A stretch of DNA of 64,000 nucleotides. Origin: Siphonodentalium dalli (Eukaryota; Mollusca; Scaphopoda; Gadilida; Siphonodentaliidae). Of this stretch, positions 1-64,000 are shown piece by piece; position 1 is the stretch's first letter; each line of letters begins with the position of its first letter. The stretch lies in the NCBI GenBank assembly GCA_032622095.1, contig CP136063.1, forward strand, positions 142,263,450 through 142,327,449, in the 5' to 3' direction. The notes under the pieces were generated by a model. It was not told the origin of the DNA. It ran no database searches and saw only the letters and a program-made list of their open reading frames with translations. A program made the translations under genes and the position numbers.

Positions 1-80
1 TACCCACCAACATAGCAATACAACATGCAGTACCCACCAACATCATAGCAATACAGCAGGCAGTACCCACCAACCATCGC
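1..80. repeat. Right end of a ~30-33 bp tandem repeat
   Basis: The word TACCCACCAAC starts at 1, 31 and 64, separated by ATAGCAATACA-type sequence. The array continues left of the window, so its copy number is unknown. Confidence 0.75.
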
Positions 81-889
81 AAATCTGAATATTAGTGCCC
101 TAATGTTTTCAGCCAATCAGGATAGTCCACATATGTCAAGGTTACTAACCGTTGTTTTGGGGCCAAATTAGGATATATTTTGAAACACGACCATGCAGAG
201 TCAATATTACAGAAAGGAATTATCATGCCACTTTTACTCTATTCTCACATCCAACTTGTTCAAAACACATTCCTATTCATTGCATATAGCGGGTCCCTTA
301 ATGAATGTATACATGAATCGGGACAGTTTCTAAAGCATGAAACTTGGCATATTAGTCAAGTGACCCCAAGCAACATTGTTGGAGGTGATTACCTGGATGG
401 TATGAGATTGTTTAAGGTCAGGTCAACATAATCTATGTCAACATTTCACTCTTATACTTTATCATTTGTAGGCATTTAATTGAAATATGGGATATATTGA
501 ACTTTCTCCGACATCATGGACCATTTACAAAACCCAGCTGGCAAAAAACTTGAACAACCCCATGTTTTTGAAGATTCCTTGTCCCATTCAAATACCCAAG
601 CAAGCAATGGAATGATGGGATCTAGCTGCCACTAAAAGACAATGGGGTGTGGCAAAACAGCTGTGACATCAGGCAGTGTGCAATATTGTTAATATAGAGT
701 GGCCTATGGCACCATGGATTGAGGGAATACGATGTTTTGAGACTCTTAGGATTTGGCGAAAAGGCTGCTGGCGTAATGTCAGGCCGCAGCTGTGGACTAT
801 TTATACAAGATAGTCAATTAATGACTGTTGAGTCGCTCACATGAAATTCAATGTAAAGACTGAGAAGACTCGGACATCAAAATAAAAAA
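81..889. other. Unassigned sequence, no gene recognised
   Basis: An 83-codon open frame (180-431, plus) has no recognisable domain and no splice or codon pattern I would trust. I see no repeat copies of this stretch elsewhere in the window. It is probably intronic sequence of the CHID1-like gene. Confidence 0.4.
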
Positions 890-1208
890 AAAATACTTTT
901 CAGTTTGGATCATTTTTTTCTCAAGTAAAATGGAACTATCTTTGGTAGCAAAGATAATTTTGTTTGATCTGTCTTAAATGTGTCACACTGATGTGTTTTG
1001 GACCAAATTACTTAAGATGGCTTGCAAAATGGCAACCAAATTTGGTAAAAAGTTTAGTTTTCACATATACCCGAACATTATTCTCTGCTTTTCCGAAAAG
1101 GTAGCAAATTGTGACTCACTTGGTTATTAAACATGTTAATTAATCAATTGACAACTAAATGTTCTATTCTGGTTGTCCCAGTACCTTATGAAGCATGACA
1201 AGTTCAAT
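890..1208 (+). repeat. Partial copy of the long-inverted-repeat arm, interrupted by a TTAA element
   Basis: Bases 890-1208 align with 31062-31375 (shared text such as CTTAAATGTGTCACACT and GTGACTCACTTGGTTA). The copy resumes at 2023 after the insertion, and continues to about 2190 as the sequence seen at 31386-31545. The reverse complement of the same arm is at 34760-35240. Confidence 0.8.
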
Positions 1209-2022
1209 TTAACTGATTGAACGCCAGCCTCCTGGTGGATTACGTCGCCCGGCGGCCAGCCTCCCTGGGGCGACGTAATGACGCCCGTCACATCAAACTT
1301 CGATGTTCGTTGCTTCATTTTCGCTAACACATTGTATGTAATATTTAACACCAATAATTTCTTATCTGCGCGCATATATTAAACAATTGGACCGTCTTCA
1401 CTACAACAAGTATCTTCACTACAACAAGTATCCAAAAACAAGCAATACACATGGATGATCAGCTGACTAGCCAGTGATTTCACATCCCGAGATTATGATA
1501 TCAAACAACGTGGGCCTATATATATAGATGGGAATTGAATTTGAATTATTTGAATATTATTTATTAATTTTATAATTTACAATGTGCAGGTTGTTATTTG
1601 AATCGTTAATAGCAATGATTAAAATTCACATACCATGGTTTGGAGCAATAAAATTATATAACCAACGATTTCTACGAGCTCATTTCCGTCACATGACAAA
1701 TCCTGACGAAGCCATGAAACATTTCATAATGATCCGTAAATCGGCGCCGTCTTCTCACTTCACGCGTTCAGCATGCCTCTAACCGTGAATTATGTGATAA
1801 AACTATCAGAATTGTTAATATATAAGAAATAGATAATATCATGAAGAATGTTTGGATAATAGTTTTACGATATATAGCCTATGGGTACAGGGAACGCAAA
1901 GAGAGCATTCGGAAACGAAAAGGACGGGACGTAAATCTGGGCGACGAGATATCTCGTCGCCGGCGTGCAACGTCATAACGTTGGGCGACGAGATATCTCG
2001 TCGCCGGCGTTCAATGAGTTAA
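1209..2022. mobile_element. piggyBac-like non-autonomous element with TTAA target duplication
   Basis: TTAA at 1209-1212 and 2019-2022 flanks an 806-bp insert with terminal inverted repeats CTGATTGAACGCC (left) and CTCATTGAACGCC (right, reverse complement). The paralogous arm copies at ~31370-31395 and, inverted, ~34930-34945 read straight through a single TTTTAAAG at this point, so two empty sites exist in the window. TTAA duplication plus terminal repeats is the piggyBac superfamily signature. No transposase was recognised; a 66-codon frame at 1582-1782 is not convincing. Near the right end the palindrome GGCGACGAGATATCTCGTCG occurs twice, and GC-rich inverted words also lie near the left end. 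Confidence 0.85.
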
Positions 2023-2189
2023 ATAATGCAGTATGGAATTTTGCCGAAAACTTCTTTTGGCATTCTGGCCATGTTTTTGAAAGAAAATGAGGAGAACTTT
2101 CAAATGGAACTGAGAGAGACATTAATATTTGGCTAGTCTGACCCTTTAGCATAAACATTTACAACTTAATACAGGATATATGTCAAGAT
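2023..2189 (+). repeat. Continuation of inverted-repeat arm copy
   Basis: Matches 31386-31545 (GCAGTATGGAATTTTG onward) and directly precedes a 42-bp array, the same order as at 30.5-32.7 kb. Confidence 0.75.
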
Positions 2190-4490
2190 GGCAGCCAGAG
2201 AGTGATTGTTCGTCAATAGGTATACAGGCAGTTATTATATGATCATGAATGATGTGAATAGGTATACAATGAGTGACTATATGGTCATGGGTGGGGTGTC
2301 CATGGAAAGATGTATCTAGGCATACAGGGAGTGGCTGAATTGTCATGTGCGAGGTCAGTTCTGATTAAAAGTACTGAGTCTGATGAAACCCGCTATCTGT
2401 CGCATTACTGTCGCTATAAATAACTTCCACAGACAACCCCCTGCAGTATGACGTCACCGCCCACATTTGTCTTTAAAAATAGCTTTGATTAACATAATGT
2501 AGTTTCGGTTTCGTTTCCCCGTAAGAGTTTCGTTTCCGCAGACTCTTTATGCCAGTTCCTGGGAGAATTGATGCTACGCATTCTCTCAGAATATCTTCTG
2601 TGCCTTGTGACATAATTTTAACTGAGATTAATCACGTTTAACAAACTTTAAATGCGTTTATGACTCGAAACAAAATAATATTTTCTTTATTTAATTTTGA
2701 ACTTAACATCATATGCCGGAAATTAAATAAATTTACGACATCGCGACTTCTAAATTATTCGGTACTAAATGTTGAATTTCTTATAACATTCAATTATATT
2801 ACATATTAAGTAAAATTGGTCAATTCTGCACTCTTTAAATACGCTTTTCAATGTTAAATTTGCTGTCGTAAAACATTAGCCATGCGGCGGAAAAGTTATT
2901 GTGCTATTTATAACTATTGGGTGGGGTTTACTGGAATCGGCACCAGCTGAAGGAATTCCCCATGTCTTGGGGATTCCATGCGACTATCGCCTGATTGGTT
3001 ACCTCGCGTTCTTGAGGATATTGTGATTGGCTGGCAATTACGTAATTCCTGCTGGGAGTAATGGAACCTCTGCCCATTGTCATCAGACTCAGTACTTTTA
3101 GAGTCTGAGTATGGTTCTAATCAGAACTGGTGCGAGGTGAATAGGTATACAGGGAGTGTGTGTATGGTTATGTGTGGGTGTACAGGTATACCTGTTGTGG
3201 CTATATGGCCATTGGTGTGGTGTATGGGAATAGCAAGAGTAGCTACATGGTCATCTGTGTGTTATGTATATATGGAGTAACTGTATGGCCATGTGTAGGA
3301 TGTACAGTTGTACCTTTGGTGGCTGAATTGCCACATGTTGGTATATATGTATATATGTTTTGTCTGTATGATCATGACCGGGATGTATTGGTACATAGGG
3401 AATGATTTTATGGTTATGGGTAATGTGTATATGAACATGGAATGATTGTACGGTCATGATTGAAGGTATAGATGCATACATGGAGTATAGCTGGATGGTC
3501 ATTGGTGGGCGTTTACGAGGAGTGCCCTTGTGGCAATGGGTGGGATGTATATGAATAAATGTTGTGGATGTATGTCATTGATTGGTAAATAGGTATACAT
3601 GTAGTAGCTCTACGATCATGGATAGGGTGTATGAGCACACAGCGAGTAACTGAATTGTCATTTGTGAGGTGTATATGCAAGTCTGGAAGGTACGAGTTGC
3701 TGTGTGAGCAAGGTATTGGTATATATGGAAGGGATGTATGGACGTTGATGTCAGAGGTGTATATGACACATGGGGTGACTCTATGGTCATGGGTGAGGTG
3801 TATATGTATATATTGATATGTGTGGCGATTAGGTAGTGAATGTGTGGCCAATGGTGAGGTGAATAGGTATATATGGAGTCACTGTATGATCATGAATGTG
3901 TTGATCATGTATACAGGGAGTAACTATATGGTTATGGGTAAGGTTTAGCCATATACATGGTGACTCGTGGATGTATGGTCACGTATGGGGTGTACAGGTA
4001 TACCCAAGTGTGGCTGTATGATCCTCGGTGAGGTGTTTGTGTATAAAGCGAGTTGCTATATCGCCATTGGTGAGGTGTATATGTATACTTGGAGTTACTG
4101 TATGGTCATGGAGGGGGTGTATATGTCTTGAGTGGCTATACAGCCATGGGTGTGGCGAATAGGTATACAGGGATTGACCGTATGTCCAATGGTAAGTTGA
4201 ATATGTATACAAGGAGTGACAGTATGATCACGATTGTGCAGAACATGTATAAAGGGAGTGACTGTATGGTTGTGGGTCAGGTGATCGAGTATGCCTGCAT
4301 CATCAGGTGACTCATGGCTGTATGGTCAAATGTGGGGTGTATGGGTATACACAGGTGTGGCGGTATGGTCATGGGTGAGGTGCATGTGTATACAATGAGT
4401 GAGTCTATGGTCATCTGTGTGGCGTTTATGTGTATATGGAGTGATGGTCATGGTGGGTTGTACGTGTATGCCTTGGGTGGCTATCGCTTC
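2190..4490 (+). repeat. 42-bp degenerate tandem array, interrupted by a 774-bp element
   Basis: The repeat unit reads approximately GTGAATAGGTATACAGGGAG followed by TGACTGTATGGTCATGGGTG and AG. Degenerate copies run 2190-2355 and 3130-4490. The 42-nt period is 14 codons, which keeps frames open on both strands and explains several spurious 60-110 residue ORFs here. The same family occupies 31545-32705 and, inverted, 33948-34765. Confidence 0.85.
2356..3129. mobile_element. Non-autonomous terminal-inverted-repeat element with 9-bp target duplication
   Basis: GTGCGAGGT occurs at 2347-2355 and 3130-3138. The insert begins CAGTTCTGATT and ends with its exact reverse complement. Removing the insert and one duplicate gives TGTCATGTGCGAGGTGAATA, an ordinary member of the surrounding 42-bp array. 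Further in, a 20-bp perfect inverted repeat (AAAAGTACTGAGTCTGATGA) is adjacent at the left end and displaced by ~19 bp at the right. A 9-bp duplication suggests Mutator-like; the CAG...CTG ends would also suit hAT-like (usually 8 bp). No transposase is visible. Confidence 0.8.
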
Positions 4491-4526
4491 CCACAATAAC
4501 TATGAATATGTCAATCGATAGAGAGG

Positions 4527-4745
4527 TCATGCCAGATAGTTCTCAGTCTTGATGGCGTTTATGTACAATGGAGGAAAGTTAAATGGTTTTCCTGACGATA
4601 TTTGATCAATTTTGATGCTGATGGGCGAGAGTAGCCACATATTATGGTCCATCTCAGTTCCGTTTGAAAGTTCTGTCCATTTCATTTCAAAGGCAAAGCC
4701 AGAATCCCAAAAGAAGTATTCAGCAAAATTCCAAATTTTATAACG
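4527..4745 (-). repeat. Reverse-complement fragment of the inverted-repeat arm
   Basis: Bases ~4616-4745 are the reverse complement of the sequence at 2033-2130 (CAGTTCCGTTTGAAAGTTCT against AGAACTTTCAAATGGAACTG). Thus 890-4745 is itself a decayed arm-array-inverted-arm element like the one at 30.5-35.8 kb. Confidence 0.7.
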
Positions 4746-4892
4746 TCTGTGAGATAATGCGAAGCTTACGAAGTTACGATGGAGGTTCATTAAACTACAG
4801 TTTTATGACATGGTATGATCAACATTTAGTTTTATATGAGAATGGCACGTCAGTTCATAGTTGTTTTGTTTACACGGTTACTCTGCCACTAT

Positions 4893-4989
4893 GCGAGGCA
4901 TACATGCGCAGAATTACTAGTTTCCGTTTGCAATTGAGTCTGGTGCGAGTCATTGTAATCGGAAACGATTCTGCGCATGTACGCCTCGC
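4893..4989. repeat. Foldback hairpin, ~30-bp arms
   Basis: The left arm 4893-4926 (GCGAGGCATACATGCGCAGA onward) pairs with the right arm 4960-4989 (ending CATGTACGCCTCGC), with one substitution and a 4-nt insertion; the loop is 33 nt. It could be a small foldback element. It has no copy elsewhere in the window. Confidence 0.7.
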
Positions 4990-5762
4990 CCTGTCGCATG
5001 CATGGCAGCATGCACGCGCGATATCAGAATTGCGCATTCTGACTTGGTGGTTTACCTCGCTTTTGGCAGCTGGGGCCAGGCTAGATCGTGACATTTCTGG
5101 TATTATGTGGTGGAATAAACATTGTGTGCTCTGCTCTCATTTTGGTCCAACCGTGCTGAAAACGTGACGTGACCCATCACCGGTAACCAACCTATATGTT
5201 GTTGTATGAGTAACCCGCCGACTTTCCACATCCGCGAGTAACAACCACTGGGACTGGGAAGCCTATGTGCAGTGGGTTATTGGGCAACCTATATATACAT
5301 GTTAGACCACGGAGGTCGCAGATGGTCGCGGAAGGAGATTCAGGTTACGTATTGGGGATTAATGAACATTTTTAAAGATACTGCAGGCGATAAAGGACTG
5401 TTATACAACGATTCGAAATATCCCGAATCACACGACCGCTTTCGAATTGAATCGAATTGGAACGTAAGATTCAAAATCGAATCGAATCTCGAAGCTTCGT
5501 CGGTCCCTAAATCCTCAGCACATTGAGGGCGATGGAGTACCAAGTAGATGTAGATGTAGATGTTGTTGGGTCACCTTATCAGATCTCATACTATTATATT
5601 TGAGTTTTCATCACTATTGCGTGATCTTTTAACCTATGGTGACATCATCAATTGAAACGTCATATTATTTTTGCTACCAGTCTTATAAAATATTCAAATA
5701 TCTACAAAATGACATATCACCTGTTAAAATCCAATTACAATGACATCACTTATATGGGATAT
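4990..5762. other. Unassigned sequence with a TAGATG short tandem and ATCGAA-rich patch
   Basis: No gene was recognised. Bases 5405-5500 are rich in TCGAATTGAATCGAA words, a composition seen near ends of some hAT elements. Bases 5545-5562 carry GTAGATGTAGATGTAGATG, resembling a short-period retroposon tail. Neither is enough for a classification. Confidence 0.35.
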
Positions 5763-6308
5763 AGAGGATCTACAATGAGTCCCCAGTTTATAGCGGAATT
5801 TACAAAACGAGTCCAGTAAATTAGGTCTGGACCGAGCCTTTGGAGAGGTCCAGACCTAATTTACTGGACGAGTTTTGTAATTTCCGCTATAAACTGGGGA
5901 CGAGTTGAAAATTCTATTTATTACATGATCCAAAACATCGACAAAACATACTTAAATCAACAAATGGGATAGTAACATCGGCTTCTATAAGGCATGCAAT
6001 GACGTTTCACATAGCTATTCGTTGTTTGCCCGCGTAAAGAAATAGTCCCATATATCTAAAGACTCTTTGGCGCATTCAATGGCTTATATTTAATGACATA
6101 ACTTTTCAAACTCTTCATTCATGATAGTTTGTTAGAAAAATATTGGAAGCCATAGTATTTTGAGACATAGCATACGAAGTGTTAACAGACGACAAACCGG
6201 AACTCAAAGGTCACCTGGCACTATTTCCTGTTATTAAACGAACATTTAATATCACAATTTATAGAATGGGTTTATTGAATGGAATAAGGGTAGGATCATG
6301 TAATAAAT
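5763..6308 (+). mobile_element. Hairpin-headed element, copy 1
   Basis: A ~65-bp/65-bp hairpin (arms ~5763-5831 and 5849-5914, loop CCGAGCCTTTGGAGAGG) is followed directly by TTTATTACATGATCC at 5917-5931. The exact reverse complement of that word, GGATCATGTAATAAA, closes the element at 6293-6307. Homologous over its whole length to 52453-53020 and structurally to 51008-51333. No ORF of note was seen and the target duplication of this copy is not clear. Known Helitron or HINE structures do not fit well, because here the hairpin is at the opposite end from the closing repeat. Confidence 0.75.
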
Positions 6309-7919
6309 TAGTTTCCCCCACCCCATCATAATCGGAAAAAAATGGTAACCGAGTAAGGCTAAACTTTGAACCAGTAGGTACAATAGGACCCAAAATATTT
6401 TCTGTTAACATCGTTTTTCCTGACCAGTACATATTAGGGTATTATATATATATATGAAAATACCAAACAAGTTAAGTAGTGGGCGGGGGTGCACGAGGGG
6501 CGTACCAGCTCATGGACTATAAGGTCATAATAAGGTGTACTATTGTTGGTTTTATGATTATACATGCTCTTATTGGCATATTGAATGTGCGAGTGAATCC
6601 AGGGGCGAATAATAGTAAACTATATATGTAAATACATTCTAATTTCCAGGTAAATTAACGTCAATTGTCTATATATAGGTCATTTTTATTGAAATTGTGT
6701 GAAGATACCGATAAACTGTTATGTGGGGCCTATTAACAAAATCAATCATAAAAGCATTCGTCTTGATATTATTATCGATTGTAATATATTACTTATATTA
6801 TGACCGTCTTGTAAATTGAACGTGCATAAGTCTTATAGTAGACCTACTGAGCATTGCTATATGTTTGCATGAAGTTTCACAACTAAACAGTTTAGTCTCA
6901 GTATATTATAATATTACTCGGCATATGCCAGGGGCCTGTGTATGTGTTTATAGGTGACACATATATATTGGGAGCGGGCCAAGTACAAGCCCTTGTGGTT
7001 CATAGTTTGGGTTAAATTATATTAGTTTCAACATTATTATGAATACTCCGTTTTCAAAAAGTTCAGTTATTTCATCAATTATAACAGCATTAATATATGC
7101 ATGCATGCGTGTATTCATGTTTCCGAGTTGTTGAATATAATAATTTGTCCGCAATTTTGAAAGTTATTTAGAGTACCCGTGTTTTCACGAAAATAATAGT
7201 AAAAATAGGGAAAATGCAACAGAAAGGTTCTCAGTTCAAGGTATATAACTAAAAGAAGAAGAGATAGTGTATTTGGTAATATATATTTTTTGAAGCACAT
7301 ATGCCAAATAACAATTTAATTGCGAACAATATGCAAAGTTTGGTATATTTGGCATGAAAATAAAATGGTTAAAGTTAGAATTTGGTCTTGTTGCTAGGGT
7401 AATTTAATTGCATAGCAACTATGGGCAACACATTTGACAACCTAACCAACGTGAGAGGAATACGGAGAGAACCTTTAATGTGGACACAAAGTTTCTGGCA
7501 GTCTAAGCCATTTCACTTGAAAATTTTATAAAAAATGTTTTTGAGACCAATTTATGCAAATTTGGCATATTTAATTTGATCTTGACCTTTGAACTTGACA
7601 GAGGTAACTAGAAAATTGCCAACAATGATTTTATTTATGGGGGTATCCCATAGCACATTATTAACATTGTTGGCATATGGTACTAAAAATGTTTGGCAAA
7701 AATTGTTCTAGCCACCTTTTCTCTTACCTGCCTCCTGACAGTAGTATCCAACTATGAACCTTACAAGGAGGTTCTGGAATTATAACTTAGCTGACTATGA
7801 AACAATGATTGAAGAATTTATGCGCTGGAACTACAAAAATAATTCATATGCTATGTATGGTAGATATTTTAACATCCAAGATTGAAATTGTATGTATTCC
7901 CAACAAAGTGACATTAATA
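6309..7919. other. Unassigned AT-rich sequence
   Basis: I see no gene, no long tandem repeat and no repeat shared with other parts of the window. Short AT microsatellites occur near 6445. Probably old intronic sequence. Confidence 0.35.
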
Positions 7920-7947
7920 TTAAAGGAGGAGTAGTCTCACATGCAAC

Positions 7948-9048
7948 GTGCGGAAATCAATGAAGAAACAAAACCGTTTGTACAAGATAGCAAAAAAGAA
8001 AAACACACCACAGGCATGGGCAAATTTCCATTCTAAACGAAATGAAACCACATCAGCTATAAGAAAAAGCAAACACGAATATGACATTAAGAATGAACAG
8101 GTGTTAAGAAATCCATCAAATGACCAGTGTTCATGATGGAAAATGCTCCAAATAGATGTATTTTCAGAAAGTATGCGATCAGTACCCCATTTGAATGTAA
8201 ATGGCGATTTCCTGATCTCACCAACTGAAAAAGCTAATGCGTTCAATTCTCTTTTCTGTACAATTTCTTCAGTTGCCTACATGTATGTGGTCAAAATGAA
8301 GTCGGCAATCTATAGCAACATTAAAATTACATCTGGGGAATACAATGCACTCCAAAGTCGCAAAGTCAAGTGCGATCAGTACCCCATTTGAATGTAAATG
8401 GCGATTTCCTGATCTCACCAATTAAAAAAGCTAATGCGTTCAATTCTCTTTTGTGTACAATTTCTTCAGTTGCCTACATGTAGCTGGTCAAAATGAAGTC
8501 GGCAATCTATTTAGCAACATTAATATTACATCTGGGGATGTTTGCAATGCACTCCAAAGTCGCAAAGTCAAGCGGTCCTGATGGAATAAGTCAAAGAGTT
8601 TTAAAGAATTGTGCCCCGTCTCTCTGTGAACCTCTTGCATACTATTTCAAATTATTTACCGATAGAGTTATTATCCTTCTCAGTGGAAACGATCCCATGT
8701 CTCCCCCATATTTAAGACTGGTGATCCGAGTCAGATAACACATTACCAAGCTATATCATTACTGAGAAATTTATTTATAAATACCTGTGGAATTTCCTAG
8801 ATCAAAACAAACATTTATCATGCTATCAGTCTGGCTTCATGCATGGCGATTCTACTGTATTACAACTTACCAAAATATACGATAACATTTGTCGATCCCA
8901 AGATGAAGGTAAAGAGGTTAGGTGTGTATTCTGTTACATAAGCAAAGCATTCGACAAAGTATGGCACAAATGCCTCCTGAATAAATTATCAAAAATTGGA
9001 ATAATTGGGGGATACATTATTTCTGGCAAGTCACCATATCAAATGTGA
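7948..9048 (+). pseudogene. Non-LTR retrotransposon (LINE) reverse transcriptase relic
   Basis: Fragments in several frames together read as the region before and through the start of a LINE reverse transcriptase. 7948-8136 holds a linker-like basic segment (RKSKHEY, FHSKRNE). 8143-8280 continues with FLISPTEKANAFNSLF, and ~8570-8650 reads SSGPDGISQRVLKNCAPSL. 8839-9048 reads HGDSTVLQLTK and then motif A as CYISKAFDKVWHK. In active enzymes the residue before ISKAFD is the catalytic Asp; here it is Tyr. Stop codons and frameshifts separate the pieces, and bases 8174-8370 are tandemly duplicated at 8371-8567 (offset 197). The clade is uncertain (CR1/jockey-like). It is dead and has no bearing on the host gene. 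Confidence 0.85.
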
Positions 9049-10490
9049 GCTTGGTACACGAACATGCTGTACATACAATACAGCGTACATTGTTCATAAA
9101 GGGCATGGTAGGAGTTTTGAACATATTCATTGACTAGCAGGAGTCTAAATGAATTTCAAATATATACGTGTCCAGACCTTTCGTACCGTTGATATGGCGA
9201 ATCGACTTCACGCACGACTGAAGCACATTTACATGGAAAGCATTTATATTGTCATGTGCCCCACGACCACTGCCAATAGCCTTTCCGACAAGAGTCCATC
9301 ACATGGCTCTTCATACTTCTATTGCCCATATCAATTTGATTATCTGGCACATAGACAATAAAACAGGCAGGACGTTTGCGCTGTCCATCTTAGCTTTCGA
9401 GGAAGCTCATTGACCAGCATTACAGACCTTTCCCCGCAGGCAGGGGACCACCCCGTATGAGTGGATCCCATCCCCATGGCACCAGACGCCCGATCATAAG
9501 GGCCTGAAACCATGCTACCAACTCTGCGCACTTCGGTCTATGCTGGATTTGTCCTATTTCCTTTAAACTTGCCTTAAACAGGACCACTTAGGTAGGGGGC
9601 GTTCCTCTCTATCATATGGCTATTAAATTCAATAAGTAAAAATGCACCGTTATAAGGGATGTGTAATTTCATTAGGAGGATGATAAATTCATTCGTTTCC
9701 TTCCTAGGGGAGCCATTTTTAGAGCGGGCCTTCCCCTAGTTTGCTGCATGCTTCACACTAACCTACCTATCACACACCTAGGTCGTTCTGCTGCATGTTT
9801 GGGGGAAAGTGACATGATGTTCTGGGCCGAGGCTCAGACCTGAATATTACGTATGGTGATCGTGCCAATTTACCCGTGTTTATCATCTGACTACATTGTA
9901 CATCTTTGAACTGATTTCGGTTGTAGAAAAGACAACTACTAGTATCTGAATATTTCACTACGGTCGTTTAATTACGTACATCAGATCGTGGTGGGTATTC
10001 CGCTGGGAATGCGGACTGCTCTCAGGTGCCTAATGGTTGTGAGGGCCTTATAATAGTGATGTGTGTGGATTTAGGTTGAACATAATAGTCGTGATTGAAA
10101 AATTTGGCTCTATGTCTCCATTCCAAATGATGGTGATCGTTGGGAATTTTCTCAAAAGTTAATACTCGTACCGCCACTATTGTTTCTCAGTGGCTGCTCT
10201 GGTCACCTGCGGTATTCGGCCATGAGCTACCGGTGCTTATGGCTGTTAGTCATGTTCTCTGAGGGGCTATATATATATATTTAGTGATACATTGGATCAT
10301 GCCAGGGATCTGTGCTCTGGCTCCGCCCATTGGATTGATGGCCACAGCTTTTGTGGGGCCTTCTGACATGATCTCATGCTGACTTATATATCACCCTGAT
10401 ATATCTATTATATCATTTTATATATTTATATACGCGAAAGATTTGTATCACAGGGTTTCTGCAATGATATCTTGTGATACATAGGTACCT
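9049..10490. other. Unassigned sequence, possibly old retroelement
   Basis: No coding region I can name. Open frames of ~60-70 codons (9149-9361, 9770-9958 minus) look random. GC content appears higher than the neighbouring intron between about 9380 and 9560. Confidence 0.3.
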
Positions 10491-11300
10491 CAGAGACATG
10501 TGATGAGCAGAAGAAGAAAGAAGAGGAAGCTGTTCTAAGTAGGAAGGCAGGACCAGTTCACGCTCCTCTGGTTACGTCTCAACGGTCAACCCGCTAGTGG
10601 GGATGCGTATGGTGGAGTAGGCGGGGTACTTGGGACCTCCAGGACATTTGTCCCCCACCAAATGCTAGCGGTTCTGGGCGCAAAGCTGCCAAATCGTGTG
10701 CGCACGAATCATCACCAGCCGAAGGGCCTTTGGCAGCTTAAGCGCAGGGCAGTGGCCCTACCTCTACGGTAGCAAGTCGAGACCCCCTGGCCGTGCAAGC
10801 TCTCATCTCAGAAAGGCCTTGCCTGCCACTCAACCGTCTTGGGGCTAGGAGAACAATGACCTCTCCCCACCCTCCAGCTTGGCCAGGATATTAGCTTGGG
10901 CATGACCACCTTGCAGCATGCGGTGGTGGGGGCTCCCTCTGATCCGATGGCTTGACTCCATTATCGTTGTACAACCCGTTTGGCCTAATGGGTTCTCCAT
11001 TTGATCCCTGTGCCACAAATTGGGCATCAGGTTATCTGCTTTTTGCTTTGGCGAACAGCAGTTAGTTAACTCTTAATGTTGGTTGTCTCTCCATCTTCGG
11101 AGTGGGCCTCCTCCTGTGCAGGTCGTTCTGTCGCTAAGGCGGAGAGTGAGTTAGTCTCCTTGCATCATGATCCTGCATCATGATCCCATGGCGGGTGGGA
11201 CCTTAGAACTGACAGATGAAGAACGAAGAAGACGACAAAGAAAGAGAAGAACGAAGAGTATCTTCTTCAGTTATACTTGCTCGGTTCGCTCGCAACTATG
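10491..11300 (+). other. GC-rich non-repeated block, possible 5' region of a retroelement
   Basis: Noticeably GC-rich compared with its surroundings. It ends with a short frame from ATG at 11188 (MAGGTLELTDEERRRRQRKR) that stops after 38 codons. A basic, DEERRRRQ-type start resembles some retroelement ORF1 N-termini, but this is only inference. No copy occurs elsewhere in the window. Confidence 0.3.
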
Positions 11301-11404
11301 AATTGGATGGCACCTCCTGTGATGTTTCTTCCAAAACAAGGGGTGGGAGGTACACATTTGAGCAATATAGCACTCCGTCCGAAATATTATTAAGGAAGTT
11401 ATGA

Positions 11405-11747
11405 AGTAAAAATGAAAAATTTGAAAACTCAAATTTAAGTTTTACGAATAACTGATATTAATTATATTTCGGGCCCACCCATCCTCCCCGCTGGGAGTCA
11501 ATAATACTTTCCAGAATGGCAGCTTCTTATAGCGCCAGAAGGAAAGTGAGATATAGTGGAATGGTCCACTCACAAGCTGTGGGGCGATTAAATTGCTTTA
11601 ATCTGATTGGATGGTTTCGCTAAGCTCCACCACAGGCGAGTTTATTATGATCTATTATGCTAGAAGGGGATAATTCTGTCCGAAATATTATTAATATCAG
11701 TTATTTGTAATACTTAAATTTGAGTTTTCAAATTTTTCATTTTGGTA
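11405..11747. repeat. Foldback element with ~65-bp inverted ends
   Basis: Bases 11409-11472 (AAAATGAAAAATTTGAAAAC onward) are the near-exact reverse complement of 11678-11747. About 205 bp of mixed sequence lies between. Likely a MITE. A target duplication could not be fixed in the AT-rich flanks. Confidence 0.75.
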
Positions 11748-12566
11748 AGTAAGTTTAAGATAGATTGACAAATACACGAAATATTGACTGGACATACTAG
11801 TAACGGCTACAAATGCTCTGAAAATACTGTCCATGGCCATTTTCCAGCGGTTTTCAATTTTCCCCACAGAAGTGAAACACCACTCATTATTTCTACCATA
11901 TCAGGAATAGACTAGCACGGAATGCTCTATTTTATTTGGGACCCAAACACCGTATTTAAAAATGTATTTGTTATGACTTCAATATGTCTTTCTGGGACAT
12001 ATAATGTCCGTAGAATGGTAGTTCAAGTTTATATCGACCTATTTCGATACCAGGAAAATTTCAAATAAAATATTATTAAGTGTATTTTTTAGCTCAAACT
12101 GCCATGTGGCTTTAAGATCACACTACCATATGCAGTACATAGATGTATTGAAGTTCTTTCCTTGCACATTCTGAAGGAACGATAATAGCTTATTCATGAT
12201 AAATATCAATCTCTACTGTAACTGGTAGTGATATAAAGAGCTATTTAATGAAGTTAATATAATTAATCATGGTTTAATTTCATCTACATGTTAATGTATA
12301 GTATTAATTATTTTTCCATGTTTTTTTCAATAAAACAATAAATTACTCTATATTCTAATAGTATCTACTTAGTTTTATTATTTTATAGTCAATTACGAAC
12401 AAGAAGTAGTATGGGGGCGCATACATATTTATTTCTAGCAAAGTTGAATATAAAATAGAAAAATTAACTGGTTCGCTGCTAAATATCCTATATACACACA
12501 ATGAATATGTAATTTACTACGTTTGAACTCTTTTTCTCGAACTTGAGCCCCACACATATATACATT
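11748..12566. other. Unassigned AT-rich sequence
   Basis: No gene or repeat family was recognised. Confidence 0.35.
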
Positions 12567-12950
12567 TCGGATTAGGTTATGGTTATGAGTCTGGTTGTCT
12601 GATTGGGTTATGTTTAATAGGAGACATGTTGTCTGATTAGGGTATGGTATGGTTATGAGCCTGGATATCTCATTAGATTATGAGCCTGGTTGTCCGATTG
12701 GGTAATGTTATGAGCCTGGATGTCGTATTGGGTTATGGTTATAAGAATGGTTGTCGGATTAGGTTATGGTTATGAGCCTGGTTGTCACATCAGGATATGG
12801 TTATGAGTCTGGTTATCAGATTAGGTTATGGATATGAGCCTGGATGTCTTATTGGGTTATGGTTATAAGACTGGATGTCTGATCAGGTTAAGGTTATGAG
12901 CCTGGTTGTCATATTAGGTTATGGTTATGAGCCTGGTTGTCGGATGCCGT
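12567..12950. repeat. 31-bp minisatellite, about 12 copies
   Basis: Unit close to GATTAGGTTATGGTTATGAG plus CCTGGTTGTCT, with substitutions and some shortened units. It lies ~420 bp upstream of the first visible CHID1 exon. Confidence 0.85.
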
Positions 12951-13369
12951 TGACACCCACTTACCTGATTGGTTACACATAAAAACAATTTGTCATTTTC
13001 CTCAAACTTTTCGCAATAAAACTACTCTTTCTGACAATTTTATCGGTCGGCATCCATTCAAACTTCACAATGTCACAATTTAATTATATGTGTAACAATA
13101 TTCCAAAAATATTACCTGATAAACATGATTTAAATTATTAAACTAAACAAGCAATACATTGTCATCGCCAAAGCCCACATCTGGGCTTCCAGCACTCTTA
13201 CGTAGGGTTCAAATATGGGCTTCCAGCACTGGACCAGTTAAATAAAAAGAAAGCCCCTCCCCCACCCCAATTTTGTTCTTGCATGTCACCAGAAACACAG
13301 ACTTATTTTGTTTTTGGCCTTAACAAAGTATGAATGTATTCAACTTCGTTTAATTGCACCTAATTTCAG
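12951..13369. other. Intron end upstream of the first visible CHID1 exon
   Basis: Contains a short imperfect duplication of GGGCTTCCAGCACT (~13182 and ~13217) and ends in a good acceptor (taatttcag). No further exon was seen. Confidence 0.5.
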
Positions 13370-13525
13370 GCCAGGACCAAATAGTCCAATCAATTGGATG
13401 AAAGCTTGTGTTGAAATGTTGGTCCCAGATCAAGAATCAGAATATAGAGAGAAAATTCTGCTTGGCATTAATTTCTATGGTTATGAATATGGTTTTGGCT
13501 CAGGGAATGCTGTTGTTGGAAATAG
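13370..13525 (+). CDS. CHID1: CHID1-like gene, internal exon (antepenultimate coding exon)
   Basis: This exon encodes 51 whole residues beginning PGPNSPINWMKACVEMLVP and including the block ILLGINFYGYEYGFGSG. These match, from memory of the family, the C-terminal half of chitinase-domain-containing protein 1 (GH18 superfamily), where a PGPN-PxxW segment is followed by ILLGxNFYG. CHID1 is a secreted or lysosomal chitinase-like protein that binds saccharides. The exon follows a polypyrimidine/AG acceptor (taatttcag) and ends AG before the donor gtgag. It starts at the third base of a codon and ends after the second, so both flanking introns are phase 2. Its 156 nt are divisible by three, so skipping it would keep frame. 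The open frame upstream to 13308 is intronic read-through and was not used as a start. The preceding exon, expected to encode a DGFSLMTYDY-like strand, was not found in 1-13369. Confidence 0.9.
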
Positions 13526-14169
13526 GTGAGTTTACTAAGTGTGCTCATTTGAGAACATCATAAAGTTATATCTCATGGGGAAGTGTTGATTGGTACACCT
13601 CCAATGTCCCTATCTTGTGGTATTCTTTATAACACACATTAGAAATTAGTTTCAATATGTGAAGCAATTGGTAACCCAGAACTCTGCAACATATTTTACC
13701 CCAAGCAGGATACTCTGTTTATTGATGAGATATAGCTGATATTGTTGATGATCATAGCGTAATTTGTTTGGCAGTTCAACAATAAGTGGGGGGGGGGGAT
13801 TAGGGGTTTGCATTCAACAAATCTAGGGCAATAACCCTTGCTTGGTCAAGTTTAAGAAAATCTCACGCAGTAAATAAAGTCGGTGACATTAACAAACACT
13901 GATCATCCAGTTAACCCATCAATACGCAATTATGTTGCATGTCAAAGTTAAAAGTGTGACTTTTTTTAAATGGCAAATTTGCCAATCAAGCAACAATCGG
14001 AAAACTGTTAGAAAACCATTGGGATAATTAACTCTCACAATGTGCTAATTTACCATGTTCTCAATTCGTTCAAAATTTCAAAACGATTGGGTAAATAACA
14101 TAGGAGATACAGGGTATTATATGAGGGGAGAACTTTATTTTTTTTAGCTTTTAATATTAAATTCAACAG
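13526..14169. other. Unassigned intron sequence
   Basis: Includes a G10 run near 13789. No gene or shared repeat was recognised. Confidence 0.35.
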
Positions 14170-14340
14170 TTAAGGCCACTTCCCTCGCTTACTGACTGCA
14201 ATCTTATCCACAACGCATTCACTGCAGATAGGATATTTGTCAAAATGTTCAATAATGTCTCCACTTCTGCAATAGTAACAAATTGGGTCGAACCCAGCAG
14301 AGAAATATGGCAGCTCTACTGAAGAAGCACAAGTTTTCCC
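14170..14340 (-). pseudogene. Antisense ORF fragment with a four-cysteine, zinc-ribbon-like motif
   Basis: Read on the minus strand this gives VELPYFSAGFDPICYYCRSG, then DIIEHFDKYPICSECV, and ends KRGKWP followed by TAA at 14170-14172. The Cys spacing is C-x2-C, about 18 residues, then C-x2-C, as in zinc ribbons. On the same strand AATAAA lies ~33 nt past the stop (14133-14138), so it looks like a true 3' coding end. I cannot name the family; it could be the last exon of a nested gene, a retrocopy, or a transposon ORF tail. Upstream the frame continues a little (toward 14370) without an obvious start. Confidence 0.45.
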
Positions 14341-14702
14341 CCCGTGTATAGATGGTAAACATCAACCACTGTTGTCGAATCATCGACCGTGCACCCATAC
14401 CAATCTTTTATTGTATGGGTGCTGGCCGATTGCAATCTTAAAATTACGAAAACCATTTGTTTTTATTTAATTTTCCCACGTGCTATTGTGTTTACAATGC
14501 GTATAGAATTACGCCCCTTGGAACTGTCGGTATAAATTCCGGATAATTTTCATATCCGACTTCTTTTTTCTTTTTTTTTAAACAACGCGAGTTTATCTCG
14601 GCAATACATATCAGTCCAGTGGCAATTTTTAGCATTAATAAAAAATATTGGGGGCGGGCCGTAAAAATCCGGGCGGGCGGGAATGAAAAGCTAGCAATTT
14701 TT
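14341..14702. other. Unassigned sequence
   Basis: No gene was recognised. The 107-codon minus-strand frame at 14492-14815 overlaps the hairpin/TCCG repeat and is not credible. Confidence 0.35.
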
Positions 14703-15450
14703 ATGTTTACCCATACCATAGTATGGTAAACATAGTGTCGTTGTCCGGATTGACCACTCGTCGTTAGTCCATCCGTCTGTCCGTCTGTCTGTCTGTCAGT
14801 AGACACTTTACGCATGGTGCGATAACTCGAACATTTTATATCTGATCGGAACCAAATTTTGTATATGAATTTCTCAGCATAAAAGACTGATAGAGTTCGA
14901 ATTTGGGTTTGATCCGACTATTTTTAACTGAGTTATGGCCCTTTTTCGAAAAAAATATTCACTCTTAGAAAAAAAATAAAAAATTAGATTTAATTCCTTG
15001 CTCAATCTAACAAAACAAAAACAAAAGATAATAATTAAATAACTAACAAACAAAAAAAGGTTAAATATTTTTGTTTAAAATAATTAAAAAAAATTTTTTT
15101 ATTTAAATAACAAAATTTTAAAAACTAACACTAATATAACTCCACCAAGGGTACCCCGAGTCAGCACACCAAATTTGGTTTAAATCGGTCCAAAATATTG
15201 TCATGTACTGGTTAATTTGTTTGGAGCCATATTCACTAATTCCATCCCATGCCTTTGGACTACTTAGCTATTAATATCGCTATATTATTTTCTGATGTCT
15301 CTTATGCCAATGTGCAGATAAAAGCTATGGTATCTAATTTTTTTTAAAGTTTCAACAATACACAGCACATGCTGTTTAATAAAGGGTTTTGTAGGTTAAG
15401 TTACAAAATGGGCTTTAGAACATTGCTAAAATCATTTAGCTAATCTTGAG
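14703..15450 (+). repeat. Hairpin plus TCCG/TCTG dispersed repeat, ATGTTTACCC family, copy 1
   Basis: Opens with a 31-nt hairpin at 14703-14733 (ATGTTTACC ... GGTAAACAT around ATACCATAGTAT). A TCCG/TCTG microsatellite follows, then a body with GATAACTCGAACATTTT and ACCAAATTTTG. The same order recurs at 45257-45930, also followed by CACCAAATTTGGTTTAAATC. It is a family distinct from the AGCTCACC repeats, but built on the same plan. Confidence 0.8.
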
Positions 15451-15850
15451 ATTCAAGTGTCTTTATGCAACTGGGGTTCAGTTATTTGATCAATTTAAAT
15501 TTAAAGAGAATTCCATAACTTCTGATTTTATATGTATATCCTCTCTGGAATTTTCTAAACTAATTGCCAATTGGGAAAATTAATGAGACATGTGTCAGAT
15601 TTTAGAACACTGTTGATTGCCTGTTGATAAATGAAACAAAGTGATATGTTTTTAATCACTTCATGTCATCTGCCATGTAGAGAATGATTTGTTTGTTATC
15701 ACAAGAGCCAGCCAGTCAGTCATTTTCAATGCAAAGGCTATTTAGGCATCTGTTATCAAACCCAACACATCACAACCTAACATGTAACTACCAGAGAAAG
15801 CTGCACAACTGAGATCTATAAGAATATTTTGCAGAGAACACTTGATCACT
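15451..15850. other. Unassigned intron sequence
   Basis: No gene or repeated block was recognised. Confidence 0.35.
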
Positions 15851-16182
15851 CTTGCTTGGATATTCTTGATTCTACATGTTAATACCTGTGTGTAGATTCT
15901 TGTCTTGCTTGGATATTCTTGATCCCCTTGCTTGGATATTCTTGATTCTACATGTTATTACCTGTGTGCAGATTCTTGTCTTGCTTGGATATTCTTGATC
16001 CCCTTGCTTGGATATTCTTGATTCTACATGTTAATACCTGTGTGCAGATTCTTGTCTTGCTTGGATATTCTTGATCCTCTTGCTTGGATATTCTTGATTC
16101 TACATGTTATTACCTGTGTGCAGATTCTTGTCTTGCTTGGATATTCTTGATCCCCTTGCTTGGATATTCTTGATTCTACATG
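15851..16182. repeat. 76-bp minisatellite
   Basis: CTTGCTTGGATATTCTTGAT starts at 15851, 15927, 16003, 16079 and 16155, an exact 76-bp period. Every unit contains CTACATGTTA(A/T)TACCTG. One such TTAA was the target of the piggyBac-like element that follows. Shorter pieces of the array recur at each junction of the downstream triplication (20178-20330 and 23428-23581). Degenerate versions lie at 17734-17940, 21890-22095 and 25140-25345. Confidence 0.9.
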
Positions 16183-17733
16183 TTAACACGTTGAGAGCCA
16201 CTACTAGTTATCTCGTAGTACGCAACATTGCCACTACAAGTTATCTCGTAGTGGTTTCCATGTCGTGTAACTGACAAACTGAAGCAGTAGAATAGGTCGA
16301 TACACCACGAAAACCCGTCTCGGAACATCAGAACAGTGATTTTATCAAATAAATAGTGTGGCTCCCCTTACATCGTTCAACTGAAGTGAGCACCATCAGC
16401 ACATATATTCTACCCAAAATGGTCCAGTTGTGAGTGAATACAGCCGACACTGTCTCACTGAGTGACCACCAGAGACAGTCGTGTGTGGGCAATTAGACCG
16501 GGTGTTTGGTATTCAATAGACTGACAATGTACACGCATGCAAACACAGTCAGGGGGTGGATATTCACAATGTACAAACATGCGAAGGCAGTTTCGAGGAA
16601 TGGTTGCATCATTGTGTTTCAACACATTTAAATTTCGCACAACCACCCACACACGTCACACGGGTCTGCCAAATATGTTCCCTCTCACTCGTGTGCGAAT
16701 GGACGCATCCAGCACAAGATAAGCGGATAATCCATGACGTTACGCGCTTTGATGCTACCATTTTCTCATTATTAGGGAACATAGCAGTTGTTTTGGAATA
16801 TACTGTGTGGCTCCATTTGGGAGCTAGGTATTCTATTATTTATCATTCAAGTAAAGCGGAACAAATATTCCCCAAAGCTACATTGTACCATCTTCCGAAT
16901 GTGTTGGACAATGGAAAGCGTAACAATTACCATACGTTAGACGTCATGCAGCTCATCGAACTGTTCTACATGTATGTACGGATGAATGGTTTTGTGTAGC
17001 ATAGAGGTTTACAGTAAAGGGTGACTTATTTCCAGACGGATGGATTATATGGAATTGTTACATGTAGCACACTCCTGAATATACAGGGATCTATTTGGCT
17101 ACTGCTGCACGGTTATTTTAATTTTGTGCTGACAATTCTTCCTACACTATTATTTGGGCTGTATTTTGGAACTCTAGCATATGCCTAAATCAGGCTAAAT
17201 GGGAGATAACTTACAATGCCCGAAACAAAAGAAGATGCACGCTCGTAGTCATTACTGGACGAAATAAACTCATCCTCACAGGAATCAAGTTCACCTGATT
17301 CCACGTCGGATTCACTGTCTGTAGCCATGCTCATATAAGTAATTTGCTCTACCATGTATCAGCCATAATATAACTATATAATGAGCTATATAACCACCAC
17401 AAGGATACCCACACCTCCATAAATATGCTTACCACCAAAATAGCTTGTTTGGGTTACATTCTACTTCATCTTTGCTGCTCAAACATGTCCAATTGTGTCT
17501 ACGAGATAACTTGTAGTTGGCACTGGTGGTGGGAATACCCAAATTCCTTCCGCCAGTGCCGGCTACGAGTTTCTCGTAGTACTATCAGTCGCCGTTTCTG
17601 TCATCTAAAGTCGCGACGTCATCTAATTCTTGCTTTATTGAGGCCAAATTATGGTCTACTAAGGGTATCCATCTTGCCACGATTTGGCAAACTGGCGAGA
17701 TTACTAAATGATTTCCGGCACTCAACGTGTTAA
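16183..17733. mobile_element. piggyBac-like element, copy in unit 1
   Basis: TTAA at 16183-16186 and 17730-17733 flanks 1543 bp with ends CACGTTGAGAGCC and (reverse complement) CACGTTGAGTGCC. The flanks CTACATG and TACCTGTGTGCAG are the two halves of one 76-bp minisatellite unit, so intact units nearby serve as empty sites. Subterminal CTCGTAGT palindromes occur at both ends. Near the right end, on the minus strand, is a piggyBac-transposase-like first exon. At 1.5 kb it is shorter than autonomous members, so it is a deletion derivative. A plus-strand frame of 147 codons (16556-16999) is unrecognised. Confidence 0.88.
17215..17328 (-). pseudogene. Remnant N-terminal exon of piggyBac-like transposase (unit 1)
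   Basis: From ATG at 17328 the minus strand reads MATDSESDVESGELDSCEDE, then FISSSNDYER and ASSFVSGI, and meets a consensus donor GTAAGTT at 17214-17208. It is exactly 38 codons. A short acidic, Ser/Asp/Glu-rich N-terminus is typical of piggyBac transposases. No catalytic DDD core was found in the element, so the rest was probably lost. The exon is kept at the same position in units 2 and 3. Confidence 0.6.
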
Positions 17734-18988
17734 TACCTGTGTGCAGATTCTTGTCATGCTTGGATAATCTTGATCCTACTTGTTCATACATATGTGAAGA
17801 TTCTTGTCTTGCTTGGATATTCTTGATCCTCTTTCTTGGATAATCTTGATTCTACATGTTTAATAATACCTGTGTGCAGATTCTTTTCTTGCTTGGATAA
17901 TCTTGATTCTATCTGTTCATACCTGTGTGCAGATTCTTTTCTGCAGAATGTTCTTCTTTCTACTCATCAATACTTAGGATGTATCTTGACAAGACTATGG
18001 CTTATGGATTTTCGCGTTCAAACTGAAAATAGCTGATAACTATCGCCAAGGTAAGGGTTAAACATCTGCCGATCGTGATCGGCCTCTCGTTTTATAATGG
18101 CCTAAAAAGGTGCCATCTATATGGCTTATTTCACCCTTGCATTTTCAAAAACTCAATCTTCTCAAAAGAAATTACATTTTCAAACAAATGGATTCATTGA
18201 AAAGATAGCGCTTTTCTAGTGCATCCATTTGTTTATTTTTTCGCGAAATTCTGCACACTTTTTTCTAAATTTCACTTCCTGGTTTTCAGAAGAAATTCTA
18301 TTTTTCCTACCAAACCAAGAACATTTGGCTATCAATATTTATTAATATTATTAGAGGCACATACAGTATGATATCCATGTACTTATGTTACTCCTTACTT
18401 GTAGCTGTTCGTATGTAATGCCTTGGTTATTTAACTCAATAACTTTAACATTGATAAGTTATATAGAGCGTGATGACACTGTTGCGGAAAGGGCAGTGCT
18501 CCCTTTGGACTACATATTACAATGCCTGAACATCTTGATAAGACAAAGTCTTAATTATGTCTAGAGGTGCCACGATTATTGATTCTGATAATCGATAATC
18601 GGTCATCAATAATTGACTATAATCAATTAATTGTACCTAATATTAATAATATCAGTGGAAATTATTCCGTAATATGGCTTATTGAATTACTGATATACTC
18701 AAAATTCATTGTAGCTCTGAGAGAATGTGATCATTTTGTACGAAAAATGAAATTTCTCTTTAACTTTTTTTGGGAATGTCTTAATATTTAGTCATAAAGT
18801 TCAACACTGGAGATGATTTTGATGTGCTAATCAGTACGTGCCTGAATTTTTTTTCCGACCCCCCCCCCCCCCCCCCCCCTGTGCTAATCATCAATATTCC
18901 CAAAATGTATGACATGTTTAGGTGGAAAACAAAACTCCCAAACTTTCAAACCAATTTTTTTCAGAAAATTTTAAATGGTGCTTACGAC
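17734..18988. repeat. Unit 1 body: degenerate minisatellite then single-copy-like sequence
   Basis: 17734-17940 is decayed 76-bp repeat. At 18058-18083 TTAA is followed by a 16-bp palindrome GCCGATCGTGATCGGC, a pattern repeated at 46375-46399. At ~18565, GAGGTGCCACGATTATTGAT resembles a hAT-type end. The poly(C) run is at 18859-18879. The 74-codon frame here is not convincing. Confidence 0.6.
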
Positions 18989-19882
18989 CAGGGACCAGCC
19001 TAGGCCTGATTTTCAGGGCGAAGTGACTTCTCCCTGTCACAAGAATAGGGCGAAGTGGGTGATTTCCACGGCGAAATGCGTTGACAAAATTGAAAATTCA
19101 TATGAAATCCGCCCGCACTGTAGTCGCCTATAAAAGGCTATATAAAGAAAATAGGAGATATGTAATATTTAAATTAAAATGGGGAAACAATGGTTCAAAT
19201 GTGGAAGCTTTATGTTCAAATCATCACACTAATAACTATGAATAAATTATGTCAAAATTTAATTGTGAGCGAATGGTTTTGAAAGAACGGCATTTTTACA
19301 ACCGCTTATGAATACAAAAAGAACTAAGAATTACGACCGCTTATGAATACAAAAAGAAATAAAAATTTGACAAATGCTTATGAATACGTAAAAAACGATA
19401 GAAATCTTGAACATTTTCACTCATTAAAAGTCCCTAACATGGGTACAGATATTACTATGTTGCAAAAATTTATTTGTTTTCAAAGCTAATCTGGCCTTTA
19501 CATAATTTAACAAAGGGGTGATGATCTGATATAAGGTGTAGAGTTGTAATCTTCAGGTGTGATAATCTCAAAATCACAAGTCACTGGACACCTGAAGATG
19601 TATTCACAGCTGTCTGCAATCAACACTCAGGTGTGAATGTGCTCCCAAATCGGATTAATACAGCTGTTAATAGTAACTATGGAGTTATCTATGACAGTGT
19701 CAATGGATAACTGGGTTCAATCAATGTTGGCAGTAAATAGTGGGTGAATATTTTGCCGTTTTTCTTAGGTGATCTTCGGAAATTTCAGGGCGACTTAAAC
19801 TTCGCCCGGCTGCAAAATTAGGGCGAAGTGAGGAATAATAGGGAGACTTCTTCGCCCACGTCGCCCTCTCGGCTGATCCCTG
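18989..19882. mobile_element. hAT-like non-autonomous element, 894 bp
   Basis: Ends are CAGGGACCAGCC and (reverse complement) CAGGGATCAGCC, flanked by the 8-bp duplication CTTACGAC at 18981-18988 and 19883-19890. Units 2 and 3 of the triplication lack it (uninterrupted GGTGCTTACGATTATAG and GGTGCTTACTACATATAG). GGGCGAAGTG words repeat near both ends in inverted orientation, as expected of subterminal transposase-binding repeats. TIRs starting CAGGG with 8-bp duplications define hAT. No transposase ORF. Confidence 0.9.
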
Positions 19883-20177
19883 CTTACGACATATAGCACT
19901 CAGGCGAGGAAATGTGAAGGTACCAAGCTTATGCATGATATGGGTTATTTATATGGGTTCAAAATCTTGATTATGATTTCCATTTTAAGCACTCTGTCTA
20001 AACTGATATATTGTATGTTATAAAGTTCAATGTGAATTTCATCCATAAATACTCTTATATGGAATGTATTCAGAATTCATTTATTAGCTCAACTTTATGT
20101 GCGTCAACAATTTCCATTAGAACGGGTACCTTTGGTCGGTTAATTATGAAATTTTTCATGGCTGTTGACATTGACAT

Positions 20178-20330
20178 GTTAATACCTGTGTGCAGATTCT
20201 TGTCTTGCTTGGATATTCTTGATCCTCTTGCTTGGATATTCTTGATTCTACATGTTATTACCTGTGTGCAGATTCTTGTCTTGCTTGGATATTCTTGATC
20301 CCCTTGCTTGGATATTCTTGATTCTACATG
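20178..20330. repeat. 76-bp minisatellite remnant at the unit 1/unit 2 junction
   Basis: The unit end GTTGACATTGACATG joins minisatellite TTAATACCTGTG with ACATG shared by both parents. About two 76-bp units remain. Confidence 0.85.
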
Positions 20331-21889
20331 TTAACACGTTGAGAGCCACTACTAGTTATCTCGTAGTACGCATCATTCGCAGGTTGCCACTACAAGTTAT
20401 CTCGTAGTGGTTTCCATGTCGTGTAACTGACAAACTGAAGCAGTAGAATAGGTCGATACACCACGAAAACCAGCCTCGGAACATCAGAACAGTGATTTTA
20501 TCAAATAAATAGTGTGGCTCCCCTTACATCGTTCAACTGAAGTGAGCACCATCAGCACATATATTCTACCCAAAATGGTCCAGTTGTGAGTGAATACAGC
20601 CGACACTGTCTCACTGAGTGACCACCAGAGACAGTCGTGTGTGGGCAATTAGACCGGGTTTTTGGTATTCAATAGACTGACAATGTACACGCATGCAAAC
20701 ACAGTCAGGGGGTGGATATTCACAATGTACAAACATGCGAAGGCAGTTTCGAGGAATGGTTGCATCATTGTGTTTCAACACATTTAAATTTCGCACAACC
20801 ACCCACACACGTCACACGGGTCTGCCAAATATGTTCCCTCTCACTCGTGTGCGAATGGACGCATCCAGCACAAGATAAGCGGATAATCCATGACGTTACG
20901 CGCGTTGATGCTACCATTTTCTCATTATTAGGGAACATAGCAGTTGTTTTGGAATACACTGTGTGGCTCCATTTGGGAGATAGGTATTCTATTATTTATC
21001 ATTCAAGTAAAGCGGAACAAATATTCCCCAAAGCTACATTGTACCATCTTCCGAATGTGTTGGACAATGGAAAGCGTAACAATTACCATACGTTAGACGT
21101 CATGCAGCTCATCGAACTGTTCTACATGTATGTACGGATGAATGGTTTTGTGTAGCATAGAGGTTTACAGTAAAGGGTGACTTATTTCCAGACGGATGGA
21201 TTATATGGAATTGTTACATGTAGCACACTCCTGAATATACAGGGATCTATTTGGCTACTGCTGCACGGTTATTTTAATTTTGTGCTGACAATTCTTCCTA
21301 CACTATTATTTGGGCTGTATTTTGGAACTCTAGCATATGCCTAAATCAGTCTAAATGGGAGATAACTTACAATGCCCGAAACAAAAGAAGATGCACGCTC
21401 GTAGTCATTACTGGACGAAATAAACTCATCCTCACAGGAATCAAGTTCATCCGATTCCACGTCGGATTCACTGTCTGTAGCCATGCTCATATAAGTAATT
21501 TGCTCTACCATGTATCAGCCATAATATAACTAAATAATGAGCTATATAACCACCACAAGGATACCCACACCTCCATAAATATGCTTACCACCAAAATAGC
21601 TTGCTTGGGTTACATTCTACTTCATCTTTGCTGCTCAAACGTGTCCAATTGTGTCTACGAGATAACTTGTAGTTGGCACTGGTGGTGGGAATACCCAAAT
21701 TCCTTCCGCCAGTGCCGGCTACGAGTTTCTCGTAGTACTATCAGTCGCCGTTTCTGTCATCTAAAGTCGCGACGTCATCTAATTCTTGCTGTATTGAGGC
21801 CAAATTATGGTCTACTAAGGGTATCCATCTTGCCACGATTTGGCAAACTGGCGAGATTACTAAATGATTTCCGGCACTCAACGTGTTAA
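20331..21889. mobile_element. piggyBac-like element, copy in unit 2
   Basis: TTAA at 20331-20334 and 21886-21889; 1551 bp between. The 147-codon plus-strand frame is open here too (20712-21155). Confidence 0.88.
21371..21484 (-). pseudogene. Remnant N-terminal exon of piggyBac-like transposase (unit 2)
   Basis: Again 38 codons ending at a GTAAGTT donor. It differs from unit 1 by one replacement (Gly to Asp in the VESGELD stretch). Confidence 0.58.
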
Positions 21890-23427
21890 TACCTGTGTGC
21901 AGATTCTTGTCATGCTTGGATAATCTTGATCCTACTTGTTCATACATATGTGAAGATTCTTGTCTTGCTTGGATATTCTTGATCCTCTTTCTTGGATAAT
22001 CTTGATTCTACATGTTTAATAATACCTGTGTGCAGATTCTTTTCTTGCTTGGATAATCTTGATTCTATCTGTTCATACCTGTGTGCAGATTCTTTTCTGC
22101 AGAATGTTCTTCTTTCTACTCATCAATACTTAAGATGTATCTTGACAAGACTATGGCTTATGGATTTTCGCGTTCAAACTGAAAATAGCTGATCACTATC
22201 GCCAAGGTAAGGGTTAAACATCTGCCGATCGTGATCGGCCTCTCGTTTTATAATGGCCTAAAAAGGTGCCATCTATATGGCTTATTTCACCCTTGCATTT
22301 TCAAAAACTCAATCTTCTCAAAAGAAATTACATTTTCAAACAAATGGATTCATTGAAAATATAGCTCTTTTCTAGTGCATCCATTTGTTTATTTTTTCGC
22401 GAAATTCTGCACACTTTTTTCTAAATTTCACTTCCTGGTTTTCAGAAGAAATTCTATTTTTCCTACCTAACCAAGAACATTTGGCTATCAATATTTATTA
22501 ATATTATTAGAGGCACATACAGTATGATATCCATGTACTTATGTTACTCCTTACTTGTAGCTGTTCGTATGTAATGCCTTGGTTATTTAACTCAATAACT
22601 TTAACATTGATAAGTTATATAGAGCGTGATGACACTGTTGCGGAAAGGGCAGTGCTCCCTTTGGACTACATATTACAATGCCTGAACATCTTGATAAGAC
22701 AAAGTCTTAATTATGTCTAGAGGTGCCACGATTATTGATTCTGATAATCGATAATCGGTCATCAATAATTGACTATAATCAATTAATTGTACCTAATATT
22801 AATAATATCAGTGGAAATTATTCTGTAATATGGCCTATTGAATTACTGATATACTCCAAATTCATTGTAGCTCTGAGAGAATGTGATCATTTTGTACCAA
22901 AAATGAAATTTCTCTTTAACTTTTTTTGGGAATGTCTTAATATTTAGTCATAAAGTTCACACTGGAGATGATTTTGATGTGCTAATCAGTACGTGCCTGA
23001 ATTTTTTTCTCCGACCCCCCCCCCCCCCCCCCCTGTGCTAATCATCAATATTCCCAAAATGTATGACATGTTTAGGTGGAAAACAAAACTCCCAAACTTT
23101 CAAACCAATTTTTTTCAGAAAATTTTAAATGGTGCTTACGATTATAGCACTCAGGCGAGGAAATGTGAAGGTACCAAGCTTATGCATGATATGGGTTATT
23201 TATATGGGTTCAAAATCTTGATTATGATTTCCATTTTAAGCACTCTGTCTAAACTGATATATTGTATGTTATAAAGTTCAATGTGAATTTCATCCATAAA
23301 TACTCTTATATGGAATGTATTCAGAATTCATTTATTAGCTCAACTTTATGTGCGTCAACAATTTCCATTAGAACGGGTACCTTTGGTCGGTTAATTATGA
23401 AATTTTTCATGGCTGTTGACATTGACA

Positions 23428-23581
23428 TGTTAATACCTGTGTGCAGATTCTTGTCTTGCTTGGATATTCTTGATCCTCTTGCTTGGATATTCTTGATTCT
23501 ACATGTTATTACCTGTGTGCAGATTCTTGTCTTGCTTGGATATTCTTGATCCCCTTGCTTGGATATTCTTGATTCTACATG
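23428..23581. repeat. 76-bp minisatellite remnant at the unit 2/unit 3 junction
   Basis: Same junction text as at 20178, so the two junctions are copies of one original recombination product. Confidence 0.85.
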
Positions 23582-25139
23582 TTAACACGTTGAGAGCCAC
23601 TACTAGTTATCTCGTAGTACGCATCATTCGCAGGTTGCCACATCAAGTTATCTCGTAGTGGTTTCCATGTCGTGTAACTGACAAACTGAAGCAGTAGAAT
23701 AGGTCGATACACCACGAAAACCAGCCTCGGAACATCAGAACAGTGATTTTATCAAATAAATAGTGTGGCTCCCCTTACATCGTTCAACTGAAGTGAGCAC
23801 CATCAGCACATATATTCTACCCAAAATGGTCCAGTTGTGAGTGAATACAGCCGACACTGTCTCACTGAGTGACCACCAGAGACAGTCGTGTGTGGGCAAT
23901 TAGACCGGGTTTTTGGTATTCAATAGACTGACAATGTACACGCATGCAAACACAGTCAGGGGGTGGATATTCACAATGTACAAACATGCGAAGGCAGGTT
24001 TCGAGGAATGGTTGCATCATTGTGTTTCAACACATTTAAATTTCGCACAACCACCCACACACGTCACACGGGTCTGCCAAATATGTTCCCTCTCACTCGT
24101 GTGCGTAATGGACGCATCCAGCACAAGATAAGCGGATAATCCATGACGTTATGCGCGTTGATGCTACCATTTTCTCATTATTAGGGAACATAGCAGTTGT
24201 TTTGGAATACACTGTGGCTCCATTTGGGAGCTAGGTATTCTATTATTTATCATTCAAGTAAAGCGGAACAAATATTCCCCAAAGCTACATTGTACCATCT
24301 TCCGAATGTGTTGGACAATGGAAAGCGTAACAATTACCGTACGTTAGACGTCATGCAGCTCATCGAACTGTTCTACATGTATGTACGGATGAATGGTTTT
24401 GTGTAGCATAGAGGTTTACAGTAAAGGGTGACTTATTTCCAGACGGATGGATTATATGGAATTGTTACATGTAGCACACTCCTGAATATACAGGGATCTA
24501 TTTGGCTACTGCTGCACGGTTATTTTAATTTTGTGCTGACAATTCTTCCTACACTATTATTTGGGCTGTATTTTGGAACTCTAGCATATGCCTAAATCAG
24601 GCTAAATGGGAGATAACTTACAATGCCCGAAACAAAAGAAGATGCACGCTCGTAGTCATTACTGGACGAAATAAACTCATCCTCACAGGAATCAAGTTCA
24701 CCCGATTCCACGTCGGATTCACTGTCTGTAGCCATGCTCATATAAGTAATTTGCTCTACCATGTATCAGCCATAATATAACTATATAATGAGCTATATAA
24801 CCACCACAAGGATACCCACACCTCCATAAATATGCTTACCACCAAATAGCTTGTTTGGGTTACATTCTACTTCATCTTTGCTGCTCAAACGTGTCCAATT
24901 GTGTCTACGAGATAACTTGTAGTTGGCACTGGTGGTGGGAATACCCAAATTCCTTCCGCCAGTGCCGGCTACGAGTTTCTCGTAGTACTATCAGTCGTTG
25001 TTTCTGTCATCTAAAGTCGCGACGTCATCTAATTCTTGCTTTATTGAGGCCAAATTATGGTCTACTAAGGGTATCCATCTTGCCACGATTTGGCAAACTG
25101 GCGATATTACTAAATGATTTCCGGCACTCAACGTGTTAA
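23582..25139. mobile_element. piggyBac-like element, copy in unit 3
   Basis: TTAA at 23582-23585 and 25136-25139; 1550 bp between. Frameshifts relative to units 1 and 2 near 23998, 24105 and 24213 split the long plus-strand frame. Confidence 0.88.
24622..24735 (-). pseudogene. Remnant N-terminal exon of piggyBac-like transposase (unit 3)
   Basis: 38 codons with intact donor, same position as in the other units. Confidence 0.58.
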
Positions 25140-26680
25140 TACCTGTGTGCAGATTCTTGCCATGCTTGGATAATCTTGATCCTACTTGTTCATACATATG
25201 TGAAGATTCTTGTCTTGCTTGGATATTATTGATCCTCTTTCTTGGATAATCTTGATTCTACATGTTTAATAATACCTGTGTGCAGATTCTTTTCTTGCTT
25301 GGATAATCTTGATTCTATCTGTTCATACCTGTGTGCAGATTCTTTTCTGCAGAATGTTCTTCTTTCTACTCATCAATACTTAGGATGTATCTTGACAAGA
25401 CTATGGCTTATGGATTTTCGCGTTCAAACTGAAAATAGCTGATCACTATCGCCAAGGTAAGGGTTAAACATCTGCCGATCGTGATCGGCCTCTCGTTTTA
25501 TAATGGCCTAAAAAGGTGCCATCTATATGGCTTATTTCACCCTTGCATTTTCAAAAACTCAATCTTCTCAAAAGAAATTACATTTTCAAACAAATGGATT
25601 CATTGAAAATATAGCGCTTTTCTAGTGCATCCATTTGTTTATTTTTTCGCGAAATTCTGCACACTTTTTTCTAAATTTCACTTCCTGGTTTTCAGAAGAA
25701 ATTCTATTTTTCCTACCTAACCAAGAACATTTGGCTATCAATATTTATTAATATTATTAGAGGCACATACAGTATGATATCCATGTACTTATGTTACTCC
25801 TTACTTGTAGCTGTTCGTATGTAATGCCTTGGTTATTTAACTCAATAACTTTAACATTGATAAGTTATATAGAGCGTGATGACACTGTTGCGGAAAGGGC
25901 AGTGCTCCCTTTGGACTACATATTACAATGCCTGAACATCTTGATAAGACAAAGTCTTAATTATGTCTAGAGGTGCCACGATTATTGATTCTGATAATCG
26001 ATAATCGGTCATCAATAATTGACTATAATCAATTAATTGTACCTAATATTAATAATATCATTGGAAATTATTCCGTAATATGGCCTATTGAATTACTGAT
26101 ATACTCAAAATTCATTGTAGCTCTGAGAGAATGTGATCATTTTGTACCAAAAATGAAATTTCTCTTTAACTTTTTTTGGGAATGTCTTAATATTTAGTCA
26201 TAAAGTTCACACTGGAGATGATTTTGATGTGCTAATCAGTACGTGCCTGAATTTTTTTTCCGACCCCCCCCCCCCCCCCCCCTGTGCTAATCATCAATAT
26301 TCCCAAAATGTATGACATGTTTAGGTGGAAAACAAAACTCCCAAACTTTCAAACCAATTTTTTTCAGAAAATTTTAAATGGTGCTTACTACATATAGCAC
26401 TCAGGCGAGGAAATGTGAAGGTACCAAGCTTATGCATGATATGGGTTATTTATATGGGTTCAAAATCTTGATTATGATTTCCATTTTAAGCACTCTGTCT
26501 AAACTGATATATTGTATGTTATAAAGTTCAATGTGAATTTCATCCATAAATACTCTTATATGGAATGTATTCAGAATTCATTTATTAGCTCAACTTTATG
26601 TGCGTCAACAATTTCCATTAGAACGGGTAACTTTGGTCGGTTAATTATGAAATTTTTCATGGCTGTTGACATTGACATGT

Positions 26681-27545
26681 AGATGGGAACGAGTGATTTT
26701 GGGGTCATTCATCAAAAAGACATGGCCGCCAGTGGCCATCATCGATTTCAAAATTCAATCCATTAGCATGGGCTACATACAGGCCATACTGTTTGTCTGA
26801 TCATCATGAAATTTGTCATGGATGTTAATATTGACATGTAGATGGGAACGAGTCATCTTGGGGTCATTTGGCCAAAAAACATGGCTGCTGACAGCATTTT
26901 TGGATTTTACTCTTTGCGTGACTAAATAAATCATTTGGCGTGGGCTACAGGTCGTAACTTTGGTCGGATCATCATGAAATTGGTCATAGATGTTAACATT
27001 GAAATGTAGATGGGAACGAGTCATTTTGAGCTCATTTGGCCATAAAACACGGCTACCGGCAGCCATCTTGGATTTTACTCTTTGCATGACTAAATCCTTT
27101 AGCACAGGCTACAAGTCGTACCTTTTGTCTGATCATTATGAAATTTGTCCTGGCTGTTGACATTAATATATAGATGGGAACGAGTCATTTAGGGATCATT
27201 CTTGTGCACAACCTAAGACCACATCCCTCATATGATCATCATCAAACTCCATAATGATCCTCGGGGTGCCATCAAAGTTTTCCATATTTTGTTGAAGCAT
27301 GGCTGCCAGTGGCCATCTTGTTTTTGACTCTTTGTATGACTAAATTCTTTGGCACACCCTACAGGCCACCTCCCTCATACAATCATCATCAAACTGCATG
27401 TGGAACTTCAGGGTGACCTCTAGATGGGAGCCGTGACTTTTTTCTGAAATTAAAAAAAAAAATCTATCTGCACACCCTGCAGCCCACATTTATTGGAGAA
27501 TTGTTTTTAAAATTTACAGGCATGTTTAGGATCACCTCCAGGTGG
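26681..27545 (+). repeat. ~168-bp degenerate tandem repeat family, block 1
   Basis: Units carry CAGCCATCTTGGATTTTACT, CTTTGCATGACTAAATCC, CACACCCTACAGGCC, ATCATCACCAAACTTCATA and TAGATGGGAGC in that order. GGATTTTACTCTTTG recurs at 26902 and 27070 (168 bp). The same family fills 36180-38000 and 46430-48850. Confidence 0.85.
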
Positions 27546-27570
27546 GAGCAATCAAAATGGAACAATTTTT

Positions 27571-28160
27571 AGCTCACCTGAGACGAAGTCTCCGGTGGAG
27601 CTATAGTCATCACTCCTCGTCCGTCGTCCGTCCGTGCGTCCGTCTGTCTGTCGAGCCGTCCGTCCGTCCGTCAACTTTTTTTTAAACATCTTCTCCTCTG
27701 AAACCATCATACCGAATTGGTTCATATTTGGTGTGGATGTTCCCTATGTGACTCTCATTCAGATTTGTTCAAATGAGGTCACCAAGTCAAATAGTTTTGA
27801 TGTCAGGACCATAACTATTTTTCCACATAGTAATTCTTAAAACGACTTCTTTTCTGAAGTTGTCGGGCCTAATGGGTTCATATTTGGTATGAGGGTACCT
27901 TAATTGGGTGACTGTGGTTCAGATTTGTTCAAATGAGGTCACTGGGTCAAATGTGGGTGGGGCTATGGACATAAATCTGAATTTTTTATTTTTTTTTTTC
28001 AATTTAACTTATTGCTCAATTTAACCAAAAAAATATATATATATATATATATTTTATTTTTAATAAATAATCTTTTTTTATTAAATAAAATATTTTATTT
28101 TTAAATAAAATAAAAAAAAACTCATTAAAATTTTGAAGAACCTATGACATTACATCTTTG
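27571..28160 (+). repeat. AGCTCACCTGAG hairpin/TCCG dispersed repeat, copy 1
   Basis: A 32-nt hairpin at 27571-27602 (AGCTCACC ... GGTGGAGCT around GAGACGAAGTCTC) is followed by TCCG/TCTG microsatellite, then a body with GGTTCATATTTGGT and CAAATGAGGTCAC words, ending in AT-rich runs. Copies start at 40229, 55801 and 58001. From general knowledge such repeats are very common in molluscan genomes. Confidence 0.85.
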
Positions 28161-29326
28161 GGAGGGGAGGGGAGGTACCTCTAGTCACTCCACTATATTT
28201 GGTTGAAATCAGGGGTTTGGGAGAAATCAGGAACAGACAGATGTACAGAAATGTTCAGTAAATGACTTTAATCCTTGTATTCTCTACTACAGCAAGCCAC
28301 CCCATGTGCTCTGATGGACACATGTTTATACAACTGGCAGATGGGTAGATAACATCTGCTGTGCCATAGTGCTTTCCATCCCCAGAGAGTGTAATTCATG
28401 TCATTTGTAATTTAAATGAGATTAATGGTGTTATCAATGAAGCACCCTTGTTTTTTACATTATCACTCAGTGGTCATTAAAATCAGATTTATTTCATTTT
28501 CTCCAAGTTTGAATTAAGAGTGTCTGGCATTTGTAGAATGAGGTTCCCAGAGGGTGAATTTAGGGGGTTGCTCAACACAGCAGGCTAGCATAACCAAATA
28601 CACCCTCTGAGAACCTTATTCTGCTTAGGCCTCATCTTCTGGGAAGTATCTAGAGTCTCAAGATCTCATTCTGCTTAGGCCTCATATTCTGTGAAGTATC
28701 TATAGTATCAAATTTACATTGTTGTTAGTTAAATTTCCCTTCTAGGAAGTTTATATATCCCCTAATTTGCAGAAGATAAAATTCATGATTGAGGTGCCCA
28801 ATGGGTGAACATCACCAACTTCAACTGGGGAACTTCAATTTTATTCTAGGTCTTCCATAGCAGTTGAGGGCCTTATCAGAATGAGGTCCCCTGAGGGTGA
28901 ATTTAGTGATACTAGCCCGCTGTGCAGGATAGTGTCACTAAATTCACCCTCTGGGGACCTCATTCTGCAAATAACAGACAGACTATTTCAAGGCTTGATT
29001 GTATAATACATTGTGTTGCTTGAGGCCAGACATGCACAATGTAGGAACAGACATGCTTTTAGTGATGCTATCCCACACAGCGAGCTAGCATCACCAAATT
29101 CACCATCTGGAGACCTCATTCTGCTTAGGCCTCATCTTCTGGGAAGTATCTATAGTATCAAATTTACATTGTTGTTAGTTAAATTTCCCTTCTAGGAAGT
29201 TTCTATATCCCCTAATTTGCAGAAGATAAAATTCATAATTGAGGGGCCCAATGGGTGAACATCACCAACTTCAACTGGGGAAATTCAATTTTATTCTAGA
29301 TCTTCCATAGCAGTTGAGGGCCTTAT

Positions 29327-29391
29327 CAGAATGAGGTCCCCAGAGGGTGAATTTAGTGTCACTAAATTCACCCTCTGGCGACCTCATTCTG
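29327..29391. repeat. 65-bp near-perfect palindrome
   Basis: Arms of 32 bp around a single T at 29359; one mismatch (GGTCCCC against GGCGACC). Related palindromes, some with a 20-30 nt loop, lie at ~28880-28970 and 41880-41945. Confidence 0.85.
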
Positions 29392-30061
29392 CAAATGACA
29401 GACACACTATCACACTATTTCAAGGCTTGATTGTATAATACATTGTGTCGCTTGAGGCCAGGCATGCACAATGTAGAAACAGACACGCTTTTTGTGATGC
29501 TATCCCGCACAGCAGGCTAGCATCACCAAATTCAACCTCTGGAGACCTCATTCTGCTTAGGCCTCATCTTCTGGGAAGTATCTATAGTATCAAATTTACA
29601 TTGTTGTTAGTTAAATTTCCCTTCTAGGAAGTTTCTATATCCCCTAATTTGCAGAAGATAAAATTCATAAATGAGGTGCCCAATGGGTGAATATCACCAA
29701 CTTCAACTGGGGAAGTTAATTCTTATCCTTATCAGATTTGTGAAAATGGGATCACAAAGTCAAATAAGGGCAGAGCAAGAGACTTAACTATTTCACTACA
29801 TAGTAATTCTTAAAATATGTTTGCAAGAACTAGTTGGCTTATATAGAATGGAATGTTCTTCCTTGACTGCAATTCAGATTTTTTTTAATGGGGTCACCTG
29901 GTCAAATAGGGGCCAAGCGAAGGACAGTTTCCCTCTTAATATGCTTCCTTCACAAGGACCATCAGGTCTATTTTACTGATATTTATGATATGTATGAAGG
30001 GTTCTTTGGTGTCTGGGATTCAAATTTATTCAGATAGGGTCACCAGGTTAAATAGGGTGGG

Positions 30062-30148
30062 AGAATTACTATAGAGACATATAGTTATGTCCCTGCATGG
30101 TCCCACCGTGGGACCAGGGACATAACTATATGTCTCTATAGTAATTCT
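30062..30148. repeat. 87-bp palindrome unique to block D copy 1
   Basis: AGAATTACTATAGAGACATA ... TATGTCTCTATAGTAATTCT, with an unpaired CATG on one side and GGTCCCACCGTGGGACC at the centre. The paralog near 42610-42650 has only the right half. Confidence 0.9.
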
Positions 30149-31544
30149 TAAAATGTCTTCTCAAGAGAGTTTGGACTATTTAGCTTTAATACATATAGTA
30201 TGGAGGAATCAGGAGGATCCTTTAGTGACTGAGATTCAGATTTGTTAAAATGAGGTCAACCTGTCAAGAAATGGCAGGCTATGGGGAGTTAACACTTTTG
30301 TGTCCAATAAAATCATCGAAATACCAAATTCATTAAAACATCTACCTTGGAACCACCTGACTGTTTGGTCTGACATACATGTATTGTGTTTTGGGTCCAT
30401 GGATAATTGGGCTTCAAACATGTTTAAATGGTTTTAGAAAAAGGCGCTTGTGAGATTGGAAATTTCCAACAATTGAGAAAGTTTGAGGTGTCGGTTGTGA
30501 AATTCAAAATGGCCGCCGAAAAATGACGTCATATGCACGAAAATAGGAACTTTAATTAATATTTCACCATATCTTCCATTTTTCTTCACATTCATCAAGC
30601 GTGATATTATAGCGTCATTTTAAGACATTTTCCATTGACGAGGGTTCCGTAATAGATACAGAAAGAGGATTTGAAAAAGAGGGGTGAAATTTTCGATTTT
30701 TTTTGCAAGACGATTTTGATGGTCATTTTATCGACAAACCACACAGGCTGTTAATAGAATGTCAACAATTATGTGCTTTATTTTATTGGACGGATGTTTT
30801 ACTTCAATTGGAATGAAATTGGTGTAAAAAAATTCCAAAATGACCACTAAAAATATGAAAAAATGGTAAATATTGCCCCAGGGTGTCCTGCAATGGCTTA
30901 CAAGTTGTGGTTGATATATAAAAATGGCTAATCTGTATTATATACATTGAATACTAACATGTCTGATGCACCATGGATCATTGTTTCTATTGTCACCACT
31001 GACATCACCAGAAATATTGGATTTTTCTCTCACAAACTTGACATAAATATCGGCAAAAATTCACTTTTCAGGGTTGGACAATTTTTTTAAGTAAAATGCA
31101 ACTATCATTGGTATCAAAGGTATTTATTGTTTTGGTCTATCTTAAATGTGTCACACTACGGTGTTTATAGACCAAATTGCTCAAGATGGCTTCCAAAATG
31201 GCAACCAAATTTGTAAAAAGTTAACTTTTTACATATATCCCGAACATTATTATCTGCGTTATCCGACAAGGTAGCAAACTGTGACTCACTTGGTTAGTAT
31301 ATGTGTTAGTTAATTAACTGACAACTACGTTCTATTCTGTTTGTCCCAGTTCCGTATGGGGCATGACAAATTCATTTTAAAGTTGCAGTATGGAATTTTG
31401 CGGAGAACCTCTTTTGTGATTCTGGCCATATTATTGAAAGGAAATTGGCAGAACTTTGAGACGGAACTGAGATGAACCATAATATGTGACTATTCTGGCC
31501 CATTATGATAAAAAGTGATCAACTGGATAAAAGATGGATGCCAA

Positions 31545-32705
31545 GATGGCAGCCAGGGAGTTACTATATGATCATAGGTGATGTGAATATGTATACAGGG
31601 AGTTACTGTATGGTCATGAATGATGTGAATAGGTATACAAGGAGTGACTATATGGTTATGAGTGGGGTGTCCATGGTGAGATGCATAGGAATATAAGGAG
31701 TGGCTGTATGGGCATGTGTGAGGTGAATCGGTATACATGTAGTGACTGTACGGTGTATTGTTGTGTTTGGCCGATGGGACCGTATGGGCATTGCTGTGGT
31801 GTATATATATAACGAGAGTAGCTACATGGTCATCCGTGTGTTGTTTATGTATATATGGAGTGACTGTAACTTCTGTAAGGTCGTGGTGGGATGTATATGT
31901 GTACCGTGTGTGGCTGTATTGTGACATGTGGGTGTATATGTATATTTGTGCTGTCTGTATGATCATGGATGGAGTGCGTAGATAAATAGGGAGTGATTTT
32001 ATGGTTATGGGTAATGTGTATAGGTGCACATAGTATGCCTGTACGGTCAAGATTGAAGTTATATGCATACCTGGAATAAGATGGATGTTCATTGACGAGC
32101 TTGTGGCTATATAGGGAGTGCCCTTTTGGTAACGGGTTGGTCGTATATTTATATATGTTGTGGATGTATTATCATCGGTGGTGTATAAGGTGTAGATGAA
32201 TGATCATGGATGGCGTGTATGAGTATACAGTGAGTTGTTAAATTGTCATGTGTGATGTGTATATGCAAGTATGAAACTTATGAGTGGTCGTGTGTGCGGG
32301 TATTGGTATATTTGGAAGGGCTCACCATTGGTGAGGTGCATATGTATATCTGGATTCACTCTATGGTCATGGGTATGGCGAATAGATATTCATGTAGTGG
32401 CTGTATGGTCCACGGTGAGGTGAATAGGTATACAATGAGTGACTGTATGATCGCGAATGTGGTGAATATGTATACATATAGTGACTATATGGTCAGGTGT
32501 AGGAGTATACCTGGTGTTCATGCATGGTGACTCATGGCTGTATCGTCATTTGTGGCATGTACTATTGTACCGGTATAACCAAATATGGCTGTATGGTCAG
32601 GTGTGCGTGTATAGAGTGGGTGACTATATTGTCATTTGTGTGGTGTTTATGTACATATGAGGTCATGGGTGGGTTGTACATGTGTAATTTGGGTGGCTAT
32701 CGCTT
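31545..32705 (+). repeat. 42-bp degenerate tandem array, left arm
   Basis: Same unit as 2190-4490 (GGTATACA, TATGGTCATGG, GAGGTG words at ~42-bp spacing). Confidence 0.85.
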
Positions 32706-32901
32706 TCAACAATAACTCAAGGATGTGTTAATCAATAGAGAGGTCATGTCAAAGAGTTATCCACCTTGATAGTGTTTGTGTACATGGGGGAACTTTAAAC
32801 GTGAAAAGCGATAGCCACCCATTACCACACAGTCATTCCTTATATACATAAACACCACAGACATAACAATATAGTGACTAACTGTATAAACGTACACCTG
32901 A
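32706..32901. repeat. Centre of the long inverted repeat
   Basis: GTGGCTATCGCTTTC at ~32692 and its inverted partner GCGATAGCCACCC at ~32809 mark the turn from the plus-oriented to the minus-oriented array. Confidence 0.65.
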
Positions 32902-33947
32902 GGCCTAAAAAAAAACTTATTTGTTTCCTATTACGGTGCCAAAAAATTCCAGGTAGGTAGGTAGGGAATTTTTTTTTTTTGGTTTTATTTTTTTATTTTT
33001 CCCCCGAACAGTTAAGAAGTACATTAATGCTTACTCTTTATACTTGTGTTAAGGCTGTCAATGTATATTGCAAGTAGCACAATAATATGATAAGTATTGT
33101 CAATGTGAACAAACAAATGCCTCCCAGGCACTCAATTATGCAGCTCTCTTGTAATAATTCTCTCAGTTTAGATTGTGGTGGCACATCTTCCTCAGAGTAC
33201 AATATTGACGTATCAACAGGCCCAAGACATACACCATAATAGGGCTTTTATATTACTTTATAATAACATAACTTGTATGATATTAATTCAAACCTCACTT
33301 AAATATTTGGTCATACACCTCAGGACCTAAGACACATATCTCACATGCGCCTCAGACACATTGCACAGGGTGTAAATGTTCCTCAGACACCCCTCAACTA
33401 CACCCAAACAAATCAGTAGATAATTTCATGTGCTTTTTTAGTGCCCATCACAGAAGGGTGTTTGATATGGTAGACATGCAGTCATCTTTATACTGTCTGT
33501 ATACATACTAGTAACTATGCATGAACACTATGAATCCTTGATTGACTGGGGAGAGGAACTTTAAATTCTGATATAGAATGTCTTCTATATGTATATTACT
33601 CTCTAACAGATAAGACTTCTTCCCACAAGACATGGGAGTTGAACAAACAAGATTACCACATGCAGGTTTTAAAGACTGCAGATTTATTGGTGAGATTGGG
33701 ATTCATCTGCAACCACAAATGGACATGTATTTTAATAGAAGTAAATTGTTTTTGAAAATTCCATCTAAAATTATTGCTGCTTAATGTAAACATAGTATAT
33801 AGTATATATTTAACGATATATATGTGTTTACATGCCAATTACATGCATTAAAAAATTGGTTGAAATTTGAAGAAAAAACAGTTCAGGTCGGCCCAATTTC
33901 GGCAGGTCGGTCGGGTAACCGGAAACACAGATGTTTTTTTTTTGGCC
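32902..33947. mobile_element. Harbinger-like non-autonomous element, 1046 bp
   Basis: TGA at 32899-32901 and 33948-33950 flanks ends GGCCTAAAAAAAAAC and (reverse complement) GGCCAAAAAAAAAAC. The inverted similarity continues to GTTTCC on both sides. Removing it restores CACCTGACCCATGACC, an ordinary array unit. Three-base duplications and GG-starting ends suit PIF/Harbinger. No transposase is visible, and the superfamily call is tentative. Confidence 0.7.
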
Positions 33948-34765
33948 TGACCCATGACCACAGATGGCCATACAGCCATGAGTCACAATGCAGGCACATC
34001 GGGTATAATCCTAAACATGACCCATAACCATAGAGTCACTCCTTGTATACCCATTCACCTCACCATTGGCCATTCGGTCATCCCATGTATACCTATTCTC
34101 CACACGCACGGTCAAATAGACATTCAATATATACATCAACACCACAACAATGACCATAGAGTCACCCCGGGTATACATATCCACCTCACCAATGGTCATA
34201 TAGCCACTCGCTTCATACACATACCCTCACACATGACACCTGGTATACTCCTTCATCTGACCTATGGCCATATAGTCACCCCGTGTGTACCTATTCAAAA
34301 CATTCATACATGATCATGGTCAATCATTGTATATATATTCACCTCAACCTTGGCCATGTCACTCCCTGTATCCCTATTTGTCACACCATAGCAGAATAGC
34401 CACTCAATATATACTAATACTCCCCAGCCATGTCAGTATATTCACTCCATGTATGCATATGCACATCATCCATGGCCATATAGCCGCTCGCTATATACAC
34501 ATACTCCTCGCCCATGACCATATAGCAACACATGTGTATACCCGTATAACCTACGCATGACCATACCGCCACGAGTCACCAAGCAGGAACACCGGGTATA
34601 CTCATACACCTGACCATTTAGTCACTCCCTGTATAGCTATTCATTACATTTATGATCATACAGTCACTCATTGTATACATACATGTACTCATCTCACCAT
34701 TGACCATACAATAACTCCCTGCATACCTATTCACCTCACCTATGATCATATAGTAACTCCCTGGC
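33948..34765 (-). repeat. 42-bp degenerate tandem array, right arm (inverted)
   Basis: Reverse complement of the left-arm array (CATGACCATA, TGTATACCTATTCACCTC words). Its open frames are again a consequence of the 14-codon period. Confidence 0.85.
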
Positions 34766-35848
34766 TACCATCTTGGCATCCACCCTATATCCATTTGATA
34801 TGTTTTATCATAATGGACCAGAATAGCCACATATTATGGTTCATCTCAGTTCCGTTTCAAAGTTCTGCCCATTTCCTTTCAGTAATATGGCAAGAATCAC
34901 AAAAGAGGTTCTCCGCAAATTTCCATACTGCAACTTTAAAATGAATTTGTCATGCCCCATACGGAACTGGGACAACATAATAGAACGTAGTTGTCAGTTA
35001 ATTAACTAACACGTATAATAACCAAGTGAGTCACAATTTACTACCTTGTCGGATAACGCAGAGAATAATGTTTGGGATATATGTAAAAAATTTACTTTTT
35101 ACAAATTTGGTTGCCATTTTGGAAGCCATCTTGAGCAATTTGGTCTATAAACACCGTAGTGTGACACATTTAAGATAGACCAAAACAATAAATACCTTTG
35201 ATACCAATGATAGTTGCATTTTACTTAAAACAATTGTCCAACCCTGAAAAGTGAATTTTTGCCGATATTTATGTCAAGTTTGTGAGAGAAAAATCCAATA
35301 TTTCTGGTGATGTCAGTGGTGACAATAGAAACAATGATACATGGTGCATCAGACATGTTAGTATTCAATGTATATAATACAGATTAGCCAGTTTTATATA
35401 TCAACCACAACTTGTAAGCCATTGCAGGACACCCTGGGTCAATATTTACCATTTTTCATATTTTCGGCGGCCATTTTGGAAATTTTATACACCAATTTCA
35501 TTCCCATTGAAGTAAAACATCCGTCCAATAAAATAAAGCACATAATTGTTTACATTCTATTAACAGCCTGTGTGGTTTGTTGTTAAAATGACGATCAAAA
35601 TCGTCTTGCCAAAAAAAATCGAAAATTTCACCCCTCTTTTTCGAATCCTCTTTCTGCATCTTTTACGGAACCCTCGTCAATGGCAATTGTCTTAAAATGA
35701 CGCTATAATATCATGATTGATGACTGTCTCAAAAACATTGCCATTTACTAATGATTAATGTGAAGAAAAATGGAAGATATGGTGAAATATTAATTAAATT
35801 TCCTATTTTCGTGCATATGACGTCATTTTTCGGCGGCCATTTTGAATT

Positions 35849-36179
35849 TTTTTTCGAAATTATTTGCCGTCATTTTGAAGAAGGACATCATACCAACAAA
35901 ATGGCATACATTTTGTCTGTGACTTTTGCTAACAACCGATCTATTACAACGATTAAATACAGCTGGTCGGAATTAGAGGAAATGGCGGCCATCTTGGATT
36001 CAAATGGCTCTAGCACCTAGTAGGGCCACCTTTATTTTTCGGTGAAATCCGGATTCTTTATCTGGATACCATAGGGAACAATAAAAATAAGGTTATTTGT
36101 AATCGGGGGGGGGGGGGGGGGGGGGGGGGGGGTGCAGGTGGACCTTATTGGCTCCCCGACTACTGTAACACACAAAGTT
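35849..36179. other. Unassigned sequence with a G28 homopolymer
   Basis: G run at 36105-36132. No gene was recognised. The length of the run is probably unreliable. Confidence 0.5.
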
Positions 36180-38000
36180 ATCCCCTCTCAAAGTTGAGAT
36201 TAATTGGACGAACTTGACATGTTCCTTCAGCATACCCTACAGTTCGCATCCTTGGAGTGGTGTGAAACACTCCAATAGGGTGATAGAAATAGGGTGATAA
36301 AATATAAATGGATAATAATCTTGCACGTACTTCAGACAATGTTTTCAGTGGAGTGGTATGGCCGATTTTAGGCAATGTTAGTAGAATGCTACATTCCTCC
36401 AGTTGGCCCAGCACCTGTATATGGACTTATCAGTTTCGCGCACCTGAACAAGTGCATAATATGTCTTTTTTAATCCAATTGTCACCAAAACTATATATCT
36501 TCGGTGTTACCTCTAGATGGGAGCTCTCGATTTTTAAAAACAATTTGCTAAAAAACATGGCCAACAGCACCCATCTTGGATTTCATAACTAAATTCATTG
36601 GCACACCCTGCAGCCCACATTTATTGGAGAATTAAATTGTTTTGAAAATTTACAGGCATGTTTGGGATAGCTCCAGATGGGAGCTATCAAATTTTAACGG
36701 TTTTCAATGAAAAACATGGCTGCCGAATGCCATCTTGAATGTTATTCTTTGCATGACTCAATCCTTTGGCACACCCTAGGCCAACAATTTTCATCTGATT
36801 GATACCAAACTTCACATGAATCTTTAGAGTGACCTCTAGATGGGTACTATCATATTTGAATGATTTTTTATTTGTAAAACATGGCTGTTGGCAGCCATCT
36901 TGGATGACTAAATTCTTCGGCACACCCTGCAGCCAATATTTTTCATCCGATTGATCTCAAGCTTCATATGTATCATCTATTGACAAAGTTTGACCTATTG
37001 CCAGGGTTGGCGACTGTCAGTCTGTCTGTGCACCATCAACAATTTCCTTCAGCAGACCCTACAGGCCACTTCCCCCATCCAATCATCACCATACTTAATA
37101 TGCAGCCCATATTTATTGGAGAATTTATTAGAATATTTACATTTTAAACTGGTTCGTAAATTTACAGGTATGTTTAGGATCGCGTCTAGATGGGAGTTAT
37201 TGAATTTGAAACATTTTTGATGAAAAACATGGTCATCAGCAGCCATCTTGCATTTTACATTTTGCATGACTAATTCCTTTTGCACACTCTGCATGCTACA
37301 TATATCATCCGATCATTACCAAACTTCATTTCGATCTTTGGGGTGATCACTAGATGGGAGCAATCAAATTTTTCCAAATTTCATTAAAAAACTTGGATTT
37401 TACTCTTTACATGACTAAATACTTCAGCACACACTACAGGCCAAATCCCTCATCAGATGGTCACCAAACATTTAATATGTGGATCTTCGGGGGTGACATC
37501 TAGATGGGAGCCATTTTTCGCAATTCAGTAAAAAATATGGTTGTCAGCTGCCATCTTGGATTTCACATTTTAATTCATCAGCACACTCTGCAGCCCACAT
37601 TTATTGGAGAAATGTTTTGAAAATTTACAGGTATATTTAGGATATCACCTCTGGATGGGAGCTATTGCATTTGAATGATTGGATCTTATATTTTACTCTT
37701 TGCATGACTACAATGTATATTCCTCGGCACACCCTACAGGCCACATCCCTATCATACCATTTACTTAATGTGGATCTTCGGCATTACCTCTAGATGGGAG
37801 CCATCAAATTTTTCGCAATTCGTTTTTTGAAATTTTACCAGCATGTTTAGGATCACCTGTAGAGGAAAGCTATGGTAGTTCAATGAAAAACATGGCAGCT
37901 TGCAGCAATCCTTGGATTTTACTTGTTGCATGACTAAACTCTTTGTTTCATGCCCTGCTGCCAAAATTTTTCATCCTTTGATCTCAAACGTTTTAAGGCT
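36180..38000 (+). repeat. ~168-bp degenerate tandem repeat family, block 2
   Basis: Same ordered words as block 1 (GCCATCTTGGATTT, ACACCCTGCAGCCCACATTT, CCTCTAGATGGGAGC). It ends ~200 bp before the penultimate CHID1 exon. Confidence 0.85.
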
Positions 38001-38206
38001 CTTTGGGTTGACCTCTGTATTACTTAAACAGTTCAATTTTCTGCATTCTTAATTGCTCCATCATTGACTATAATGCATGACATTATCTCCTCTCCAAGTT
38101 GTTTACTAATTTTGATGAATTTGTATGGAATCAAATGAAAATATTTCTGGTATTCGGCAAATCGTCAAATATTTTAATACAAAAACTGTCTTCTATTTCC
38201 TTTCAG

Positions 38207-38284
38207 ATTTATTGAATTACTCAAAAAGCAAAATCCCAAAATTCAATGGGATGGGACATCAGCTGAACACCATTTAAAATATAA
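38207..38284 (+). CDS. CHID1: CHID1-like gene, penultimate coding exon
   Basis: This is a 78-nt exon between a tttcag acceptor and a gtgagt donor. The last two bases of the previous exon (ag) plus its first base give Arg. It then reads FIELLKKQNPKIQWDGTSAE and HHLKY, and its last two bases (aa) join the next exon's g to give Lys. This corresponds to the CHID1 segment that follows VVG in the vertebrate protein, with the conserved pattern W-D-x-x-x-x-E-H. Both flanking introns are phase 2 and the exon length is divisible by three. It sits alone between introns of 24.7 and 14.8 kb. It is too short and repeat-embedded to stand out by length; its call rests on phase agreement on both sides plus the family match. 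Confidence 0.88.
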
Positions 38285-39169
38285 GTGAGTATAACTGATA
38301 ATTTTATAAGCCCAGTATGGGCTGTGCATGTATTCCTCTCATAATATCTTTTAAATGTATATTCCTGGGAGCATCCTGCAAACAAATGAAGAATAACACT
38401 CCTCATCAACTAGGGTATGGTTTTGTTACGTGGGATTATACACCCAGTAGAAATTCAAGTGGTAAAGATGCATTGTCATTAGATGCAGGAGAATAGTCAT
38501 AGAGCATATCCAAAATCTGCTCAAATCTGCTTTGTGGAAAAATTTTAGGCCCCTATGTTTCGGGCATTATTTTTTCCATTTGAATTTAAATTCAATTTAG
38601 GTATAGAATTGCAATTTGATTAGGCCAAATGATTCATTCGTGCAGACAATGAGCCACTGCACAATGTAAGAATTAATGGCTGACGATGTTCACATTTACA
38701 CTTTCCGACTTTTATGTGAGTCTTCAGAAGTATGTTCTTGGTGATATAAATATGGCATTTATGCATCAACAATCAATGTTATGCTGGCCCATAATTTGAA
38801 AATTGTCAGATATTAATGCACAATTTATTTAAGAGCTCATTTTGCCAAAAAATTGTATCGTTTGAATGGGAGATTGACTTCAAAAGCCTCAAATATGCAT
38901 GTGCTAATTTAATTCTCACTGACAGTTACTCTTTCTGCGATAATTACAAGACAAATTAGAATAGGCATGTTGGTTCTATGCATTTTGATATATGGTCTTG
39001 ATGCTGGAGTATACAATAAATCTACAAGAAGATAGTGGAGTTCATATAATGTGAATCGAATTGAAACTCTGACAACTTAAAATCGAAAATGATTTGGTTC
39101 AGGAGATTGCATCAAAAATTTAAATTTGAATCGAATAATCGCAGGGCCCTAGCTAATTGTCCCCCGAAA
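38285..39169. other. Unassigned intron sequence
   Basis: No gene was recognised. At ~39140 AATCGAATAATCGCAGGGCC resembles a hAT-type end (CAGGG), but no partner end was found. Confidence 0.35.
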
Positions 39170-40228
39170 TAAAATAGCCGGTGTCCGTCCGTCCATGCGT
39201 CGTACCGTCCGTCTGTCCGGGGTTTCCGGATGATAACTTTAGTTATGGTTATTAGATCAAAAGCAAATTTCATATGTGAGTGTATCAGACCAAAATACAG
39301 GTCAAGTTCGAATATGGGTTTGCTCTGCCCATTTTTGTGAGAGTTATGGCCCTTTTTTTACTTAGAATCTTGTAATTTTCTGGTTTCCGGATGATAACTT
39401 TAAGTTTGTGTGATCATATCTGAACCAAATTTGGTATGTGAGTTATCAGCCCTATATACAGGTCAAGTTCGAATATGGGTTTGCTCCGCCCATTTTTACC
39501 AGAGTTATGCCCCTTTTTCGACTTAGAATTTGACCGTCTGTTAACATTTTTGGTTTCCGACCGATAACTCCAGTTTGGATTATTTGATCTGAATCAAAGT
39601 TGGTATGTGTATTTCCCAGCTAAAGATACAGGCCAAGTTCGAATATGGGTTCCGTCCAATTATTTTTACATGAGTTACGGCCATTTTTCGACTTAGAATT
39701 TGACCGTCTGTTAACATTTTTGGTTTCCGACAGATAACTCCAGTTTGGATTATTTGATCTGAACCAAAGTTGGTATGTGTCTTTCTCCCAGCAAAACACA
39801 GGTCAAGTTCGCATTCGGGTTCCGCCCGCCAATTTTCACCAGAGTTATGTCCCTTTTTTACTTAGAATTTTTGCCAATTTGAGGTTTCCGGATGATAACT
39901 TTAGTAAATGTGTACTGAATGAAATTAAATTTGGTATGTAGGTTTACTAGCACTAAAGACAGGTTTTTATGCGCAAACAACGGTCGTATCAAGCCAATGC
40001 TTAGAGGCGGACATGAGGTCTACCGACCTTTTATTCGACTTAGAATCTCGTCAATTTCTGGTTTCCGGGTGATAACTTTAGTTTGTGTGATCATATCTGA
40101 ATCAAATTTAGTATGATAGTTTATCAGCCCAAAATACAGGTCAGATTCGAATATGGGTTTGCTCTGCCCATTTTTGAGAGAGTTATGCCCCTTTTTTTAC
40201 TTAGAATTTGACCGTCTGTTAACTTTTT
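39170..40228 (+). repeat. ~160-178 bp tandem repeats after a TCCG tract (TTTCCGGATGATAACTTT family)
   Basis: A TCCG/TCTG tract at 39185-39220 is followed by units starting TTTCCGGATGATAACTTT or TTTCCGACCGATAACTCC at about 39223, 39382, 39545, 39722, 39886 and 40060. Each carries CAGGTCAAGTTCGAATATGG and an AGTTATG-CCCTTTT end. The last ~650 bp recur at 43262-43920. Confidence 0.85.
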
Positions 40229-41160
40229 AGCTCACCTGAGACGAAGTCTCCGGTGGAGCTATAGTCATCACTCCTCGTCCGTCGTCCGTCCGTCTGTCCG
40301 TCTGTCCGTCTGTCCGTCTGTCCGTCTGTCTGTCCGTCCGTCAACTTTTTTTAAAAACATCTTCTCCTCTGAAACCATCATACCAAATTGGTTCATATTT
40401 GGTGTGGATGTTCCCTAGGTGACTCTCATTCAGATTTGTTCAAATGAGGTCACTGGGTCAAATAGTTGCGAAACCAGGGCCTTAATTCTATTCCTCCACA
40501 GTAATTCTTACAACAACTTCTTGTCCATAACCATTGTGCCGATTTAGCTAATATTTGGTATGGAGGGTCCTTGGTTGACTGGTGTTCAGATTTGTTCAAA
40601 TGAGGTCACCCGGTCAATTAGTTGAGAAACCAGGGCCATAACTCATAGTAATTCTTACAATGACTTCTTCCACAAAAATATTGGGCCGAATTAGCTTATA
40701 TTTGGTACTGAGGGACCTTGGGTGACTGGGAATCAGATTTGTTCAAATTGGGTCACTGGGTCAATTAGGGGCAGGGCCAGGGACATAACTCTAAAAACCA
40801 AAAAATTACATTTTTGCATTTTGATCATATTTGGGGTGGATGTTCCCTAGGTGACTGTCATTAATATTTGTTCAAATGAGGTCACTGTGTCAAACAGTTG
40901 CGAAACCAGGGCCATAACTATATTCCTCCTTGGTAATTCTTATAACGACTTCTTGTCAATAACCATTAAGCCGATTTAGTTTATATTTGGTATGTGGGGT
41001 CATTGAATGACTGGGGTTCAGATTTGTTCAAATGGGGTCACTGGGTCAAATAGTGGTGGAGCCAGGGCCATAATTCCCCAAAAAATAATAAAAAATTCAG
41101 GAACTCCTTGATCAATTTAACATACAAACAAAAAAATATCACCCCCCCACATGACCCAGA
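40229..41160 (+). repeat. AGCTCACCTGAG hairpin/TCCG dispersed repeat, copy 2
   Basis: Hairpin at 40229-40260, then a long TCCG/TCTG run, then several body units with GGTTCAGATTTGTTCAAATG and GGTCACTGGGTCAAAT. It is the longest copy in the window. Confidence 0.85.
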
Positions 41161-41319
41161 ACCCCACCCCCAACCAACAACATTCCACCCTATCTCATAT
41201 CCTAACTCACAGGTAAATAAAGTATATTTATTTAAATTCCCATTACAAGGCAACTCTCCTAAGAACTGATAGACATGGCAAGGCAGATAGATAGATAAAG
41301 ATTCTGCAGCCTTAGACAG

Positions 41320-43005
41320 AGTCCCCAGGGAGTGTATTCATGTCATCCATAATTTAAATGAGATTAATGGTGTTAGGAAGTTTCTGTATCCCTTAATTTG
41401 CAGAAGATAAAATTCATGATTGAGGTGCCCAATGGGTGAACATCACCAATTTCAACTGGGGAACTTCAATCTTATTCTAGGTCTTCCATAGCAGTTGAGG
41501 GCCTTATCAGAATGAGGTCCCCAGAGGGTGAATTTAGTGATACTAGCCCGCTGTGCAGGATAGCCTCACTAAATTCACCCTCTGGGTACCTCATTCTGCA
41601 AATAACAGACAGACTATTTCAAAGCTTGATTCAAGGCTAGCATCACCAAATTCACCATTTGGCGACCTCATTCTGCTTAGGCCTCATCTTCTGGGAAGTA
41701 TCTATAGTATCAAATTTACATTGTTGTTAGTTAAATTTCCCTTCTAGGAAGTTTCTATATCCCCTAATTTGCAGAAGATAAAATTCATAATTGAGGGGCC
41801 CAATGGGTGAACATCACCAACTTCAACTGGGGAAATTCAATTTTATTCTAGGTCTTCCATAGCAGTTGAGGACTTTATCAGAATGAGGTCCCCAGAGGGT
41901 GAATTTAGCGTCACTAAATTCACCCTCTGGGGACCTCACTCTGCAAATGACAGACACACTATCACACTATTTCAAGGCTTGTTGTATAATACATTGTGTT
42001 GCTTGAGGCCAGGCATACACAATGTAGGAACAGACACGCTTTTTGTGATGCTATCCGGCACAGCAGGCTAGCATCACCAAATTCACCCTCTGACGACCTC
42101 ATTCTGCTTAGGCCTCATCTTCTGGGAAGTATCTATAGTATCAAATTTACATTGTTGTTAGTTAAATTTCCCTTCTAGGAAGTTTCTATATCCCCTAATT
42201 TGCAGAAGATAAAATTCATAAATGAGGTGCCCAATGGGTGAATATCACCAACTTCAACTGGGGAACTTAATTTTTATCCTTATCAGATTTGTGAAAATGG
42301 GATCACAAAGTCAAATAAGGGCAGAGCAAGAGACTTAACTATTTCACTACATAGTAATTCTTAAAATATGTTTGCAAGAACTAGTTGGCTTATATAGAAT
42401 GGAATGTTCTTCCTTGACTGCAATTCAGATTTTTTTAATGGGGTCACCTGGTCAAATAGGGGCCAATCGAAGGACAGTTTCCCCTCTTAATATGCTTCCT
42501 TCACAAGGACCATCAGGTCTATTTGACTGATATTTATGATATGTATGAAGGGTTCTTTGGTGTCTGGGATTCAAATTTATTCAGATGGGGTCACCAGGTT
42601 AAAAGGGTGGGACCAGGGACATAACTATATGTCTCTATAGTAATTCTTAAAATGTCTTCTCAAGGGATTTTGGACTATTTAGCTTACATATAGTATGGAG
42701 GAATCAGGAAGATCCTTTATTGACTGAGATACAGATTTGTTAAAATGAGGTCAACCTGTCAAGAAATGGCAGTCTATGGGGAGTTAACACTTTGTGTCCA
42801 ATAAAATCATAGAAATACCAAATTCATTAAAACATCTACCTTGGAACCACCTGACTGATTGGTCTGACATACATGTATTGTGTTTTGGGTCCATGGATAA
42901 TTGGGCTTCAAACATGTTTAAATGGTTTTAGAAAAAGGCGCTTGTGAGATTGGAAATTTCCAACAATTGAGAAAGTTTGAGGTGTCGGTTGTGAAATTCC
43001 AACCT
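41320..43005 (+). repeat. Dispersed repeat block D, copy 2
   Basis: Aligns with 28380-30505 but lacks ~300 bp corresponding to 28440-28748. It continues past 43005 into CCAACCTAAGACTTGGGAGT, which is absent from copy 1 because the long inverted repeat begins there. Confidence 0.85.
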
Positions 43006-43261
43006 AAGACTTGGGAGTCTAGATCCCGGTCGGGAGGGGACTTGTTGAGCTGGAGGAGGGGGGGTGATCAGTAGTGTACAGTTGGCAATTTCAAGGTGGT
43101 TTTTTACCAAGCTACATACTTGAAGTCTCTCTAGCCACATATCCTGTTTAAATCTACTTCTTTTAAAGTGATTATGAAAAGTGCTCACTGTTTTGGTCTC
43201 CAGAGTCCCAGTCTTATCAGTCTTTGCAGTCTGGTGAACGACCCCACAGTCATTGACTGTC
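43006..43261. repeat. Block D extension
   Basis: Its first ~75 bp (to GTGTACAGTTG) match 62562-62655, including a G tract of different length. The rest is unassigned. Confidence 0.65.
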
Positions 43262-44045
43262 TTGTTTGGTTTCCGACCGATAACTCCAGTTTGGATTATT
43301 TGATCTGAACCAAAGTTGGTATGTGTATTTCCCAGCTAAAGATACAGGCCAAGTTCGAATATGGGTTCCGTCCAATTATTTTTACATGAGTTACGCCCCT
43401 TTTTCGACTTAGAATTTGACTGTCTGTTAACATTTTTGGTTTCCGACCGATAACTCCAGTTTGGATTATTTGATCTGAACCAAAGTTGGTATGTGTCTTT
43501 CTCCCAGCAAAACACAGGTCAAGTTCGAATTCGGGTTCCGCCCGCCAATTTTCACCAGAGTTATGTCCCTTTTTTACTTAGAATTTTTGCCAATTTGAGG
43601 TTTCCGGATGATAACTTTAGTAAATGTGTACTGAATGAAATTAAATTTGGTATGTAGGTTTACTAGCACTAAAGACAGGTTTTTATGCGCAAACAACGGT
43701 CATATCAAGCCGATGCTTAGAGGCGGACATGAGGTCTACCGACCTTTTATTCGACTTAGAATCTCGTCAATTTCTGGTTTCCGGGTGATAACTTTAGTTT
43801 GTGTGATCATTTCTGAATCAAATTTAGTATGGTAGTTTATCAGCCCAAAATACAGGTCAGATTCGAATATGGGTTTGCTCTGCCCATTTTTGAGAGAGTT
43901 ATGGTCCTTTTACGACTTAGAATCCTGTAAATTTCTGGTTTCCGGATGATAACTTTAGTTTGTGTGATAATATCTGAATCAAATTTGGTATATGAGTTTA
44001 TCAGCTCGAAATACAGATCAAATTCGAATATGGGAACGATCCACC
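43262..44045 (+). repeat. TTTCCGGATGATAACTTT family, second block
   Basis: Near-identical to 39545-40230 (offset about 3716), including the unusual stretch TTTTTATGCGCAAACAACGG. Confidence 0.85.
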
Positions 44046-44176
44046 CATTTTGTTCTGAAATTTAGTATCGGATTTAGGGTCCTTGTTATTTTTTGTTATT
44101 ATCAAATATTGCGTCCAACACGGTTGCCGATAGTCATTCATTCACAAAATTAGGCATGATATGATATCTATGTGCC

Positions 44177-44576
44177 TTAACCCTTTACCCAACAGAAGGG
44201 CCCTGTGCCAATGCATTCTCTTATATATGCGAGTCGACCATAGGTCGCCTCGCATATATAAGAGAATGCATTGGCTTAACACATTAAAAATTATAAAATT
44301 GTTAAAGTATGTAAGAAAAAATGTTTAAAAGTGTTAAATTTTTTTTTTTTTTAGGCCAATGCATTCTCTTATATATGCGAGGCGACCTATGGTCGACTCG
44401 CATATATAAGAGAATGCATTGGCACAGGGCATAACTGTAACTATCACAATGTGGTCAAGGAGCCGGTTCCAATGATATCCATATTTGTATGATTCTATTG
44501 AGACAGACCGAAGATATTTTAGGCTGTTGAAGCTTTATTTGGCCGGTTTTGGCCGGTTTGTTGGGTAAAGGGTTAA
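44177..44576. mobile_element. piggyBac-like MITE with two nested palindromes
   Basis: TTAA at 44177-44180 and 44573-44576 flanks 392 bp with 14-bp perfect ends CCCTTTACCCAACA. Inside, an ~80-bp palindrome (arms CCAATGCATTCTCTTATATA onward) at ~44197-44275 recurs inverted at ~44354-44433, separated by an AT-rich spacer. The inverted pair reads GCCCTGTGCCAATGC outward on both sides. There is no coding capacity. Confidence 0.85.
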
Positions 44577-45256
44577 TCGATGCATCGATATAGCACATTC
44601 CACAGTGAATTATTGCAATGTGTTTTACATGATTATTAGGCCATAGGGCATTGATTACCCACCCTCATTTAGCCGGAGGAAGCAATCCGAGCAGCTAATA
44701 AGTTGCATCAGGATTTATAGCATGCTGACAATATCCACCGACTCCTGACCGTGTTTTTGACATTTGATGTCAGGGAGCAGGATTCAAACGCATGACATTT
44801 ATAGCAACTTTAAAAATATATAAATGAAAGAAGTAGCTTGGATAACTGCCCGAAAATGAAAATACATATATGAGCAAAATACATATCTGTCTCTACATGT
44901 CTTTAAAATACATATCTCAATAAAACAGATCCATCTGAAGGATTTTATTGGTCACTGTCAACCAAGAAATAACAAATGATTTATGTCTCGCTACTCAGTT
45001 TGTGGTAGTCTCATCCACCATAATTATTATACATTGAATCTAAAGCAGAAGCTTAATTATTGCATGCATTATACTGGAATGGAACACAGCTTTCTTTCAG
45101 AAATTAGTTTGAGCTATTGCCATTGGTTGGCGTCCGTCATCCATCCATACATAAAAAATGTCCTATAGCACACCCTGCAGGTCACATCTCTCATCATCAT
45201 CATCAAACTTCATATGAATCTTCGGGTCGACCTCTAGCTGGGAGCCATTGATTTTT
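44577..45256. other. Mostly unassigned, with a ~168-bp family fragment at its right end
   Basis: No gene was recognised in 44577-45150. Bases ~45160-45256 belong to the 168-bp family (GCACACCCTGCAGGTCACAT, CCTCTAGCTGGGAGCC). Confidence 0.5.
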
Positions 45257-45930
45257 ATGTTTACCCATACCATAGTATGGTAAACATAGTGTCAATGTCC
45301 GGATTGACCACTCGTCGTTAGTCCGTCCGTCCGCGGTCTGTCTGTCCGTAGACACTATGCACATGGTGTGATAACTCGAACATTTTCTATCTGATTGGAA
45401 CCAAATTTTGAATATGAATTTCTCAGTACAAAAGACAGATCGAGTTCGAATATGGTTTTAACTGAGTTATGGCCCTTTTTCGAAAAATTATTCACTCTTA
45501 AAAAAAAAATTTAGATTGAATTCCTTGCTCAATTTAACAAACAAACAAAAAATAAATAAATAAAACCAAAAATAAAATAAAATATATTTTTTTTAAATAG
45601 TTAAAAAAAAGAGTTTTTTTTAAGTTAACAAAATTTGAAAAACTAACACCATTATAACTCTATAACTCTGCCAGGTACCCGAGTCACCACACCAAATTTG
45701 GTTTAAATCGGTCCAAATGCTTGTGTTATGTACTGGTAAATTTGTTTGGAGCGACATTAAACCCAATTCATCAATTCCATCCCATGCCTTTGGACTACTT
45801 AGCTATTGATATAAGGCTATATTATTTTCTGATGTCTCTTATGCCAATGTGTAGATAAAGAAAGCTATGGCATCTAATTTAAAAATAAGTTTTAACAATA
45901 CACATCACATGATATTAACAGTAGACTAGA
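45257..45930 (+). repeat. ATGTTTACCC hairpin/TCCG dispersed repeat, copy 2
   Basis: Hairpin at 45257-45287 identical to that at 14703-14733. The downstream sequence is parallel through CCCATGCCTTTGGACTACTT. Confidence 0.85.
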
Positions 45931-46374
45931 ACACCTGTGCTGCATTGCACAGCTGAGTATATCACTCTACAGATGGTCTGAGGTCATTATAAATGTTATT
46001 GGTTTAATAGAGATGCCAGCCTTCAACATAAACAATGCCCTGTGATTTGTTGACAGCTCTGCTATATAATTGTTGTTGACTGTTGTTGGTAGAATTTGAT
46101 ACATTATCATTGTAAACTTAAATTGGACTCTCTTAATCCAAGTATTCCATGTCCAGGTCACCTTTTCACATTTAACCCAAGGCTGTGGTGGTGCAGCATT
46201 ACAGATCCTGTACCAGTGCATTCTCTTATATAAAAGCGAGTGACCCATAAATTCAAATAATTTGTGTTATGTACATTTGTCTATAATAGTACATAACAGA
46301 ATACTCTATAATTCAGCATCAAAACTCTCATTTATGATTCCGATCATAGTAATTTACTATCACTAAGGGATGGG
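45931..46374. other. Unassigned sequence
   Basis: At ~46210 CAGTGCATTCTCTTATATAA matches an arm of the palindromes in the 44177-44576 element, so a decayed relative may lie here. No gene was recognised. Confidence 0.4.
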
Positions 46375-46399
46375 TTAACATTTGCCGATCGTGATCGGC
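46375..46399. mobile_element. Possible solitary TTAA-type transposon end
   Basis: TTAACATTTGCC is followed by the palindrome GCCGATCGTGATCGGC (46384-46399) and CTCTCGTTT. Nearly the same text is at 18058-18090 and at the equivalent place in units 2 and 3. TTAA next to a subterminal palindrome is the pattern of the three TTAA elements above. No partner end was found. Confidence 0.4.
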
Positions 46400-48850
46400 C
46401 TCTCGTTTCTGAAATTCCTTGAAAGATATGGCCGCCAGCAGCCATCTTGGATTTCAAATTTTAACAATCGGCACCCCGTAGCCGACATTTTTTTGGCATG
46501 CTCAGGATCACATCTGGATGGAGCTATTGAATTTGAATGATATTCAATCGAAAATATGGCTGCCTGCAGCCATCTTGGATTTTAATCTTTGCATCACTAA
46601 CTACTTTGGCATGCCTGGCAGCCAAGCATCCATTTGATCCCAGCCGTCATAAGACTCCAAGTTGAGCTACATTGTCATTTACACTTTCATTATACTGCCA
46701 GACTGGTATCTTCATGGACAATCTTGTATTAGCTCAACTTGTGAGTCCATCAACAATTTCTTTAAACACACTATCTTGGATTTCACAACCCAATGCAGGG
46801 ACAACCCGGCCCAAATAAAGAATGAATTACAACTTTCTCTGCTTTATTTCAAGTATACTTTTGTGACATTGTCAACATGATCCAATAGCAATAGCAATAT
46901 AGATATAAAAAATAGTTGTGACACAATACAACCTGTACATGTATAAGAAAAGAACAGAATAGATTCAATAGAGTATACTTCCGAGTGTTAATATTCATAT
47001 AATTGTTTAGTTCGGTGTCCAATTCTCGTACCGACTATGTCGCCACAGCGGGATTTATTTGTGTTTTAAAATATAAATCATACATTTCGAAGAAAATATG
47101 AAGATAAAATTGTGCACGACATAAATTATCTAATCAAAACATGGGATAACTGACCAAAGAAATTGGGACAACCCGACTCAAAATACGCCAGGGTCAGGTT
47201 GTCCCTGTGTTGGGTGATCCTGCTTCCCAAAATCCTTCAGCACACCCAACAGGCCACATCCTTCATCCAATCATCACCAAACTTCATATGGTTCTTTCGG
47301 GTGATATATATGATTCTTTTTTGGGGTTCTTCGGGGTGATGGGAGCAATACATTTTTTTCAGAAATCCGTTAAAAACATGGTCTCCAGCAGCCATCTTGG
47401 ATTTCAAATTTGAATCCATCAGCACACCCTGCAACTCGCATTTATCTGAGAAATGTTTTGAAATTTCACAGGCATGTTTAGGATCATCTTTAGATCACCT
47501 GCCGCCAGCAGCCAACTTGGATTTTACTCTTTGCATGACTACATCCTTCGGCGCAGCCTACACATTCTACATCCCTCATCGGATCATCACCAAACTTCAT
47601 ATGGATCTTTGGGGTGCATGACCTCTAGATGGGAGCGATTGAATTTGAACAATTTTCAATGAATAACATGGCTAGTGGGAGCCATATTGGATTTTACTCT
47701 CTGCATGACTAAATCCTTCAGTACTCCCAACGTTACCACTAGTCAACAGGCTGATGTTTGGGTATACATACACCATTTTATATACAAATCTGACATTGAG
47801 TGAGAGTAATCCTGTGAATACCCAGTGGAAACTGGGGATCCTGTCTGCTTAGACTATTAGCATTGATCTCTGTGATGTTCAGGCTTGCTTGGATAGTCAC
47901 TATAATACATGGACATAAACTAACAATACTATACTATTGCTATAGCTATACATATACTGGTAGCCATAATGGAGTTTACTTTCTGCATGACTAAATCCTT
48001 CAGCACTCCCAGCAGGCCACAACCCTCATCTTATCGTCATCAAACTTTGAAATTTTCGGAGTGACCACTAGATGGAAGCCATAATGGATTTCACATTTGA
48101 ATCCATTGGTACAGCCTGCAGCCACCATTTATTGAGAAATGTTTTGAGAATTTACAGGCATGTTTAAGATCACCTCTAGATGGGAGCTATTGAATTTGTA
48201 AAACATGGTCGCTGGCAGCCATCTTGGATTTTATTCTTTGTATCACTAAATCTTTGAGGTCACCATACAGCCTACATTTTTCATTGCATTGATCCAAAAC
48301 TCCATATGTAACATCGGGGTGGGAGCTGTTGAATTTCTCTAAATTTAATATTTTTAAATGGTCGTCTGCAGCCATCTTGGACTTCACATTTGAATTGGGA
48401 CACACGTCCCTGTAGCTGTCATTTATGGTTGGATCTCTTTTAAATGAAGATTGCGCTATTGCGATGGGTTGGCATCCATCAACAATTTGTTTGACACAGT
48501 CCACATCCCTTGTCCTATCATCATTAAACTTCATATGGATCTTCGGGGTGACATCTAGATGGGAGCCATCAAGTTTATTCCGATTGATATTCATTAAAAT
48601 ACATGGACGTCATCAGCCATCATGGATTTCACATTTGAATTTATCGGCACATTTTATATTGGAGAATTGTTTTGAAAATTTACAGGCATGTAAGTAGGAG
48701 CTATCAAATTTGAATGATTACGATAAAAAATATGGCCGCCAACAGCCATTTTGGATTTTACTCTCTTTATGACTAAATCCTTCGGCACACGTTGTACCCA
48801 CAGTCAGCATTTGTCATCCAATTTATCCCAAACTTCATCTTAAGGTGATC
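46400..48850 (+). repeat. ~168-bp degenerate tandem repeat family, block 3
   Basis: Ordered family words run throughout (CCAGCAGCCATCTTGGATTT, TGCATGACTAAATCCTTC, CTAGATGGGAGC), interrupted by the element at 46788-47215 and by unassigned sequence at ~47730-47960. Confidence 0.8.
46788..47215. mobile_element. Inverted-repeat-bounded insert, 428 bp
   Basis: Begins ACCCAATGCAGGGACAACCC and ends with the near reverse complement (GGTTGTCCCTGTGTTGGGT). Family words stop and resume at its edges. The CAGGGACAACC core recalls hAT ends, but I could not find an 8-bp duplication. Confidence 0.55.
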
Positions 48851-50315
48851 CATCTGTGGGTCTGTCTGTCCATAGACACATACTATCTAATGCGATAACA
48901 TGAGTATTTTTATGAGATGATGTTCACATTGTATGTGCATGTTATAGTGGTATAGTTTTTTATATCGATCGGTTTACCGTTTTAGTAATTATTAACACTT
49001 TGCATCCACCTTGACACATGTTCTATCTGACGTGATAACTCATATCGTTTTTGTTGCTTGAACCAGGTTTATAAATGAACACTCTTTGATAGACATATTT
49101 AGTAGTGTTATACAATTAGAGGTGATGTCCTGTTTTGAAAACATAAAGATTTGATTTCAATAATTGCATGTGATATAATGATATATCACATGAAACCCCT
49201 GCATGCAATTATATCATTAAAAAAACCATTACATATACAGATTAATACTATTTTGAAAAGCCGCGCATAACACCAGGAAATGCAAAATGATTGATTTGTT
49301 CATTAAAGTTAAATTCTTGTCCAACTTCTTTGCACTTACAAAAATAGACATAAAAATATTTGGGGACTATATTTTCGGTTGCCAGCCTGAGCGCACAATA
49401 CTTTAAATACGGTTGTGAAGCATCTCAGCCAACCCTGTAAATGTATACATTGTGTGGCTTCTTTTAAGGTTTTACTTTGTTAAAAAGGCATAAAGCTCTT
49501 GGTTTTTTCATGTGATATAATTACACCTCTATTTTTCTCATTCATTGTCCTCGATTCGGATTGGACAAGTCCTACAACCCCTTTATAGTTACTTGTTGTT
49601 TGTATTTCTCGATAAAGATTTAAGTGGACAATCTACCGGTGGAGAAATTCGGTAAGGGTTAACAATCGCGTGAGTCGATTGTCCCCAGGGCGAATTTGTC
49701 TAGATTGTCTATGGTGTGTCCTTGGTTACCAATCATTTCTCTGTGAATTAAAAGTGTTCGCTTCAAAGTAAAAACTGATTGCTTTGATGCATTTCTTGAT
49801 AATAAAAGATTTCAATCTATAATTTTTCTCCAAATGGTTGGCAAATAGCATGGTTATGGCAATAACTGGCTTCACCTGTAACAATTAGATGGTTAACAGC
49901 CTACTGCGAATCGGCAAACTTCAAATTAAATTTTCGAAGGCGTAATTTCAAAGTCGTGATTGCAAAATGTCAATGCTTTAGGCAGATTCACATCAAATTC
50001 CTATACATGTAGTATCTTATTTCTATTTTCCAATTCGAAAAGTGATTTTTAATGACACAATTGTTAGTTGTTCTTCCGCGTAGGTTTCATTTTGTTTACA
50101 TTCATATCGATCGTGACTTGAGCGGCCTTGAACTTCTTTTATCTCGCATTTTCTCCGTTGGAAAATAGGCCAATAAAATTTTGTCCAATCGTTCGAACTG
50201 GATACTCGAAATATCGAAATTGCGATTTTTACAACAGACAATTTGAGATAATTCTTTCTTGTATGTTGGAATTTTTGTGCCAGATGCATAATTATAAGCA
50301 ATCAACATATTTTTT
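48851..50315. other. Unassigned intron sequence
   Basis: No gene and no repeat shared with other parts of the window. A small inverted word TGTGATATAATGATATATCA lies at ~49170. Frames of 92-99 codons at 50023-50427 on both strands show no recognisable domain. Confidence 0.35.
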
Positions 50316-50445
50316 GTTGCATTTACGGGCTTATAAAATTGTATGTGGACGAATAGTACCGGTACTTGGTATAATTTCACTTTGCAAATTTATACAGTAT
50401 GTTATTTGTCCACTTAAAATTATATAAGCCCATAAATGCAATGAC
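50316..50445. repeat. Foldback hairpin, ~35-bp arms
   Basis: GTTGCATTTACGGGCTTATA onward (50316-50350) pairs with 50408-50445 (ending ATAAATGCAATGAC), with a few mismatches and a 57-nt loop. Confidence 0.7.
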
Positions 50446-50786
50446 TCGTTGTGAATCAAATTTATAAAACACGTTTCATAAAATCTTATATCCCAGCATA
50501 ACTTGTTGGAGATCCTCTATAAATTAATTTTATCATATAACATCCAATATCCATAGTGTCAAGAGTACATCTTTCATAGCTTCAAAGCCATTTTTCCGTC
50601 AATGTTGAGGAAAGGCAAAATAATTATAAATCAGACTTGCATTTTGTTTTTTTGCATTAGGGCTCTATTAAACTACATAAGCAAATGCTATCTAAATCAA
50701 TACCTGATCTAGTTTTTAACTTCTGGCATCATTTGAGTAAATTGAAATTGATTACATTATATTGGTTATAGTCCTATCAGATCATT
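50446..50786. other. Unassigned sequence
   Basis: AT-rich; no gene was recognised. Confidence 0.35.
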
Positions 50787-51007
50787 ATAAACCCATATCT
50801 TACACATGGCCTCCATATATATGGTAAAGATAAATAAACTATAAACCCATATCTTACACATGGCCTCCATATATATGGTAAAGATAAATAAACTATAAAC
50901 CCATATCTTACACATGGCCTCCATATATATGGTAAAGATAAATAAACTATAAACCCATATCTTATACATGGCCTCCATATATATGGTAAAGATAAATAAA
51001 CTATAAA
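50787..51007. repeat. 54-bp minisatellite, left part (4 copies)
   Basis: Units of ATAAACCCATATCTTACACA then TGGCCTCCATATATATGGTA then AAGATAAATAAACT. The 54-bp period (18 codons) keeps minus-strand frames open (repeat SLFIFTIYMEAMCKIWVY). Confidence 0.95.
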
Positions 51008-51333
51008 TAGAGGATCTCACATGAGTTTCTATTTTATACGGAATTTATCAACCGAGTTCACTAAATTCGATTTGAGCCGAGGTTTACCGAGGCTCAAATA
51101 GAATTTAGAGGACGAGGTTGATAAATTACGTATAAAATAGGACGAGTGTGAGATACCTTTTATCACATGATCAAATAAACCCGAAGCAACGCGAAATATT
51201 CATCGAAAACAACAATCATGAACTACAGCGATCGCAAGTTATTTGAAGAACGCCGTGATGTCATCACACACGCTGATATTAAACGTGTCTATTACCGATA
51301 ATTATGAAACTGCTTTTATGGCCAAATTATGTG
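51008..51333 (+). mobile_element. Hairpin-headed element, copy 2, inserted in the 54-bp minisatellite
   Basis: Starts TAGAGGATCTCACA. A long hairpin spans ~51012-51155 (arms with GAATTTATCAACC / GGTTGATAAATT and TGAGCC / GGCTCA), followed by TTTTATCACATGATC. Ends AATTATGTG|ATAAA. The array is resumed exactly, with ATAAA at 51003-51007 and 51334-51338, giving a 326-bp insert with an apparent 5-bp duplication. Sequence has diverged from the 5.7-kb and 52.4-kb copies but the layout is the same. Confidence 0.8.
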
Positions 51334-51657
51334 ATAAACCCATATCTTACACATGGCCTCCATATATATGGTAAAGATAAATAAACTATAAACCCATATC
51401 TTACCCATGACCTCCATATATATGGTAAAGATAAATAAACTATAAACCCATATCTTACGCATGGCCTCCATATATATGGTAAAGATAAATAAACTATAAA
51501 CCCATATCTTGCACATGGCCTCCTTATATATGGTAAAGATAAATAAACTATAAACCCATATCTTACGCATGACCTCCATATATATGGTAAAGATAAATAA
51601 TCTATAAACCCATATCTTACGCATGGCCTCCATATATATGGTAAAGATAAATAAACT
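51334..51657. repeat. 54-bp minisatellite, right part (6 copies)
   Basis: Continues the array at 50787-51007. Units show a few substitutions (CATGACC, GCACATGG). Confidence 0.95.
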
Positions 51658-52452
51658 ACTGGTAGATCTACTACTGTAGTGTCCAATGCAGACATTAATT
51701 ATGTTTGTGTGCATCTAGCTGGCTCTGCTATGTATGTTTATTACAAAATTGTTGAAATGTTAATGTTGCATCTATGATACATTCAAGTGACGTACCTGGT
51801 ATAGTCCCATCATATGATGAGATTGGAAATCATTAGCCTTGTCCACTCATCATATGCTCTTGTGATATTTTTCAATCTCCAGGTTCTACCTACAACCATG
51901 ATATGAACACATGCTATCCAAAGCAATACTTTTCTGATCAATCTCATAGTTATACATATCCAAGTAAATACATATCCCCTCCCCTGATATATCTTTCCAA
52001 TCATCTCCATATTATGTGCACAGGTGTATATTAAGTTCTAGATTGCTGATTTTGAGTCTGTATGGTTGAATGTATGGGTTAAACATCTGCCAAAGTATGA
52101 TCCTCATTTCGTTTCATGTACTTGATGATGGTTGTTGTACAGACTTTAATGTTTTTCACATTTACCCACTGCGAGTGCCTTGAGACCCTTTAATAATTGA
52201 ACATGAATTAACATCTTGTATTTTTATGACATTCATTCTGCTAATAAAGTATCGATCTGCATATTTTTTGTAGGTTCTGCCTGTGAAGAGCAGTGCACAA
52301 TAAGTTTATAATATAGGCTATTTGCTCAACCCTTTCATTATTGCTGGGACTGTTCAAGTAATAAGTACAACATACAGCATTGTGCCTTTAAAGCTCTCTG
52401 TTGCTGATGGTCAATACTTACTACATGTATTATACTATAACATTAATATAAA
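51658..52452. other. Unassigned intron sequence
   Basis: At ~52075 GGGTTAAACATCTGCC repeats the text next to the solitary TTAA ends at 18055 and 46373, but without the palindrome. No gene was recognised. Confidence 0.4.
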
Positions 52453-53020
52453 TATAGAGGATCTACAACGAGTCCCCAGTTTATAGCGGAATTTACAAAA
52501 CGTGTTCAGTAAATTAGGTCTGGACTGAGCCTTTGGCGAGGTCCATACCTAATTTACTGAATGATTTTTGTAAATTTCGCTATAAACTTGGGCCGAGTTG
52601 TAGATTCTATTTATTACATGATCCAAAACCTTGACAAAACATGCTTAAAATCAACAAATGGGATGCGAAACTATAACATTCTTCTATAAGGCATGCAATG
52701 TCGTTTCACATATATATAAACTATGCGTTGTTTGCCCGCGTAAAGAAATAGTCCCAGATAAATAAAGACTCTTTGGCATATTTAATGGTGTATGTTTTAA
52801 ATAATGACAAAACTTTTCAATCTCTTCATACATTATAGTTTGTTGGAAAAATATTGGAAGCCATAGTATTTTTGAGACGTAGCGTGCGGAATGTAAACAG
52901 ACGACAAACCGGAAGTCAAAGATCACCTGGCACTATTTCCTGTTATTAAACGATCATTTAATATCACAATTTATAGAATGGGTTTATTGAATGGAATAAG
53001 GGTAGGATCGTGTAATAAAT
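52453..53020 (+). mobile_element. Hairpin-headed element, copy 3
   Basis: Hairpin 52453-52606, then TTTATTACATGATCC (52610-52624), closed by GGATCGTGTAATAAA (53005-53019). Clearly homologous to 5763-6308 along its whole length (shared GTTTGCCCGCGTAAAGAAAT, GGTTTATTGAATGGAATAAG). It ends 108 bp before the terminal CHID1 exon. Confidence 0.8.
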
Positions 53021-53128
53021 ATATATATATATATATATTATCATCACTAGAAGCTCAAATATTATGTGTAGCTTCACTCATCTTTGATTATACAACTATT
53101 TAATGAATAAAATGTATGTATATTCCAG

Positions 53129-53270
53129 GAAAGATGGAGCAACATGGTCTGTATATTACCCGTCCCTGAATTCTATCCAGCTACGTCTGGAGCTGGCCAA
53201 ATCACTCAGGACTGGAATATCCATCTGGGAAATCGGTCAAGGACTTGATTATTTCTATGATCTCTTGTAA
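53129..53270 (+). CDS. CHID1: CHID1-like gene, terminal coding exon with stop
   Basis: The exon follows the acceptor tattccag. Its first g completes a split Lys codon, after which 46 residues run to a TAA at 53268-53270. The reading starts [20 protein letters not shown] and ends [16 protein letters not shown]. The closing [15 protein letters not shown] block is the signature C-terminus of CHID1. In GH18 folds it includes the conserved Trp of the eighth beta strand. There is no ER-retention motif, consistent with a secreted or lysosomal protein. Together with the other two exons this gives ~124 C-terminal residues of a protein that is about 390 residues long in vertebrates. A hairpin-headed element ends only 108 bp upstream of the acceptor, and an antisense LINE begins about 220 bp downstream. 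Confidence 0.92.
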
Positions 53271-53490
53271 TGTTAAAGATGTATTCAGGGCTTTGGGACA
53301 ATCTTCTTCTTTTTATTTGTTTGAAAAAACATGTCTGGATTGATACTTCAAGGACTCTAATTTGTTTGATATAGAATAGTTATCCAGTTATGTTATATGG
53401 TTTTAATATTATATAGAGAGACAGCAGTAAATACCACATTAAGTTTCATTAACAAAATGGGATTTTTGATCTAATATATAAAGTCAAGTT
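53271..53490 (+). other. Probable 3' untranslated region of the CHID1-like gene
   Basis: AT-rich sequence lies between the CHID1 stop codon and the 3' tail of an antisense LINE. I see no canonical AATAAA. Possible weaker poly(A) signals are AGTAAA near 53427 and AATATA near 53474. The mRNA may end within this stretch or inside the LINE. The end point is inference. Confidence 0.4.
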
Positions 53491-55740
53491 GATAGAATAG
53501 AATAGAATTTATAAAGCAAAATATGCCCCTGGGTTGGGACAGGTTGCCAAACATAGATATAATATTACTGTGATACATGAACACACATCACATGAATAAT
53601 AATAACATCATTCAGTCATGTAACTTAATATACATTATATAGTAATATTTATGTACTATTCAATTTATGTACTGTGTACTCGAAAAACTTCCTGACTACG
53701 TTGCAAATTTCCACGCAATGTTGTGTAAGGTCATTCCATGTTGTGTGGAATATTGGGGGCAGTCAATTAAGAAGTGTCTTTCATCTACGACGACCTTGTC
53801 TTCACAGAAGACACCCAGCCATAATGGTAAAGATGTCTTTTTCGCTTGTGTATGTCTACCCTTTTCAGTAGCAAGAGAATGATTACTTATTCTCAGTTGC
53901 ATAAACATTATACGGTTAGTGTGAATGAATAAGGTAGTGTTCTAACTCAAAATTTCATTTGAAATGCCTATATGTTCTTAGTTTGTTTTTGCCTGATTTA
54001 GAAGTGCTATCAAGCATACTGACTCAAAAACATGGTTTGTCTGGAGCTGTCATTTGAACAAAATCAGACGCTACTATACTCTCATCTCTATTTATAGTAA
54101 ACCCATACGATTCTAGACTTTTGAAGATTGAACTACCAGTTTTCCCACTAAGTTGTTCAATAACTGCGTCTTGCAATTAATTGCTCATGCAACATGAGGT
54201 AATTCTAACCACATAGGAAGCCATTCAAAACAATGCGTCAATGCATAACGGATAGCTTCCTAAATGTAGTTCAGCTCGTACAGCAAAATTGGATACATAT
54301 TTCCCAACTCCGGGAATAATTTTGCAATGTGATACATGAACTTTTTCACATAGTTTAAGTGTATATATTGGTCCCAGGTTTAAGGGACGTTTTCTGAGGG
54401 AGTGGTGCTTTATTAGTGCATGCATGTGTTATTGAAAAGAGAGCCTTTCAAGTTATCCACTGCCTGTATGAATTTTCCTGTGTTTGCAAATGTAATTCCA
54501 AGATATGTGTATTTGATAAAAATTTCTAATTGATTTCCAGCAAGGAAGAAGTTTGGGTAAAAGTTTAGTTTTCTAGTTTGAAAAATCATGCATTTGGTCT
54601 TATCTGGTGGATTGACTGAGAGAGCGTTCATATTCGTGTAAGTCTGTAAGCTATCTAATGACCGCTGAAGTCCCTCCGGACTTTCTGACAATAGAACTAA
54701 ATCATCTGCAAATAATAAAATAATTTAGTTTGCTAGAACCGATAGACAGTGGGTCACATTTATCATCAAAAATGCCAACAATGTCATCAATAAATATCTT
54801 GAATAATAGAGGGGATAATTAAATACCTATCCTTGTTGATCAACTGTATCAAATGCTTTCCGAAGACGCTGTCAATTGTACTTTTGCCAGCACTAAAACC
54901 GAATTGATTTTCACTTATTACGTTATTAATCTCCAGAAATGCAGCCAATCTATGGTTAATTAGTTTATTGAACAATTTGCCCACTGATGAACTAAGTGCT
55001 ATTGCCCAATAATTGTTCGGATCGTCCTTAGCTCCCTTTTGTGTATCAAACTGAGAATTGACTTACTCAATTCAGGTGGGTAATACCCTGGTTTAAATTT
55101 ATATTAAACATATGTACAAACTGATCAATCATTAAAGGCACAGCGCAGTTGATATATTCATTGGTAATTTGATCTGGGCCAATAGCTTTTTTTGTTTTGA
55201 GTTCACGCACTGCCACTATCATCATTGAGAGATATGTCACATGATATTGGTGTCCGTATGGAAGACGAATCTACAATACCTGACTGCATAGGACTATAAA
55301 GATTTTGAAAAAATTCAACAGCTGTATCTGAGTTTATATCGTCACTGGAATTTCTATTTTTATCTTTGTTATTACGGAGGCCATCTATTTTGCACCAATA
55401 CTGTGTGGGGTTGTCTGTTTCTAATTCATTTAAATTATTATGAAGTTCTGCATAGAATGTTTTTCTTATGCGTTTTAATTCCTTTTTATATGTTTTTTTG
55501 TAGTGAAAAACTTGCCTTTTAACTTTACATCAAAAGGATCATTTCTTACATCCTTTACGATCTTGTCGAATGTTTGCTTCAATTCTTTACACCTGTTGTC
55601 GAACCACTTACTTTTGCGGGCTAGTTTGATGCTCTTAGGAACAAAAGAGCCAGCGAGTCTATTTATCTTGTTAATTACTGCCATTTAATATGTCATCTGA
55701 GGCCCAAGCTGCTCCCTGCTGGTCACTGGAGTAGTCGCGT
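53491..55740 (-). pseudogene. Antisense non-LTR retrotransposon (LINE), 5'-truncated and broken
   Basis: On the minus strand: ~55684-55475 reads as the segment before the RT (KSKWFDNRCKELKQTF). ~55075-54787 gives RT blocks (DDPNNYWAIALSSSVGKLFN, then NQFGFSAGKSTIDSVF). 54720-54413 gives motif C as LLFADDLVLLSESPEGLQ (catalytic FADD intact, Asp codons at 54704-54709), then the thumb motif NALSVNPPDKTKCMIF. 53908-53696 gives the C-terminal LRISNHSL-EKGRH and RHFLIDCPQYS motif. The 3' end has an ATTCT-type tail (plus strand GATAGAATAGAATAGAATTT at 53491). Frameshifts and stops separate the pieces. Confidence 0.85.
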
Positions 55741-55800
55741 TATTGATATTGTAGCAACTGATAGCTTATTTCAGGGGAAGTAATTTTATCTATGGTTTTT
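55741..55800. other. Short unassigned gap between LINE and dispersed repeat
   Basis: No feature was seen. Confidence 0.4.
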
Positions 55801-56210
55801 AGCTCACCTGAGACGAAGTCTCCGGTGGAGCTATAGTCATCACTTCTCGTCTGGCGTCCATCCGTCAGTCCTTCCGTCAAGAATCATCTTCTCCCGAACC
55901 ATAAGACCAAATGGGTTCATATTTGGTGAATCACATTCCGATTTGTTCAAATGAGGTCGCCCGGTCAAATAGTTGCGAAGCTAGCACCATAACTCTTTCC
56001 CACCATAGTAATTCTTACAATGACTTCTTCTCAAATTTCATTGGGCCGAATGGGTTCATATTTGGTACAAAGGGTCCTTGGGCGACTCTGGTTCAGATTT
56101 GTTGAAATGAGGTCACTGTGTAACATGTGGGCGGAGCCAGTGACATAACTCCAAAAAACTAAAAAATTCAGATTGAACTCCTTTTTTTTAAACATGTTAT
56201 AAAATTTGAA
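55801..56210 (+). repeat. AGCTCACCTGAG hairpin/TCCG dispersed repeat, copy 3
   Basis: Hairpin at 55801-55832, a shortened TCCG tract, then GGGTTCATATTTGGT body units. Confidence 0.8.
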
Positions 56211-58000
56211 AAACTAACACCATTATAACATCCTCAGAGTAATGAAACTTTAATCTTTAATGAAATCACAGAAACTTTCCATCAATTTAATGTTGCTACC
56301 CCATACAGCAGGCTAGCATCCCCAGATACACCCTCCAGGGACCTCATTCTGCTTAGGCCTCATCTTCTGGGAAGTATTTTCAGTATCAAATTGAAATTTT
56401 GTTTTAGTTACTTTTTGACTTTTTCCCTTCTTTTCAGTTTCTATGTCCCCTAATTTGCAGAAGATAAAATGCATAATTAAATGCTCAATGGGTGTGCATC
56501 ACCAACTTCAACTGTAGAACTTCAATCTGTTTGGGACCTCATTCTGCATATGTTAGACACACTAAAGTCCTTCTATTTGTCTGTCTGTTGGGATGTCTAT
56601 CCATCCATCTATCAGCAATTGTTTTCTTCTCCATATTAAAGACCGAATGTGTTTATATAATTGTATATATATGTATATTATATGGTGTGCATGTTCCCTA
56701 GGTGACTCACAATCAGATTTGTTCAAATAAGTTCAGCAGATCAAATAGGTGCGAAGCCAGGGCCATAACACTTTCCCTCCATAGTAATTCTTAAAACAAT
56801 TTCTTTTCAAGAACCATTGGGCCTCCATATAGCTTATATTTTGTATGGAGGGGCCTTGAGTGATCGGGGTTCAGATTTTTAGGAAAAGATGCCCCCAGAG
56901 GGTGAATTCGGTGATGCTAGCCCACCTTGCGGAATAGTTTCATTAAATTCACCTTTTGGGGACATCATTCAGACAAACTAATACCGGCTTGGCTGTTCCA
57001 ATATTATTTTCTTATCCAGGTGAAATCATACCCTGATTTTTCAAAGAAAAATTGGAGGGTGTATTGCATATTGGGGGGTATATTGATATTACTAGACGAA
57101 TGGATCTCATAGATGGGGATTCACATTTGTTCTAATAGGGGCATAGATAAGAGATTTAACTCTCCTCTGTGCTGTTTGGTACTGGTATAATTATTAGTAT
57201 TGATTTCTAGGCAGCCTGTGTGGGGGCAATGTTTGAGGTAATGGGGAGGGAGTATAGAGGGTGTGGAGTTTGATCCCCTACTTTAATCAAAATTAAAACA
57301 GTTGAAAATTTCATGCCTGATACAACATTAGTTGTAGATTAGATGTTCACAGCAAAAAAATTCATGCCTGATACAACATTAGTTGTAGATTTTCCAATAT
57401 TATTTTCTTAACCACCACTTATCCAGGTGAAATCATGCACTGATTTTTCAAATCAAAATTGTGGGGGGGGGGGTATATTGGATATTGGGGGGTATATTGA
57501 TATTACTTGATGAATGGATCTCATAGTTTGGGATTCACATTTGTTCTAATAGGGGCAGAGATAAGAGATTTAACTCTCCTCTATGCTGTTTGGTACTGGT
57601 ATAATAATATTGATTTCTGGGCAGCCTGGTGGGGGCTATATTTGAGGGAGTGTAGAGGGGGTGGAGTTTGAGCCCATACTTTGATCAAAATTGAAACAGT
57701 TGAAAGTTTCATGCCTGATGTCATTAGTTGCAGATTAGATATTCACACCAAAAATAGGTTAGAATTGTTCTCATAGTTTGGTTTGATTTTCCAACATGTA
57801 TGTTTTAACTCAACAGTCCATATGTTCCTACTTCAGGTTAAACTGTTGGACAGAATTGGCCAAAATTTTTAACTTTATTGGGGTGTCATGTTGGTAATTT
57901 TCAAAAGTTTGAAGTACTGGTACCAGTTGTAAAATTCAACATAAGAGGGATGTGCAAAAGGAATTTTTTGAACTTAGTACTGTGTTATGGTTGTCTTTTT
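56211..58000 (+). repeat. Block D-like repeats with a ~405-bp internal duplication
   Basis: 56280-56960 carries block D words (CCTCATTCTGCTTAGGCCTC, GAGGGTGAATTCGGTGATGC). 56995-57400 is repeated at ~57400-57765 (ATCCAGGTGAAATCAT, GGGGGGTATATTGATATTAC, GCTGTTTGGTACTGGTATAA). A G tract lies near 57463. Confidence 0.75.
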
Positions 58001-58560
58001 AGCTCACCTGATACGAAGTCTCTGGTGGAGCTATAATCATCACTCCTCGTCCGTCCGTCCGTCCATCTGTCCATCCGTCCATCCGTCAACAATTCTTTGA
58101 ACGTCTTCTTCTCCCGATCCATTGCACCGAATGAGTTCATATTTGGTGCGTATGTTCCCTAGGTGACTAACATTCAGATTTGTTCAAATGAGGTCACTGG
58201 GTCAAATAGTTGCGAAGACAGAGCCATAACACTTTCCCTCCATAGTATTTCTTAAAACGACTTCTTCTCTTGTACCTTCAGGTTGAATTGGTTCATATTT
58301 GGTATGAAAGGTCCTTGGGTGACTGGGGTTCAGATTTGTTCAAATGAGGTCACTGGGTCAAATGTCGGCGAAGCCAGGGACATAACTAAAAAAAAAAACT
58401 AAAAAAATTCAGATTGTGAGTTCCTTGCTTAGTCAAAAAATTTGTTTTGATTATAATCATGTTATAAAATTTGAAAAAAACTAATACCTTTATAATATCT
58501 ACAGAGTTATGAAAATTTAATCTTTAATGAAATCACTGAAACTTTTTTCCTTCACCCTCC
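58001..58560 (+). repeat. AGCTCACCTGAG hairpin/TCCG dispersed repeat, copy 4
   Basis: Hairpin at 58001-58032 with two loop-side substitutions, then TCCG/TCCA tract and body units. Confidence 0.8.
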
Positions 58561-58691
58561 CCCCCCCCCCCCACATGACCCAGCCCACCACCCTGCCCCC
58601 AACCAACACCCCATATCATATCACAATACCTCTGCTCACCAGAAGTATAGTGTTATTATCTACCAGAGAGACAGACAGCCATTGTCATTAA

Positions 58692-59274
58692 TTGAGATTA
58701 GAATAACAGATATCAGACAGTTTGTGTAAACAACTACAATTTGCACTGCTGTCTGTTGTCATTATCAAATTAAAATAAATTTCTGTTCTCAATTCTGAGT
58801 TTAGTGTGTCTGAATTTGCAGAATCAGGTCCCCAGAGGGTGAATTTAGTGATGCTACCCCGTACAGCAGGCTAGCATCACTGAATACACCCTCCATGGAC
58901 CTCATTCTGCTTATGCCTCATCTTCTGGGAAGTATCTAGAGTATCAAATTGACATTTTTAGTTTTTTTTTCCGTTCTGTTCATATACCCCTAATTTGGAA
59001 GATAAAATGCATAACCGAGGTGCTCAATTGGGGTATATCACCAACTTAAACTGGAGAACTTCAATCAATCCTAGGTTTCCCATGGCATATGAGGCCTAAT
59101 CAAAATACAGTCTCCAGATGGTGAATTTGGTGATGCTAGCCCATCTTGCGGCATAGCATCATTAAATTCACCTTTTGGGGACCACATTCTGCAAATGTCA
59201 GACACACTAAATTCAGGCTTGGCTATTCCAATAATTATTTTCTTAACCACCACTTATCCAGGTGAAATCATACC

Positions 59275-59313
<39 letters not shown>

Positions 59314-60042
59314 ATATATATATTTTGAGACTTCCGTATATATATATGTGTGTGTGTGTATATATGTGGGTACGTCATGGAATCGAAAACGCCTGGACGG
59401 ATTGAGCTAAAATTTTGTATATAAGGGTAAAAAGCCACGGGGATCGCCCACGTCACATTTTGGACAAGCTCTGATCACCTATTCTCCACTCCCAATCAAT
59501 AAAATCACCGCAAACACGGCGGGGGTTAATCGGGTTGATATTCGCTCGCGATCCAAGAGGAGTAACTCTACATTTTTTTATATCTGTATCTGTATATTTT
59601 TATATGCCATATTCACTTCAAACTGCTAAACCCGTTGAGCCAAAACTTGCTAATACCACCCAAAATATAGAATTTACATTTTCTCATATATACATTTCTT
59701 GTTACGGCTGAAAATCTTAGTCTATTTTCAATACATTCATATAAACAAGCTCTAAACTTACACCCCTCGATTCCTGCTAACTCACGCACCTTATATGGCT
59801 GCTAATATTTAGTAAATTCGAGGCAGTGCGATACGTCCCTGAATCTGACGGGACTTCCACTGCCTTCTCCTTTGACCATCTCGTAAAGGTGGGGGGTCAC
59901 TCCCAAGCTGTGAATACCAACAAAAAAAACAACGACATTGTTGGCGAGAAAATAATTAGTTCAAATTACTAAATCCACACAATGCTAATTTTCTCTTTAC
60001 GGCAATGTGAGAATCTTCGGGCAATAATTTTCGGGTGGCCAC
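58692..60042 (+). repeat. Near-identical direct repeat, left copy (3.96-kb spacing)
   Basis: Starts TTGAGATTAGAATAACAGAT, as at 62652. The two copies are almost base-identical. Differences I noticed are the lengths of TA and GT microsatellites and one G/A change (59944 against 63902). It contains a block D fragment and the start of a Helitron-like element. Confidence 0.9.
59279..59310. repeat. (TA)n microsatellite
   Basis: About 16 TA units at the left edge of the Helitron-like element; its equivalent is at 63239-63266. At 57045 the related sequence ATCATACCCTGATTTTTCAA has no TA run, so the run came with, or expanded beside, the insertion. Confidence 0.85.
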
Positions 60043-60689
60043 CAAGCCGTGAATGCCAACAACAACGACATCGATTAAAAAGACAGAATTAACTCATTAA
60101 AAAATGCGTGTTGCCCCAAGCCGTGAATGACCATCTCGTAAAGGTGGGGGTCACTCCCAAGCCGTGAATGCCAAAAACAACGACATTGTTGGCGAAAAAA
60201 TATTTACTAAATCCACACAATGCTAATTTTCTCTTTACGGCAATGTGAGAATCTTCGGGCGAGAATTTTCGGGTGGCCACCAAGCCGTGAATGCCAACAA
60301 CAACAACATCTTTTAGGGACGGGTATCATAATTCCTCTTGATTAAAAAGACAGAATTAACTCATTAAAAAATGCATGTTGCCCCAAGCCGCGAATGCCAA
60401 CAACAACGACATCGTTGGCATACCTCTTTTAGGGACGGGTTATCATAATTCCTCTTGATTAAAAAGACTAAATTAACTCATTAAAAAATGCGTGTTCTGT
60501 GATTCTTATGTCTGTCGTTCCTAGGAACGGGGGATTTTTTCATCGGGTCAGTTTGTACCTTAAATCATACCTCTTTTAGGGACGGGTACCATAATTTATC
60601 TTGATTAAAAAGGCACAATTAACTCATTGAAAAGCCAAAAAAATGTCATGTTTCGGACCAACGCCGCCAGTGGCGGGCTAACCTGCTAG
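59311..60689 (+). mobile_element. Helitron-like non-autonomous element 1
   Basis: The right end is a GC stem GCCGCC-AGT-GGCGGGC at 60663-60678, then 10 nt to CTAG (60686-60689), followed by T. This is the canonical Helitron 3' end (short hairpin, then CTRR, before T). The left end is taken at A|TCTATATATATAT, a common Helitron start, but it lies in a microsatellite and is less certain. Inside are repeats of CAAGCCGTGAATGCCAACAA and TAAAAAGACAGAATTAACTC. No Rep/helicase ORF. Confidence 0.65.
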
Positions 60690-60708
60690 TATTATATATT
60701 TTGGAAGA

Positions 60709-61422
60709 TCTGTGTGTGTGTGTGTGTGTGTTCGCGATGAACTCGAAAACGGCCAACCCGATTTCGATGAAACTTGGTATGTGGGGGTATTTTCGGCCGG
60801 GGTGGCATGGGCCTATTAATTTGTCCGTGCGACGTGACCTTGACCTTGAAATCGGGTCATTTCAAGGTCAAACGCCCGAATATCACGGGATTTCGATGAA
60901 ACTTGGTATGTGGGGGTGCCTTCGGCCGGGGAGTGGCAAAGGCCTATTAATTTGCCCATGCGACGTGACCTTGAAATCGGGTCATTTTAAGGTCAAACGC
61001 CCGAATATCACGGGATTTCGATGAAACTTGGTATGTGGTGGTACTTTCGTATGGGGAGTCTCATAAGCATATCCATTTGCCCGTGCGACGTGACCTTGAA
61101 ATCGGGTCAATTCAAGGTCAAATCGCCAATTTTGATGGGATTTTGACGAAATTTTATACATAGGGTCACTTTTGTCCACTGAGTGTTTTGGACCGGTCAA
61201 ATTGTGACCACGACCTGACATTCAAAATCATCAATTCAAGGTCAAATCGGGTAAAACCGGATGGATTTCGACGGGTACTTTTGTCCGGGCAGTGTTATGG
61301 ACGGGTCAAATTGTGATCCCACCTGACCTTGACCTTCAAAATGGACAATTCAAGGTCAAATCGCGCAATTCGCCGAAAAGCAGAGGGGAAACAGCCCGGA
61401 CAAAGTCGGGTCCACCTTCTAG
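60709..61422 (+). mobile_element. Helitron-like non-autonomous element 2, directly behind element 1
   Basis: The right end is a stem CCCGGAC-AAA-GTCGGG, then TCCACCTT and CTAG (61419-61422) followed by T. The left end is possibly A|TCTGTGTGTG at 60709. The body has three to five ~130-bp tandem units carrying GATTTCGATGAAACTTGGTA, GTGCGACGTGACCTTGA and GGTCAAACGCCCGAATATCA. The 107-codon frame at 60701-61024 is a product of these units. Confidence 0.65.
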
Positions 61423-61510
61423 TATATATATATATTATATATATACAAATATATATATATATATATATATTTTTTTTTTTATTATTATTTTTTTATTTTT
61501 TTTATTAAAT
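61423..61510. repeat. TA and T-rich microsatellites
   Basis: (TA)n interrupted, then T-rich run following Helitron-like element 2. Confidence 0.8.
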
Positions 61511-62009
61511 TGAAAAACTAATGCCATTACATTTCTGAAGGTTGTGCCCTGGCCCTTCACTCAAGTTCACTGCTTCTGCCACCCTGGTCTCAAAAATAAT
61601 ATTTACTCAAATTCTTGACAATCATTAATAAGGAGCATTTACTTTGGCTCTAACTGTATGTGGGGTATGCCTACACATGTCAAGTGAAATCTGTCATTTT
61701 TATAAACATTCCCTGGAGATTTGCTAGAGGTCATTAATTCCCAATTACTACAACAATCTATCATGTGTATTGTTTAAATCTTTCAACAGGACATTTAACA
61801 CTCCATATCCACCACCTCACTAGAACATACTAGTATTTGGCAAACATGAAAAGTGTCCTTTGAAAGAACCACCAGCTCTATTTAGCTCATATTTAATATT
61901 GAGGCTCTTTTGGTGATTGGGATTCAAATTTGTTCAATCAGGGTCACCAGGTCAAGTAGGTGCAAGGCCAGCTACATTACTCTTTGTCCCCATATTAATC
62001 CATGATACA
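61511..62009. other. Unassigned, with decayed AGCTCACC-family body words
   Basis: Words such as GTTCAATCAGGGTCACCAGG at ~61933 resemble the bodies of the AGCTCACC repeats. No hairpin and no gene. Confidence 0.45.
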
Positions 62010-62651
62010 GTATGTCTTCTTTGCAGGAACCAAAGTGAAGGACAGTTTCCCTCTTAATATGCTTCCTTCACAAGGACCATCAGGTCTATTTTACTGATAT
62101 TTAGTATGAAGGGTTCTTTGGTGTCTGGGATTCAAATTTATTCAGATGGGGTCACCAGGTTAAATAGGGTCTCTATAGTTATTCTTAAAATGTCTAGCGA
62201 GAGGTTGGACTATTTAGCTTACATTATGTTATGTATGTATGTTATGTAAGTTACATATAGTATGGAGGATCCTTTAGTGACTGAGATTCAGGTTTGTTAA
62301 AATGAGATCAACCTGTCAATAAATGTCGGGGCTATGGGGAGTTAACACTTTTGTGTTATATAAAGTCATTGAAATACCAAATTCATTAAAACATCTACCT
62401 TGGAACCACCTGACTGATTAATCTGACATGCATGTATGGTTTTTGGGTCCATGAATAATTGGACTTTAAACATGTCTAAATTGTTTTATAAAGAGATGCT
62501 TGTGAGGTCGGAAATTTCCAACAATTGAGAAAGTTTGAAGTGTCGGTTGTGAAATTCCAACCTAAGACTTGGGAGTCTGGAGCCTGGTTGGGAGGGGACT
62601 TGTTGAGCTGAAGGAGGGGGGGGGGGGGGGGGGGTGATCAGTAGTGTACAG
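62010..62651 (+). repeat. Dispersed repeat block D, copy 3 (right part)
   Basis: Aligns with 29925-30505 and 42466-43080, continues through CCAACCTAAGACTTGGGAGT, and ends at a G22 tract (62617-62638) plus TGATCAGTAGTGTACAG. Confidence 0.85.
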
Positions 62652-63234
62652 TTGAGATTAGAATAACAGATATCAGACAGTTTGTGTAAACAACTACAAT
62701 TTGCACTGCTGTCTGTTGTCATTATCAAATTAAAATAAATTTCTGTTCTCAATTCTGAGTTTAGTGTGTCTGAATTTGCAGAATCAGGTCCCCAGAGGGT
62801 GAATTTAGTGATGCTACCCCGTACAGCAGGCTAGCATCACTGAATACACCCTCCATGGACCTCATTCTGCTTATGCCTCATCTTCTGGGAAGTATCTAGA
62901 GTATCAAATTGACATTTTTAGTTTTTTTTTCCGTTCTGTTCATATACCCCTAATTTGGAAGATAAAATGCATAACCGAGGTGCTCAATTGGGGTATATCA
63001 CCAACTTAAACTGGAGAACTTCAATCAATCCTAGGTTTCCCATGGCATATGAGGCCTAATCAAAATACAGTCTCCAGATGGTGAATTTGGTGATGCTAGC
63101 CCATCTTGCGGCATAGCATCATTAAATTCACCTTTTGGGGACCACATTCTGCAAATGTCAGACACACTAAATTCAGGCTTGGCTATTCCAATAATTATTT
63201 TCTTAACCACCACTTATCCAGGTGAAATCATACC

Positions 63235-63269
<35 letters not shown>

Positions 63270-64000
63270 ATATATATATTTTGAGACTTCCGTATATATA
63301 TATGTGTGTGTGTGTATATATATGTGGGTACGTCATGGAATCGAAAACGCCTGGACGGATTGAGCTAAAATTTTGTATATAAGGGTAAAAAGCCACGGGG
63401 ATCGCCCACGTCACATTTTGGACAAGCTCTGATCACCTATTCTCCACTCCCAATCAATAAAATCACCGCAAACACGGCGGGGGTTAATCGGGTTGATATT
63501 CGCTCGCGATCCAAGAGGAGTAACTCTACATTTTTTTATATCTGTATCTGTATATTTTTATATGCCATATTCACTTCAAACTGCTAAACCCGTTGAGCCA
63601 AAACTTGCTAATACCACCCAAAATATAGAATTTACATTTTCTCATATATACATTTCTTGTTACGGCTGAAAATCTTAGTCTATTTTCAATACATTCATAT
63701 AAACAAGCTCTAAACTTACACCCCTCGATTCCTGCTAACTCACGCACCTTATATGGCTGCTAATATTTAGTAAATTCGAGGCAGTGCGATACGTCCCTGA
63801 ATCTGACGGGACTTCCACTGCCTTCTCCTTTGACCATCTCGTAAAGGTGGGGGGTCACTCCCAAGCTGTGAATACCAACAAAAAAAACAACGACATTGTT
63901 GACGAGAAAATAATTAGTTCAAATTACTAAATCCACACAATGCTAATTTTCTCTTTACGGCAATGTGAGAATCTTCGGGCAATAATTTTCGGGTGGCCAC
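62652..64000 (+). repeat. Near-identical direct repeat, right copy, running off the window
   Basis: Same sequence as 58692-60042. It includes the left end of a second copy of Helitron-like element 1 (A|TCTATATATAT at 63267). Continues past the window edge. Confidence 0.9.

Follow-up and report, generated by a model that had tools for sequence, protein, structure and literature searches.

Short elements ending in a long hairpin in the scaphopod Siphonodentalium dalli: candidate non-autonomous members of the Helitron2/Helentron type

Introduction

Rolling-circle transposons of the Helitron2 type, as described by Bao and Jurka (2013; PMC3627910), begin with a 5'-T and carry asymmetric terminal inverted repeats of 8 to 15 bp, of which the 5' one is terminal and the 3' one lies immediately upstream of the 3' hairpin. 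The same account describes a 5'-terminal hairpin involving the 5' repeat and compensatory changes in the terminal features of two related elements. Some fungal elements of this group are described with repeats lacking a hairpin form, and Helitron2-type elements are said there to be missed by software that relies on canonical Helitron ends (PMC5148889). For the non-autonomous Helentrons, or HINE (Thomas et al. 2014, PMC4067079; oyster Cg_HINE, PMC7492417), these sources give a T-rich target with no duplication reported, and otherwise different elements may share their ends. In DINE-1 of Drosophila, the sequence of the stem varies among species while pairing is retained, and retention of the stem by compensatory mutations has already been proposed (PMC2374699). 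Here, we describe a family of short elements found in a single stretch of 64 kb of the S. dalli genome (referred to as the window).

Results

Three copies in the window have a common layout, i.e., a hairpin of ~150 nt and, adjoining it, the word TTTAT(T/C)ACATGATC, followed by a body that is closed by the inverse of this word; this layout, proposed in the initial annotation, was borne out by alignments, folds, and word pairs. Copy 1 is a complete element of 547 bp on the minus strand (positions 5762 to 6308; in the Helentron orientation, the 5' end is at 6308 and the hairpin end at 5762). Its terminal hairpin (5762 to 5916, minus strand) is followed by the inner, subterminal inverted repeat TTTATTACATGATCC (5917 to 5931, plus strand), and the outer, terminal repeat (6293 to 6307, minus strand) is identical to the inner one (0 mismatches in 15 nt). 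In copy 2, also complete and on the minus strand (51008 to 51338), the terminal hairpin (51008 to 51158, minus strand) is followed by the inner repeat TTTATCACATGATC (51159 to 51172, plus strand), and the outer repeat TTTATCACATAATT (51325 to 51338, minus strand) differs from it at 2 of 14 nt. Copy 3, complete with 566 bp (52455 to 53020, minus strand), has its terminal hairpin at 52455 to 52609 (minus strand), the inner repeat at 52610 to 52624 (plus strand), and the outer one at 53005 to 53019 (minus strand), with 1 mismatch in 15 nt. The word alone, searched throughout the window with up to three mismatches, was found 33 times versus 30.4 expected, which is not above chance; the meaningful signal is the near-exact word pairs at matching places rather than single words.

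A fourth copy, overlooked when only three were counted, is a relic with a single hairpin arm (50443 to 50521; plus in the Helentron sense). It matches in part on the minus strand (50521 to 50443), where it reads TATAGAGGATCT..., with an nhmmer E value of 0.00036 for the whole window, and no partner arm was found in positions 48000 to 50442 (P of 0.86). The hairpin is whole in three of the four copies, with one arm in the fourth (n = 4), and copies without it are not the majority in the window.

Likeness between copies was measured by BLAST and nhmmer, with the window searched in full. Copies 1 and 3 were 87.6% identical over 571 aligned columns, while copy 2 was 71.7% identical to copy 1 and 69.9% to copy 3 over 173 columns that cover the hairpin and inner word only (E values of 1.9e-20 to 8.7e-23). 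The body of copy 2 had no significant similarity to those of copy 1 (Smith-Waterman P of 0.25, 500 shuffles) or copy 3 (P of 0.11, 500 shuffles). Thus, copies 1 and 2 have the hairpin and inner word in common despite bodies without detectable relation, i.e., dissimilar bodies lie between shared ends.

When read on the minus strand, the hairpin at the head of the element becomes the customary 3' hairpin, and the plan starts with 5'-TTTAT(T/C)ACAT(G/A)AT, continues with the body and the inverse repeat, and closes with the ~150-nt hairpin and CTCTA-3'. In 3/3 complete copies, the inverted repeats are asymmetric, one 5' terminal and its partner 3' subterminal, with the hairpin directly 3' of the latter, as in the published Helitron2/HINE anatomy, where the distance of the 5' repeat from the 5' end is 0 to 2 bp. 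The elements also resemble HINE in their short non-coding bodies, subterminal inverted repeats, and 3' palindrome (PMC4067079, PMC7492417). However, the 3' repeat lies 151 to 155 nt from the 3' end, versus about 20 to 30 in the Helitron2 elements described (PMC3627910), while mite HINE have published palindromes of 5 to 10 bp and 38 to 60 bp from repeat to end (PMC4067079). Neither did we find a 5'-terminal hairpin like that of Helitron2 (PMC3627910) in any of the three complete copies (60-nt terminal folds against 300 shuffles; P of 0.48, 0.95, and 1.0). The tandem repeats, microsatellite, and inverted repeat near the 5' repeat of Cg_HINE (PMC7492417) were unseen here, and inspection by eye together with the 60-nt folds gave no sign of the short inverted repeat that DINE-1 and Cg_HINE have next to the 5' repeat.

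Copy 2 splits a 54-bp tandem array (50786 to 51658), which was used as an empty site. The distance from the array marker at 50954 to that at 51339 is 385 bp, and subtraction of 54 bp leaves a net insert of 331 bp. Since this insert takes in the hairpin, the hairpin belongs to the element and, as first supposed, is integral to the non-coding family; the array spacing leads us to reject an unrelated neighbor and moves the end of copy 2 from 51333, as first given, to 51338. One inverted repeat sits 151 to 155 nt within the inserted unit. On the minus strand, the target of copy 2 is GGGTTTATAG, and at this single empty site, an overlap of ATAAA permits a duplication of 0 to 5 bp. When the empty site is counted, copies 1 and 2 can share only a duplication of 1 bp; if that condition is dropped, a 3-bp ATA duplication or four 2-bp choices fit both, and ATA would suit copy 3 too. 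The exact ends of the element are uncertain by up to 5 bp.

These data bear on a cut-and-paste MITE delimited by the TTTAT(T/C)ACATGATC repeats, whose hairpin would be a chance neighbor or a nested foldback insertion. The repeats do flank the body as TIRs would, and the window abounds in other hairpins, but the hairpin adjoins the repeat in 3/3 complete copies and falls within the net insert of copy 2, and the hairpins are alike while the bodies are unlike. With the inner position of one repeat and, when the empty site is used, no fixed-length duplication of >1 bp common to copies 1 and 2, a MITE or other DDE transposon was rejected as very improbable. A canonical Helitron (Helitron1) was rejected as well. 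It is similar in its single hairpin toward the 3' end and compatible with insertion free of duplication, but the ends differ: the copies start with TTTAT(T/C) and have CTCTAT in common at the other end (CTCTA then T in 4/4 copies, the T possibly being the last base of the element), with no shared 5'-TC or CTRR-3', inverted repeats are present, and the hairpin reaches the end, whereas that of canonical elements is described as sitting ~11 bp inward.

The three hairpins fold strongly. As DNA (147, 141, and 147 nt for copies 1, 2, and 3), the energies were −59.1, −42.3, and −49.0 kcal/mol, with 56 to 61 base pairs and z scores of −17.8, −13.3, and −13.0, and 0/200 dinucleotide shuffles were as good in each case. 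These folds are at odds with the Helitron2/HINE type in that the published stems, 5 to 11 nt and 20 to 60 bp in the sources cited here, are several times shorter; the stems of DINE-1, for example, are given as 7 to 11 nt (PMC2374699). The RNA folds (−101.4, −74.8, and −85.9 kcal/mol, again with 0/200 shuffles as good in each) are what would be expected if the plus strand were transcribed and a long stem, such as a small-RNA precursor or a structural signal, were selected, and tandem G.A plus G.U pairs fit an RNA of that strand. A role as RNA is nevertheless improbable, as the location of the hairpin at the end of the element suits a DNA end signal and the whole window gave 0 Rfam matches at the gathering score, by which a described RNA family was rejected.

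GA/GA internal loops occur at three matching places across the copies, 8/9 by sequence. In copy 1, the loops have their plus strand GAG sites at 5777/5902, 5809/5870, and 5834/5845; all three loops are present in copy 2, and the middle one has decayed in copy 3 (GT opposite GA). Many other hairpins are found in the window. Among the fold-derived 2-by-2 loops, 6/7 were GA/GA in the three plus strand hairpins, versus 0/9 in 12 other hairpin regions on both strands, the latter being a hand-picked, non-exhaustive choice out of 63 covariance-model matches. The loops are GA/GA on the plus strand alone (the minus strand reads TC/TC), and the ratio of G.T to A.C is 5:0 for both main segments of the stem and 10:2 when a weaker outer segment is added. 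Together, the loops and the G.T excess point weakly to folding of the plus strand, contrary to the usual orientation.

Single-stranded-DNA elements include other HUH lineages, such as IS200/IS605 and Replitron. An element of that kind, with a plus strand head hairpin bound by a Y1/Y2 nuclease and the GA/GA loops as recognition points, would fit both the strand-specific loops, so frequent here and absent from the other hairpins, and the excess of G.T over A.C. We consider it rather unlikely, given the small numbers, the lack of a protein, and a repeat pair whose subterminal member abuts the hairpin, which is a Helitron2 signature in the published description (PMC3627910).

Comparison of copy 2 with copies 1 and 3 showed that changes in the stem compensate each other, which preserves the pairing, as was anticipated from inspection of the arms. 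Between copies 1 and 2, 11 of 51 stem pairs had co-located changes, and 11/11 were compensatory, versus a mean of 5.2 and a maximum of 10 in 20,000 permutations. When the partner arm was slid by 1 to 3 positions, 0 to 2 were left, although the tested structure is the fold of copy 1, which alone biases toward it over the slid versions. Gaps in this main alignment were set by hand with the structure in view, but the signal stays with those of MAFFT: 13 pairs were altered on both sides versus 4.6 in shuffles (reached by 0/500), and for copies 1 and 2, 10 of 50 pairs were co-located, 9 of them compensating. Copies 3 and 2 gave 11 co-located changes, 9 compensating (P of 0.00025). The arms of copy 2, said to have different sequence, are indeed diverged and still pair, but they are alignable and not wholly different. 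Since copies 1 and 3 showed no excess (1 co-located change, mean of 0.67, P of 0.57), the covariation amounts to one comparison of two lineages (copies 1 and 3 versus copy 2). That fact is in keeping with template switching between the arms, in which quasi-palindrome correction likewise produces paired double changes and the hairpin would be a self-correcting passenger under no selection. Correction should, however, remove mismatches, yet the GA/GA loops remain at the same three places, and we regard this origin as quite improbable.

Neither a Rep nor a helicase domain was detected by Pfam (E values up to 0.1) in 9 of the 13 window open reading frames of at least 120 amino acids. The only coding hint in the window was a PH-GRAM domain (MTMR6-like; E value of 0.013), below the Pfam cutoff. 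A covariance model of the hairpin, which matches the three copies by construction, returned the 63 matches mentioned above at E values up to 10, and these E values cannot identify relatives because any long hairpin is mostly rewarded (those at 44229, 28878, and 30063, among others). Four pattern scans of IMG/VR retrieved 58, 3, 0, and 2 stretches, and a prokaryote set yielded 16. Against these 79 loci (654,151 bases), the family profile had 10 matches at an E value of ≤1, the best (0.0015 over 47 nt) lying in a stretch chosen by the pattern itself, and for the first 58 loci, the lowest BLAST E value was 0.015. We took the matches in both collections as chance; absence from them says little because the window looks eukaryotic and they are ill suited to it.

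Discussion

The overall plan matches that of Helentrons, and for this reason we think it fairly likely that this is a non-autonomous family of Helitron2/Helentron-type rolling-circle elements. Probably, a known kind is seen here in unusual form, with an oversized hairpin, GA/GA loops, and no 5'-terminal hairpin. The likeness to Helitron2 includes the 5'-T, the asymmetric repeats, the 3' member abutting the hairpin, and the compensatory changes (PMC3627910). The initial annotation had suggested a new class, but its comparison was limited to canonical Helitrons and MITEs, while Helitron2, Helentron, and DINE-1 elements have, in the published descriptions, the hairpin outside the 3' repeat, and the minus strand layout seen here is that of their non-autonomous forms (HINE and DINE-1).

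For elements of this type, the first step would be a nick at the 5' repeat, made by a RepHel protein that a full-length relative, not seen here, would supply; the protein would then peel one strand away and halt where the hairpin ends. By pairing with the subterminal 3' repeat, the 5' repeat would set the base of the hairpin at the cutting site, where the hairpin would signal the end of replication, and the GA/GA loops may be recognized. The single strand would then insert into a T-rich target, presumably as a rule without duplication.

A bolder and doubtful reading is a single-stranded-DNA lineage whose transposon end is coded by structure instead of sequence. A long hairpin, folded on the other strand than in the Helitron convention, would specify this end and be read by three tandem G.A steps with nearly constant spacings of ~30 and 23 bp, and the inverted repeats would merely bring both ends together.

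For the candidate Helitron2/Helentron family, the hairpin together with the inverted-repeat pair provides a search model for elements that annotators may label unknown, foldback, or MITE. With a very long terminal hairpin, a strongly covarying stem, and recurrent GA/GA loops, such a family would offer a clean and testable example of DNA structure being read by a transposase.

Copies and extent of the family

The three copies of the candidate non-autonomous element claimed in the initial annotation were confirmed, and lie on the + strand at positions 5762-6308 (copy 1, 547 bp), 51008-51338 (copy 2, 331 bp) and 52455-53020 (copy 3, 566 bp). Copies 1 and 3 were 87.6% identical over their full length. 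Copy 2 showed 70-72% identity to both over 173 columns, corresponding to the hairpin plus the inner word (the inverted repeat adjoining it), and its body gave no significant alignment with theirs (Smith-Waterman P values of 0.25 and 0.11; 500 shuffles each). A relic (copy 4) occupies 50521-50443 of the minus strand (nhmmer E value, 0.00036; BLAST E values, 0.0007 to 0.038). It consists of a single arm, with the start TATAGAGGATCT in common with the other copies, and by sequence carries AA, GT and GA at the three loop places (see below). Its partner arm was absent from 48000-50442 (P of 0.86), and a different inverted repeat adjoins it: immediately after the relic, at 50316-50443, lies the imperfect inverted repeat TTGCATTTATGGGCTTATA..., perhaps a small MITE that interrupted or replaced its hairpin. 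The family sample in the window comprises three complete copies from two lineages plus one relic. The repeats of the window and its shortage of long ORFs point to a eukaryotic host; matches in the viral and prokaryotic collections scanned for relatives were judged to be chance.

The hairpin belongs to the inserted unit

Copy 2 lies within a tandem array of 54-bp units, whose two parts cover 50786-51007 and 51334-51658. This array provided an empty site, the means by which the initial annotation had proposed to fix the ends. The array marker CCCATATCTTA recurs in steps of 54 bp, once of 108 bp (the marker of one unit differs), and the step across the insert is 385 bp. The net insert is therefore 331 bp (385 - 54), from 51008 to 51338, and takes in the hairpin, which is accordingly a component of the element. 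Since both junctions share ATAAA, the ends of copy 2 can be placed with a latitude of up to 5 bp, and this copy taken alone would allow a duplication of 0 to 5 bp; TTTAT probably belongs to the element, as the inner word contains it too. Among all end choices within 8 bp, no duplication consistent with the net insert was shared by copies 1 and 2 other than one of 1 bp (A, two choices). With the empty-site condition lifted, the two copies could share 2 bp (four choices) or 3 bp (one choice, ATA, which copy 3 allows as well). A T follows CTCTA in all four copies and may be the last base of the element or the first of the target.

Base pairing is preserved over sequence

Folded as single-stranded DNA, copies 1, 2 and 3 had z values of -17.8, -13.3 and -13.0, and for no copy did any of 200 shuffles reach the same stability. 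Between copies 1 and 2, 51 pairs could be compared in the two main stem segments; 13 changes were counted on the left side and 15 on the right. Eleven changes fell on the same pair (mean of 5.2 and maximum of 10 in 20000 permutations of the right-hand changes), and all 11 left a standard pair in both copies, the kind of compensating change for which the initial annotation had proposed to test. In copy 2, 48 of the 51 pairs stand (permuted mean, 36.2; maximum, 45). Along the same lines, copies 3 and 2 had 11 co-located changes (P of 0.00025), 9 of them compensating, while the much closer copies 1 and 3, with 49 of 53 pairs standing in copy 3, had a single co-located change (P of 0.57), that is, no signal. 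With the partner shifted by 1-3 positions, 0 to 2 compensating pairs remained. In a MAFFT alignment, where the count takes in outer and apical pairs (71 pairs, 209 cells), 13 pairs had changed on both sides, a number that none of 500 shuffles reached (4.6 on average); with the structure slid, it fell to 1 or 2. This covariation comes from essentially two lineages, with the tested structure drawn from the fold of copy 1. Arm-to-arm correction, rather than selection, could also produce such paired changes, but the persistence of GA/GA loops at matching places speaks against mere correction.

GA/GA loops and the folded strand

These internal loops, three in each of copies 1, 2 and 3, are spaced by about 30 and 23 bp in the sequence, and GA occupies both sides in 8 of 9; only the middle loop of copy 3 departs, with GT facing GA. 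Within a pyrimidine-GA-purine context, neighbouring G.A mismatches are known to form stable sheared pairs. From the folds alone, the + strand had seven two-by-two loops, of which GA/GA made up six, while two of the nine sequence-defined loops merged into larger ones; the minus strand had four, all TC/TC. Twelve other hairpin regions, hand-picked from covariance-model matches in the window, yielded nine two-by-two loops on both strands, with no GA/GA or TC/TC. GA/GA is present on the + strand only, and G.T outnumbers A.C, by 5 to 0 when the main segments are taken alone and by 10 to 2 once the weaker outer one is added, the latter count being inflated by shared descent. Both observations, small in number, are a hint of folding on the + strand. 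Were the + strand indeed the one to fold, the Helitron strandedness convention would not apply here, a reading that we consider improbable.

Other repeats and palindromes

A double foldback element is found at 44200-44430, with 107-nt inverted arms (91% complementary) and a hairpin within each arm (TTATATATGCGAGTCGACC...GGTCGCCTCGCATATATAA). Repeated palindromic units based on CAGAATGAGGTCCCCAGAGGGTGAATTTAGTG occupy 28517-29563 and 41500-42114, with similar hairpins near 56885, 58814-59196 and 62774-63156. At 49116-49533, TATATCACATGAAA appears at 49182 (+) and 49506 (-), with the palindrome CATGTGATATAATGATATATCACATG at one of them and AGAGGTG and CACCTCT flanking, perhaps a second element of inverted-repeat-plus-hairpin look. 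A long, nearly perfect nested palindrome (AGAATTACTATAGAGACATATAG...) lies at 30062-30150, and GGCGACGAGATATCTCGTCGCC, a palindrome present twice at 1940-2009, can pair with its other occurrence. There are also recent local duplications. The ORFs at 16520-16999 and 20676-21155 are near-identical, as are the repeats around them, with a spacing of 4,156 bp, and these repeats occur once more about 3,250 bp on; 58814 and 62774 form a similar pair (3,960 bp apart).

Probable relationship to Helitron2 and Helentrons

In the minus-strand direction, the element starts with 5'-TTTAT(T/C)ACAT..., continues through the body and the inverse repeat, and closes with the hairpin and CTCTA-3'. This agrees with the layout described for Helitron2 (PMC3627910), with a 5' repeat 0 to 2 bp from the end and a 3' repeat in a subterminal position upstream of the hairpin, for Helentrons and HINEs (PMC4067079, PMC5148889, PMC7492417) and for DINE-1, where the stem varies among species with pairing retained (PMC2374699). 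Because all of them share it, a hairpin outside one terminal repeat, initially thought to be without parallel, is a hallmark of this group. In contrast to the passages covered of these texts, the repeat lies 151 to 155 nt from the end (versus 20-30 or 38-60 bp), the hairpin has 56 to 61 pairs (versus stems of 5 to 11 nt; 9 bp in PMC3630058), GA/GA loops are present and a 5'-terminal hairpin was not found in the copies. No Helitron2 or Helentron with so long a 3' hairpin or with GA/GA loops was found in the passages covered of the open-licence literature, PMC4344730 included. The family may already be catalogued, for instance in Repbase or Dfam.

The best reading, and to us a fairly probable one, is a non-autonomous rolling-circle element. 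In this scheme, for which we infer the protein, the intermediate and the strand, a RepHel protein made by another element would recognise the ends, the base of the hairpin would be brought beside the paired repeats, and the hairpin would mark the end of strand transfer.
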